Shown: positions 1 to 64,000 of the stretch, in pieces | Layout: each line of letters starts with the position of its first letter | How positions within the stretch are numbered: the stretch's first letter is position 1 | NCBI GenBank assembly: GCA_030280995.1 | Contig: JASXTE010000001.1 | Location: 3,098,001 to 3,162,000, forward strand | Direction: 5' to 3' | DNA: 64,000 nucleotides | Source: Hemileia vastatrix | Lineage: Eukaryota; Basidiomycota; Pucciniomycetes; Pucciniales; Zaghouaniaceae | The notes under the pieces: generated by a model | The model's input: the letters and a program-made list of their open reading frames with translations, nothing else | What the model was told of the DNA's origin: nothing | Database searches by the model: none | Position numbers and translations under genes: made by a program

Positions 1-1060
1 GCACAAGCTGGCGTGCTCAGTGTTCAGTGCACAGTCTTCTCAGAAGAATTACAGCTGAGCTAAAACTGAATCAAATCAAAGATAGGGATTGGAACCTGCT
101 ATCAGGTGCTCACATTTTTTTTCTGGTGAATAAACTTGATTCTTTGTGTTCTTACTATAAAGTGATGGATTCTATATTTAGAGAGAAATCCAATGATAAT
201 CCCACAGACATGTTGGATGGAGACAATTCTATATCCAATCATGATATTGATAGAACTATTTTTGAATCCTCTTCCTCAAATTAAGCCTCCCCTTTTTTAA
301 TTCCACAAATTAAGATATCTTTTTTATAGATCCTTATGGTGATATAAACCAATCCAATATAACTTAAATTAGTTATTTTCTTGAATCTAGTCAATTTTTT
401 ATTTACTTCTCTTTTTCTTATTTATAAAAAGGTTGATGAAAAAACCCAGGAGCCACAGTCAAGAAGTTCTGAAGCTAGCAACAGCAATGATGATGATGAC
501 AATATACCAAACTCCTCAAACAAAAAACAAAGACTTTCCAATACTCTAAATTCAATCAGTTAAAGAAAAAGAGATAGTACTTCTCAAACCCCTATTTCTT
601 CTATCAAAGATTTTTTTAGATAAATGTGATGCTGGTGAATGATAGGACACCTCTTGAGAGATTAGTCTGCTTTTGTTTTATTTTTTGTTAATATTTCATA
701 AAATTTTAGGTAAAGTAGAAGTTTAAAGAGAGACTCTTAACTTTTACAAGCGCTAATATGAACTCTCTTTATGGAGGGATAATAGGGCACAAGACTTGGA
801 ATAGAGGAGATATGAGCTCTCATCACAGAGGTATGATAGGTAACAAGACTTGGAGGAGAAAAAATTTGAACCAACTCTAAGTATTGAAAAATTGAAGAAA
901 GAGTAAAAAGCTCTCAAGTGCAATTTTCAATTGGAACAGATTAAACTCAAGTATCAACTTGAAGATGGTTCAAAAAAAAGTTTTTCATTATAGAGTGTGT
1001 TAAAGCTAATAAATCTAATGACAAAATTGAGTGCTTAATAAAAATTTTTGATTGATTATC
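1..1060 (+). pseudogene. PIF/Harbinger ORF2 relic (copy A), Myb/NAM-like accessory protein
   Basis: This is a degenerate copy of the accessory ORF seen in better state on the minus strand at 18570-20000. Residues encoded at 27-284 (NKLDSLCSYYKVMDSIF, then NPTDMLDGDNSIS) align with KLDSLCPYFKEMDAIF and NPSNILDGEDSIS there. An acidic segment follows at 430-560. The coiled-coil tail is at about 780-1050 with stops and shifts (DLEEKKF, then LKYQLEDGSKK). The intron-like gap near 290-430 fits the other copy. In PIF/Harbinger elements the second ORF is a Myb/SANT-like DNA-binding partner of the transposase; here the N-terminal DNA-binding part lies outside the window. With the transposase relic at 4474-4990 it forms an element in reverse orientation to copy B. 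The gene is broken and surely non-functional. Confidence 0.65.
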
Positions 1061-1189
1061 TATTTTTTGTCTTCTTTCCCACTTTTGTTTTTAGGTTTTT
1101 GGAAATGAAAGTATTTAATAAATTCCCGTATATTTTTACACTATCCATCCTAAGTTGAGTAATATATCAAAAAATGTAACAAATTCATT

Positions 1190-1500
1190 TTAAATGGTCC
1201 CAATGGCAAAATTTTTTTTTTAATTTTTTGGGTTTTCATATCAAGGTTTCCAAAATTACAGCTCAAGTCAATAAATATTCATTTGTTAATATACTTAACT
1301 CAACAATATCCTATATCTTTTATGAAAATTTGGCTATTCCCCCCTACTTGCATTATATTGAAGCAAGGGGTGGGTATCACCAAAAAAATTTCAAGTCAAC
1401 AATTTTGCATGTCAGATTTGAGAATTTGGCAATACCCTCCCCTACATTTTATTGAAGTAAGGGGTTCAAGTCACCGAAATTTAATATAATTACATAAATT
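1190..1500. repeat. Harbinger tail repeats, copy A
   Basis: This AT-rich tail lies downstream of the ORF2 relic and contains two loosely repeated blocks of about 110 bp. Each has the form TTTGGCAATACCCnCCCCTAC followed by ATTGAAGCAAGGGG. The same kind of block recurs at 18200-18400 beside the ORF2 of copy B, which supports reading 1-4990 as a second copy of that element. Confidence 0.45.
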
Positions 1501-1703
1501 AGTAAAAAAATAAATAAGATATGTTAAATTTACTAGTTTTAAAGTAATGACAATCCCTCATGCCAAAATGCAGATCAAGTCTAGAAACTAAGTTTGGTAC
1601 ATTCCACAGGTGTAGGCTAGAGGAACCCCATGAAAAATTTAATGTTTTCATGATTACCATTTATAAAAAACAAAGGTCATTGGCCCATTAATTTAGTTTA
1701 TTA

Positions 1704-2698
1704 AAGGCAGGTTATAAATCCACAACCTATCTTTGATATGGATACAACCTACAATACAATTTTTTTTGTTTGATGCACTCTTACACCACTAAATGAAATC
1801 ATGTACTTACTACTAATCACATATTATATTGTATGCAATAATACATACACTTGTTCCAACCCTGTGCAAGGTATCATTCTTCCTTTGCTCTCACTCTTTC
1901 TCTTGCTCTTGCTCTCACTCTTACTCTCACTCTTGCTCTAGTTTTTGACTTTTTTTTCTTAGACTGATTGTTTCTTTTTGTATATCTATACTTTACAAGC
2001 TAAAATGAATGTATAGTTTTTTTTATGCTTAGTTTATAATGTAATTTAGCTGATTAACTTTCTGTCTTGTAAAAAAATAATCAATCTATTTTAATTAAAT
2101 TTCAATGAGATTTTTCAGCAGCAGTATCAGCTGCACCTTCTACAGGAAACCATAATCTCTGAAAACCACCTAAAACATTACTCCAAGCATTAATAGAAAG
2201 ACATAAAGTCATAAAATAGAAAGGTGGAAAGGGGGAACCTTTCTGCAATATCCCCTGACAAAAGTGAGCAGATTGGTGGTCTTTTGTATTTGACTTTCCT
2301 TGGTAATAAAAGGCCTTTTGATTTGAGTTTTTCCTGAGTAAACGCAAGTAAGCCAGGCATTCTCAGTCTGACCATTAAAGTATTTGTTGGAACTTTTGCA
2401 AGAGATACTTGCTTGTTGTCTGGAAGAAAAGATTTTAGCAGCTTCTTTTGCTTCATCTAAGGTGGGATAAATTGTGGGCTTGGGTATCATTGCTAATATT
2501 GAGGAAGTCAAAGAGTGGCAATTTTTTTTCTCATGGAAGGGGTAAACAAGTGTATGTATTATTGCATACAATATAATATGTGATTAGTAGTAAGTAAATA
2601 ATTTCATTTGGTGGTGTAAGAGTGCATCAAATGAAAAAAAAATTCTATTGTAGGTTGTATCCGTATCAAAAATAGGTTGTGGATGTATAACCTGCCTT
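1704..2698. mobile_element. MULE-like element with 152-bp terminal inverted repeats
   Basis: The left arm (1704-1855) and right arm (about 2546-2698) are near-perfect inverted copies, starting AAGGCAGGTTAT and ending near CATACACTTGTT. The whole unit is about 995 bp. Long TIRs of this size are typical of Mutator-like elements. The inner part holds a CT-rich microsatellite (about 1875-1945) and a minus-strand reading frame with a FAR1-like look. Similarity between the flanks continues a few bases beyond AAGGCAGG, so the exact ends are uncertain. I do not see a 9-bp target duplication. It sits inside Harbinger copy A. Confidence 0.7.
2209..2571 (-). pseudogene. FAR1-like zinc-finger N-terminal fragment of a MULE transposase
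   Basis: About 120 residues are open on the minus strand, with the first Met inside the right TIR. The segment YPTLDEAKEAAKIFSSRQQ, later ENAWLTCVYSGK, resembles the FAR1-type WRKY-like N-terminal domain of MULE transposases, where a (Y/F)xSLxEAxxAxxxxA helix precedes a strand ending in CxxGG-type residues. The MULE DDE catalytic domain is absent, so the element is non-autonomous. A second reading frame continues the similarity at 2102-2347, which suggests a frameshift. The family assignment rests on pattern only and could be wrong. Confidence 0.4.
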
Positions 2699-3049
2699 AA
2701 TAAATTGAAATGTCAGATTTTTTTATTAAAAAAATATTAAAGAATAATCAATATTTGGTGACTCTAAAAATACCCATACTTTCTTAATCTTCCTAAATTT
2801 TTTTAAAATTTATTACTTATACCTTCTTTTCTTACCTTTTTGATTTATTGAATTAACATTTGACTTATCTGAAAAAGAGCAGCCAAAATGAGTGAAGGGT
2901 TAGACACATGAAAATTGTAAGAAAAAGAAAAAAATACACCTTGATGAAAGGGCAGAATATTAAGTAAATAGAAAAGTAGTTGGAGGAATCTGGAAGGATG
3001 AATGAATGATGTAAAAATTATGATATGCATTATGAACTAAATATAAGTG

Positions 3050-3750
3050 AAATTGGTAAAAAAAGGTGCAACTTTAAAGTTCAATATATCAGCAACCACT
3101 GAGCCAAATTCAAATCCATTTGTGGGAAATTAAAGATAGGCTTCAGTAGGATCTTCTGTTAAAAGTAAATTAGATTCAAATAAACCTAACTCTAATTACA
3201 ACTCTAATATTCAAAATTGCACAAAAACCTGAAAGGTGATGATGAAAATGCCAATAAGAGGGAGCTAAAAGCCTAGATAATTATCAGAAAAGAGTTTCAG
3301 AAGCCTTATGCTCTAATTATGCAATATAAAAACATGATATAATTAAAGTGAAATTTTGAAAAAAGTCTCAACTTTAAATATCAATATCTCAGCAACCACT
3401 TTACCTAACTCAAATCCGTTTGTGGAAAATGAAAGATAGGCTTTAGTAGAATCTTCAGTTGAAAGGAAGTGTGATTCAAATGAGCCTTAATCTAACTTAT
3501 TACACAAAAAAATGAAATAAAAAACGTGATATTTGGAAATCAAGGCTCAACTTTAAATGTCAATATCTCAGAAACCACTATAACAAATTCAATTCCCAAT
3601 GTGGGGAATGGGATATAGGATTCAGGAGAATCTTTAGTTGAAATGAAATTAAACTTTAATATAACTAACCTTATGTCCAACTCTGATACTAAATTTTTTA
3701 CAAAAACTTGAAAAGTGATAATGAAAATGACAACAAGAGGAGTTTAATAA
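3050..3750 (+). repeat. Three diverged copies of a roughly 150-230 bp unit
   Basis: Units begin near 3060, 3365 and 3545. Each starts with CAACTTTAAA followed by TCAATATCTCAGCAACCACT, then a CAAATCC(A/G)TTTGTGG block, then ATAGGnTTCAGTAGAATCTT. The first and third share a further downstream block ending in GTGATnATGAAAATG. Copies are perhaps 75-85 percent alike. No coding frame survives. The origin is unknown; a decayed tandem repeat inside Harbinger copy A is one option. Confidence 0.7.
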
Positions 3751-4473
3751 TTCCACTTTTATCCAGATAATAGTCCTACATATATTGAAGTATGAAATTT
3801 TCATAGAAAGAAAGAGATATCATATAGGCATGAAAAGGGAGATGAAAACTACAGTTATTGAAAGGTAGGAAAAATAGAGTGAGAAAAATTGATGTTGGAA
3901 ATCGGGGGAAACTGAATATGAAGTGGAATGAATAAAAAATGTGCAATGTATGTGGTTCAATGACATCAAACCAAAAAAAAGTGAAATAGGGGAAAAGGGG
4001 ATAATGACCATGCCAAGGAGGGATGAATATTAGGATGGAGCTAAAAAAAAAGAAAGAAAAGAGGGAGAGAAAAAAAAAGTTAACTTTACCTTGAAAATAA
4101 ATAGAAAACACTTACAAAAAAGAATAAAAAAAAGAAAAACATAAAAACAGAAAAAAAAAATTACAATTAGCAAGAATAAAAGTAAAAATAAAAAAATGAC
4201 TTACCTGGATAGATGAGTTGAGAAAACAATTGACTTCAAATTATTTGAGGGATGCAAGAGGAGAGGAGGAAACATATGAGCGTTGAAAGAAAAAAACAAT
4301 GACCAAAAAATTGTGCAATTGCAGAAAATATATGATTTCATGTTGAGTTGATGAAGGAAAACAAAAAGGCTTTAACAGCAATTTCAAAATCAAAGTCAAT
4401 ATGCAAAAAATTAACCATTCCTAGTGATTGTGTGAAGATTCTATCCAGGATCACAAACAAAATTTGGCCTCCT
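3751..4473. other. Non-coding interval, purine-rich
   Basis: The plus strand is strongly purine-rich at 4000-4200 (runs of AAAAGAAAG). No gene is supported; the open frames here are low-complexity Phe/Ser/Leu stretches on the opposite strand. Confidence 0.4.
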
Positions 4474-4990
4474 TTAGTTGATGTAACACTTTTTGGAAAG
4501 AATAAACATATAAGCTGAAGTGATTTCCAAATCAGAGTCAGAAATTAAAGATAAAGCAATAATATTCATAGTTGTTTCAAGTTGCTTCCTAGTAGAGAGG
4601 TGCTTCATTGTTTCTGGTTGAAGGTTTAGGTGATGAGGGAAGTGTAAATTTTCCACCAAATGAGCAGGGGGGTGTGTAGATAGAAAAAAATCTTAAGTTT
4701 TTGCCACCAAGATTAAGTGGCCTAGAGTGAAGAGTGACATAAGGATGGCATCCACAATTATATGTCATGTGACTTGAATACAAATTAATCATGGATGTGA
4801 TGAGTTTGGGATCAGGAATTAGGAATAAAAATCAGGGTATAAGAGGCAGGACAATGCATTATCATCCATTCCTTATCCACTATCCCAAGGGCTAGTGGAT
4901 AAGAGTCTTCTGCAATTAATAATGTCTGATCTGGGGAAAAAAAAATTCTGATCCCTAATTGTGGATCTCTTAAAATGATTCCCTCTAATT
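4474..4990 (-). pseudogene. PIF/Harbinger transposase 5' relic and element end (copy A)
   Basis: Read on the minus strand, this is a copy of 12755-13270, the first part of copy B. The terminal region shares ATTAGGGATCAG, then the block around TTATCCACTAGCCC(C/T)(A/T)GGGCTAGTGGATAAG, which is itself palindromic. The first coding part shares FSIYTP, KPSTxNNEAPLY and YMFILSKKCYI against YMSYLSKKHYI. The catalytic domain is absent. The terminal GGGGTATC motif is degenerate near 4970-4990. Together with the ORF2 relic at the window start this gives the same convergent gene order as copies B and C. Confidence 0.7.
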
Positions 4991-5210
4991 TTTTGATGGG
5001 CATTGGCAAAAGTGATAATTGGAGCAAAAAGAGCAAATTAATGCAAAAAAAATTGCATAAATGGGCTATTTGAATGGACAATTCTACATGCTCCAAGGGA
5101 CAAAGATGCTGTTGAAGTAAACTTGTTCAGCATATGTGTACTTCAAATAAAAATGACTTACTTGGTTCCTTTTTTGTGGCATGCTTGAATGGCATATATT
5201 GTAATGTTTG

Positions 5211-5321
5211 TGTAGAGAATGATGGCTTGCAAAACCAGGAAAAGATCTCTGGTGCACTCAGAGGCTACACTATACACAAATGAGAGACTAGCTACGTACA
5301 TAGTATGGTAGCACCATAACA
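5211..5321 (-). repeat. TRIM LTR, left copy (3' LTR on minus strand)
   Basis: 111 bp, TGTAGAGAATGATGG to CACCATAACA on the plus strand, with about 85-90 percent identity to the right LTR. It is preceded directly by GTTTG. Confidence 0.88.
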
Positions 5322-6147
5322 TCCCCCCACTTTGCTAGATGAACATCACCCTACAATAATAACAAAAGATTGCAAAAAGTGATAAAGAAAGGAATAGTAA
5401 ACTAATATGAAAAGAGTGTGTTAAGAAGAATGATAAAATAAAATACACATTAATCCACTTTGTAGTTTAAAAGTATTTAATGAGAGTAAAGAAAATTTGT
5501 AAGAAAAATTTGGACATCCCCCCCATCAAGACAGCACCATACCACCAAGTACTCTACTAAACAGATAAAAGAAAAAATTAGAGCAGGACAAGGTATAAAA
5601 GATTTGGTGAGTAAGGAAAGATGTTCAGTTATTGAGATTTGAGATAATCAGAGTGAATTTTGAAAATTGAGCAAGAAGGGATTGTGAGTTGTGTGCAAAA
5701 TGGTAGATTTTCAGACTTGCTTCTGATTGATTGGTGATTTTAGAGATATGAGATAATGGGGTTTGGGGGATGCTTCCTGTTGAGGCCAACATGTGGCCAA
5801 GGTACAAGATTTAGAGAAAGGAGTGGTTAACAAGGTGGGTGTTGAGAATAGTTTGTGACAAAAAGTTTTGCTTGTATCATCACAAATCATAATGAGGGAA
5901 GATGCCTCATACACCATAGTGGAGCAGATGCCTTTGTTAGGGAGGATGATAAGATGGTGCCCATACACCAAATTTAGAGAGGAAAATGCCATTTTTTGGC
6001 TGAGGCAAGAACAGCGCCCATACACTGTTTTGAGAGTAGAATTGAGAATATGGCACCCATACACCATGAGGAGGAGGAAAATTGCAGTATTGTTGCAATG
6101 AACAGGGTTCTATGAAGGGTTCTCCATGAGTGAGACGGCCCATAACC

Positions 6148-6258
6148 TGTAGAGAATGATGCCTTGCAGAACCAGGAAAAGATCTCCGGTGCACTTGGAG
6201 GCTACACTATATACTGATGATAGACTAGCTAAGTACATAGTATGGTAACATCATAACA
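6148..6258 (-). repeat. TRIM LTR, right copy (5' LTR on minus strand)
   Basis: 111 bp, TGTAGAGAATGATGC to CATCATAACA on the plus strand, followed directly by GTTTG. The adjacent plus-strand GGCCCATAACC (6137-6147) is the primer-binding site in minus orientation. Confidence 0.88.
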
Positions 6259-6469
6259 GTTTGACGCACCTTAATGTGCTCATAACAAAAAAATATCCAC
6301 ATGATAATATGAGAATTAGTAAACAAAAGATTATTCAAACTGTTTATATCTGTAATCACTTGGAAAATCAGCACAGCCTGTCACTGATAAATAATAAGTT
6401 TTATCTTTGATAAGTTTAAAGAATATGAGGGAGCTCCATGGAAAGAGTGAAATAGAAGCCATAAAAGAT

Positions 6470-6658
6470 GCAGCTAAGCTGGAAAAGGTTGCAGAATATC
6501 TGACAAAAAAATTCACCCCACAAAAAAGTGATTTGATTATTTAAAAGGGAGTACCTCCGACCTATTTCCAGCCCTGTTGAATAGGCAAATCATTTTTTGG
6601 TGAGAGCCAATTTATTTTTTTCGTCAAGAATTCCGCAAGCTTTTCCGACTTAGCTGTG
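6470..6658. mobile_element. Hairpin MITE, diverged copy of the one at 60387-60578
   Basis: Arms of about 80 bp are inverted around the loop GAGTACCTCCGACCTATTTCC. The sequence aligns along its whole length with 60387-60578, including CCTCCGACCTAT in the loop and ATTCCGCAAGC in the right arm. Outer ends read GCAGCTAAG and CTTAGCTGTG. The flanking TA duplication seen in the other copy has been lost here. No coding capacity. Confidence 0.75.
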
Positions 6659-9061
6659 TGAACTCAGGCCTAATGTTGATGAAGGTATCCAAACTTCCAA
6701 TAGGCATAATCCATCCCAAATGACAAAGAAAGCAGATAAAGGAAAGCCTAAGGAAGTGAAACAAAACCCCCTTAAAATAAACATATATCTTTTCTAATTT
6801 ATAAACTTTGAAGGGTATCAAAGTCATGAATCCGTAAAATTCATTGAGTCATTAGCAATTATCCTGGTAGAGCTAAATTCCACTTCTAAGCTATTATATT
6901 AGTAGGATATTGACTTCTCGTCCTAATTACATTGGAAATTATCGTTCTCACGTGAGAGTCACTGCCACTCGAGCTAGTAAGTAAATTCATGTCATGGCAC
7001 TTTCTAATGATAATTTAGTTAGAATGGTCCTCAAGCATGTCATTTGAAAGGATAGAAACTAGGGGCCTTCAAGTTAGACGTTTGATATGATTTGCATATA
7101 TTTTTTTCAATGACAGGTCTCAGATATTTTCAAATCTTGTTCAACATATCAGTGTTAAGAAATGTGTTGAAATGTGCCAAAGTAGCACAGCAGTAAGCGG
7201 AGTGTTAGTAAGATGTTTAAGTTTAGAGTACTAAGATCGGGAAAAAATCAGAACTGCTGGGGTACTGCCAAAGGTTTCAGGATTTGAGTACCACAGATAG
7301 AACACATTTATCAGGGTGTGAACTGTAACATTGAACCATGTTGTTTTAGCGTCATGATTTCAGAGTGCACGATTCGAGAACGTGTATTTTAGTAATATTG
7401 AAATTGTAGGTCTTCTGGTACCTATTGTAGTCTCACCAGTGTAGCTTTCATCTCAAAATCAATCCTAGAGTCTCTCAAGTATGAAAAATCAATGAAAGGT
7501 GTCCTGCAGTACATCTTTACAGCCAACAAAAAATTTCAACAAGCGTAACAATGATATTTTTTTCACCAAAAAATCCCCAAGGAAGGTTACAGAAATTATT
7601 AATTAAAGTTTAAAGATTATGAAAGCCAAAACGTCATTGTGTTTCAGCGGACTCAGTGTATGCGTAAATGAAAGTTCAACCAGCTAAGGTCTCTGATTAG
7701 GAATCTAATCAATTCACTGACTGATAACTGATTGTAAACACATAGTGTATATAAAATAAGAATGGCACCCACAACGCGCAAACGCCAGTCGATTACAGAC
7801 AATCCACCTCAGCGGGATTGAACCTTGCTTTCGTTCTCCAGGTCTTCCCTGAAAGAGAACCCAAAAGAACGCTTGAAACAAGACGTTTTTTAAAACAGCA
7901 GTCAACCCCACGGAGAGGGATTTCAGGTAATCCTCCCCCGTTTGCATAGTGTGAGGCAAATAGCCTTCACAGATCAACGCGAAGGTAAACTATTGAGTTG
8001 CTAAGGAAGGAGGGGGGAGAGCTTATGACAAACAGAAAAGGAGAATGAATTTTTCCATCAGACTTCATCCAGTCAAAAGTTATGGGATGTATACTTGTTT
8101 AGAGCATCATAGGTTCTATTTTTGGGAAAGTATAAATGATGATATAGTAACTACTAGGACTGATATTTAGAACCCCTCTAACCAGGTGAAGTCATTGTTT
8201 TTTTCTTCAAGTGGAAGTTTCACTTGCTAGACAAGATAAAGTTGAATAACATTCAATGTGATATCATAGATGAATAATCTTTTCATTTAATTTGATGGTT
8301 TAAATTTATGTTCAAGTGTGTCTAAGAATAACTTTGCCGCTAAGCACATATCTCCTGTCACCCAAGCCTATTCGCTACAAGGTGAGATAAATCAAAATGC
8401 CATTGTGACATGTAATAAACAGCAACCAATGGTAGGCGTTGCTTGAATTTTCTCAGATGGAGTGGGCAGATAAACATTTCCTATTCATGAATGAACTTGA
8501 AACGGTCATGGGACCCAGTGTCTTCCTGGGTTTTCTCTACGTTGACTTTGTTGAATAGCCTCTATGTTTTTGGTGGTAAGAATTACCCTTGGCTCTTGAG
8601 AAAGGCTTGGAAAATCAATCACAATTAATTGACTCGATATTTTGGAATGATTGGTTGGTTTTACTAGAATAATTCATATTGTTTGTCAGTGAACTATCTA
8701 TTAAATTGCGAATGCTCCTAGCGGTAACTAGACGGTAGAGTTCTCATTGATGAAATACATTCTAAGCAAGAGGTTTGTTTGTAAAAGTGAGATTAATTGT
8801 TACATTTAGCTCTTAGCAGATAGTGTGCCGAAGCCACACAGATGAGTGTGACATTAATTAAACATTACATGTAAGGGAAATGGTCTCTTAGATTGACCAC
8901 ATCATTCCAACGGCTTTCTTTCAAGGTATCACTAGGGTGATTACTTGCTTTTTCTCTCATTTGTTATCTTTTCTTAATCCACACCATTTCGTTTCAAGCT
9001 CACCTTTCCTTCCTCTTTATTGCAGCTGGTATCCTTCATCATTAAAAACAGAAAGTGTAAC
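6659..9061. other. Host intergenic region upstream of the hydrolase gene
   Basis: The GC content is higher than in the repeat zones and I recognise no repeat. A possible decayed or multi-exon gene start lies at 7763: MAPTTRKRQSITDNPPQRD, then after an acceptor-like CTCCAG the frame VFPEREPKRTLETRRFLKQQ ending before a GTAATC donor at about 7929. This is too weak to call a gene. A likely 5'UTR intron acceptor (TTGCAG, ending at 9025) precedes the hydrolase start codon. Confidence 0.35.
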
Positions 9062-11200
9062 ATGGGCTACATTCAAGTTGCGCCCGAGATTGAAATCTAT
9101 TACGAAATCATATCATCTACTTCGTCCAGCTCATGTGTCCCTTGGCTTTTGATTATTCATCCTCTTTACCAGGATCTATCTTGGGTTTATCCCCTCATTG
9201 ATCTCGATGTGAACAATAGGGATAATAACAGTTGCAACCCATTTCGTGAAAGGTTTAATATTGTTTTATTCGATTTGCGTAGCCATGGCAGAACTCGTTC
9301 AAAGCCTCGCTCTACGTGTGATCTGTACACTTGGGCTGCAGATTTGGTGTTCGCTCTGCATTTTCTCAATTTGCCTCCAGTGCATATCCTCACTTTACAT
9401 CTTTGTGCCACTGAAATGGCTCTAAGAATGGCTGCCATTTTTCCTTCCCGCGTTCTCAGCTTGTGCTTGTGCGGTTTGCCGCCCGAAACTGAGTTTGTTT
9501 TTATTTTATTCTATAATTGATTGAATTTTATTTCATTTGTCTTCTTTGATTTTAAGTTTGTTTATTACTGGACTTTTGTCATTGTTTCTTGTCATCCCTA
9601 TCCTCCAAGCCCGCCTTCTTTAACTCACAAATTGACTTTTTTTTTCAAACTTCTAAAACATATCAATTTGTAGACAGGGCTTTCTCAAAGCTGCCTTTTC
9701 CACATGTATGGCTTCATCATTCAATCCTGAAGTGCCAGAAGACTGGGAGGCCGGTAAGCGACATTTATTTTTTGCTAAACCCTTGACATTTGATTTTTGC
9801 TTTCCACTCGTGATTATTTTTGTTTTTCCCATTAGCCAAAATATTATCACTATTTTTGATTGGACATATTCACACTCGCAGTAACTTGAATAGTTTATAA
9901 AATTTGATTGTCTTGTTTTGCTTTTTTTTGTTCCATACATTTTTATTTTTATTTTTATTTATTTATTTATTTTTTTTTGGGGGGGGGGGGAATTCTGAAC
10001 CTTAAGCTATCTTGGCCACACTTTGGTGGACGTATGGGCCACGAGCTCTCCGTAATACCAAATTACTGGATACTGGGGCTGGGGTTTTTTTGCGACGGTA
10101 TCCTCCTAGCCAGGCTGTCACTTCTCTTAACGCGACTTTTCCCTTCATTGAGGTCTGCTTGCACTCTAAAATATTTCACGAATCTCCTACATCTTTCATG
10201 ATGAATCAATTACTCACTTTTGTAAGAAATTTTCGCTTTTATCTATGCTATTCCCCGATTCACACGACCACACAGCGTACTGCCCCTCCGCCTTCAATGG
10301 CAAAGCAAATACGGACGCCCATGTTGATAATGCATGTAAGTGCATGCATATAATTTATTGATACATGCATTTTTCCATGCTTTTTTTGCTAAAAGAATCT
10401 AACATTTTTCCATTAAATTAGGGTGATACCGACAATGTTTATGACATTGGAATGATGAAGGATCGTGCGAGCACATTTTTAAATGTACCAGAAGGTCCTA
10501 AAATTCGAGTTATTCATGGTGTGGATATCTTTCCAATTTTCACGTCTACCATGCCTAACAACTTCTCTTTTCACAGGAGCCCCTCTTCAATTTTGTGAAA
10601 CACATTCCGAGGAACTCAAGAAGGAATTCTTTTCTTGGGTTGATCCAATAATTTCTCAGCAAAATTCAGCCATTAAAAACGACGAATCTACCTTGTTTCA
10701 ATCCGAGTTTCATGATGGACTGACACGACTATCATGCATGGTTAACAATCCTTCTCTTCTATTGAGAGATAGCTCAGTTAGCGATGCATTCTATCTATCA
10801 ACTCCGACAGCTATTCAGGCTGTCGAAGATCGAATTCAGTTTCTATCTCAAGTCCAGATTCGCAAGTTTTCAATGATAGGGGGTGGGGCTCCGGAAACTT
10901 GGACAGGTGCAACGTGGGATGAAATCCATCCTTATAGGTTTGCTGACTTGACATGTTTCTTGTAATTTTGCACTGTTTGCTCAGAAAACTTTTTTATTTT
11001 TTATTTTTACTTCTTTGATTAGATTTTCAAATAGATTGAGGTTTCAACCAGGAATTGATGAAGGACGATGCCTGGGAGAAGCCGAGATCATAAGAGCTAT
11101 CACAGAAGAAACAGAGGAGGAAGTGTTGGATGATGACTCGGACACCGATATAGATGGGTCTGGGAGTTTATTAAATGAAGCCGTACAGCATATGGATTAG
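9062..11200 (+). CDS. Alpha/beta-hydrolase-fold protein, six exons, 491 aa
   Basis: The exons join cleanly in frame with GT-AG introns: 9062-9492, 9674-9753, 10007-10335, 10422-10518, 10577-10937, 11023-11200 (1,476 nt). The start ATG follows an acceptor-like site at 9025, and MGYIQVAPEIEIYYEI fits a beta-1 strand. FDLRSHGRTRS and the later HGDTDNVYDI are the oxyanion-side and acid-residue motifs of the AB_hydrolase_1 fold; MAAIFPSRVLSLCLCG is the segment after the nucleophile elbow. The elbow itself reads LHLCATE rather than GxSxG, so the usual Ser is Cys or absent. The expected GxH near the end reads HGAPLQF, without His. The C-terminus is acidic (EEEVLDDDSDTDID). No signal peptide or membrane span is seen. 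It is probably an intact host gene, but whether it is a hydrolase or a binding pseudoenzyme cannot be told. Confidence 0.85.
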
Positions 11201-12743
11201 AATTAGGCTTCTAGTTAGCGAATATATGAAAGTCCAACCAGCTCGTCTATCTGTGTTTGAAATTACATCTATTCCATATAGTCAGTTTCATACATCTTGA
11301 AGGCTGATTTCTTTATTTTGGAAAATTATCTTTCCTGTTCTTTTTTTATCTTTTATTCGATCTATATAGTTTTTTAAATGTACCTGAAATATGATAAGCA
11401 TTTAAATCGGAGGGAGTGTGGTTACATGTATGGTGGGATTATTATGCCAATCAGATAAGCTATTTATATTATTTACATCTATGTGTAGTCGAGCTCCATT
11501 GGTGGTTAATTATATCAAGTATCTAATTTTGATTATTGTTACTTTCAGTATTTTTAATCTATTTATTATTGCCATGGCAATTCCAACGAGGTATAAACCC
11601 CATAGACTCCGCGAGGAAGTGATCTCTTGCTCAATGTTTTCTTACCCCCCACACTCTATTCCACATTGTCACGCAGCAGTTTGTGATTGATCAATATGGA
11701 TTGAGCATGCATGTACAAGTTGTCTTTTTCTCACATAATTTGAACACCCAGTTTTCATTGTTTGGTTATTGAGAGTATCACGTATTTTTGGTTAGAGGTT
11801 CTGGGAGAGCCTTTTTCATTTTTTCTGAGTCACTGATTATGTGCACGACTACAGCAGACGCACGTTTGCTTGCAATTTTTTTCATGTAAGAAAATTTCAA
11901 GAAACTTGGGTTAGCTGTGCCCAGATTTTTCGGATTTATTGTATAACTGAAATGCACAACTATCTAATTCCGAGAAGCTTGCGGCTTTCTAAAAATATTT
12001 CCATCTCCAGCCTCTTAACTGTATCAAACCTTGTGTATCAAGGCATGCTTCATCGGAGTTCCAATATTCTGGGAGTCATTGGGCAGTCACAAGTCGTGAC
12101 TGCAGTGCCGTGTCCGTAGGATGACCAGAGAAAACTTCCCACTTGTCACTACAGTGAATTATATACATGCGCGAACATATGATTAAGTCCTTAAAAATAC
12201 TAGGAAACAACAATGACGATGCCCAAGCAAAGATCAAGCAAGCCCAGCCTCGCACAATCCTAGCTTTTCAGTTTACCAATAAATAGGTGATGTTCCCAAG
12301 GAAACATCATCCCAGCGTTCGAGCTGTAACACACGCACAACCCACAACGCACCATGCTATTGGGAACACCATTTGCTTCTTGGATCATCAGTATGAACAC
12401 TGCCTATCCACTTCAGCTCTACTCATCAGCGGTGAATCAATTAGTTTCCAATTACTTCTCAATCTTTCACTTGTGTAATCCTCATTTAAATTGTATTTAT
12501 TTATCTGCTAATTAAAGTTCAAACGAAAATTTAAATGTGTTAATGTTTTTTGTCAAAGTGCTCAAAATACTCTGGGTCTTGTAGTTCTTGATTCATTGAC
12601 CATAACTTAAGTATCTCAACTTAAAACAGACACATTCACTACTGAGGTAATGAATAAATTTCAAAAAAATTTTCAAGAGGGTTTGTCAGAGACTTAGTTG
12701 ACTGGCAGGTATTTTCGAAACGGATGAAAAACCTTTCACATAA
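11201..12743. other. Intergenic region downstream of the hydrolase gene
   Basis: I see no gene with a recognisable product. A short inverted repeat, GATGTTCCCAAGGAAACATC, lies at about 12289-12308. AT-rich TE-like sequence begins at about 12640, just before Harbinger copy B. Confidence 0.4.
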
Positions 12744-13126
12744 TAGGGGGTATCAATGTTCAGGGATCCGCAATTAGGGATCAGGAATTTTTTTTCCCGG
12801 GATCAGACATTATTAATTGCGGAAGATTCTTATCCACTAGCCCCAGGGCTAGTGGATAAGAAATCCACGATAATGCATCATCCCGCCTCTTATACCCCAA
12901 TTTCCATTCCTAATTCCTGATCCCAAACTCATCTCATCCATGATGGATTTGCAAGAAAGTCACATGACTCATAATTGCTGATGCCATCCTTAAGTCTTTC
13001 CTCACTCTATGCTACTTAATTTTGGTGGCAAACACATAACATGTTTTTCTATCTACACACCCCACCTGCTCATTTGGTGGCAAATTCCCACTTCTCACTC
13101 ATCACTTAAACCTTCTACCAACAATA

Positions 13127-14370
13127 ATGAAGCACCTCTCTACTATGAAGAAGCTTCACACAGCTATGAATGCTATCACTTTAGTTTTAGCCATTGACTC
13201 TGATTCTGACTCTGGTTTGGAAGACACTTTAGCTTATATGTCTTATCTTTCCAAAAAGCATTACATCATTCCAAGGGGGCCAAATCTTAATCATGATCCC
13301 AGATATGATCTCTGCTCCATTCTCAACATTCCTCAACTAAACTTCACTCAACTATTTCAAACTTTCTCAACTCATCTCCAATCATTTTATCTTCCATAAT
13401 AGTTCCCATAACAAACAATGTGATCCTGCCTTTCAACTTGCTGTTGCACTATGTTGCTTTGGTTCAAATGGAAATGGTGTTTCTGTAAGACATCTAGATA
13501 GTCTCTTTACCATAGGATATGGTACTGTCATATTATACACCAAGTGCTGCATGATTGCTATCCTTTCTCTCAAGTCTCAAACACTTGCTTGACAAACTCC
13601 ACAACAACAACTTGAATCCTCTCAAGTAATGTAAGCTGAAGGTTTCCCTGGATGTGTAGTTTTTGTTGATGGCACAACTATACCTTTGAGTCAAAAGCTT
13701 GCTCATGATGGCAACCATTATTTTGATCACAAAAAAAGGTTTCTTCAAAATGTTCTCCAATTTCACATGTTTCATAAACTTACTTTTTATCTTCTTTGTA
13801 GATACTCTATTGCTGTTCAACTTGTCTGTGACATCAAAAAAAAGTTTATTGCTTTTCATAGTGGCTCCCCAGCTCATGTCATGACTCTTCCATCTTCCAA
13901 AGAATGATGATTTCTCAAAGTCCTGACTCATACTTTGATGAATCCCGGTACCTTCTTGCAGACTCAGCATATGCAAGTGGAAAGTACATTATACCTTCTT
14001 TCTGTGGTGCAAGCTTAGAAAATGACACCAAAACCAATTTTAATTATCACCTTGCCCAATCAAGAGTATGTATTGAACATGCTATTGGGATTTTAAAGGG
14101 AAGATTTTCTAGTCTCTGGGAACTCAGAATTCAATTTCAAAAAAAAAAATTGAAATAAAAACTGCAAATCATTGGATAATGACTTGCATTATACTCCACA
14201 ATATCCTAGCTGATTTAAAGGATGAGTGGAATGATCTTTATGAAGAAGAGGATCCTGAACCAGCACCGGCTCTCCCCTCCCTTGAATCACAAAATATTCA
14301 TTCAACTGGCATACGCTCTGTCATTATGCCAATCACCCTCCACCATTTTGACACACACCCCTTTTAATTT
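13127..14370 (+). pseudogene. PIF/Harbinger DDE transposase (DDE_Tnp_4 type), broken
   Basis: Catalytic motifs in order are GFPGCVVFVDGTTIPLSQK (first Asp, about 13645-13700), YLLADSAYASGKY (second Asp, about 13945-13985) and SRVCIEHAIGILKGRF (Glu, about 14060-14108), then MTCIILHNILADL. A 63-bp GT-AG intron at 13739-13801 joins HKKR to YSIAVQLVCD; its position splits an AGA codon. Breaks: stops near 13592 and 13637, a frameshift at about 13873-13877 (the frame resumes as CHDSSIFQRMMISQSPD), and a break at about 14150. In this family the enzyme cuts and pastes the element with help from a Myb-like partner, here the minus-strand gene at 18570-20000. The acidic tail EEEDPEP is common in rust and plant copies. 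Confidence 0.85.
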
Positions 14371-14655
14371 TTTGTTTTCATACTCTCCAAATGTCCACTG
14401 TGTATACTTTATTCACTTGGATTAGTATTTTTGTTTGCTGCATATTCATTTTTTTTGAATTTATGGTGAATATCCCTTTTTTGGATGACTCATTGGTTTT
14501 CTTTCACCAGCTCAACATGAAAATCACATATTATCTGAAATCACATATTTTTTCAGTGTTTATTTTTTTCATTCTTCACTCATATCCTTTTCCTCCTCTC
14601 CTAAAACATCCCTCAAATATTCTGGTTCCACTTTTTAAACTCATCTCACCAGGTA

Positions 14656-15433
14656 TGTCACCGGACGACCTACGCACAAGGTCGAGGATGTTCCTGTAAG
14701 TGAGATGAGGGATTTTAGAAACTTCTTCGAAGCACAGAGGAATGATTCGAGGAAATGATTCGAAGGTCACTCGAAGTAATAGCTATAGGTTCGAGGTTCA
14801 ATCAAGAAGAATTATAAACTAGTTCCAAGGTAATAATAATTCTTAAAATCTCACGAAGGGTTGGAAACTCAATAATCAAAGATTTAGGATTTAGAAATGA
14901 ATATTTGAGAAGGTAAAAGAAAGATACAATAACAATGATTTAACTTTTAAGGTTTTTACCACTATTAATGTAAATACGATATTATAATTTAATTCTAAGG
15001 AATATCGAACCAAATACCCAACTCCTTTTATATCCTTTGTTCCTCCTCGCATTGACCTCCCTTCCATCGCAGCATTCCCATTCCATTGACCATTACTAAC
15101 ATACACTTAGACCCTCTCCACTAAATATCCGTCCATGCTCAATTTACCCCTTTTAATTAATTAACAAAACTTTAATGAAAAAAAAACTACTACTATACTA
15201 TTTCGTTGATCCTAGCGCTGTGCGTCGCTTATTGAAAAGGACTAAGGTACCCTATTGGGAGATTGACTAATTTAGATTTAGAGTTTAGGCTAGCGCAGTT
15301 AAATAGTAAGTACACAAAGGAAAATCGCAGTTGCTATGGAGAATTGCTTTCTGCGCTTCAAGTATAGATTTAGGACTTGATATTATTGATTTATTGAGTT
15401 AATTTCGCTTTGAGTGTCACGTGGCGCGTGACA
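14656..15433. mobile_element. Solo LTR, 778 bp, with AGGTA target duplication
   Basis: It starts TGTCACCGGACGACC and ends GGCGCGTGACA, so the termini are TG...CA with a 6-bp inverted TGTCAC/GTGACA. AGGTA lies directly before (14651-14655) and directly after (15434-15438). Removing the LTR and one AGGTA restores CTCACCAGGTAATTC, which resembles CTCTCCAGGTAAGTC at about 22040 in a related element. No internal domain remains, so it arose by LTR-LTR recombination. The TGTCAC termini suggest a Ty3/gypsy-class family; no matching full-length copy is in the window. Confidence 0.9.
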
Positions 15434-15569
15434 AGGTAATTCTTTTTTTCATTTTTATTTGCTAATCATGATTTTTTTTTGCCTTATTTTTTTTTTTTTT
15501 TTGTTTTTGTTTTTGATTTTTTTTTGTAAGTGCTTCATTTATTTTTTTTCAAGGTTAAAATAATTTTTC

Positions 15570-16085
15570 TTGTTTTTTCTCTCCCTCTTTTCTCTCTTTT
15601 CCTCTTTTCCCCTCCTTTTCCCCCTTCTTGACAGCCTCAATCTCCCTTTCACCCCTTATTCTCTTCCTCACCTTTCCTCACCTTCCCCCCCTCCCCCCCT
15701 TTTATCCCCTTTAGGCATTCTTTTTTTTCCCTCTTTAGGCCCCTTATACCCCCCTTTAGGCTGCCTCACCCCTCACCCCCCCCTCATCCCCATATCCCCT
15801 CCACTGCTTACCCCCCCTCCCCCCCTCCCCCCTAATTCCTTCCCCCCTTGGTGGAGGGGAGAGGGGGATGAGAAGGAGGGAAAGGGGTGAGGCAGCCTAA
15901 AGGGGGGAAAAGGTTGTAAAGGGGGGGAAGAGGTGTCTGAAGGGGCAAAAGGTGCCTCAAGGTGGGAAAAGGGAGGAGGAACTGGTGAAAAAGGGGGGTA
16001 AGGGGATTTTGAGGAGATCAAGAACAGGGAGGGGGGGTTTGAGGATACCAAAAAGAGTGAAATGAGACAGACATGGAGGGGTAAT
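15570..16085. repeat. Pyrimidine-then-purine asymmetric block with inverted segments
   Basis: The plus strand is nearly pure C/T from about 15570 to 15840 and switches to purine-rich (GGGGAGAGGGGG) from about 15848 to 16080. CCCTTTAGGCTGCCTCACCCC at about 15753 is inverted at 15886-15905 as GGGGTGAGGCAGCCTAAAGGG. A related C-rich block lies at 22130-22320. Such a block can form G-quadruplex, triplex or hairpin structures. Open frames here are low-complexity Pro/Ser/Leu and are not taken as genes. Confidence 0.65.
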
Positions 16086-16289
16086 ATGGGAGTTTGTATA
16101 AGAAAAAATTTGTTATTTTTATTAACATTATTTTGTTTTTTTTTTGTTTTTTTTTTACAGAATATTATAAATAAATTTTTTTTATGGTTCAAGCTGAATC
16201 AAAAATAAATTTGATGTGTTTATAATTTTTATTTTAATTTTTGGGAAAAATTTTTTTGATACAAAATTTTTTTTTTGGTTTAATTTTTT

Positions 16290-16560
16290 GTTTATAATTT
16301 TTTTTATCATTTTTTTCAAGGACTTTTAAAACCTTTTGGCACTTTTCTGGATATTTTTGAGGAGGTTTTAGGAGACTTTCAGGATACTTTTTTTTGAAAC
16401 CTTTGAAACACTTTTAGGAGACTCTTGGAACACTTTTTTAGAAACTCTTGGAACACTTTTTTGGCACTTTTTGAACTCTTGTTTGGAAACTTTTGGGGCT
16501 CTTTCATTGAATATTTGGGGCTCCTTTTTGGCAATTTTTGAGACTATTTCTTTCAGGTAG
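16290..16560 (+). repeat. Degenerate short tandem repeats
   Basis: Units built on GGAACACTTTTTT and GAAACTCTT, with spacing of roughly 25 bp, recur through this stretch; GACTCTTGGAACACTTTTTTAG is followed by AACTCTTGGAACACTTTTTTGG. It lies just upstream of the TET/JBP pseudogene. Confidence 0.5.
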
Positions 16561-16682
16561 TTTGAGGAGAGCTTTTTAGGTAAGTTTCATCCAATTTTGT
16601 TTAATTTTTTCTTTTAGATTGATACTTTTCTTTTTTTCACAAAAAAATAACTGAGAATCTAGAATAATCTAAAAATAAAGAA

Positions 16683-17835
16683 ATGTCTTCCTCAAACTCA
16701 TCCCTTTATTTACTTACCTCTATATCTTCATCTTCTCTTTCTTCACTTTCTTCAATACCATCTCTTTCAAAACCTGGTCACAGTAGAAATTACATAAGAG
16801 AAAAACAATTTTGTTCCAAATTTATTGGAAGTTCAACTGGCTTCAGTTACTTCAAAACTAGATTCTTTCAAAAAAAAACTTATCCAAAAAAACTACCTGA
16901 AAATATAATTTTTTTTCCTGAGCCTATAATCAATAAAAAATTAAAGTCAAGTAAAAATGATGAAGATAAGACTGGAAATAAAAAAAAATTGATGTTGTTT
17001 TTAATTCTTTCAAACCTCAATTTATTTTTGAGATTCACTCATTTGAAGAAAATACAAATGAAACATTTCAAAAATTATCAGATCTTATATTGAATTTTTA
17101 TCAAATGGCCTTAGCTCCTCAACCTTTATCAAACAAAAATATTCTTGGAGGTTTCATGTATGGTATTGATTGGAGACCAGGATATGACAAAGGTTTTTCA
17201 CTTGGTAAGATTATTTATAGATGAATGAATAAAAAAAATTTATTATTCTTTCTACAGGTATTTATTCTTTAGTCCGAGATCTTACTGCCCAAGAAATGAA
17301 AGAAGATTTAAAAAAATGGGACTCCTTGTCAACATTCAACCATTTTTTAGCTCATCAATTAAAAAATCTATGTCAATATGCTTTTTAATCTAATCATCAA
17401 TTGGCAAAATGGTTTAGAGTCCCTAATTGGACAGATGAAGAATGGCTAAAACTTGTTGATGATGATGTTTTTGCTTCTAATGTCACAGTAACCTTTGGTG
17501 GTTTTTATAACAACTTTCACATGGATAAAAGCAATCTAAACTCACTCACATTTGGAATATTCTCATACATTAATCCAAAAACTGGTCTTCCTATTCCCTC
17601 ACCCTCCTCATCTAAAAAAGGCCATGGTCTATACTTTCCAAACCATTGATGCATTATTGACTTTGGAACAGGAAATGGAATAATTGTAGCAATTTGGTAT
17701 TCAAATCTTCACAATCACCAGACAACTAAAGCACCACCTGGCTTAGAATCCTGTGAAAAATTCACATATTTCAGATTTTCATTTCAAATCAATTAGAAGC
17801 TGGTCAATAGGATTAATAAGGTAAGAGAAAAAGGT
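16683..17835 (+). pseudogene. TET/JBP-like 2OG-Fe(II) dioxygenase, broken (inside Harbinger copy B)
   Basis: A Ser-rich start (MSSSNSSLYLL) leads into ILGGFMYGIDWRPGYDKGFSLG, then a 53-bp intron (17205-17257), then IYSLVRDLTAQEMKEDLKKW. The core is VTVTFGGFYNNFHMDKSN, with the iron-binding HxD as HMD, then LTFGIFSYINPKTG, GHGLYFPN, DFGTGNGIIVAIWYS and HNHQTT. It ends FQIN-KLVNRINK. This order matches the TET/JBP-like oxygenases widely expanded in basidiomycetes, which oxidise 5-methylcytosine or thymine in DNA. Breaks: a frameshift at a poly-A run near 16985, stops at about 17386 (TAA) and 17647 (TGA), and TAG near 17795. It is the second such gene in the window; the other is at 46446-47640. 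Confidence 0.7.
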
Positions 17836-18189
17836 GAGGAAAACAAAAAACATTAGGTAGAAAGAAAAAGTATGGGTTGTAATATAGGTTTTCAAATTTT
17901 ATTTTTATTTCACAAATTAACATTTTAAAAGTCATATATGATAATCTACTTACATAAATTAATGAGCCATTGGCTGTGTGTTGTATAATGGTAATCATGA
18001 GGAAATATGTTTTTCTCATGAGGTTCATGTATAAATTTGTGTTTGATTTCATTGACTTTGGTCAAAGACAATTTCCACTCAGATTTTTACTTGAATTGTC
18101 ATTAATTTAGGTTTGTTATTAATCTCATAAAACTTTTTTTCATGTTAATTTATGAAATGAACATTAATTTTGGAGATCTATACCCCTAC

Positions 18190-18400
18190 TTCAATAAAAC
18201 ACAAGGGAGGGAATTGCCATTTTTTTTTGTCATAAATTATTTTCTGACTTAGAAAAAAAATGGTGATCCCCACCCTCTGTTATGGTAAATAGCAGGGGAT
18301 GGTATTGCTATTTTTCTTGTCATAAATTATTTTCTGACTTAAAAAAAATGGTGATCCCCACCCCCTGTTATGGTAAATAGCAGGGGAGGGTATTTCCAAA
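18190..18400 (+). repeat. Tandem repeat, 90-bp period, about 2.2 copies
   Basis: CATAAATTATTTTCTGACTT at 18231 recurs at 18321. Each unit contains GGTGATCCCCACCC(T/C)CTG and TATGGTAAATAGCAGGGGA. It lies in the tail region of Harbinger ORF2, and related blocks sit at 1320-1480. Confidence 0.75.
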
Positions 18401-18569
18401 AATTTTTTTTTGACATAAATCATTTTTAATTCATTGGCTTGTAACTGAGTTTTGGAATTTTAATGTTTCAATAAAATTTTTCACATCTCAGTGAAGAGTG
18501 TGTTCCATGAATTGATTATTAGCTTTAATGCATTCTATCAAGAAAACTTTCCAAATGTAATAAAAAAAA

Positions 18570-20000
18570 CTAGTTATCAAAAATTTTCATTAAGTGTTCA
18601 ATTTTCTCAATAGATTTATTAGCTTTAACACATTCTCTCAAAAAATCTTCCTTTTTTGAACCATCTTCAAGTTGATACTTGAGTTTCATTTTATTCAATA
18701 GGAAATTGCACTCAAGAGCCTTCTCTTCTTTCATTATCTCGAATTTCCTCTCCTCCAAGTCATGTGCCCTCTCATCCCTCTTTAAAGAAAGCTCAAATTT
18801 CTTCTGCTCCAAGTCTTGAACACTCCCATCCCTCTGTAAAGAAAGCACAAATTTCTTCTCCTCCAAGTCATGTGCCCTCTCATCCCTCTTTAAAGAAAGC
18901 TCAAATTTCTTTTCCTCCAAGTTTCGTGCCCTATCATCCTTTTGTAAAGAGAGCTTGTATTTTTTCTTTTGAAAGTTGAGAGTATCTCTTTCAACTTCAA
19001 GTTTACCTAGAGTGAAAAGGAATATTAAAAAAAGAAAAGAAAATCTCACTTAATTTTTAAGAGGTATGCTATCACTTACCAGATTCATGTTTCTCCAGAA
19101 AATCATCAATGGAAGAAAAAGGGGTTTGGGAAAAACTATCTCTGTTTTGCTATATATGACTATTGAAATTCAAAGTAGTTGATGGTCTTTGCTTTTTTTT
19201 GGAGGTAAAATTTTCCTCTTCATCATTGATGCTAGCTTCAGACTCACTTGCTTGAGGATCCTGGGTTTGTTCATTAGACTTTTTAGAAATAAAAAAATAA
19301 AACAACTAGACAAGAAATATAAACTTACTGGAGTGGGATCACATTGGTTTATATCACCATAAGGATCTATTCAAAAGCTAGATAGATTTGTTGAATTCAG
19401 AACAGGGGAGGCTTGAGTGGAGGAAGAGTATGGGAAAAAATTTCTTTTGACATAATGTTCAGAGATAGAATCTTCACCATCCAATATGTTGGAAGGATTA
19501 AAATCAGATTGCTCTCCAAAAATAGCATCCATCTCTTTAAAGTAAGGACATAAAGAATCAAGTTTATCATCTATGGATTTTATGCCCTTACTGATATCAA
19601 TGTTGGTAATACCAAAAACAGTAGAAAATGAAAGAGTCTTTGCCTTCTTGTATTTGGCTCAATAATTCTTGAAGCGTTCAGACATCTGTTTAAGTAAAAG
19701 ATCTATCCTTCCTTTTGTATTATTTTGTAATTAATTTGCCATTAGAAGATAGCCATTGACTGTTGATGCAGGGGGCTGTCCTACTTTAGTTGCATTCTCA
19801 GTACCAAATCAAGAATCATAAATAATTTTTATTTTTAGCCTGTTGAAAAGTATGAGATGATCATCTTTTTTTAGTTGAACAGTCTTTGACTTCTCAGCTG
19901 AGCAGGGGAAAGAGGGAGTAATGAGATTTGATGAAGAACTGGGGGAAGCCTGCCTTTGAGAAGATCTATGATGACAAGGCATGTTGAGATATTTAAAGAT
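18570..20000 (-). pseudogene. PIF/Harbinger ORF2, Myb/NAM-associated accessory protein (copy B)
   Basis: Reading down the minus strand from ATG at about 19983: MPCHHRSSQRQASPSSSSN, then GQPPASTVNGYLLMAN, RIDLLLKQMSERFKNY, KYKKAKTLSFSTVFGITNIDISKGI and KLDSLCPYFKEMDAIFG. An intron-containing acidic linker follows, then a long coiled-coil tail (18570-19049). In the tail a 20-residue unit, DLEEKKFELSLKRDERAH, repeats about four to five times before KLKYQLEDGSKKEDFLRECV. This resembles the no-apical-meristem-associated C-terminal region of Myb/SANT-type Harbinger partners, which bind element ends and help the transposase into the nucleus. In-frame stops occur after YDS, MAN and KNY, so the upstream part is decayed; the coiled-coil exon is open. 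Confidence 0.65.
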
Positions 20001-20710
20001 GAAAAGGAGAAGAAACACAGATGATATGGGGAGTGATTTTGAATGGATAGAATGAATAGACAGGATAAGAGTGTGCAGCAAGGTAGGGAGGCTGGCACAT
20101 CCAGATAGCTGTCCAAGATGTGGTGATGAAAAATTGAGGATAAAAATGTCAGATAGAGGTGAAAATTGACATGTAAAAGGTCTAATAACCCAATTATTAG
20201 CAAAAATTAATGCATAAAGTAATTGGGGTATAATGATTTTTATCCGCAATTAATTTAATTGTGGATCGGTCAACATTAATACCCCCTATTGACTCTCCAG
20301 AAGACAAGTGGCATTCTGAATAGCATAGTGCATTCTAACTGGTGTTCTGGATCAGATAAGAATTTAAGCTGAATATCATGGGGGAGAGTTGAAATACCTA
20401 CTTAGGAGAGACATTCTTAGGACTGGTAGCTATTGTTTGGCAGTGTCATGTGGTAAAACCTGTTATTATCTGTGTCTTTTTAGTGTGCTGTTATGCCTAG
20501 AAAATTTTTATATAAGCACAAATATTACTTTTATTTTATATATAATTTAGAAATCTCATCCACCAAGGAGCATGAGAGGTCTGGAAATGTAGTATTTACA
20601 TCTTACAAAGATCATCATATAGAAAGTAAAACATAAAGCAGTAAGATAGGGGATGTTTAAGAGGGGTTATGGGAAGGAGTAGATAATTGAATAAACATGA
20701 AAAATAATAC

Positions 20711-20779
20711 CTGGTATGGGGGTCAAACCCATGGCCACTTAATACATGCTGGAAGCTCTACAACTGAGCTAGCCAGGCT
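20711..20779 (-). other. tRNA-like sequence (tRNA pseudogene or SINE head)
   Basis: On the minus strand GCCTGGCTAGCTCAGTTGTAGAGC gives an acceptor 5' strand and a good A box, and GGGTTTGACCCCC gives a B box close to GGTTCGANTCC. CCAGG near the end pairs with CCTGG at the start. The anticodon arm is irregular: no clean 5-bp stem with T33, so I cannot assign an amino acid. The most likely reading is a decayed tRNA or the head of a tRNA-derived SINE extending to lower coordinates. Confidence 0.5.
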
Positions 20780-20959
20780 TGTGACAGGTTTTTAGGGGGA
20801 TAGTTGGATAAAATTATCTTTCCTTCTGCTCTGCTAGGTGATGTCATATGAAATGAAATAAATCACCACAGTCGCACTACAATAAAGTTCATTTTGTCTT
20901 CAGGTGGAACAATGGCACAACAATTACGCAACAGTTATGCAAAAATTATTTTTAGTACT

Positions 20960-21140
20960 TATGAGCATCTCCACTCATTTCAGTAAACCCCATTGGTATG
21001 CATATTTTGACCCTGGCAACATCACTTGTTCCATCAAGACCCATTGGTAAGCCCACATTTTGGCAATTTGTCAATATGTGTCAGCAATATTACTGGACAC
21101 TACCCCTTGTGAGTCATTAACTCAACCTCTCACCAGACAA
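20960..21140 (+). repeat. Uninterrupted copy of the repeat hit by the giant element (empty site)
   Basis: CATCTCCACTCATTTCAGTAAACC to CTTGTTCC matches 29000-29060, and AAGACCCATTGG to CTCTCACC matches 55929-56033. Only ATC lies between the two halves here, where the disrupted copy has ATT on both sides of the insertion. This is effectively a paralogous pre-insertion site. Confidence 0.9.
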
Positions 21141-21241
21141 AAAATTTTACATTTAAACTTTTACCATGCAATATGGGGGGGGTGGACTTGCTAGCAAGTC
21201 CGCAACTATGAACCTAAATTCATATCTAATTGAGCACACAT

Positions 21242-21443
21242 TAGGTGGTATAAAAGCTACAAATCTTACATTTCAAAATACCTCTTTTTTCCACCAAATC
21301 AACCAAAATTATGTTTTAAAATATGCCATATTGTGCCTCAAAAACAATTTTTTACAGAGAGTCAATGTCAATTTTGTAGCTTTCTTTTTGTGTTGTATAA
21401 CAACTTTTAAATAATTACAAATTTATAACTTTGATACCCCCTA
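21242..21443. mobile_element. 202-bp MITE, copy 1
   Basis: The ends are TAGGTGGTATAAAAGCTAC and (reverse complement of the right end) TAGGGGGTATCAAAGTTA. It aligns end to end with copy 2 at 21637-21838, also exactly 202 bp, through shared blocks such as TTTTTCCACCAAATCAA and AAAATATGCCATATTGTGCC. The TAGGGGGTATCAA terminus is shared with Harbinger copy B, which suggests cross-mobilisation by that transposase class. Confidence 0.8.
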
Positions 21444-21636
21444 TTGAGATATTGATGAAGCAATAAGAAATAAAGTGTGAAAATACATTGAAACTTTGAT
21501 GAAGCTAGCTTGATTATTTATTGAATTACATGTGAACATTTTTTGAAGCAATATTGAAGCATTAAAAACACAATTTTGTAATGGTATGTTGAAATCAGCC
21601 CTCCCCACAGCTATGCCAGTCTGGAAAGCTACAAAA

Positions 21637-21838
21637 TAGGGGGTATCAAAGCTAGAAATCTTCCATTAAATAATACCTAGTTTTTCCACCAAATCAAACA
21701 TGATTATTTTTTAAAATATGCCATATTGTGCCACCAAAATACCTTTTTACTGAGAATTAAATCCCAGTTTTTGGCTTTCTTCTTGTGTTGTGAAATACCT
21801 TTTAAATAATTACCAATTTATAACTTTGATACCCCCTA
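21637..21838. mobile_element. 202-bp MITE, copy 2
   Basis: The ends are TAGGGGGTATCAAAGCTAG and the reverse complement TAGGGGGTATCAAAGTTAT. The length equals that of copy 1. Another TAGGGGGTTTTGG end begins at 21840, almost abutting it, so different elements sharing this terminus are packed here. The target duplication is not resolved. Confidence 0.82.
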
Positions 21839-21839
21839 A

Positions 21840-23874
21840 TAGGGGGTTTTGGTTCCAGAAAATCCACACTTATTTAAGTGCAGATTTCTGAAACACACTA
21901 TCCCCAACACTAGTGAGTTTCAAAATAAAGTAAGTCACTTATTTCACTCAAATCTGCACTTTCTTAACCAAAAGTGCTGATTTCACCATAACATTTCATT
22001 TTACTGATTTTTCAGCATCATCCTTTCTCAACCCATCTCTCCAGGTAAGTCATTTTTTAATTTTAATTTTTATATTTACTAATTAATATTTTTTTTCTTT
22101 TTTTTCTTTCTTTTTTCCCCGTCATCATCCTCCTTCCCCCCCTTCTTGGCTGCCTCCTACCTCTCTCCCCTGCCTGAATGGGGTATTTTATAGCCCCCAC
22201 CTCTCCTCCACCTCAATCACCTCTAAAACCCCAGACAGGCAGCTTTCCTGTCTAGCTGAGGTACCTTTCCCTCCCCCAATACACCACCACCTCCCACCAT
22301 GGTACATTTACCCTCCCCCACCTCCACCTCATATGTTGTTTTGGTTTATAGAGGGTTTTTGAAAAAGAGCATGGGCTTTTTTTATGTCTCAATAGCACAA
22401 AAATTACCACAGAATGTACACACTGATTATTAAATTTAATTTTTTATGTAATTTTTTTATTTTTTCATTTTTTTTCAGGACTTGCTTGATGCCAGATAAG
22501 ATAAAAAATTTACGCAAAAAAGGTGCTAAACAAATTTTAATATATATGGTAAGCAAAGAACATATATATATTTAAACAAACTTGAAGGGAGATAGCTCAC
22601 ACAAAAAAAATCAAATTGTGCATGATTGTTGAAGAATAACACATTGCTTATTATTCTTTCTCAAGAAGATAATGTGATGGTAGTAGCAGTGACAAATGAT
22701 ATTGTAGAGTAAATTTTTAAAAAATTTATCAAAAATCCCAAAGGTTTAAAATTGATATTCCCATCCATGATCCATGAGCAGAGCTAGTCATTGCTCTCCT
22801 GAATACATTTTCACACATTAAAATCCTTCAAGTCAATTTACCATTTATTGATTTTTTTACCTTGTTTTATAGTTCTTGTTGCAGATGGTGGATCTATATC
22901 AAACTATTCAGAATACTCAGTCTAGTTTTATTCAATAATAATAAAAAAAGACTTACAAAAAAATGGCCCAGTAGTTGTGGTTTGAGGGATGGGAGGTTGA
23001 AACATTTGGATTGTGGGTTTGGAGGTAGAAGTGAAGGGGAAGAGATGGGGGAAAGGAATGGGTGGTGAGCAAGCAACAAAAATCCTGTTCTTGGCACTGT
23101 ATTTTAGATTGTAAGAAACCTGACATTAATAGCAGACCCCTTTCAGATTTTGTCGCTAAAAATGCTAGGTAACTCTTACCAACTTTTGCATTTTTTCATA
23201 ATTACTTTATTATATAGCTGTAAAACCTTACACCTACCCCCATCTCAATCTGATCTAAAAGCTATAGCCTTACAAATTCAACAGCTTCAAGACTTGGTAC
23301 CACAACTACAAATAGAAAAAAAAGATTATTTCAAAAAAACCAGCAAACACCCACTCTACAACTATAAGTTTAAATTTTAATTAAATTACTAGAGTGGACC
23401 ATAATTGTTCATTTATTGAACACTCTATAAGGATAAAAGTAATAAAGAATAAATCATATTATCACCTTGATTGAAGATTGTTAGGTTTAGATTGGTTAGA
23501 ACTGAAATGGTGGTATTTATTGTATGTAGTTAGTGTTCCCAGATCCCCTCTCTTCATACTCTTATGGAGTGAAGAGAGAGAACCTACCTTGTGGGGCTTT
23601 TGGGAGTTGGGTGCACAGAGCACTACAAAGAACAATATTTTGGTGTGGATATGATCTATCTAACATCTAATTTATATAATTTAGATTAATATTAACCAGA
23701 AAAAGATGTGTGGTTTTGTACAATAATGATAGGCTTAACCCTAGAACTAATTCCATGAAAAACCTGTGTAAAGAGACTATCCTTAACAAATACCACCATT
23801 CTGTAGCACAATGTCAGCCTGTAGAGCTCTGGCAAGAACCAAATGTATTGTTTACCTGTAGCATGGTGTCAGCC
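21840..23874. other. TE-derived non-coding region
   Basis: It begins with a TAGGGGGTTTTGG terminus. It contains CTCTCCAGGTAAGTC and a C/T-rich block (about 22120-22320), which parallels the pattern at 14640 plus 15439-15850 in Harbinger copy B, so it is probably the left part of a related element. A 38-bp direct repeat, ending TCAGCCTGTAGAGCTCTGG, at about 23801 and 23856 overlaps the start of the copia LTR. I see no supported gene. Confidence 0.45.
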
Positions 23875-23971
23875 TGTAGAGCTCTGGAAAGAACTGGAGA
23901 ACAGGAGATGCTGCAACTACAGACTATATACATTCACACATAAATAAGTACATAATCCTAGTGACTTAACA
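23875..23971 (-). repeat. copia 3' LTR
   Basis: 97 bp on the plus strand, TGTAGAGCTCTGG to GTGACTTAACA. Identity to the other LTR is roughly 85-88 percent by eye. Confidence 0.85.
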
Positions 23972-24109
23972 TCGCCCACTTATTTATGATAAAATATTAC
24001 TGATATACCCCAATTCACACATAAAAAAATCCAAAAATAGAAAAAATAGAAAAGAAATAAAATAAAGCAAGGAAAAAGAAAGAGAGAAGAAATATAACCC
24101 CATCACTGC

Positions 24110-24430
24110 ACACAGACATCCTTCCTGCTAAGCATTTTCAGAGATGGGATCAGTGATTTTGTGAAAATATCTGCATGTATTTGAGCAGTGGGAACCCATT
24201 CCAAAGTTACTTTTTTCAGGAAGAGCTTTTCATTCACCATACAGAAACACATATTCACATTCTGTGACCTCTTTTTTCCTGGATTATCTTCTTCATTGTC
24301 AATTTCTCCTTTTTTGTCACAGAAGATCTTTATTGGGGGGATATCAGGGAATATGTCTTTGAGAAGATTTTAAATCCAGATTGAACCCTTCATACCACCA
24401 CCAATTGCCACATATTCAGCAGTGCATGAT
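24110..24430 (-). pseudogene. copia RNase H remnant
   Basis: On the minus strand the reading is VAIGGGMKGSIW, a block around KIFCDKKGEI, then WVPTAQIHADIFTKSLIPSL. The last is the usual copia RNase H ending (QxADxxTK). One stop follows SIWI. It lies just inside the 3' LTR, as expected. Confidence 0.7.
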
Positions 24431-24742
24431 GAATCACTAACTTTCAGTTGGTGCCTTGAGCTCTACACAATAGAAAAGAGTTTAGGAGAAGGAGATTTCC
24501 ACCTTGAGCTCTTGAGAACTCTTTGTTATTCCAAGTGGAATCAGAAAAAGAAAGGATTTCAAGTGGAGAATTTTGGTGAATATGAATGTGGAGACTTATG
24601 TTGGAAGTGTTTTGAACATATTTGAGCAGATGTTTTAGAGAAATCCATTGAGTGGCAGTAGTTTGAGAGGAGAATTATGCTAAAAAATTGAAAGGTAGAG
24701 GCAGGTCTGGCCTAGTTGCCACTGCCACATAACTGAGAGCAC

Positions 24743-25560
24743 CTAGAAAGAGAGATATTTAGTTCTATCAATAGCTACCTCTTTGTCTTTGGCTGTGGTA
24801 ATCTCTAGATTAGTTGGTAGGGGGGATCTTTTTTTCAATACAGAGAGGCTATGAGCTTTCAGAATATTTTCAATGAGCTGAAAATTGTTCAAATCAAAAC
24901 ATTCTGGAACTTTATTGATAGAAAAACCTACAGTACAATCCATATTATTATTCCACTTTACCTTTAAACTACCATCCAAACATTCCTCCAATTCCATCAA
25001 TACCTCCATACTACTTCCAGTAACTATACTGTCATCAACATCTATCCAAATAACATTCACACATCCCTTTTTTCTGATAACATAGAAACTTTATCATATT
25101 GACTTGCCTTATAGCCAAGAGAATTTAAGTTGCTGGCTATATGAAGCCTCAAGCATTGTGCTGCTTGTTTAGTGCCATATAGAGCTTTTTTCAAGCAGAG
25201 AGAATTTCCAATGTCATGTAGCTGGTAACCTTCAGGAGGGCACACCCAGATTTATTCATCAATTGGGCTGTGAAGATAAGCAGAAGTGGCATAAAAGGAT
25301 TTTACAGGCCTTTTGTGATAAGCAGCTAAATTGAGGGGAATGTGTTTTGAAGCAAATGAGGCAGTTGGAGAAAAAGTGTCAGTCAAATCAATTCCAAACT
25401 GTTTCAAGAAACCTTTGGCAACATATAAAGCTATCTAGGTTGGAGATTTGGATGAAATATTTTTAATGGTGAACACCCATTTATAATTTGTTAGTTTGGT
25501 GCCAGGAGGAAGCTTTTCTTCATACCATACATGCATATCTTTCATGTTCAATGGTTCCTT
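24743..25560 (-). pseudogene. copia reverse transcriptase (RVT_2) remnant
   Basis: The segments in order on the minus strand are KLPPGTKLTNYKWVF, FGIDLTDTFSPTASF, VCPPEGYQL, LCLKKALYGTKQAAQCLRLH and VIWIDVDDSIVTGSS. Copia RT normally has YVDD; here the residue before VDD is D. The PEGY and LKKALYGxKQAxR motifs are characteristic. Stops and a shift (about 25057-25080) break it. Confidence 0.8.
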
Positions 25561-26276
25561 TTTGCATGCTTGGTTCCACTTATGACTTTTAGGTGAGAAT
25601 ATATCTTGAAAGTGGGTTCTTAGAATGATGGATTATTGGGATAAAGATTTCTTTAAAGTGTCATGTAAAGCTTTTTCTTGTGACAGAATGGTCTTTTCAT
25701 TCTTGAAATCACCTAGTTTCATGGAATTAAGGATATTATGAAGAGAACCTTTATATGGTGGTTGTTGATAAGCAGCTTTGTGAATAGGAAGTTATTTTCC
25801 AGGGAAAACAGTCATAGTTGATTTAAAAAAGGAATTCAACTCTGTATTCCAAAAAATCCAACCTGCATTATTTAAAGAATAACCTACACATTTACAAACT
25901 AAAGCATGTTGGTCCAGTTTGTGTCAAGTTTCTTTATGAATGGGGAAAAAATCTGTTTCACCAAATATTCTGAGGTTGGAGTTAGCTGAATAACCATTGT
26001 ACATGAGCTATAGGAGAGTTTTATCACCAGTTTTGACATTGGGAAGTCAATTGTAGACATGTGCCACCCTTTTATATGCTTGGCCCCAGAAACAATCAGG
26101 TATCTCACTTGCTAGCAGAATAGTCCCAAAAATTTCACCAACTGTCCTGTTGAAGTTTTCAGCTGATCCATTTTGTTCATGATAGTGTAGACAAATAACT
26201 TCATGAGTAGTCCAATTTCAGTCAGGATTTGTGCCATCTGTTTAAAGTGCATTTCCCCCCCATCATTTTGTAATGC

Positions 26277-27134
26277 TTAAAGCTTTTTACTGGTGACATT
26301 TTTCAGCTTTTTATAAAATGTAAAAAAAGCAGAATTAGCTTCAGATTTTCTATTGAGTAGAAAAACCTCACCATAAGAAGTTGATCTTTCCCTGAAAAAA
26401 GCTGGAAATATTGCACCATGAATGGTAGGATCCATGGGGCCAACAATGTCTCCAAAAATAAGGCTCATCATTGAATCAGGTCTGGCTTCATGTGTAGCTG
26501 AAGGTTTTCTTGTACTTTTGGCTATCTGAAAATCTTCACAATCAATTTTACCTGGTGGAATTGAAAAATTTAATCCAGTACCAACTCTAGTTTTGATGAT
26601 ATTTCTGATTGTGTTTTCACTGGTATGACCAAGTCTTCTGTGCCAATCTATGAAAGAGCCCTTTTCAGCTGGTGGTTGGTTGATATGATCATTCTTTTTA
26701 ACAGTACACAACAGAGAAGGATGCAAGGAATAATGGTAAGTAGAAACATCATTTGTATTCCAATAACTAAACCTAATTACATCTAGGATCCATTGATTCT
26801 TTGTGTTTTCTAAGTGCCCTGTAATAATCATATCATATTTAAAATTATTCCCCAAGCTCTTGTCTTCAGAGCATAAACCAAAACAAAAACCACTATCCAC
26901 CAGATCAAAAAGAGAAATTAGAGTAGTTCTAACATCTGCATATTAAAAAACACTGGCAATGGTACCAACTTTTATATCTCCCTTTATTTTCAGGTCCCCT
27001 ATACGAGTAATAAATGAAGAAGGACAATTAGTTGCTACTTTGATTGAGATTTGGTTTTTAAAAAGTCTGAAATTGCTGAGAAGGCTTACATTTCCAGTGA
27101 CATTGTTGGTTGCTCCAGAATCCAAGATTTCCAC
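26277..27134 (-). pseudogene. copia protease and integrase remnant
   Basis: Protease: LDSGATNNVTGN carries the DSGA active site (about 27110-27134). GAG-pre-integrase: WHRRLGHTSENTI. Integrase: SLIFGDIVGPM with the first catalytic Asp, then FLLNRKSEANSAFFTFYKKL. The zinc-binding HHCC is partly lost (CEDFQIAKSTR instead of CxxC). A stop separates protease and integrase near 26943. Confidence 0.75.
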
Positions 27135-27339
27135 ATTTCCTGCAAATGCTTTATGTCACCACTCTGTACTGTTTAGATCAATCTGTGCAACCTGTTCACA
27201 CAAGGCCTCAACAGTTTTCTCAAAAATTGAGACTTTGTCAGCTTCAACCTGGAAATCTCTAGCTCTAATCTGCCTTCATTGGGGTCTCTGGTAGGTGATG
27301 TAAACTGGTTTGTCTTTTGCAAAAGTGGCAGAACAATCT

Positions 27340-28130
27340 CTCATAATGTAGAGTCTTTCAGAAAAGGTGGAAGAGTAAAAATTGTAAGGACAGTGAGAAA
27401 AAACATGGGCAGTTTATTTGCATTCATGAAATTGTCTTTGAGCATCAGGGGGTCTGTAGGAGTCAGTTTGGCATTGAGGATGAGCTGTTGTATTAAAAAT
27501 GGGTTCAGTTGGTAAACAAGCAGTATGATTTGTTTAAACAATATCTATATTGGCTCTGTTCTGTGCTAATGTTGGCATGAGTTGACAGAAATCTTCAGAA
27601 GTGACTGATTTTAAGTCAGGACGGTTATCTAGGGAAACACAAAGATCAACATAAAGGTCCTTCAGGGATGACAGCAAAAGAGTATGAGACATTAGAGCCT
27701 TCAAAACCTTTTGGTAAAACACAATTCCCTTCTGTTAAATTACATCAAAGTACTTGTTGAAGGCTTCCAAATATTCACTATGTGATGTAAATTGAGCTTG
27801 TTTCAAATTTATGAAATTACATATAGCTGTCATGATTGATGTGGGATTGTATCTAGTGAATTTGTTGGTAATGTGAGTATAGGTTTTACATGCTTTCCAG
27901 TCTGTCAAAATTTCATGGTGCAAACTAAGAGAAATTGAGTGGACAAGGATAAGATTTGTAACTCTGTCTTCAAAATCATCAGGACCAGGTTCATTGTCTA
28001 TTGCATAAGCCCTTGTTCCAAGGAAATCTTTGATAACAGCCATGAAATTATTTTTCCACTCAGAGAAGTTGCTACCTGATGTCTCAAGACTGGGGATGAA
28101 CTTGTTAAAATCAATTACATTTTTAACATT
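27340..28130 (-). pseudogene. copia gag remnant
   Basis: The minus strand reads GSNFSEWKNNFMAVIKDFL, then TDWKACKTYTHITNKF and SIMTAICNFINLKQ, the pattern of UBN2-type copia gag proteins. A stop and shift at about 27722 separate the second half (27534-27722). Confidence 0.7.
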
Positions 28131-28139
28131 TTTTGTCTC

Positions 28140-28840
28140 TCAAACATCCCTATAGGCTGTGCAAGGTAAGGGGGAACAGGGTGGAGAAAAGGGGAAACCA
28201 AATGGCCTTGTACAGTCGATGGTTGAGATTTGGTAGTTGGCATTATGTTAGGTAAGGTAGAAAGGTAGGGGTCTAAAGATAGTTCCCCTATTTCATGAGT
28301 AATTTTATTGATATGGGTAGGGTCGGGGTTAGGATGTGGAGGGAGTGGCGCCTTACTCTGTTTAAGGTTGGTTACCTTGCTATGGATAGGGTTGTGCGCC
28401 TTTCTGTGTGCAGGGGTAATGGTAAGATTTGGTGGGAGTAGGGCCTTTCAAGTAGGTAGACCCTGCAAGGGAAGCCAAGGTGAAGAAGAGGGAGGGGGAT
28501 ATTTGGATTTACACAAGTCAAGTGGTGTGGGGGGAGTGGCTGGTATAGGGGTAAGGGTAGGGGGTGGTGTAATGGATACTTTATCAGTATGAGCACAGGT
28601 GTTGTGCAAGGTAAATGGGTAAGTCAGGGTTTCAAAATGATCAATACCAAGGCTTTGCAGCTCTCATCTGGAAATGGAGAAAGTGATTTGAGTTGATTTA
28701 TTTTTACCAGCACAGGGTTTTGGTGAGTCTCTTTCAAAAATGCGCTGGGGGTCTTTTGGCTACTAGCGTTCCTAGTGTTGCTAATGCTGTGGAGTTCTTT
28801 ATGGCTAAAGTTTCATTGCCCACGGGTACAGCCCATAACC
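28140..28840. other. copia 5' leader and G-rich stretch
   Basis: This lies between the 5' LTR and gag. The plus strand is G-rich (GGGGTAAGGGTAGGGGG around 28548-28564). The open frames here are low-complexity, with no recognisable product. Confidence 0.45.
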
Positions 28841-28959
28841 TTTTGAACTCCAGAAAGAATTGGAGAACAGGAGACTCTGCGACTACAGACTATATACATT
28901 CACACATAACTAAGTACATAGCCCTTGTGACTTAACACATTCTACCCCATCTCTGCCCA

Positions 28960-29063
28960 AATTTTTTATTTTTGCAAAAACCATGTCAAAGGACATCTCC
29001 ACTTATTTTGGTAAACCCTGTTGGTATGTATATTTTGAACCTGGCAACATCACTTGTTCCATT
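28960..29063 (+). repeat. Left half of the interrupted target repeat, ending in ATT duplication
   Basis: GGACATCTCCACTTATTTTGG to CATCACTTGTTCC continues, after removal of the giant element, at AAGACCCATTGG (55929). ATT at 29061-29063 is the left target duplication. Confidence 0.88.
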
Positions 29064-29104
29064 CACCACAGAAAAAATGGGGGGGTATTGCTAGCAATAC
29101 CCCT
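29064..29104. repeat. Left 41-bp TIR of the giant element
   Basis: CACCACAG, six A, T, seven G, then a palindrome centred on GCTAGC. It is identical to the inverse of 55885-55925. Confidence 0.95.
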
Positions 29105-29958
29105 CATTTAAAAATGTTGGGAAGTGGTTGGAAAGCTGTTGGAAGGCTGTTGGGAGTTCATTGTGAAACCAGATTTAAATTAATTGGACAAAGATTTGGT
29201 AATAAGTTAGACCTAGGTTCAACAGAAATCAATCACAGGTTTCTTGGAGCTTGGTGATTACTTTGATTTTGAGCTGAGCACAGATTGAGCAAAGCTTGAA
29301 CATATCACTTAACATATCATAATATTCACTTTCCCATCTTGTGGAAAGCAAAATTTGATATTCATTCTAAGAATATCTACATATATTTTCTTGCCAAGTT
29401 GGTAACAGAAGTTTAAACTGTAGTATCTCAATTATTACACTAGACTACATAGATATTTGATAAAACATACAATTCAAATCAATTTTAATATTATTGAGAT
29501 CACCATAAGTGTCTGTCCAAAGACTTACAAAAAGTATGTTAGTATCAAGACATCGTTCTAGGTAGTAGTTTCAATTTGGATTTTGAACTGACATCTAAAG
29601 CATTTTACTATTAGACAGAAACATAAATAAGTGTAATAAGAGTGAAATTATTCTATTTTGTGATTATAATGTAACAATAAAGCACATTTTTCTTGAGAAA
29701 ATTTTTCTTCTTCCACAAACCAAAATTTACTCTATAGGCTCAAGATTTATTTTTAAGCCATATTATTCATTTCAGTTATCATTGATTTACTTCCAATATT
29801 TATTAAAAAGATAATAATAATACATGTGAAAGAATTATGAGCTTAGCATAGCATATGCTAAAAAGTTATTTTGTCCTTTTATTCAAAACTGATTATTCAT
29901 TTTTTGCTTCAATTCATCTTTTAACAACCACTATCTTCAGATACTATTCTTACTTAAT
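29105..29958. other. AT-rich 5' non-coding part of the giant element
   Basis: No gene is supported. GTTGGAAAGCTGTTGGAAGGCTGTTGG near 29127-29153 is a short direct repeat close to the TIR. It probably contains the SNF2 promoter. Confidence 0.4.
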
Positions 29959-32387
29959 ATGTCAAGTCTCAGATGTGTTGGAAAGTTCTCAATAACGATT
30001 GATCAAATTTATATGAATGTAATTTCAAGATTTCAAAACTCACCAACCCCCACGATTTTACAGCGAGGCCATTTGAATGTTCATATTTTTGGACTATTCA
30101 AAGAAAGAAAACCAACCCTTGTCGGTAATCTTTCTCAAGTGCAGAGTCAGCACATTGGACCACTATTGGGTGACATTGGGTCTGGATCTCACCATTTAAA
30201 CCAAAGAAGTGCCTTGAATCCTATGAAGCCTTTCTATTTTCATGCTTACTTGTTTCCAGTTTTTGGTAATCAGTATCAACTTTGGGGATGCCTCTTTTCT
30301 TCAAGTACACTAATCAGTTTTGCTAAAGAAGCATTTTCTTCTTCTCAAATCGATTTATGTCCGATCCTGAACTACGACTCCACTATCTTTTTTAATATCC
30401 CGCATGTAATTTTTGAAGGCTCTTTCCAAATATCTCAGAGTACTCAAGATTGGAAAGCTGATCAACTTATCCGAGGAATCAAAACAGTTCTCAAAACACA
30501 TCAACTTCAAGCAATAAATTTTATGATTGACAATGAACAAATGTTAAAGGAAAAGTTGGATATCATGTGGAGGCACCAGGACAACCATTGGCTTAGAACT
30601 GGATTCGATGACTATAAAGATCAGTTTCCTAACAATCAATTAACCCCTGAAGGAAACAGGTCAATACTTGCTGATGATATGGGTTTGGGAAAGACGCTTT
30701 CAACTCTTTCTCTTATAAGTGCAACTCAAAGTGAAGCAAGACAATTCCAGGTATCGGAAAATCAAGAAGGTATTAATCGGAGTTCAGCCACACTGATTAT
30801 ATGACCCCTGGCAACACTATTGAATTGGATCAATGAAATAAGTGTGAACTTTGAAGATAATGCGCTTCCTTTCAAGGTTCTTTATGGGAAGGATTGTCAA
30901 AATACTAACGTCAATGAGCTACAGGACACTGCTATTGTTTTAATGACCTATGAAACAGCTAGCCCAACAATGTCAAAAAATCAAAGCCAAAAAAAGATAC
31001 CGGTGACTCAAAAGCTCTTTTGGTATAGAGTTGTTTTAGATGAAGCTCAGTTAGTGCCCATTTCTATATCTAAAACTTAAAACTTAATTTTTATAATCAA
31101 TTTTTATAAATATTCTTTTAGTTACATTAAAAATACTTACTCGCAGAGGGCTCAAACAATATTTGACTTGGAATCCCAACACCGACTATGCTTGACTGGA
31201 ACTCCACTTCAGAACAGGCCCACTGACCTTCAAAGTCTAATATTTTTTCTTAGAATCAAAAAGTGGCAAGAAGACTGGTTATGGAAGAATTTCCTTTTTC
31301 CAGGTTTGCAAAAAGGAAAGGCTAATTCTATTAAATCAATCAATCACTTAATGAAAGTCATAAGCCTACGTAGAACAAAGGATGCAATTTTGTCTCTTCC
31401 AAAAAAGATTCAAAGGGGGATATTGGTTCAATTAGCAGATCCATGGAGGTCTAAACTTGATGTGCTTCAAGAAGGATTCACTGAGCGATATGGGCCCTCC
31501 AGAAGCACTGACATCCCTTGGGACTCATCTGAGTTTCTAAGAGAGCTGATGATTTTAAGAAAATTCTGCAACCATCCAATCTACAAAAATCTGGATGAAA
31601 CTCCAACTTTTGATTTTACCTGGCAGAATTCCACAAAGATTTGTCATCTTATAGGCCACTTAAAAAACTTTTTTTCTGGTGAAAGGGGTATAAATTTTCC
31701 AAAAGCTGTTATATTCTCCAACTTTTCAGACTTTTTGCAGATGTAAGTGATTCTATAATGAATTGTTTTACAAAATTGTGTTGGCTTATTAAAAACAATT
31801 TTCTAATATTTCAAAATAGAATAAAAATGGCTTTAGATGACCACAATATTAGGTATACCCAGCTTACAGGTGAACTCAGCAGGATAAAGCAAGACAAAAA
31901 TATGCATGAATTCCATTTTAATAAAAATTGCCAAGTTTTGGTTGGAACGATTCAGGCTGCAGGAGTGGGTATAGATCTCAGGTGTGCTCAAAATGTATAT
32001 ATAATGGTGAGCTCAATGTATTTTATTTCATATTAAGAACAAAAATATTAAATTTTTTATATGTTCAATGTTGAAATAGGAGCCAAATTGGAATCCAGCA
32101 GTTGAGAAGCAGGCTGTTGATCAGCTGTATAGAATGGGGCAGCAAAATGAAGTAAATGTTTTGAATTATTTTGTACAAGGAAGTATAGAATTCAGCATGT
32201 ATAAGATTCAAAGGAAAAAAATGGAGCTAACAATGTAAGCCAAATTTCATTTCTATAAATTTTAATGATAATAGTAATCATTAAAATTATGTTTTTGTTT
32301 TCAAGGCTAAGTGTCCCAAACAGTGGAAATGAGGAGTATGAGTGTGCAAACCTATTATTAAGGGAGTTTGTCAATCACTCACATTAG
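29959..32387 (+). pseudogene. SNF2-family ATPase/helicase, five exons, one internal stop
   Basis: Exons are 29959-31049, 31122-31742, 31820-32006, 32080-32234 and 32306-32387, joined by 72-77-bp GT-AG introns. Motifs: I ADDMGLGKTLSTLSL; Ia LII-PLATLLNW; II DEAH, created only by splicing (GAT GAA GCT CA joined to T); III RLCLTGTPLQN; a block with LRRTKDAILSLPKK; V GTIQAAGVGIDL; VI KQAVDQLYRMGQ. No RING or HIRAN domain is visible, so it looks like the bare two-lobe core of the RAD16/HLTF side of the family. Such proteins use ATP to remodel nucleosomes or protein-DNA complexes. Oddities: TGA at 30802-30804, where relatives have Cys or another residue before PL, and Gln in motif VI where Arg is usual (QAxxR). 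Its 3' end overlaps the convergent gene by 17 bp. If the stop is a sequencing error, the rest is intact. Confidence 0.88.
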
Positions 32388-33491
32388 AGGAAGAAAGAAT
32401 TTCAAGGAGAGCAGGTAAATTTATGGGATTTCGAGGATTTAAAAGTCTGAGTTGTTGAGGATTTAGAGATGCAAGATATAAGGGAGAATAACAGTCATTT
32501 GGCAAACCCCAGGGGACATGAGAAGGATTAAGGTTAGGGGATAATGTTGAAACCAAACTGATTCTTTTGTACAAGGCTAAGTCCTTTAGCACACTTCCAG
32601 AGTAGGTTGAAGTATCTCGAATATCAAAGTGTTGTTGGTCAAGATATTGTGCAACTTTAGAAAAATCTTCAGACCTCCATTGCATTAAGATACGTCTTAA
32701 CGATCCATCATTATCAATTTTGGTGTCTGAACAACACTTGATGTTTGTGAAAAGGTTGTGATAAGTTTCGCAATGTGGAAGTTGTTTAAGAAGTTTAGTT
32801 TGGTTAACTGAATTCTAAGAATCTTTGTTATTTGAAATAAAGGTCATAAATAAAAACAGTTGAAAAAAAGGGGATTTTCATACTTTTTTTTTATTCTATA
32901 TTTATGCTTTCTCACTTTGATTATTTCTTGAGAGCTATGAGAATCCTTCCCAAGTCTTAATTTATCAGCATGACCTAAAAACCAACGGTGAAGAACTCCC
33001 ATTTGATTTGAGAAGCTTATTTGAGTTGAGTCAATTGGATATGCAATCAAATTATTGGTTTTTAAGGCATTGTCCCAGTGTTTAATGAGAATATTTGCCA
33101 AGACCTGGTTCCATTTGTCAAACCAATCTAGGTTCCAAGCGAAAGTTGATCCTGGGAAACCGCACATGCGAAGGTGCTCAATAAAAGATTCACGGAAAAT
33201 TGGTGGAAACTTTTCCGAAACCGCTGAATTTGATTCTGGATGAGGTAGTTCAAAGGCGATGTTGCAAGAATTCATGTCGAATGATGAAAATCTGTCTAAT
33301 TGCTCTTCAGTAGGGTTTTGTTTCCATCCATTTGATTCTGGTGACATATCCAAAAGTGAACGACGAAAATTGTGTATAGATCTACAAAAGTGAGAATTGA
33401 ATGGAGGCAAAGTCTCATTAAAAATTCTATTAAGTCTTCGTGTGTTTGTGGGCAGGTTTCCATGAGGAAAGTAATAGTTACTAGGGTTCAT
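32371..33491 (-). CDS. Conserved TE accessory protein of unknown function (copy 1), two exons
   Basis: Exon 1 (33491 to about 32890) starts MNPSNYYFPHGNLPTNTRRL and contains FAWNLDWFDKWNQVLANILIK, MGVLHRWFLGHADKLRLG and a basic KVRKHKYRIKK end before a GTATGA donor. Exon 2 (about 32825-32371) contains LMQWRSEDFSKVAQYLD and GLPNDCYSPLYLASL. The last motif is shared with the accessory gene at 38372-40030 (IPKICYSATFLQGL after GWRNSELNDLF). Proteins of this pattern are familiar next to basidiomycete transposases but I know no function. A role like the DNA-binding TnpA of CACTA elements is conceivable. The splice phases of the obvious donor and acceptor do not match, so either another site is used or there is a small indel. 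Confidence 0.6.
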
Positions 33492-34588
33492 AAAGAATTA
33501 GATTAAGAAAGTGTTCAATTAAATTAAAAAAAGAGGAAGGATAAATTGTTGAGCTCCAAAACTTTATGATCAAAGTTGATTTAAGGAGAAATATCACAAA
33601 AATTAAGAATAAGATATATTTCAACTTTATGGCATTATAATATGCATAAATTATATTTTTATATGCAATTTGAACTCAAAAGGAATGGTATAAAATGAAG
33701 AGAATGATTATGTGATAAAAGCAGACTCATTTGAGAAACGGATTTTTTTTTCTTTTCAAAAAATTCTTCCACAAAAATAATTTGATAAATGTGAGGCTAT
33801 GTTCATTTTTTGATTACCAAAAAATTATTTTTGGTCCAATATGATAGTAATACATATTCGATTGAGTAATTTTTGTTCAACCTGAATAAATAGACTAGAG
33901 TGTCACTTCATCACATTTATGTATGAAAATTTATACAAGGTTTCAGCTTTTTTGTAATGCTTTAAGGTTTACACTTTTGTAGCATCTATTATTTGAGTAT
34001 TTTTGATTTTTTCTTTATCGAAAATTCTACCTAGTACAGACCAATTTTCAAAGTGAAAGAAATATGTTTGTGATTGTTTTTTACAAAATATTAACCTTAT
34101 TTTTGGGTTTAACTTTGATTTTTGGGGTAATTTTTTAAATAATTATGTTAAAAATATGGATTACTTTTCTTATAGTCCATAACTAAGAATTTTTATCAAA
34201 ATCAAATAATTATAGGGTAGTTAGATATAACTCAGAAGGCATTTGATAGAAAAATAATAAAGATGCTTGTGCGTACAATAGAATTTTTTCTATGATAGAA
34301 AATATTCTGATAAACATGCATGCATTGTTGTACAAATGCAGAGAGTATACAGAATACAAATAAAGTAGACTGCATAACTTTTAATTAATATATAAATTAT
34401 CTGATTAAAAATTAAACATTTAAACTTAAATAATTTCAACACATATTCCATCATATTCTTTTGATAAAAAAATGTAGCTTATATTAGCTAGTGCCTTTCA
34501 AAAAAAGGAGTACCTTCAATCGGTAACTTCCAATAGCTAACTTATTCCTACAATTATCACAATTACAATTCCTCCATTTTTTCATGTA
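33492..34588. other. AT-rich spacer between divergent genes of the giant element
   Basis: It lies between the starts of the minus-strand accessory gene and the transposase, so both promoters should be here. No gene or strong repeat is seen. A transposase exon may begin near 34530, but no start codon is visible in the frame of its zinc motif. Confidence 0.4.
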
Positions 34589-37500
34589 TGTCAATGTCAA
34601 GATCTTGGATGTGTCAATAGAAAGTATCAAACTTCTTCTGAGTCCTTTGAAGTTGGTATGGCTTTCAAAAGATCTAGTTCTTACGCAAAACATCAAGAGG
34701 AAAGAAATAGGAAGGCCCAGATGGTAATTTCTTCCAACAATCCACTTAACATTGGAAGTTCCCGCTCCACAGAAACAGTAAGCTGTATATCTATAGTTCA
34801 ATGTGAGAATTAAAGTCTTTATGATGTTTCAATGATTTATTACATAGGGGCAGTTGCTATTGGGGGCAGAAGTATCTTCAACAGTCTCTAGAAACTCAAA
34901 TCTTGGGGAACGGTATAGCCAAATAATTATGTGGCAGGCAGCAAAGCTTTCTCTGATTCATCATTTGAGCAAAGAAGGTTGTACTCAATTTTTGGATGAA
35001 GAAATTAAGAAGCTCAAACTTCTAGGTGATAGTGGAATACTGGATTCTGATAGCATTGTCCGCCTGATCCCATGCTCGATAGATACAGTTTTTAGTCGAT
35101 TAAAGCTCAATCAATCATTTTTCACTAAAACATGCTGTCCTAAATGCTTTGCTCTTTATGAGTATAACTCTGAATCTCAACCATCTATACTATGTTGCAA
35201 TCAACCGTTTCTTTCATCATCAAAGCGCTATTTAAAAACTTTTGGAGCAGGACAAATTGCAGTTAAATGTGATGAAAGGCTGTATTTGATGGAGGAACAT
35301 CAAGAACATGTAAAATACTTATCTCTTAAAACATTTCATCACCATTCTTTTATCGACTGGCTTAAGGAAAAGATCAAACTGTTCAAATTTGAGCTTCTGA
35401 TTGAGAAGAAAACCCCTGTGGCAGAACATGTAGAGTGTGATTTGATGAAGGATGTTTGTGATGGTTCAATTTGGAAAAACTTTCCCATTACCACTCCAGC
35501 TCTGGATAGCAATGATGATGAATATACGTAAACTTCAGGCAACTTAATGTTTACTTTATATGTCGACTGGTTTAGGCCTGGTGGCAATAGGATTGGAGGT
35601 CATCAGAAGTCTGTAGGAAATATTATGATGGTGTGTATGAACCTACCTCAAGAAGATAGATACAAAATGGAAAATCTTTTTTTGTATGCTATTATACCTG
35701 GACCAACAGAACCCACAAGTGAACAGCTTAATCACCTTCTAAAACCACTTTTTAATGATCTACAAACTCTATGGGATGGTATATTGATTGAAAAGACGCA
35801 TCTTTATCCACGAGGCCAGAAAGTAAGAGTTGCATTGTTCTCTTTGATAGGTGACATTCCTGCAATACAAAAATTGGCTGGCTTTTCGAGTCACTCTGCA
35901 AAAATGTTCTGCTCTTTCTGTAATATCTCTAAAGATGAAATCAGTGAAAAGAATGTGGGAAATTTTTCATTACGGAATCATGAGGATCATATGTGCTGGG
36001 CAACAAAGTGGAAAAATTCTAAGTCACATTGGGAGCGTGTATCAATTGTTCAGAATCATGGGGTACAATGGAGTGAGCTGAATAACCTTGAATATTGGCG
36101 TCCAACTGAATATTGCTCAATTGATGTTATGCATTCACATATGCTTGGCAACCTAAAAGATCACAGTCTAAGCTATTTTCAAATCCAAAATGCAGCAAAA
36201 GATCTAGAAAGAAAGCTGGAAAAGGATAAAAATTGGCATGTAAGAGAAGAAGATGAAGATTTCTTTTCTGATACTTCACTGCACAAACATTTGAAAAAAC
36301 GTAGAAGTAGCTTAAGCACCACGAATAATGATGATGATGATACAGGGCACACAAGACAGCACAAGCGGCAAAGACGTACGAGTTCAAGACAGTCATCAAG
36401 TCATCATGGACTAGATAATGAAGGATTGGGAACAAATCGATCAAGAAGCCAGAGTAGGTCATCCAGCTCCAAATTTATTCCTCCATATAGCGATTTGGCC
36501 TCAGTACAGTCTCACAGCAGTGACAGTAGGAATTCATTGTATAACTTAAGGCAAAGGAGCATTAGCATATCACAGAGTGAAGGATCTCACTCATCAAATG
36601 AGACAGCTAGAGATGAAGAAAGTAAAAGGAAAGGTAAGGAGAAAGAAAATGAAGGTAGTAGTAATCCACGAATCACGGCAGAAGAGCTACAGGTTGTATG
36701 GAAGATGATTGATCAAGTAAGAAGACCTTCCTGGCTAACACGAGTTCCAAAATCAGTAGGATCTAAAAAGGCAGGATCCCTCAAGGCAGCAGAATGGCAC
36801 ATGCTGTATACTCTCTACTTCCCTTTGTCACTTATACCCCTTTGGTTTGAAAAATTTAAAGAATCTGAATCTTCAGCTTCCTCAGCTGAAAAACCAAGAG
36901 AATATTATCTTCTCAAGTCACTTGTAACATTATGCTCGATCACCAATTTTTTGACATTAAAAAACATACAGACTAATGAGCTTAAAGATCTAGATCAATT
37001 TCTGTTAGAGTATTGTGAGTGCCTGAAAGAGGGTTGGAAGAATATTAATGCAAAGCCAAATCTGCATATCACTCAACATTATCCTGAAATGATAAAGCGT
37101 CTTGGTCCACCATCAGGTACAGCTACTTGGTCTGGAGAGCAGGTGAATCATATATTATCTGAAATTCCAAACAATCACCATCCACGTATGTAATGTTTGT
37201 AAGCAATGATTTAAAAACTCAGCTGTGCTAATTTATTAATATTTACCACAGGAGAGATACCGCTAACAATGCTAAAACATTGGTATCGGAAGTCTAGGGT
37301 ATTAGATCTTGGTGAAGCTGAAGATAATGATCAATGTGAGACTAAAAAAATCCATATTGATCTCGATAAACAAAACAAATGGATCCATCTAAGTATGGAA
37401 TTATTTACTAAATGGGTAAGGGCACGAATGGGAAAATAAACTTCAAGACGGGCTTTGACACCATCGGAGAAAAGAGGGGATCGGGTAGTTGAAAATGTAG

Positions 37501-37945
37501 CAAGCATATTGATACATGGAAAGAGGTTTACTAGTTACCATCGACACATTGCTAATTCAACAATTGAATTCTACTATGGAAAAGATAGCCAGTTTGGGCA
37601 AATTGATTATCTTTTCAGGTCGAAGGAAGGGAATGATCAAATATATTTAATAGTAAGTCCTTTCAAAGAGCTCCGTCCAGAAGAAACATCAAAGGATCCC
37701 TATGAGCTTTTCCACAAGTGCATTGTCGGTTAGTAAGAGTAGCCAAAGCAACTCAAATTGTGATTAAGAAAGATGCAATAATTGGACATGCAGCTACTTT
37801 CGAGCACAAAAAAGGAATATTTGGAATCAAAGATGAGGTTGTCACTGCCATTGGACTGCAGACGGTAGTGAGTGAAAAAATTAATCAAATTTATTTTCTG
37901 TTGACAAACATCTTTGTGTTAATTTGGGATTCGGGAAATTTGTAG
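34589..37945 (+). pseudogene. Tnp2/CACTA-like transposase, broken by two stops and a shift
   Basis: The N-terminal zinc-like motif CQCQDLGC lies at 34589-34612, followed by SSSYAKHQEERNRKAQM. A 124-bp intron (34724-34847) leads to QLLLGAEVSSTVSRN, then SFFTKTCCPKCFALYEY. The catalytic core has LYVDWFRPGGNRIGG (Asp, 35565-35567), IIPGPTEPTSEQLNHLLKPL, ALFSLIGDIPAIQKLAGF, FCSFC, SIDVMHSHMLGNLKDH (Asp, 36123-36125) and TWSGEQVNHILSEIPNN (Glu, 37137-37139). An Arg/Ser/Asp-rich insert (36290-36660) lies between the second Asp and the Glu. An intron at 37186-37251 splits an Arg codon. Breaks: TAA at 35529-35531, TAA at 37437-37439, and a frameshift at about 37716-37720. This enzyme class cuts at CACTA-type ends. 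It is probably inactive unless the breaks are sequencing errors. Confidence 0.8.
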
Positions 37946-38371
37946 GATTGGTGATGTTTGTAAATGGTGAAAGAAATAGTTCAATGCCCAATTAAAAAAT
38001 GCAATGCATCCAACTTACCTTATCATAAATCAGTGAACAATTACTTTGGTTGCTTTTATTGCGAGAGAACCCATGCTTTCAATGAGTCATTTTTATCTTA
38101 AATGTAAGAATGAAAGAAAGAAAATCTTGATAATGAGAAATATGATAAAATTTTTACTTAATGAATGATCTTCTTGCTCATTCATCTACTATAAATAGTT
38201 TGACCTTTCAACTTTAGCTGATAGCTATATATTATTCACTTTATTTTTTGACAAGAGAACATACACGTTAACAAGACTATATACATAGTATCTTTCTTTA
38301 CTTTAGCTTTGATAGGTATAAATTTTAACAACTGATTATTTTTATTTTATTTTATTTTATTACAGTTCATT
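37946..38371. other. Short AT-rich spacer
   Basis: It separates the transposase end from the next gene. A (TTTTA)n run at 38340-38360 lies just before a TTACAG directly upstream of the next start codon. Confidence 0.4.
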
Positions 38372-40030
38372 ATGGATGATAATTTTGAAGGGATGTCTGT
38401 TGACCCAACTGATTCTGATTTTTTTCCACCTCAACATACTAATACTGGAAATACTCCACCACCACCCGCTGCTGATCCACCTCCAGATGCATCTCAATCT
38501 GTACCGCCTAATCCTAACCCACCACCTAATCCCAATCCAGGCCAAGAGTCTCATTCAGAACCAAGAAACTTTAATCCAAATCATCCTTCTGCTCCTGAAA
38601 GTGCTGATCAGCAAGCTGATCAGCTAGGAAGAGATTGGGCTAGTGAAGTATTGAGGGAATTTTTCGGAGACCAATCATCATCTGCTCAGCCTAACCAAGA
38701 AGCAAGCACAAGTGGAGCTGGTAAGTCAAATTTGTAGTGTATTATTTTATTGAAAAATAACCAATTTAATTAACTTATTTGAATTGTTAGTGAATCCCTC
38801 AATAATTATGGGTATCAGTGATTACCAGACTCAATTCAGCAGAGTCTCATGAACAAGAACAGGGGTTAAGGGCTGTAAGAGGCTTAGTTAGAAGTAATGA
38901 TGTTCCCAGGAGCTCGGACAGTCTAAATAGAAATATTTACCACTTTCTGAAGTATTGTCTTGGGAGACCAACACAAATATCAAAATATCCTGCGAGCCCA
39001 ACACCTTTGGAGATTGAAAATTGGAAAGCTTGGAGCCAATTCAAACTGTCCTAACCCAAGTCAAATCTTCTAACCGTGCCAATTCTGCAGCTGATCGACA
39101 ATTTCTGATAACCAATTCTATAGCCTTCTTGCAATCCAAAATTTGACTACCTGAATTTTTTCCAGCACCTGAGCCTCGAGGTCTAAAAGGAGGAGCACCG
39201 ATCCCACTTTCTGTCAAAAAAACTTAGAGCGTGAATTGCAAGAAAAAGGTTTTCGGAAATTCGCCTTTGATTAGACTTGCCGTGATTTTTCGGAATCAAC
39301 TTGGAATCAAGTCATGGGAAGCATAGTATGCGACCACTGTACCAGGTGGCTCACCACCTTGAATACAATCGATCAGTCAAAGCTTCAGTTCACTCAATGT
39401 GTTATGGAGAAATGGGTAGTTAATAAGGGGAAGGAGATGATAAGGTTGTTTGGGCAAGAAGAGGAAAGGGTAGCAAGAGAAAAGATTGAAAAGAGGGCAA
39501 GGGCACAAGTAAAACGTTATCGGACCAAGGTAAGTTTTTTATTTTACTTTGATTTTTGTTATTATGAAGCTGATTTAGTTGGAATTCAGATTGCTAGTGC
39601 ACGCTACAAGTTAGCAAGAGATCTCTGCAGTGATGTGCCAGGTTTTGTTGTGCTTTTTCATGATACTAGGTGCATCTCTGATATTGAGGAAGGCCCAGCA
39701 ACAGCCCCAACTGCACCTATCCGAGCTATTCCTGGATGGCGAAATTCTGAACTCAATGATTTGTTTAAAAAAATGGATAAGATGACAAAGGACTTAGGCC
39801 ATACACCAGCTCAAAGAAAATCAGCATTAAAAACATATTCACGGTCATCAGAAAGGACAGTTGCACAAAATGGTATATTCAATGTTCCCAAATACATCCC
39901 CAAGATTTGCTATTCAGCAACATTTTTGCAAGGATTATCTGTGAATGAACGTGAGTCACTTGGGGTTGGAGCTGATATTGATCTGGTAAAGATTCGGGAA
40001 TCAATTAATAGAGCATCAACATCATCATAA
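38372..40030 (+). pseudogene. TE accessory protein (copy 2), broken
   Basis: It starts MDDNFEGMSVDPTDSDFFPP, followed by a Pro/Asn-rich linker (PPPPAADPPPD). Intron 1 is 38721-38790, after which the frame shifts by one base before TRLNSAESHEQEQGLRAVRG and YPASPTPLEIENWKAW. The stretch 39055-39313 is frame-broken but still reads NRANSAADRQFLITNSIAFL. The last part starts near 39314 (CDHCTRWLTTL) and has an intron at 39530-39589. It ends with RAIPGWRNSELNDLFKKMD and IPKICYSATFLQGLSVNE, the same signature as the minus-strand gene at 32371-33491. This is the usual position of a CACTA accessory ORF. Function unknown; DNA binding to the palindrome array just downstream is a testable idea. Confidence 0.6.
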
Positions 40031-40249
40031 CTTAGGTATAACGGTGATCTTCTGTGTAATATAGCTATCTTATATTGAATTTTATGTATTCTGTTTTTTT
40101 TTTTCAAAGCAGCTTGGTAAATGTTATAAAGTGATATTGAGAGAGAGTAACATTTTATTTAAGAAAAACAAATAATGTATGAGATATAAAAATGTATTTT
40201 CAACAAATTGATGGTCCATACCTCTTTATGTCACATTTATGTATCCATA

Positions 40250-42184
40250 TTAATTTCAATCGAATTTAATGTTGACCAATACATAGTGAATACACGTTAT
40301 GCCACTTATACTTTCCAGGCATAGCTACCATTAAATATGCCAGTATCAAAAATTAATTTCAATCGAAATTAATGAGCATGATAATCATGAATTTCTGGAG
40401 TCAACTGCTTATTTTTATGCATGGTGCCTTGCCAACATTAATTTCGATCGAAATTACTTTTTATACTGGCATATTGCATGGTGTCTATTCCTGGAAAGTG
40501 TAAGTGGCATAGTGTGTATTCATTACCTATTGGTCAACATTAATTTCAATAGAATTTAATATTGAAATTTGCATATTGAACCCAAACCAGCAAACAACCC
40601 AAAAAATTCTTCATAAAACTGCTCATTAATTTCGATCAAAATTAGTGTTGACCATATACATATTGAATGGTAGTTATATCTGGTGTGTGTAAGTTGTAAA
40701 GCTTGTGTTCAATGTTTATTGGTCAACATTAATTTTGATTGAAATTAATATTAATGTGTAAATGATATATACATGCTCAATATGCATTGTAATGTGTTTA
40801 CTTAAGAATAGAGGGCCCTACTTTTCATCTTATAGAAAAATGCTTGGTGGCATGTCAAATTCAATTTTTATTAAAATTAATGTTGACATGTTACCATGCA
40901 TAACATTAAGCAACTGACTGCATAAATTGATGATAATCATGAACCTTAATTTCGATCGAAATTAATGTTGCCAAGTGCAGATTGAAAAAAAGCTATGCCA
41001 CTTACACTAGCCAGGCATATTTACTATTTATTATGTATTGGTCAACATTAATTTTTATAGAAATTAATATGGATATGTAAATTTTATATTTACCCTCAAC
41101 ATGTATAGTAAATTTCAATACTTAAAAATACTTTCTGTCCTTTACATGTCATGAAAAAAAGCATTATATCACTTCAACATTAATTTTGATCAAAATTAAT
41201 GTTGGCATGCCATTATGCATTGAAACAACTAACTGACTGAAAAAGTTCATCATCAAAATGCTCATTAATTTTGATCAAAATTAATGTTGACCAATGCATA
41301 TTGAATATAAGTAATCTCCACTTACTCAGACCAGATATAACTACCATTCAATATGTATATGGTCAGCCTTAATTTCAATCGAAATTAATGGGCAGTTTTA
41401 TGAAGAATCTTTTGGGTTGTTTGCTGGCTTGGGTTCAATATGCAAATGTCAATATTAAATTCGATCAAAATTAATGTTGACCAATACATAATGAATACAC
41501 ACTATGCCACTTACACTTTCCAGGCATAGCTACATGCAATATGCCAGTATCAAAAGTAATTTCGATCAAAATTAATGTTGCAAGGCACCATGCATAAAAA
41601 TAAGCAGTTGACTCCAGAAATTCATGATTATCATGCTCATTAATTTCGATCGAAAGTAATTTTTGATACTGGCATATTTAATGGTAGCTACGCCTGGCAA
41701 GTGTAAGTGGAATAGCATGTATTCATTATGTATTAGTCAACATTAATTTTGATTGAAATGTATATGGACATGGACTATGCATAAAATTCCTATAAGTATA
41801 GGTAAGCTAAGCAGTTATATTAACTGGTTTGATCAAGTACACCATATAAAAATTGATGTTTTAATGCCTTGATTAATTTTGATCAAAATTAATTTTAAGC
41901 CATGCATGTTGAATTTTATCTATGTCTGTGTAGTCCATGTGGAATGGCTTGTATTCAATATGCAGGGGTCTACATTAATTTCGATCGAAATTATGAGGTT
42001 CATTGCCTCATAAATTTGGTGGTTTCTGTCAGGGTTTCATGCATGGTGCCATATGATACTTGTTGATTCCTATCAAAATTAATTTCAACACCAATATATT
42101 GAATACAAACCATGGAACTTACAGTACTTGGTCATAGCTAAAATTCAATATTCCAGTCTCAAAATTAATTTCGATAGAAATTAG
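40250..42184. repeat. Array of 20 palindromes TTAATTTCGATCGAAATTAA at three fixed spacings
   Basis: Starts: 40250, 40353, 40438, 40540, 40626, 40729, 40861, 40946, 41048, 41180, 41265, 41369, 41455, 41556, 41640, 41743, 41873, 41975, 42063, 42165. Start-to-start distances are 103, 85, 102, 86, 103, 132, 85, 102, 132, 85, 104, 86, 101, 84, 103, 130, 102, 88, 102, so only about 85, 103 and 131 occur. Two or more copies (40946, for example) are perfect 20-bp palindromes; the rest differ at one to five bases, mostly C/T in the core (AATTT(C/T)(G/A)AT). Spacers fall into matching sequence families, often inverted, for example GTTGACCAATACATA and its complement. It begins 220 bp after the accessory gene and has no coding frame. 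CACTA elements carry subterminal repeat clusters bound by their accessory protein; this could be an elaborate version. Confidence 0.95.
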
Positions 42185-43219
42185 TCAGGATCCATGAAGT
42201 TTATCAATAGTGTATGAGTTAAGTTTCAAGTCATATGTTTCATCATTTTCTTGCACCCATTTCTAGGTTATCTCAACAATTTTTTTCAAGTTTTATTATA
42301 TTAATCAAAACTGTGGTAAGTTGTGAAAAATTAGCTAATCCAAATCTCAAATCAAATATTATTATTTTAATAATTTTGAATGTTGCTTAAGGTATTTCAT
42401 TGGGTGATTCATAGTAATATTTTATCAACTTAGTAGTCCTATAACTTTTGAAAAGTAACAATATTGGTATAGTTAGGGACAACAATGCAATATCTTGTGC
42501 AGACTAAGATATATTGTAAAATAAAACTATTCAATTTTTTTTTCCCCTTAGTTGTATCCAAGTTTATCAATGGTTTGGTCACGGTTCCCACACCCTAGCC
42601 TGACACTCCTCCTGTCACTTAAAAAACAAATTCTTATCTTAAATTTTAATGTTACCAATTTTATATTTATAATTCATTTCTTGTTTGATGAGGCATATCA
42701 GTATATATGTGAATCTCGCATTGTCATCTGAAAGTAAATTTAACAAATATTCATAAAGGAATATCCTTTTTTTTCATATAATATACTAATTAAGTGTATC
42801 TCCACTGTTTAGGAGTAAATTCTAATTTAAAAAATTTTGTATTTACCCGTGGCAATTTGCATATGGGATATACATTTGTTATTATTTGTTTTTCACACTA
42901 AAAGTCCCCAAAGAATTACTAGTATTTTCTGTTAGCTACATCAAATTTCGCTTCAATGTAAACAGATTGTGATTTAGCATGTTACTCAGTTTACCCCACT
43001 ATGAATAATACATGTTAAAAAAAGCTCAAATAATATAAAATCCCCCTCTTTATGTTTTCTGTTTCTTTCATCCTCACTTTAATTTTAATCTTATTCAATT
43101 TTTTATCCTATTAAATTATCAACTTCAATTTTCTAGAATAGAGTTTCTTATAATTATTCATCATATTACATCATAATTTTTTGATATCGAATACTTTTTT
43201 TTAATATTCATTAATCAAT
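42185..43219. other. AT-rich spacer after the palindrome array
   Basis: No gene is supported. A slightly GC-richer island, GGTCACGGTTCCCACACCC, lies at about 42577-42595. Confidence 0.4.
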
Positions 43220-45647
43220 ATGTCTAGTATACAAAATCCTACACCTCCACTTTGTATGCATATCATGTTCCTCTCTCTTAATTTATATATTTCACTTATG
43301 TTCTATATCTTTTTTTTTCAAAAAATTGATTTTCCAGCACCCGAATGTGTTTCATCCCACTCTCTGATTGATACTCTCTTTGAAGCTTTTGAGATTGCAC
43401 CATGTCTGCCACATGGCATGGCACCTAACCCTCCTGTAGTTAGCAATGAGAGGCAGGAAATAACGAGAGTTCAGTATCGCAATTTACTTGAATTGGCTAG
43501 AGATAAAACAGAAGAACTTTTCAAGATCCTTAACAATAATCCTTCTCCTTCATATTTATCTAACCCTTGTAATGACTTACTCCAATATGTGAAAAGCCTT
43601 GAAAAATGTATGTTCTTCACCTTTTTTGTCTCCTTTTAAATTAGTAGATAAGATTATTAATATTTTTTTTCTTCATATATATTTGTAGCTTACGAGGAGG
43701 GTATGATTCCTCCTGATGAAATCATTGTCATTAGGGATGATGATGAGACAGATGAACCATCAGATTTAACTCATGCTTCAACTTCTAAGGAAAATCTTGA
43801 AACACCTGTTATCCGCTCCAAGAAAAAGAGATTATCCCAAGGCTCCTCTTTTGTTCGACGTATTAAACCGGCTTCTGCTAATGAATTTTCCGATGTATCA
43901 AATAATAAATCTCAAAAAAAAAAAGCAAAGGCTTTGATAATGAGTATATTCTTGTTTCCTTATTTTTTTATTGTTATTCTTTTATCTTTAAAATTCAATC
44001 ATATATCTCTTTTATTGCTTACATATTGTACTTTTTATCTTTCTTTTGATATTTTGTACCAGAAACTCACCTGCTGTAGATTGTTCCATCCATAAACTCC
44101 CTCTCCCTGATGAAGATGATGAAAAGAGAGATGAAAATAGCAATGATGAACTGTCAGAATATGAAGCTATGCTTGTTCATCAAAAAAAGCAAAATTTAAA
44201 ATCTTCTTCAAGACATGACGATATGTTTGATAAAGATGATGATTCAAACAGCTCATCACCGAATTCCTTCATTTCTAAGAAGCAATACCCATCACCTCCT
44301 AAATTACCTACTTTGACCACTTTGAAAGCTTCTCTACCAATGAAATCAACTCCAATCAAGATATTGAAAAAACCTCTAACTTTTTCACCCTCAGTTCTAA
44401 AAGACTCTGATTTGCAGGAGGAATTCTGTAAAATTCATAATTTTTATAAAGGTAGAATCAGCACGGCAAAGTTCCTCAGGTCGTGGTTGGAAATTGTTAC
44501 TCTCCTCGAATTACGCTCTTCTACTTCTTCCCAAGAACCCATGTTAAATATTCCAATGTTTACTTTTCATTGGGAAAAATCTTGTGGAGAAGATTGGCTT
44601 TCAAAAATTACTGAGTTATGTAAGTTACCATAATTTTTAGTCTTGACTTTTGTTCTTTTACTTATTTTTTTTTCCTTTTGTAGCAAATATTTTTTTAGAG
44701 ATTGATAGCTCACAGCTATGGGTACTAGATAATATTGATTTCAAAAAAATGGAAGATTTATGTGATCCTGATGGTTTGAATACTGAAATTCTTTCCTCAA
44801 CAAAGAAAACAGATCACCCTGAATCCAATCTTATCCAAATGCTCATGAGATTAATGATCCCAAGTGACCACTGCCATTCTTCATGGGTATCTCTTATATC
44901 ATCTTCACTTTATCTGACCGCACATGAATTCAGCCAGCTTCCATCACATCAAAACATTAACTCAGATTGTCCAATTGAACATGGTCTTCAGCTTCTAGCT
45001 CACCTTTCAAATCTGAAGAGTCCGATTGCTGATGGCTTAGAAGTTGTTCCCACTGCACTTCAAACCCGTGATATATCAATGTCAACTCTTCAAATCAGCA
45101 ATATTATCATTGATATAATTATGTCAATTATCATTCTTAAATCAAAATATTGTGCTGAAACAATATCAAGTGGCAAGACTAGCGAAGCTCAACAATCAAG
45201 TGAGAAAAACGAAAATACTGAACTGACTATAATGAGACAGAAACAAAAGGCTGCACTAAACAAAATAAATTCTGAATACTCCCACCACCAATATCAATCT
45301 TTCACATTCTATATAATCGATGGTGTCCGTGGTTTATTTCTGAGCTCTCAAGATCATAGATTGGCTTCAGCAGCTGATTTCTTGGAGGTAATATCAGAAG
45401 TTAAGTTTCTTAATTTACATGAAAAAAAAATCATTTGATGGAAGAAATAATTTGGAAAAATTTAAATAACTATATTTTAACATTAATAAAACCTTTTATA
45501 AGCAAGTGTGATCCATTTCCTTTAAAATTTGATACCCCAAGTCCTCCGGGAATTGCTAGGGCTATTTCTGCAGATTTTCTTAATCACTGGAGCTCCATTC
45601 AGCCAGTATCACCTTTTTTTGCTAAACATAGCCTTTCAATAAATTAA
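43220..45647 (+). CDS. Unknown protein in the giant element, about six exons
   Basis: Exons fit GT-AG sites at 43220-43253, 43338-43607, 43689-43943, 44063-44619, 44684-45387 and possibly 45503-45647. The product starts MSSIQNPTPPLSPECVSSHSL. It has an acidic middle (VIRDDDETDEP; LPDEDDEKRDE), a Lys/Ser/Pro linker, a folded-looking segment with HNFYKGRISTAKFLRSWLEIV, and a helical end (RGLFLSSQDHRLASAADFLE). I recognise no domain. Exon 3 ends in a run of 11 A (about 43914-43924); joining to exon 4 (NSPAVDCSIHKLP) needs one more base, so either a 1-bp deletion or a homopolymer error is present. The last splice junction is out of phase as drawn. It lies between the palindrome array and the TET/JBP gene, converging on the latter. 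Confidence 0.6.
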
Positions 45648-46445
45648 TATTCCAACATTTAAGTAGATAAAGTTCTGTCTATATGATTTATCTTGTATAA
45701 TTCAAGTTATTTTCCTTCAAATACATCAAAAATGTGACCATCTTTGAAATTTATTAAGTAACCTTTGACATGATTTTCTAAATTAATTATTAAAAAAAAT
45801 TATTGTAAGTCCAGCAATAACAAAGATTTTAAAATCTACTTATATGATTTCAAATACTTGTATTAAATTCTTAAATATTTTATTGTTTATATAAAAATAT
45901 GATAACTGCTCTAGTTTTGTTGCTTTACCTTTAATATTATATAATCTATTAATTATTACAAATATTTTTGTTGAGTGTAACATTTTTAATCAGAAGTAGA
46001 ACAATTTAAATAATTAAATGAGTACATTCTTAAAAAAATACAATTTAATCTATTATTTATTCAAAATTCTTTCATCAACTCTTTATTATTAACTTTTTTA
46101 TTAATAAGCCTGTTTGACCTAAAATACTATACAGTTAATTTGGTAGCATTAAAAGCACATTTTTATGGCTAATATATTTCAAATTCTTTATTATAGTTTT
46201 TTTATTTTAGAACCTTTTCTACCAATTTAATAAAAATGACATTAAAAGATTTCACAACTTATATATTTCCTCAAAAGGAAAGCAAATTTTCTTATAATAT
46301 TATGAAAAAAAATTATTTTATTTCACAAATAAAAAAAATAGATAATACTATAATTATCAAAACTGAAAATGTTACAGCTACTCCCAGTATTTATCATGTT
46401 TAGTTTTGCATTAAGTTGTGTATATATAATATAAATTTTTAATAT
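45648..46445. other. AT-rich spacer between convergent genes
   Basis: This is the 3' side of both neighbours. No gene or repeat is recognised. Confidence 0.4.
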
Positions 46446-47640
46446 TTAAATATCTTGATTTTTTAGATTTGTCTTAACATTAGATAAATAATACTTTGCT
46501 GAATTTATTTCTTCCTCTATTAAGTCATCTCTTTTCAAAAAAACTCTCAAAGCACTAATCAAATATTTATACCTATCTTTTTCTTCTTTAATTTCCAAGT
46601 ACTCTGAAATATCAATATCAAAAACATTAAGCTTTTCTATAGCATGAAAAAGTCTAGTGCTGATTTGAATAGAAGAACCTATCCTAGTGAAGCCAGGAAT
46701 TTCGTGACATCTTGAGGTAAAATGCCTTAGTTGATTGGCAGGCCATAATTTTACTGTTATTCCATTAGTTGCTTCAAAGTTGATTTTACTTCGAATTTCG
46801 GGAAACATAAGTTCTCCACCTGTTTGTTGTGGTTGGGTCTTATCATACTTCATATGAATGATATTGTTTTCTGTATCTTTAGGAAAAAATATTCCTAAAG
46901 TATACTCACTTGCATCCTTATCGAGATGAACCTCATTGGAGAACCCATTACCATTCGCTCCAGATGTCCAAGTTAAATTACTAGCAAATGGTACACCCTC
47001 TTCTTCACTAGAAACTTTTGAAAATCCAGGAATACCAAGTTTTGCACAAAGATTAGTTTCCTTGTTGTACTTTACATATGATATTTTTTTAAAAAAATAT
47101 TCAAAGTACATTGCAATCCTCTTCATTCGTTTTTTATATTCATCCGTTTGTACAATATCATCAGTGTATTCATCTGCAAGGAAAAGCATTCAAAAATTCA
47201 GTATTTAAATTAAAAAAGTGATACTTACGAATATATAAAGATTTCTTCCTATCTAAAATAAAGCCACCACGAAACATTTTTCCAAAACCACAAGCTCTTC
47301 AATGATAACCATTATTTTTAATTTCATGTTCGCAGTAAGAAAGATCCTTAATGCATTGCACCGTAGCTTCTAACATATCTAGTTCTTTGAGCTCATGAAT
47401 TTCAAAAGTCTGCACAAGAACATTAGGTATTAAGACACCTTTTGGTTTATAAATACTACATCCAGGAAAAAAATTGTAATAATTATTGCAATCTGTCATA
47501 TTATTTGCATAAGATCATGCATAGAAATGTGGCTTCTTCCCATTTGTATCCATTCCAAGAGCGTTTACAAGTTTCATTCCAGTAGCAATGTCTTTGGCAC
47601 ACCTATTGTTAGAGTTCTTCCCTGGCCGTTTTTTTTTTCA
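46446..47640 (-). pseudogene. TET/JBP-like 2OG-Fe(II) dioxygenase in the giant element
   Basis: The upstream exon (to 47229) reads RCAKDIATGMKLVNALGMD, then CNNYYNFFPGC and RACGFGKMFRGGFILDRKKS. A 55-bp intron (47174-47228) splits a His codon. The main exon has FASNLTWTSGANGNGFSNEV, HLDKD (iron-binding HxD), YTLGIFFP, GGELMFPEI, LRHFTSRCHEI (candidate distal iron His) and RIGSSIQISTRL (Arg that would hold 2-oxoglutarate). This motif order is that of TET/JBP oxygenases, which oxidise 5-methylcytosine or thymine; the catalytic residues are all present. Breaks: TGA at 47299-47301 and 47515-47517, both plausible former TGG codons, and a probable shift at A10 near 47628. The catalytic exon itself is unbroken. 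The start is not identified. Confidence 0.72.
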
Positions 47641-49398
47641 AATTGTTACTCATTGATGGTTCAATCCTAAGAGAATTCAATTTTGATTTAAAATAGAAAA
47701 AAATCAAAAATTAGAAAATAGTAACATAATTTCAATTATCAGTCAATGATACCTTTAACTTTATCATATCTTCAATATTAGAAATACAAAAGTTAGCATA
47801 TCTACATATTAGTAAATTTATATACTTTTTCTTTATTTCAAATATTAAGAAAGTGTTTCAAAGGTATACTTTATTAAATTATACATATAAAGAGTATAGC
47901 TTTATCCTGTATGCATTCAGCAAGTACGAGATTTGGCTCTGCACTTAATATTAATAATATAATGAAAGTATAACTCCAATACACTAGTAATATTAAAAAA
48001 TTTACAGAATTATCATATCCACATATATAAAATGAAAAATCTTGCTCTGACAAATATATTGACTTAGAAAGTTATACTTCAATAAATTATTAATTTTTAA
48101 ATTGTAGCATTGTCCTGTATGCTTTCAGCAAGTACGAGACTTTGAAACAACTTAAAAATCAATAAATTAAAGGTAAAGTACAAACAATCTAATTATTATT
48201 ATGAAAAGCAAAACATTATCTTGTATGCTTTCAGCAAGTATGAGATGATGTTTTACTCTTCATATTAATAATATAATGGTTGAGAAAGTATTAAAGAAAT
48301 ATAGAAAAATGATAAGCAAAACATGAACTTACATGTCTATAAAAACTTCTTGCATTTGTAGCTGATTGATTAAAATTAATTATAAAGTTTATTTTATAAT
48401 CACTGTTTTAAAAAATAAATGGTTAGATAAATAAATTGAACATTTTTGATAAGGAATAAATAAAAGTAAATTGACAAACAAATAAAAAAACTTTAAGTTA
48501 ACTGAAAAAGAATTTTTTTTAATGAATCAAAAGGGTACAGTAAAAGATACCATAAAAATAAATTCAGAATTATAATCATTAGATTAACTTGTCAAAAGTG
48601 TAAAAAAGAGTAACAAACCAAAATGATATGAAATGCAATAGCAAGAAAAATTTGCTTACCGGTAATCAGATAAGGTCAAGAAAATAGTACCAATAACTCA
48701 AAATGATAAAGTAAAAATATGATGGATAATTTTAGAAAAAGGTAAGTGAGAAAGAGAAAGGAAAAAGAAATTGGGTGGCAAACAGATGTAGATATCATGA
48801 ATTTTCACTGATCTCATTTTCAAAAAAATGCAGCTCTCCAAGTCATATGATAAACTTCATCTAAATTCCAATAATGATGTTTCCAAGGCACTGTACACAG
48901 CATGAACATTTTATCCTATGCATATACTAATTTCAGCTAGAATTTACTTGGCTTCATGTTGTACAGATGAACATTTGTGGAACACTGAATTTCACATCTA
49001 AAAAAAATTGATGCCACATAATTCTAGCTACCATGTTTCACGTAGCTAAAAAACATACACTCATCACATTTAAATTTACATTGCGTCAAAATTAATTCAT
49101 TTTTGAATTTTTTTAAAGGGAACTATAATGTGCACCACCTATTTCTAAAATATGAACCTCCCCACCATATTAAATTGGGAGACTTATAATTATGCAATTT
49201 TTTTGCCGTGACCTTTTTCCTGATCTTACTTGGTTCAAAATATTGAAACATGACCAATGTTGCTGAAAGAAACATTTGATTTTGTTTCTATGTGTAACAA
49301 TGGAAGGCTGTTTCTTACCGGCTGAAGAGTGTTGTATATTTTATTTGAACACATTTTTATTTTTTTATGTATTTTATTTAAAAAATTTACTTTTTATT
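47641..49398. other. AT-rich 5' region of the TET/JBP gene
   Basis: No gene is supported. It holds three copies of a 28-bp box listed separately. Confidence 0.4.
47904..48244 (+). repeat. Three 28-bp boxes upstream of the TET/JBP gene
   Basis: CTGTATGCTTTCAGCAAGTA and close variants, preceded by ATC or GTC and followed by CGAGA or TGAGA, occur at 47904, 48112 and 48217. Spacings are 208 and 105 bp, or two and one times about 104. The rest of the sequence between them is not similar, so the boxes look selected rather than left over from a tandem repeat. Confidence 0.7.
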
Positions 49399-50051
49399 GC
49401 AGCCAGATTTATACTGGCTGCTTTTTAGAAACCTTAATTTATGACCCAAGCCTTTGAAATTGGCTTGGGTCCCTTACATTGCAATTTAGTACTTCCAGCC
49501 AGGTTTCCCTGGCTGGAAGTGTCTCTTTCTAGCAATCAAAGTCACTAAAAGCGACTTTGATTGCTTGCTGTAACGTTTGCCACCCTCCCAGCTAATTTAC
49601 TAGGCTGGGAGGTGGCCAAAATTGTGTGCAACGCGCGTTGCTGCTGCAAGTAACGCGCATTGCACAATTGCTTCCATATCTCATGCAGCTGATATCAAGT
49701 CAGCTGCATGAGATATGGGCAGCACATGAAATGCGCACTGCATGCAGCAGAAATGCGCGTTGCATGCAGTGCATTGCACAGCCAGTTTTTTTCTGGCTGT
49801 GCAATGCACACAGAGAAACCAAAGTCCCTGCAAGGGACTTTGGTCTCTAAAATGGAAGCGACTTTCCCTACCAGGTGCAATATGGTGGGAAAGTGAGAGA
49901 TAAGTTAGACTGAAGTTGTTTGAAAGCAACTTCAGTCTTAAAAACCTTAAAAATCATAAAAAAAAATTAAAAAAAATTAAAATGTGAGTATAAGAAAAAA
50001 AATAAGTGCTAGTGATACCAAAAACCCAAGCCGATTTCATTTGGCTTGGTT
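49399..50051. repeat. Array of 13 consecutive hairpins with unrelated stems
   Basis: Stem pairs (left arm/right arm): 49399-49406/49414-49421; 49443-49452/49462-49471; 49491-49502/49509-49520; 49531-49543/49553-49565; 49579-49592/49604-49616; 49620-49639/49652-49669; 49674-49692/49700-49718; 49735-49746/49761-49772; 49770-49785/49793-49808; 49818-49829/49833-49844; 49861-49873/49883-49894; 49907-49918/49927-49938; 50023-50032/50043-50051. Stems are 8-19 bp and most are perfect; loops are 3-14 nt. Most stem sequences differ, but CAGCCAG/CTGGCTG occurs in three and CCAAGCC/GGCTTGG in two. The block is far richer in GC than the DNA around it. No coding frame is credible. Confidence 0.93.
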
Positions 50052-53000
50052 ATTTAATAATTATTTTTTAATACATTAAATTTAAAATTCAAACACCATA
50101 AAATATATGAAATTTTTTTATATGAATATTATAAATTTAATCTACCTCTTTCTCATAATTATATTTATAATTTTTTTTTTTAATTTTTGACATTTAAGTT
50201 TATTTTTTGGAAATACAAAATTAAATTTTCAACTAAATTTTTAGTAAGGTAAAATAAATTATAAATTTGACATTTTGTAATTCAATAATGAAAAAAAATT
50301 TAAATTTATTTAAAAATATTTTTGTTAGAAGAATACCAATATTTTAAGGGTAGAAATTTGTTTCAAATTGTAAGTAAAAAAAATTATATTTTTTTTTGTG
50401 AGGGGTTATTTTTATTTTTAAAAATATTTTTCAAAAACATTCATTAAATACTGAATTAAATTACTTTTTAACTCAAATTTTTTGTAAAATAATTAAAAAT
50501 GAAATAATAATTTTGTTATATTTGATATAAAATTTGAATTGGTAATATCAATGTCTCTTTAAGTAAATTTGAAAATCATTTAAAAAGATTATGTTGATAA
50601 GTACTTCATTTTTGATATACAATGGTTATATATATATATTATATATATTTCTTGAGTGTTATTTTTATATACATTCAATAAAATTTGTAATATACAATGC
50701 CATTTAATCATTAATTATTGTTCAACTTAGTTATAAAAACTTCATATTTAATACCAGCCACTAGTATTTACTTTTTAATTTAAAACTCCAATATAATATG
50801 AGAGTATCCTTATTTTGTCTGTATGTAATTAACAACAATAACAGACCATAAATGAGTGGGTAATTAATTACAATAAATAGTTGAAGAATAACCTATAAGA
50901 AATGATAAGTTTATCAAAAAGATTACATTAAAAAAATATACTTTTGAATTTTTTTTGATATAATATGGGTAGTTAAATGAAAATTTAAATTATCAGACAT
51001 CAAAATGGAAAAAATCTAAAAGTGGTGTTTATATAATAAGCCTCATATAAAAAAAGGATAAAAAATCTACTATGTAACTAAATTATTAAATATTAAGGTA
51101 TTATTAAAATTATTGAAAAACTTATTTTACAGTTATAATGAAATCTAAATGTGAAAATTATGGTGGGATAATAGTAAGACTATGTGGAAACACTTTAATT
51201 TATACATACTTTCAACTATGTTCAGATAAAAAAATTGGTAAAATTGTATAATAACATCTAGTTAATAGCGATGCAATTTTATATAGATCAAGAATAATTT
51301 TTTCTGAGGAAAAACTAATTAAATTGAGATATGGCCATCTCCTTTCAAGAGATAGAATAATAATAAAAATTTAAAAAATTATAATAATAATTCTTAATCA
51401 CCATTTTTGAAAAGTCTCTAGTAATATTCATTATAATATATCATTCATTTATTACATTATATGGAGTTTCATCTTGAAGTAGTGATGTGCAGCTTTGAAC
51501 TCATGTTATGAAAAACAAAAAAGTTAAAAAATATATAGTTATACTAATGAAAAAGCCAAAAATAAAAATACTATTATAAATTAATAAAATAAAATTACAT
51601 AAATTTTATTCTGCTCTACTGATGGAAGGGTACTATGTATGAATTTCCACATGTTAAATCTAAACCTGTTTTAAGGCTAGTTTACAGGTAGAGCTATTAA
51701 GTTTCCTTAAATTCTAAAAATAACTTATGCATTTTAAAAATTATTTTTTTCTTGTTTTCTTTCCAAAGTTGTTAGAGTTGCTTAATTAATACTGTTATCT
51801 TAATTGTAAGATATATAATTTTTTTGAATACATGATTTATTGTTTCGAAAATTATATTATAAAGTTAAATCATTTATTTCATTTTCTAAAGCTTCATTGT
51901 CAAAGACACAACTCCATTTTCTATTACTTAACAAATATATAAAATGTGATAGTAAAATTTTAGGAATTTTCTTTTTGAGAGGGTCAAAATATATTGTCAA
52001 GATTTTTATCTAGAAATTCTTGTACTCTAAAACCAAATAATTTTCTCCCTTAAGTAAGCCATTTCAAAAATATGAGAATATAAACAAGAATATTGACTTA
52101 TCTTATTTTTATTTTCTTTACTGAAATTTTTAGTTCAATCCCTTTTTTTATATGACATTAGTATAAAACCATGGTTAAATGCTACTATATTATTAATTTA
52201 TATTATATATATATATATATGAAATATTTAGAAGGTCATCATTTTTTATTTACTTGAATAAATGGCTCAATTATAATACCCAACACTTATTAATGTTTCC
52301 CAAACTCAATAACAAATTTCTCATATGAAATATTAGCTTCTAATATAAGAAGTTTATCTATAGATGATATTAAATATGTGATTTTACTTTTTAGATTCAG
52401 CTAAAATTAAACAAAAGGAGAAATCATGCATATGTGTATAAATGGTAACCATATGTTACTTAGAGGATTGTGAAATTCACTCATCAGAATGGTTTAAGTA
52501 TTAAAATAAATTGAGGTCATTATTTTCTAGTATTTGAAACTAATTAGGAAATTATTCTAAAAATATATTTTAATGTGTATCATGTTTAAAAAGTTGGAAA
52601 TATGATTTTTGAAAATTGTGAGTTTCTTATGAGATTCCAAGCTTTAGTTTACATTGTTTCAAGTAGAATAGAATTTTAGTATTAGAAATTGAAAGCAATG
52701 TACCATTATCAGATTTTAACTGTGTTCTACTTATAGAATGATTACATAAAATTAAACAATATTTAAACCAAAAAGGTTTAAAAGATATTTAGAATTTTAC
52801 AAAATTTCACCATTTATTAATCTTTGATTTGAAAACCAACTATGATGTACACTCACTAGAAATAAGCAATCCCAATTTTAACATAATTTATCAATCCAAA
52901 AATAATGAGTCAATTAACATAAAAATATATATTATTTCAAAACCAAATCTCTAGATTTAAAATATGATGCTTTAATGAAAAATTAATACAAAGCTTTAAT

Positions 53001-53935
53001 GCAATGAACTCTCTTAAAAAATTCAAAAATAGAATATCAAAACAAGTGATTTCTTCAAAAAAAAAAACTACTAACTATTGTAGATAAAGCATAAAAATAA
53101 GTCATATTTTTTAAAAAAATGATCTAAAAATATTTATTTTTGTTAAAAAAATCAAAACATTGTTAAGTTTGCTTGTTATAATAATGTTAAAATCCACTAA
53201 ACATTATCTAAAGGTGGTAAAATATGTTAAAAATATGTTGAATTTTGTGAGCCAAAAATCAACAATTTTGTATCATTTCATGTTGTTCTATGACTTTATT
53301 CCACCCTTTTTATCTGATTCTTCCAGTATTACTTTGCTATGATCACTAGTTTTCAAGTTAAAATTTACAAATGTTCATTATACTTGATAATATGAAAAAT
53401 AACTCAAACTTTTATACCTACAAAATAAGATTTTGTAACTCCTTCTTTCAATCAATATTTGAAGAAATTTTTAGTTTATTTGGGTAATGATTTTAAGAAT
53501 AACAAAAAATTTGAAATTCACAAGGACTTATTTCCATGGACTATAATTATTTACTTGTGTAATTCATGAGCTACTTATCAATGATGTAAAACATCAGAAA
53601 AGTAATTTATAGTTATAAATCTACAAATTATACTGTGTCTGGTATATATATCTTCAATAAATCTTTTAAACTTATCTTAACCTACATACCACACAATAGA
53701 AAATCATTATATTAAAAAAGGAAAAAATTCTATGATAATATCATAAAGAATGATAACCATGGATTGATATTCCATAAAAATGATTAATAAAATTTTAAGA
53801 TAACCTAAATCAGTATTCTTTCATCAAAATATATCCTTTTTGTCTTTGTAATTTATTCCAAACAAATTTTTTGAAAGTTGAATCTATATATCTAATGCCA
53901 AAACCACTATTAAGTTCCCTCTTAGACTTTTTAAG

Positions 53936-53983
<48 letters not shown>

Positions 53984-55884
53984 TATTATTTATCAAAAAT
54001 TGAAATAAAGAATAAAAACATAATTTTATTTACCTTTAATTATTTAAATATAGAGTATTTTCAGAATGCATTGTGGTTACTTGTGAAGGTTAGAAGATTT
54101 GAAGTTGGAGTTATGAGTTTTTAGAAGGGCAAATATTGTAAAATTCTTTCATAAATATTTATTTCATAGTTTCAAATGTTGAAATCTACAAACTAATGGG
54201 ATTTAAAATTATATTGAGATTTAAAATCTGTTTTCTACTCAAGTAAAATAATATAAAATGATGATATCAAAATTGAAATTAAGTTTAAACTTTTGATATG
54301 CTCTATGTTCAATTTTATTGATAGTGCATCAAAAATTTAATAATATTTTTTTCCTTCATCACTTTTTACATAAAAGATAGTTTTATCATTTTATGCATTA
54401 AAGATTGCTTATATAAAGTTAACATCTATGTCAACTGTTTATGACTATTAATCTATATAATAAATTTTTTAGAAGAAACATCAGTATATACTGACTTTGA
54501 AATTATTTAATTTAAAATAGTTTACAGGTAGATAATGAAGGGTGATTTCATTTTTGAATATGAATTATAGAAGTCTTATTTTGTCAATTTTAATTCTTTT
54601 TGAGCTCAAATGTATCCACCACAACTTATGTAAGAATAAAAATTATTTTTATTGAAATTTACATGAGAAAGTATGCCTATTATTCAAAATCAAACTTGCT
54701 CTAATGGTGTTTTTCAATCATTATTTCCATTCATAACAATAAAAAACATTTCAATTTGCTGATGTTTTAGTATTTGATATCCCTAAGTTTATATCTCAGG
54801 TGTACTATTCACAAAATTATTAAAAATATAATTTTTGAAATACATGATATACTTGAAAGTGAGGGGGCATTAAATTTTTAAAAATGAATTCTAAATTCAG
54901 GATGGATAGTATTTTTTCTATTTTCACAAATGAACAATTTTTTGTTTCAATTAATCCAGAAAGAAAATTTTGTTGTAAGAATATTATATTATATTTATTT
55001 TGATTTTAAATACTATATTTTCAAGATTTGTGTTTAATATTTCCTGTGAAAGTTAATGTTAATGTGAATTTTAAGTAAGCTTGAAGAAATTTAATCAATA
55101 GGCATATTTGATATTTAAAATAATATTTTGCTCCAATCTTGAATCATCCTGGGCTAAAAAATATCCCAAATAAGGTTTTTGTGGGTCAATTTGGATTTAA
55201 GTAGGACTAAGTGAGGTTTAATAAAGGACAGATAAAAGGCTAAATTCATTACTAGTGACTTTTTTCTCAAAATAGTTATAAAATATGTATCATTCTGGAA
55301 TCAAGCTTCAATAAAGTTGAATTGAAACAGAGATAATTTCTAGCAGCACATCACCATATTTACAAAGGTGTAAAATACCTCAAATATTACTCATAATATA
55401 GGAAGGCAAGGAATCTAAAAAATTCACATTTGAAACGAGGATTTATATTTTGAATTTGAAATTGAGAAATGGAATATTATTTTCCAATTTAAATATCTAT
55501 TAGTCATTTTACCAAAAGTTTTCAGTAATCAGATTGAATTTTGATGGTATTTTGTTGTAGATTAATCATTTTGATGAGCCATTTACTCAAAATTACTGGT
55601 TTTGGTTCTAATATTCCATGTGAAATTCATTACAAATCTTTTTGAAAGTGAATAGTTGACATATTGGATATGCAAAAGCTTATGTTAGATCAAAGTGAGA
55701 TCAAAGGGAGTTCAACTCATGATCAAATTAGGATTTTTCAAGATCAAACGGTGATCAATGTAGGTTCATCTTGAGCTCAATTTGTGACAAATCTCTGACC
55801 AAATGTAAGGCCAAAAAGTTTCCTACATGGTGATGATGTGTGCATAATTTAGGCATAGATTTGTGGCTCAACGGAGTTCAAGCA
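50052..55884. other. About 5.8 kb of very AT-rich non-coding DNA
   Basis: I see no gene: open frames are short and low-complexity. (AT)n tracts occur near 50630-50650, 52200-52220 and 53941-53979. Near the right TIR, several GATCAAA words recur at about 55690-55765. The composition differs clearly from the element's coding half and could reflect decay, mutational bias or a nested insert from another source. Confidence 0.5.
53941..53979. repeat. (AT)n microsatellite
   Basis: About 39 bp of uninterrupted AT dinucleotides. Confidence 0.95.
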
Positions 55885-55925
55885 AGGGGTATTGCTAGCA
55901 ATACCCCCCCATTTTTTCTGTGGTG
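55885..55925. repeat. Right 41-bp TIR of the giant element
   Basis: Exact reverse complement of the left TIR, ending CTGTGGTG and followed by ATT (55926-55928). Inside the TIR the two sequences diverge at once (TCATTT against TGCTTG). Confidence 0.95.
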
Positions 55926-56040
55926 ATTAAGACCCATTGGTACACCCTTAAATTGGCAATTCATTGATAATTGTCAGTAATATTACTGGACACTACAGCT
56001 TGTGAGTCATTAACTTGACCTCTCACCTGCCAAAATATTT
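55926..56040 (+). repeat. Right ATT duplication and right half of the target repeat
   Basis: ATT (55926-55928) followed by AAGACCCATTGGTACACCC to GACCTCTCACC, matching 21032-21135 in the uninterrupted copy. Confidence 0.88.
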
Positions 56041-56199
56041 CTGATCTCAACTAGCTTGCTGATTATACCAACATGTCTGAATGTTACAAAAAAATTTTAT
56101 TTCTGCATTACGCAGCACTTTTTTGACTTCATATCACTATTTATTAACAAATTTTGGCACTACAGACAACTATATAAACCTTCCAACTAAAAATAACCT

Positions 56200-57060
56200 G
56201 CAATATGTCATCTGGTTCAAAGAAAAAATAATTACCTAACTGGAACCCACAGGAAGAAGAAAAACTTGCCTTGTCATGGATAAGCATCAGCAAACAGCCT
56301 GAATATGCAACATATTAAACTGGGGAACCCTTTTACACAAAAAATGAGATACATTTTAATCAGTATAGAAAGTTCCATTAGAGATTATGAATAAATAAAA
56401 ATAAGGTAACCACTCATTCCTTCTTACTCACATCACATTTTAACAATTAAATAAAAAAAATTTTGCCTTGTATGTCAGATGGAAAGCCTTAAATACATAA
56501 ACTCTTAAATTTAGTGCCATTTATCACTCAATTGAGTAAAACCCACCTAGTGAAAGTAACCCAAGTGACTGGCTCTGAATGGCTCTTACAGTCTATCAAG
56601 AACAAAACAAGTCAGCTTTCAGAGTTCTTTGAGCGTGTGAAAAACTCAAGTTTTCACCAAAATGGAGAATGGAGACAAAAAAACTTTCTAATTTAGTTCC
56701 TATGGACCCTATACCTGTGGACCCTAAAATACCTGAATTGAATTCAAGTTGTTATGATGATCAAAACAGTGAACCAGTTACTCCTTTGCCTTTCAATGTT
56801 TTCAGTGTGGGCCCTATTGGTCAAAAAGAAGCAAAAAAAAGAAGATTGGGAAAAAGCACTAGAAGTGAAGATAAAGTCAACTTCACTACTCACCTTAAAG
56901 ATTTGGCTGAAAAACAACTTAAAAGCATGTGCAGCACCAATTCAATTTTTGAGCAACAAAATGATCTTTCAGGAAAATAAGTGTATATTGCACAAGACAG
57001 AATCTTAATTGAGAAAGAGCAACTTGAAATAGACAAATTAAAAACTGCTATTGACCAAAA
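56200..57060 (+). pseudogene. PIF/Harbinger ORF2, Myb/NAM-like (copy C)
   Basis: MSSGSKKK, a stop, then NWNPQEEEKLALSWISISKQ is the start of the Myb/SANT-like domain. TGSEWLLQSIKNKTSQLSEF follows. The C-terminal part has GPIGQKEAKKRRLGKSTRS, VNFTTHLKDLAEKQLKSM and DRILIEKEQLEIDKLKTAID, typical of the NAM-associated C-terminal domain (GxKxAK, then a Lys/Glu coiled coil). Stops and shifts occur near 56230, 56320 and 56690. It converges with the transposase relic. Confidence 0.7.
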
Positions 57061-57960
57061 ATTTTGTTTACTTTGAACCTAACCTCATCTTGTGTTCTGG
57101 CAAGTAATTTGTCAAATATGTGGCTGCAATGGAGGATGTTGATATCATTCAGGGCACCAGGGTAACCAAAGAAGAAGTGCCAAAAGCGTAAGTTTTTGCT
57201 TGCTACACCCCCTAGTACCATAGTTGGAGTTCCTTCTTTTCCTTGAAACTGACCAGCCCACACTGCAGGGCAGTTTTTCCACTCCCAGTGCATACCATTG
57301 ATTGATCCTAAACAGTCAGGAAAGCCACATTCTTTGTATTTGTTCAAGATTTTTTTTCTTTCATATTTGGCTCATGTAAGTATTCTGATTTGTACAACTT
57401 TATAATATCATTAATAAAAAATTTAAGTGTTAATAGTGCCATGGATTCTGCTATTTGGATATATTCATCAGTGCAATCTGCTGTAATCCCATAGGCAACA
57501 GGTTAACTTTCGGTGTGGTGTTAAGCCTGGCTGCTTACAACAATCCTTGTGAATAGTAAAAGGTAGTGACAAAGAAGAAATAAAGCTTTTCAATATTATA
57601 AAATACATAGATTAGTATAATTAAACTTACAGTTCTCCATAACCAGTAGTTGTTGTGCTCTTGAAAATCATGACATATTTTGTTGAATAAATTTTTGCTC
57701 ATACAGAATCTTCTTTCGAATATTCCTTCGTTGTATGTTCAATTGTTTTTAAAATAATCTCCCATCAGTTTATAGTGGCCTTCAATACGGTTGCGTTGAA
57801 TGATTTTTTTTTAGCTCGTTCTTCAGTGTCTAGTAATATTGATAACATTAGTTCTTACTCTTCCATTGAATAGAATTCCTCAAGAATGTAGTATCTTTAT
57901 AGATCCATGTGAAACTTCAATTGAGATGTGGAATGTGTAGGAGGTCGCGCTGTGTTTACA
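57048..57960 (-). pseudogene. PIF/Harbinger transposase (Plant_tran/HARBI1-like), copy C
   Basis: The minus strand reads PVAYGITADCTDEYIQIAES, INDIIKLYKSEYLHEPN, KECGFPDCLGSINGMHWEW, KNCPAVWAGQFQGKEGTP, LGGVASKNLRFWHFFFGYPG and LNDINILHCSHIF. The motif around the first catalytic Asp is usually GSIDCMHW; here it is GSINGMHW, so that Asp is Asn. An upstream exon ends before an intron near 57540. A frameshift lies near 57508. The third catalytic residue is not reached. The element ends are not resolved. Confidence 0.75.
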
Positions 57961-58363
57961 GAAGAGTTACTGTTGCCGATTAAAAAACACGAGTGATGAA
58001 TATTTTGAAAATTTTGAGTAAATTGAGATTTACTTCATATGACTCGGGTTGCATGCAGATCAGTAAGCAAAGACTCAGTAATATGCAAATAGTTACTGAT
58101 AATTTGATGCAACGAGTGGAGATTCTCTAATATAGCTGTATACACTTTCTTAGTGTTCAAAGCCCTATTCTGCGCTCATAAACTACGTGAATAAATTTAA
58201 ACGGTAAAAACAAGGTCTACGTATATTTTTTATTTTATTTCGTACAATCTCGCTCAACTGGGAGCATGAAGGAATAACAGTAAAGTGAGTGACTAGGTAC
58301 AGGTTGGTTAAAGTATAAAGTAGGGAGAAAATTGGGCAATAATGAAGAACAACTAGTAGGGTG
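57961..58363. other. Non-coding interval
   Basis: Probably the outer part of Harbinger copy C and its flank. No feature is recognised. Confidence 0.3.
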
Positions 58364-58615
58364 TTATAAAACGAGTGTGAGGGGAAGGTTGTTTTGGAAT
58401 CTGTTTGTAGAAATTAAGAACTGGGCAACTACTTTGATGATAGGAGATGGAGAGAGAAGAGCAGATGTGGTGAGCGGAATCTTATGCTTCTTGGCCGCAG
58501 CAAATAAGGCTTTGCGGGAATCCACATGAGCAGGGCAAAGTAATAGTACATGTTCAGGGGTGTCTTTAGACGAGAGAGGGCACAGGGGACGGTCTACGTA
58601 TCTTGTTCAAATTGG
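58364..58615 (-). pseudogene. LINE (non-LTR retrotransposon) 3' coding fragment
   Basis: The minus strand reads RPLCPLSSKDTPEHVLLLCP, then AHVDSRKALFAAAKKHKIP and VVAQFLISTNRFQNN before a TAA at 58364-58366. Cys, then TPEHxLLxCP, then R, then a final FIxxTxRF is the usual ending of ORF2 in fungal LINEs such as the Tad type. Only the last 80 or so residues are present and they are open, so this is a 5'-truncated copy. Confidence 0.65.
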
Positions 58616-59037
58616 TGCACCAAGTATAAATAAAACCGGTTATTCCAATTAATCTTTCCTATTATAGCTATAGACCACTCTTACAATTTCCTATTATACC
58701 AGTGTAACACAAAATTTCTAGCCCCCTTTTTCTTTTTAAGATTTACATAAGCAAGCATTACCTTAAAAAACCCAAGATCCACACCAGTTTCTAAAATATA
58801 GGAATTAAGTCATGATTACAAGTACCTTTTAGGAATAATCAATACAGGTTTAAGGCAATCGTGAAATCGCCCTATAAATTCATTTATCATCCATCATAAA
58901 AGAGTAACTAAAGAACCTTCTGCGGATATATAGACGGCTGACACTTTCAGTCCAAAATTTACACAATGATTGATTAGATAATAAAATATTAGCGTTCTTA
59001 AATAAGTTTAGCATTAAATAAAATCCAGTCCTCCAGA
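58616..59037. other. Intergenic, 3' side of the small gene
   Basis: No feature is recognised. Confidence 0.3.
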
Positions 59038-59496
59038 TTATCGGCAAAATTTTGGAAATAACGCCCGAGCTGCACAATATAGTCTCAAATATTCATCATC
59101 AAGCTTCTCGAACGCTGCTCTATGTTGATGGATTAGGAGGCGAAGTTTTTCTTTGTCTAAAGTGGGATCATCATGTTGTCGATAGTGAGATTTTGAGACA
59201 GAGATAAATTTTTGTTGTAGATTATTCAGATTTTGTTTCATTTCCTCTCGCTTTTTTTCGACTCTCTGAGCTCGTTGCATAGCTATAGCGTACCGCAAAA
59301 AAGCCCTGGAGTAAAAATAAGGCAGAACACAGGAGATATAAAAGAGACATCACGGTTCGAGAAAGAAAATCAGCTGATTTCTTGTGAGAGATATCATGAG
59401 AAGACTAGTAAGGGGTGCATTAGTGACTGACCTCTGTGTGTTTTCAATCTCATATGAAGAGGCTTCTCGCCAACGATGGTATTCGTTTATAGACAT
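59038..59496 (-). CDS. Small helical protein, 110 aa, two exons
   Basis: Exon 1 is 59496-59432 (MSINEYHRWREASSYEIENT) and exon 2 is 59305-59038. They are joined by a 126-bp intron with GTCAGT and CTCCAG ends that splits an Arg codon. The total is 333 nt including the stop. The protein is helical and charged (MQRAQRVEKKREEMKQNLNN, then LHQHRAAFEKLDDEYLRLYC-like segments) with no signal peptide or membrane span. The clean splice and full-length frame between TE remnants argue for a real host gene. I do not recognise the family; a subunit of a small coiled-coil complex is possible. Confidence 0.65.
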
Positions 59497-60225
59497 CTTT
59501 TGAGGGATTTATTTAGCGGGTATATAGTGACGCAGGCAAAGTAGTCGTCGAAATAAATATTGAGTAGTCGGATGCGATGACACAATAAACCGATTGTGAA
59601 GGCTGGAAATACAATTGGAAGATGTGGTCTGTTAAATGCCGAAGGTGTGGTGACAAAAAATCCGTGAACTACGTGATAAATCGTGTCTATTCTATTATAC
59701 TTGTCAAACCAGCTGTAGTGTTTTGTTAACATCAAGTTAATTTCCCAAGAATTACTATTATTGGATCGCGCATTAAACCAAAAAAATAAATAAATGAGAA
59801 CTACATGACTTTCTAATACAACCAAAGTGAACAGTCACAGAAATGTCTACCATCTGACTACTTTGCGGTGCAGGTCAGGGAAAGACAATCAACAAAAAAG
59901 TGACGTAGTGATGATCTACCTTATATCATTCCCCATAGTTGCTGACTCTCCTCCACAAAAAAGTTGAACATTTCAGCTGTCTCTCTTGGTCATCAAGATT
60001 CCAGGAGCGCTGCTCACTTATGGCAGTTCTAGTAGCGGACGAAGTTCGTGAGAATAAACAGCTTCCCATTGTCGCTGTGATGCGCATAGTTAGGCAAACT
60101 TAGCATTTTATGTGTTATGTACATAGTTCCATATAAAAACCTATGGAACAACGGGGTGACCCGGAGATAGCACTGACATTGCTTCCGTAGTAGCATCTCT
60201 GACAGTTTTATGATTCATTACACCC
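59497..60225. other. Intergenic region upstream of the small gene
   Basis: It holds the probable promoter of the minus-strand gene. A short frame at 60020-60103 is listed separately. No other feature is recognised. Confidence 0.35.
60020..60103 (+). pseudogene. Possible NF-YB/HAP3-like histone-fold fragment
   Basis: A 27-residue frame ends VRENKQLPIVAVMRIVRQT before TAG. The pattern RE..xxLPIAxVxRIxK is that of the first histone-fold helix of NF-YB/HAP3 and its relatives. No continuation is seen before the nested MITEs at 60226. It could be a truncated gene, the first exon of one disrupted by the MITEs, or chance. Confidence 0.3.
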
Positions 60226-60386
60226 ATGTCAATAAAGCTTTGTGCTTTCGCCAAAAAAAAAATGTTTATTTTTCACTGGCTGTTACTTTTTTTGAATTGA
60301 TAAACCCGGCCACTCAAAGTCCCACTGTTTCACGTCTATTACTACTTTTTCTTTCTTATTCTAGATTTTGCAATTCAGATAAAGTA

Positions 60387-60578
60387 CAGCCAAGTCACCA
60401 AAGCTTGCGGAATTTTTGATGAAAAAATAAAACTTTCGCCAACAAAAAAATGATTTGCCAATTCAAAAGGAACTGCCTCCGACCTATCCTCGGCCCTTTT
60501 GAATAGTCAAATCATTTTTTTGTGGGTGAAACTTTTATTTTTTCATCAAAAATTCCGCAAGCTTTTGTGACTTGGCTG
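60387..60578. mobile_element. Hairpin MITE with TA target duplication, 192 bp
   Basis: It starts CAGCCAAGTCACCAAAGC and ends GCTTTTGTGACTTGGCTG; the arms are inverted over about 84 bp around the loop CTGCCTCCGACCTATCCTCG. TA lies on both sides (60385-60386, 60579-60580). The same family occurs at 6470-6658. CAG...CTG ends with TA point to Tc1/mariner-pogo-type mobilisation. Confidence 0.82.
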
Positions 60579-60598
60579 TAGCGGCCGATGAAAAAGTA

Positions 60599-60719
60599 CC
60601 GCTATTTGGAAAAAGCTTGCTGTCTTTTCGCCTTCTACTCCCCGCCAAAAACATGAGTTTAAGCCGCTTTTGGCGGGGGATGAGGGGCGAAAAAAGAGCA
60701 AGCTTTTCCCAAATAGCTG
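60599..60719. mobile_element. Second hairpin MITE with TA target duplication, 121 bp
   Basis: CCGCTATTTGGAAAAAGCTTGC pairs with the right-end reverse complement CAGCTATTTGGGAAAAGCTT. An inner CCCCGCCAAAA/TTTTGGCGGGG stem adds to the hairpin. TA flanks both sides (60597-60598, 60720-60721). It begins 19 bp after the previous MITE's duplication. Confidence 0.8.
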
Positions 60720-60770
60720 TAATATTTTTTTTTTGCAAAAACATAAAGTTTTATTGACATGGCTGTAGGG

Positions 60771-61280
60771 AGCTTACATTACCTTCGCATATAGAAAACA
60801 GTGGCCGGCAATATGTCCTCATCACCCTCTATTTTATACTCCTCTTTCAAAAGTGATTTGATTCCATCACTAATTAAGATCAACACTAAAGAATACCTTC
60901 CAATTCGGAATAGGATGTCAAAGTGAAAAAATGTCCAATAGCTTTCTCATTGTTCAAGAATTTGTTTGACTGTGATTCCTAAGATTTTCTAGGTACGTTT
61001 AGAATTCTGAGGAGAAGCTAACTTAGTGTTCATTGCATTAATTTGGTGCGCTTTATATAAGTGCGAGAGTACAAAAAGTGAAGAGTATTAATCCGCATAT
61101 GGAAATAGTAGAATAGCTTTCTACAGAAAAGCTATAGATTACATTTGAGTTTTAAAGAAAAGTATTAAAGATAAATTAAGTAAAGATAATAACAATAAAG
61201 AGATACTAGAACTAAAAGAGATGGCTTATTGTATTGCCGCAAAAGGAAAAGGAAAGAATTAGAATAACACCATCCCCTCC
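60771..61280. other. Non-coding interval, probably gypsy 3' region
   Basis: It lies beyond the 3' side of the gypsy coding region on the minus strand. An LTR is expected here, but its partner is outside the window, so it cannot be delimited. Confidence 0.35.
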
Positions 61281-61565
61281 CTAGTTTCCAACCCGTCTAT
61301 CAGAAGGTGGCCATACTAAATCTTCTGGAGTAAAGTTAATAGTTGTTTCTAAAAGGCTTTCATCCACTTCGCATATAAGATTATAAGCAGCAGCAGTCAT
61401 TATTTCCATCCCATGGAACAGTTCTACTACGTTCGATATATCCCAATGATTTTGTTGATACATATACCTTTCCCAATGTAATAAATAAGTAGTAAAGGAC
61501 CTTCTAAAATATTGATCAATTCGTCCGTTTGGAGTATAACAATCTCGTCCCTCCATATGGAACAA
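61281..61565 (-). CDS. Unknown 94-aa frame downstream of gypsy pol
   Basis: MFHMEGRDCYTPNGRIDQYF, later LLHWERYMYQQNHWDISNVV and TPEDLVWPPSDRRVGN. It has normal amino-acid composition and does not look like a shadow frame. It follows the pol stop by 134 bp on the same strand. I recognise no domain. It may be an extra ORF of the gypsy element or a domain fragment of a neighbouring gene. Confidence 0.4.
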   Translation of the reverse strand: MFHMEGRDCYTPNGRIDQYFRRSFTTYLLHWERYMYQQNHWDISNVVELFHGMEIMTAAAYNLICEVDESLLETTINFTPEDLVWPPSDRRVGN

Positions 61566-61698
61566 TCCAAGGGGAAACTCAGTGGCACTATGATATTGTT
61601 GGTCAAGAAATCCGTATTCGTCGACTCTTCAACGTGGATGCCCTGTCGTAGGCCCTATATCCGCTATTGTTTCTGGCCTGTCGATCTCATGTTCTGAG

Positions 61699-64000
61699 TC
61701 AACTACTGGCATGATGGAGTTCAGCTGAGTCTCCATTGAATATTTTCAATCGAGCGCCATTTGTATTAGTTCTTAAAACATGTCCGTTAGATGTCATAAG
61801 TTGATACACACCATTGGGTAAGCTTTCTCTAATGAAGAAGGGTCCATCCCATTTGGGATGTAATTTCGAAGGCCGTTCCTCGTATTTCCTAAGTACTTTG
61901 TCTCCCACCTGTAATTGTCTTTCTGTATAAGTTTTGTCAGTATTTGCATACCTATCTTCAGCCCTTTTATTGAGTTCATCAATCCTCTGTTGGCGTTCCG
62001 AGCGTAATCAAACATTTGCTAGATTGCGTTGGAAATAAATTTCTTCTTGATTAGTTTGTGTCATTTCTGGAAGTTCTCCAAGGAGTACTGGTTCTGATGG
62101 TAATCTTACCTGTATACCATACGTTAAATTGAAAGGTGTTGTCTTGAGAGATTTTGAAGGAGAGCTTCTATAAGCAAATAGTGCTTTGTCTAGGTACTCA
62201 TCCCAACGGTTTTGATTTTGGGGTGAGACATACCTTCGGATGGAATTCTCTAGAGTTCCATGAAATCTCTCTATGAGTCCGTTTGACTGGGGATGATAAG
62301 GGGTAGTTTTTATATGTTTAATTTTTGTGTTTTTTAAGAATATTTCAAATTGATAGGAGTCGAACTCCGATCCATTATCAGTTAAGATCTCGACTGGTAA
62401 TCCATAATTTAAAGTGATCAAACTGACCATTTTTATTGCAGCCTCTGTTGATGTTTGTTTTAATGGGGTAGCGTAGGCCCATCCGGTTCCATAATCAATA
62501 GCGGTAATAATATATTTATGATCTTTTTCCGTTTTTGGAGGGGGTCCTACAAAATCCATAGACCATCTAACAAAGGGTCCTCCTCTTGTAATAGGTAGAA
62601 TTGGCATCCTGAGTTGTTGAGATCCTTCTTTGTTAAACTGACATTCGGGACATCGGTTTATAACCTTATTAGTTAATTTCATCATTTCCGGAAAGAGATA
62701 TTGTTGTTTTATGGTGGTGATTACGTCTTTATAGTTTTGATGTCCTAATTCACAATGTATTTCGTATATTACTCCCTCGGCTTCTCGTTCACTGGTGATT
62801 ACTTTAAGGATCTTGTCTGTCTTTTCAATGTCAGGATAATAATAAAGTTGTTGTTCTTTCATGAAATAATTCTTAAGATGTTCTGGATGTTCTTGAGAAG
62901 TGTCTAAAGTCTTGATTATCCTCTTGAGTTGATCCCAAGGGTTTCCTTGTTCAATGTTAAACAGAGGTAAAGCAATTTCCGGTGGTTCGTGGTCGAAAGG
63001 GGTGCTTGGTTTCCGGGATAAAGCATCAGCGGCTAGTTATTTATTTCCCGGTCTGTAAATAATATAAACATTAAAAAATTCAATTTCGTTGATAAAATGT
63101 GTTAGTCTCTGAGTGACTTCTTTTTGGGTCTTAAAATACCTTAAAGATTGGTGATCCGTTCTTATTATGATTGGGGAACCTTCTATATAGCATCGAAAAT
63201 GTTTCAGAGAGTGTACAATAGCTAATAATTCCCTTTCTTGAGCTGAGTAATTTTGTTCTGTTTTGGATAACTTCTGTGATTCATAAGCTATCGGTCGTAT
63301 ATTTTTATCTTTAATCATTTTTATATAAGCAGTTGGGTTAAATTTGTCAGTGTCATAAGTAACAAATGTATCCTGTTGTAATACTGCACCTATATTTGAA
63401 CCTGATGCATCCGTGTCTAGTATGAAGGGATGGAATGGTTGGGGATGTTTAAGGAGGATTGTACTGGTGAGTGATTTCTTTAAAAGATCAAAGGCTTGAT
63501 CTTGTTCTTCCCCCCATAAGATTTTTGCCCCCTTTTTTGGTGAATTTTCAGTTAGTTTATAAAGAGGGGAAGCCTTGGTAGAGAATTTAGGAATGAAGCG
63601 TTTATAATAAGTACATAAGTTTAAAAATCCCCTTACATGTGTTATGTTATTCGGTTTCGGCCACTCCATTATTTTAGAGATTTTTGCCGGATTCCTTTTT
63701 ATTCCTTCTCCATTGACCATATGTCCTAGAAAAAGAATTTCTTGTTTTGACCATTGACATTTGTTTTTAGATAGTATTAGATTTTTGCCAGATAAAAGAA
63801 GTAAAACGTTTTTTATATCTTCTAGGTGTGATTTCAAATTTTTCGAGAATATTATGATGTCATCCATATAGACCAAAGCACACTTATCTATAACAGTCTT
63901 TAGGATTTTATTCATCATAGCTTGAAAAGTGCTCGGGGCATTGCATAGTCCAAATGGCATAACTTTCCATTGAAAATGTCCCAGTCGGCATGTGAAAGCT
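61699..64000 (-). pseudogene. Ty3/gypsy pol: reverse transcriptase, RNase H, integrase (partial, two stops)
   Basis: One frame runs from beyond the window edge to the stop at 61699. RT: MPFGLCNAPSTFQAMMNKIL, VYMDDIIIFSKN (YxDD active site), FLGHMVNGEGI, FLNLCTYYKRFIPKFS. RNase H: FILDTDASGSNIGAVLQQD, YSAQERELLAIVHSLKHFR, RTDHQSLRYF. Integrase: HCELGHQNYKDV and CPECQF (HHCC), VRWSMDFVGPP (Asp), ILTDNGSEFDS (Asp), PYHPQSNGLIERFHGTLE (Glu), WDEYLDKALFAYRSSPSKS, then VGDKVLRKYEERPSKLHPKW and GPFFI. TAA at 63034-63036 and TGA at 62005-62007 are the only breaks, so the copy is fairly young. No chromodomain is seen. Protease and gag lie outside the window. Confidence 0.93.

What the first reader, a model, noticed from the sequence alone, without database searches (positions are those of the whole stretch)
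29064..55925. A 26.9-kb TIR transposon with base-pair-exact boundaries and eight or more internal modules
Two perfect 41-bp inverted repeats, 26.86 kb apart, are flanked by ATT and ATT. Removing the element rebuilds a repeat whose intact paralogue sits 8 kb upstream. Inside are a transposase, a SNF2 ATPase, two related accessory genes, a TET/JBP-like oxygenase, an unknown gene and two structured DNA arrays. CACTA-class TIRs and target size are seen directly; that this is one mobile unit follows from the boundaries. I know of no described fungal element with this full set.
Basis: partly seen in the sequence, partly recalled or inferred. Interest (0 to 1): 0.97.

Follow-up and report, generated by a model that had tools for sequence, protein, structure and literature searches.

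The report
Decayed 27-kb rust-fungus transposon with demethylase-like gene
A 26.9-kb DNA transposon with exact ends, likely from a rust fungus, carries the genes for its own movement next to a TET-like DNA oxygenase and an SNF2 chromatin ATPase that would probably help it escape DNA-methylation silencing, but stop codons interrupt several of its genes, so this copy is likely dead.

Summary
The boundaries hold. Two identical 41-bp inverted repeats (29064-29104, 55885-55925) are flanked by ATT, and with the element taken out the flanks align without gaps to a paralogue at 20966-21147. Between them lie an SNF2 ATPase, two related accessory genes, a tnp2-type transposase, a TET-like oxygenase (PF20515), a gene without detected homologues, 19 copies of a 22-bp palindrome and a tight array of 11 hairpins. 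CAC...GTG ends, a 3-bp target duplication and a tnp2 transposase with D, D, C(2)C, H(3)H and E match the TET-bearing EnSpm/CACTA transposons published from rust fungi (PMC12730594), so the kind is known. Nine paper searches did not show the SNF2 gene, accessory pair, arrays or this size described for it. The SNF2 gene groups with Puccinia proteins. Likely mechanism: cut-and-paste by the DDE transposase, with TET and SNF2 countering CpG methylation (inferred). Other copies could not be sought: the genome search did not complete 16 times.

The parts
29061..29063 (.). left copy of the 3-bp target site duplication (ATT)
29064..29104 (+). left terminal inverted repeat, 41 bp, begins CACCA, holds a 22-bp perfect palindrome
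29959..32387 (+). SNF2-family ATPase gene; ATG at 29959 matches residue 1 of three Puccinia relatives; in-frame stop at 30802-30804; four GT-AG introns in the part after it
32371..33493 (-). accessory gene 1 (two reading frames, 32847-33491 and 32371-32814)
34848..37733 (+). tnp2-type DDE transposase gene; in-frame stops at 35529-35531 and 37437-37439, probable intron about 37186-37251, frame change after 37733
38370..40030 (+). accessory gene 2, related to accessory gene 1 and to the C-terminal part of Phakopsora transposase gene models; all three frames hold stops in about 38800-39270
40249..42185 (.). array 1: 19 copies of a 22-bp palindrome (ATTAATTTCGATCGAAATTAAT, up to 5 substitutions)
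43220..45650 (+). unknown gene with several probable introns; one unresolved frame change between 43689 and 44063; last exon placed by eye
46446..47189 (-). TET/JBP-like 2OG-Fe(II) oxygenase, open frame of 247 aa with HxD and a later H (PF20515)
47227..47631 (-). probable upstream exon of the TET gene (splice phase fits; no Pfam match), with in-frame stops at 47515-47517 and 47299-47301
47860..48248 (.). three copies of a 75-bp direct repeat upstream of the TET gene
49399..50049 (.). array 2: 11 consecutive G+C-richer hairpins, arms 8-19 bp, loops 3-12 nt
50050..55590 (.). A+T-rich, nearly CpG-free spacer
55885..55925 (-). right terminal inverted repeat, 41 bp
55926..55928 (.). right copy of the target site duplication (ATT)
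20966..21147 (+). paralogue of the insertion site without the element (outside the element)

Best explanation
A 26,862-bp DNA transposon with 41-bp identical inverted repeats and a duplicated ATT, which encodes a tnp2-type transposase, a TET-like oxygenase and an SNF2 ATPase, is a large member of the EnSpm/CACTA group, likely of a rust fungus, and likely moved by cut-and-paste while its TET and SNF2 proteins would have countered methylation silencing. Shown here: ends, target duplication, empty-site paralogue, transposase family and motifs, the TET and SNF2 domains, and the interruptions in several genes. Inferred: the DDE transposase, perhaps with the two related accessory proteins bound to repeats inside the element, cut both ends and joined them to a 3-bp staggered target. 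The TET-like enzyme would oxidise 5-methylcytosine on the element's DNA, and the SNF2 ATPase would open or move nucleosomes so that transposase and oxygenase reach it. This copy then decayed by point mutations and frame changes and is probably no longer autonomous.
For: TIRs, TSD and empty-site paralogue. Transposase PF02992 at E 9e-13, 14 relatives among 5631 candidates, 4 of them named Puccinia striiformis and 3 Phakopsora. D12, D108, C127 and C130 of the ORF are invariant or nearly so in 10 relatives; H512/H516 and E536 are shared by the 7 of 10 relatives that reach there. TET-like domain PF20515 at E 3e-21. SNF2 groups with 13 Puccinia proteins, 97/94 and 100/100 support. The published rust EnSpm elements with TET have the same ends and duplication length. 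Accessory genes 1 and 2 are related, and accessory 2 matches the part behind the transposase in three Phakopsora gene models. The left flank at 16-28 kb is almost CpG-free, as expected where CpG methylation mutates old repeats, and the element keeps more CpG.
Against: No second copy was seen: the genome search did not complete. Several genes are interrupted, so no function can be claimed for this copy. The TET enzyme matches only profile positions 67-208 of 211, and no solved TET structure was matched by sequence. No catalytic test of TET or SNF2 of this group is known to me. The SNF2 could have another role (repair, replication) or be a passenger. The A+T-rich right 6 kb differs from the rest in CpG and could have another history.
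Confidence: 0.72

Rival explanations
1. A short EnSpm element holds these TIRs, and parts of the interior (TET gene, unknown gene, arrays or the A+T-rich spacer) came in later as nested insertions or captured DNA with no role in its movement.
For: The spacer 50-56 kb has CpG observed/expected 0.08 against about 0.3-0.4 for most of 30-50 kb. Array 1 is confined to 2 kb and is itself an inverted-repeat structure.
Against: A scan for exact 11-bp arms with target duplications of 4 bases or more gave 55 pairs; 53 lie within array 1, and the other 2 look like chance. No part of the element matches the flanks at E 1e-4. TET inside EnSpm is published for rusts.
Confidence: 0.2
2. The SNF2 gene is a passenger of the element with no part in silencing escape: it may serve replication or repair, as its nearest solved relative is the repair ATPase Rad5.
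For: Best match among solved structures is yeast RAD5 (E 4e-40).
Against: It lies within the TIRs, is the first gene, belongs to a group with many copies in Puccinia triticina (16 of the 120 listed hits), and has no RING domain that would mark Rad5/HLTF among the Pfam hits of the relatives scanned (3 relatives).
Confidence: 0.3
3. Assembly artefact: two TIRs joined by a misassembly in repeat-rich DNA.
For: The surroundings are repeat-rich, and no reads were available.
Against: An exact 3-bp duplication together with a gap-free empty-site paralogue is not expected from a random join.
Confidence: 0.04

Closest known systems
TET-bearing EnSpm families of rust fungi (Kojima 2025, PMC12730594)
   Same: CAC..GTG ends, 3-bp target duplication, transposase similar to both tnp2 and Plavaka models in Puccinia striiformis relatives, TET/JBP gene inside the TIRs, rust relatives
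   Different: The main text read here does not mention SNF2, a pair of related accessory genes, palindrome or hairpin arrays, or a length near 27 kb; supplementary tables were not available
Enlarged En/Spm (CACTA) families of the red alga Chondrus crispus, 16-20 kb with 4-5 ORFs (as cited in PMC6431247)
   Same: oversized multi-gene EnSpm elements
   Different: other host, smaller; the passage seen does not name a TET or SNF2 gene
KDZ transposons (Kyakuja, Dileera, Zisupton) with TET/JBP genes
   Same: TET/JBP gene carried by a fungal DNA transposon
   Different: 7-8 bp target duplications and another transposase; here 3 bp and PF02992
Starship giant transposons (recalled; listed)
   Same: very large fungal DNA element with several genes
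   Different: Starships use a tyrosine-recombinase captain; here a DDE tnp2 transposase with TIRs, and no captain domain among the 17 element ORFs scanned

Membership tests
EnSpm/CACTA (CMCT clade) | 5'-CAC..GTG-3' termini with TIRs | tested here: met
   CACCA...TGGTG, 41 of 41 bases
EnSpm/CACTA (CMCT clade) | 3-bp target site duplication | tested here: met
   ATT on both sides, single triplet in the paralogue
EnSpm/CACTA (CMCT clade) | tnp2-type transposase with D, D, C(2)C, H(3-4)H and E | tested here: met
   PF02992; VDWF, GDIPA, CSFC, HITQH, WSGEQVN in one ORF, conserved in relatives. Assigning the last E is my reading of the published motif
EnSpm/CACTA (CMCT clade) | placement in a transposase phylogeny | not tested
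   no reference set of EnSpm, Plavaka and KDZ transposases was built; membership rests on Pfam, motifs and ends
TET-bearing rust EnSpm (Kojima 2025) | TET/JBP gene inside the TIRs | tested here: met
   PF20515 at 46446-47189
TET-bearing rust EnSpm (Kojima 2025) | TET of the PU type | not tested
TET-bearing rust EnSpm (Kojima 2025) | family of several copies in one genome | not testable with these tools
   The genome search did not complete in 16 tries (last)
Plavaka | Plavaka model PF18759 and 5'-CATCA..TGATG or TGT..ACA ends | tested here: not met
   no PF18759 hit for the window ORF at E 1 and ends CACCA..TGGTG; two P. striiformis relatives do touch PF18759
KDZ | 7-8 bp target duplication and KDZ transposase | tested here: not met
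   3-bp duplication, PF02992 transposase
Starship | tyrosine-recombinase captain at one end | tested here: not met
   none among Pfam hits of 17 of the 22 element ORFs of 90 aa or more; the other 5 ORFs were not scanned

The most novel reading that the evidence does not exclude
A giant CACTA transposon that carries a whole counter-silencing kit: a DNA oxygenase to strip methyl marks, its own SNF2 remodeller to open chromatin, a duplicated accessory protein, a 19-palindrome landing array for such proteins, and a hairpin array whose fold, not its sequence, is what is kept.
Probability: 0.3. Interest if true: 0.75.

Novelty: new variant of a known kind. Interest (0 to 1): 0.5.

Why it matters
[quoted passage not shown] An element that carries both an eraser-like oxygenase and a chromatin remodeller within exact ends would make the question of how transposons beat methylation directly testable: find intact copies, ask whether TET and SNF2 always travel together, and look for oxidised cytosines and open chromatin over them. 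The hairpin array is a separate oddity with no match in Rfam.

Tried and rejected
KDZ membership was rejected on target length and transposase family. Starship was rejected for lack of a captain among the ORFs scanned. A tRNA or known RNA family in the arrays: no match. Exact TIR core in viral contigs and TIR start in prokaryote genome contigs: 0 matches each, and the transposase found no relative in viral contigs; these collections hold few fungi, so this says little. Relatives of the unknown protein: none at E 0.001 among 4981 candidates for a 420-aa query that covers its later exons only. Two structure predictions were of low confidence (TET alone, mean pLDDT 34.6; transposase with 11 rows, 40.7), so no fold search was made. 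No solved TET structure was found by sequence (best E 0.14, unrelated). A shared subterminal binding motif: GATCAAA occurs 23 times in the window, 4 of them in the last 430 bases of the element and 9 in 41.0-42.0 kb, but the left end lacks such a cluster, so it stays a lead. Covariation between hairpins: hairpins 4 and 9 share 12 of 16 pairs with 2 two-sided changes and 2 one-sided or broken; since hairpins were picked for being complementary, and template switching can keep palindromes perfect without selection, I do not claim selection. NCBIfam gave no hit for 7 element ORFs.
Full report
What was checked. The two ends are exact inverted copies over 41 bases, ATT stands outside both, and the element spans 26,862 bases. 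Joining the flanks in a script gives a sequence that aligns to 20966-21147 with 154 of 182 identities and no gap at the junction. The paralogue holds one triplet, ATC, where the element is flanked by two ATT, so one substitution separates them. This is the strongest evidence that both ends arrived together.

The transposase. The ORF 35532-37193 matches tnp2, PF02992, at E 9e-13. A search of about 5.8 billion proteins gave 14 relatives among 5631 candidates; the named ones are 4 from Puccinia striiformis and 3 from Phakopsora pachyrhizi, the other 7 are unnamed. With 10 of these 14 aligned, the residues expected of the CMC clade are visible: D in VDWF, D in GDIPA, CSFC, HITQH, and E in WSGEQVN. 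The first four residues are invariant or nearly so; the last two motifs are shared by the 7 of 10 relatives that reach that far. The frame upstream, 34848-35531, belongs to the same protein, because relatives align through it, and an in-frame stop at 35529-35531 separates the two. Downstream, relatives continue past a probable intron and a second stop at 37437-37439.

The SNF2 gene. It starts at 29959, which matches residue 1 of three Puccinia proteins (P0015, P0019, P0021), and runs to 32387. An in-frame stop lies at 30802-30804. The part after it, spliced at four GT-AG introns, reads through SNF2 and helicase C domains to a natural end. Of 1158 proteins at E 1e-20 or better the best 120 were listed; 23 of these carry Puccinia names (16 triticina, 6 graminis, 1 striiformis), the best at 49% identity. 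In a tree of 31 rows (the window, 13 of those 23 Puccinia proteins and 17 of the other 97 listed) the window gene lies with the Puccinia set, 97/94 and 100/100 support. The nearest solved structure by sequence is yeast RAD5. So the gene is one of a multi-copy rust group. That this group rides on transposons in general was not tested.

The accessory genes. The minus-strand frames at 32371-33493 and the plus-strand region 38370-40030 encode related proteins: 25% identity over 132 aligned positions, E 1e-5 in a four-protein database, with the first halves also matching weakly (E 0.001). Accessory 2 also matches the part that follows the transposase in three Phakopsora gene models (E 1e-10 to 6e-25), so transposase and accessory have likely stood together for long. 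Accessory 2 is broken here: all three frames hold stops in about 38800-39270.

The TET-like gene. The minus-strand frame 46446-47189, 247 aa, matches PF20515 at E 3e-21 over profile positions 67-208 of 211. It has HLD and a later H, as expected for iron binding (motif from PMC12730594). A probable upstream exon, 47227-47631, joins in phase but holds two in-frame stops, and its pieces match no Pfam family. Without it the N-terminal third of the family profile is missing.

The unknown gene and the arrays. At 43220-45650 lies a gene with several probable introns and one unresolved frame change; a 420-aa query from its later exons found no relative at E 0.001. Array 1 holds 19 copies of a 22-bp palindrome with up to 5 substitutions, all within 40249-42185 and none elsewhere in the window. 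Array 2, 49399-50049, is a run of 11 hairpins with arms of 8-19 bp. Other 681-nt tiles of the window hold a median of 0 such hairpins; the best that do not overlap the array hold 4 and 3. Folded as RNA, the stretch reaches -337.7 kcal/mol against a mean of -177.8 for 20 shuffles, z -23, and the lowest unrelated tile reaches -253.9. Six pairs of hairpin arms share a 7-mer, against 0.32 on average in 1000 shuffles, none of which reached 6. So the hairpins are related to each other through short cores. Whether the fold is kept by selection or by template switching is open.

CpG as a clock. The left flank at 16-28 kb has CpG observed/expected 0.00-0.08, the element 0.30-0.42 in 2-kb tiles at 30-50 kb, its spacer at 50-56 kb 0.08, and the far right flank 0.65-0.79. 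In finer segments the element varies from 0.06 (the left 0.8 kb) to 0.5. In Austropuccinia psidii old transposons lose CpG through methylation (PMC12774611, passages). By analogy the element is younger than the DNA to its left and has itself decayed, which fits the stops. The same numbers do not show that TET protected it, since coding segments keep more CpG than the spacers at both ends in any case.

What is known. Kojima (PMC12730594; abstract, the text from the introduction through the start of section 4.2, the figure legends and section 4.2 seen; supplements not seen) describes TET-bearing transposons of many superfamilies. Among them are three EnSpm families from P. striiformis with CAC..GTG ends, 3-bp duplications and Plavaka-like transposases, and he proposes escape from methylation. 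Two P. striiformis relatives of the present transposase hit both the tnp2 and the Plavaka models, so this is very probably the same group. The word SNF2 does not occur in that paper's main text. A review passage cites 16-20 kb En/Spm elements with 4-5 ORFs in a red alga (PMC6431247). Nine paper searches showed no TET plus SNF2 transposon, but most subscription papers, among them Iyer and others 2014, are not held.

How it likely works. Shown: the ends, the duplication, the transposase family and the domains. Inferred: cut-and-paste movement by the DDE transposase; accessory proteins as DNA-binding partners, perhaps on array 1; oxidation of 5-methylcytosine by the TET-like enzyme; help from the SNF2 ATPase in opening silenced chromatin. 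The link to silencing rests on what TET and SNF2 families do elsewhere, not on any test here. The copy itself is likely dead.

Limits. The host species was not identified; a rust is likely because the named relatives of transposase and the closest named relatives of SNF2 are rust proteins. The genome search was unanswered in 16 tries, so copy number, second copies and empty sites elsewhere are unknown. The nested-insertion scan used exact 11-bp arms and listed only duplications of 4 bases or more, so small or diverged nested elements could be missed. Pfam was run on 17 of the 22 element ORFs of 90 aa or more.

Noticed in passing
window 130-1052 and 18576-19567: Matching inverted repeat blocks (76-84% alike) at symmetrical places, which suggests another large element or inverted duplication of about 19 kb.
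   Followed up: no
window 4530-4996 and 12736-13205: Inverted repeats of 111 and 328 bp, 79-83% alike, about 8 kb apart: a probable element with long terminal inverted repeats.
   Followed up: no
window 16001-28000 versus 58001-64000: CpG observed/expected is 0.00-0.08 on the left of the element and 0.65-0.79 on the far right, as if DNA of very different age or methylation history lay side by side.
   Followed up: partly
window 62008-63036 and 26277-26942: Retrotransposon remnants: an integrase core (PF00665) and a weak gag pre-integrase match.
   Followed up: no
window 60385-60580: A single large hairpin, 86-bp arms 93% complementary with 24 nt between.
   Followed up: no
window 40249-42185: Of the 18 spacings between the 19 palindromes, 6 are 84-88 bp and 9 are 101-104 bp, often in turn, so two steps come to about 188 bp, near a nucleosome repeat.
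   Followed up: partly
window 47860-48248: The 75-bp repeats upstream of TET read on the minus strand as short similar peptide stretches (LVLAESIQDN-like) in more than one copy, so they may be duplicated small exons.
   Followed up: partly
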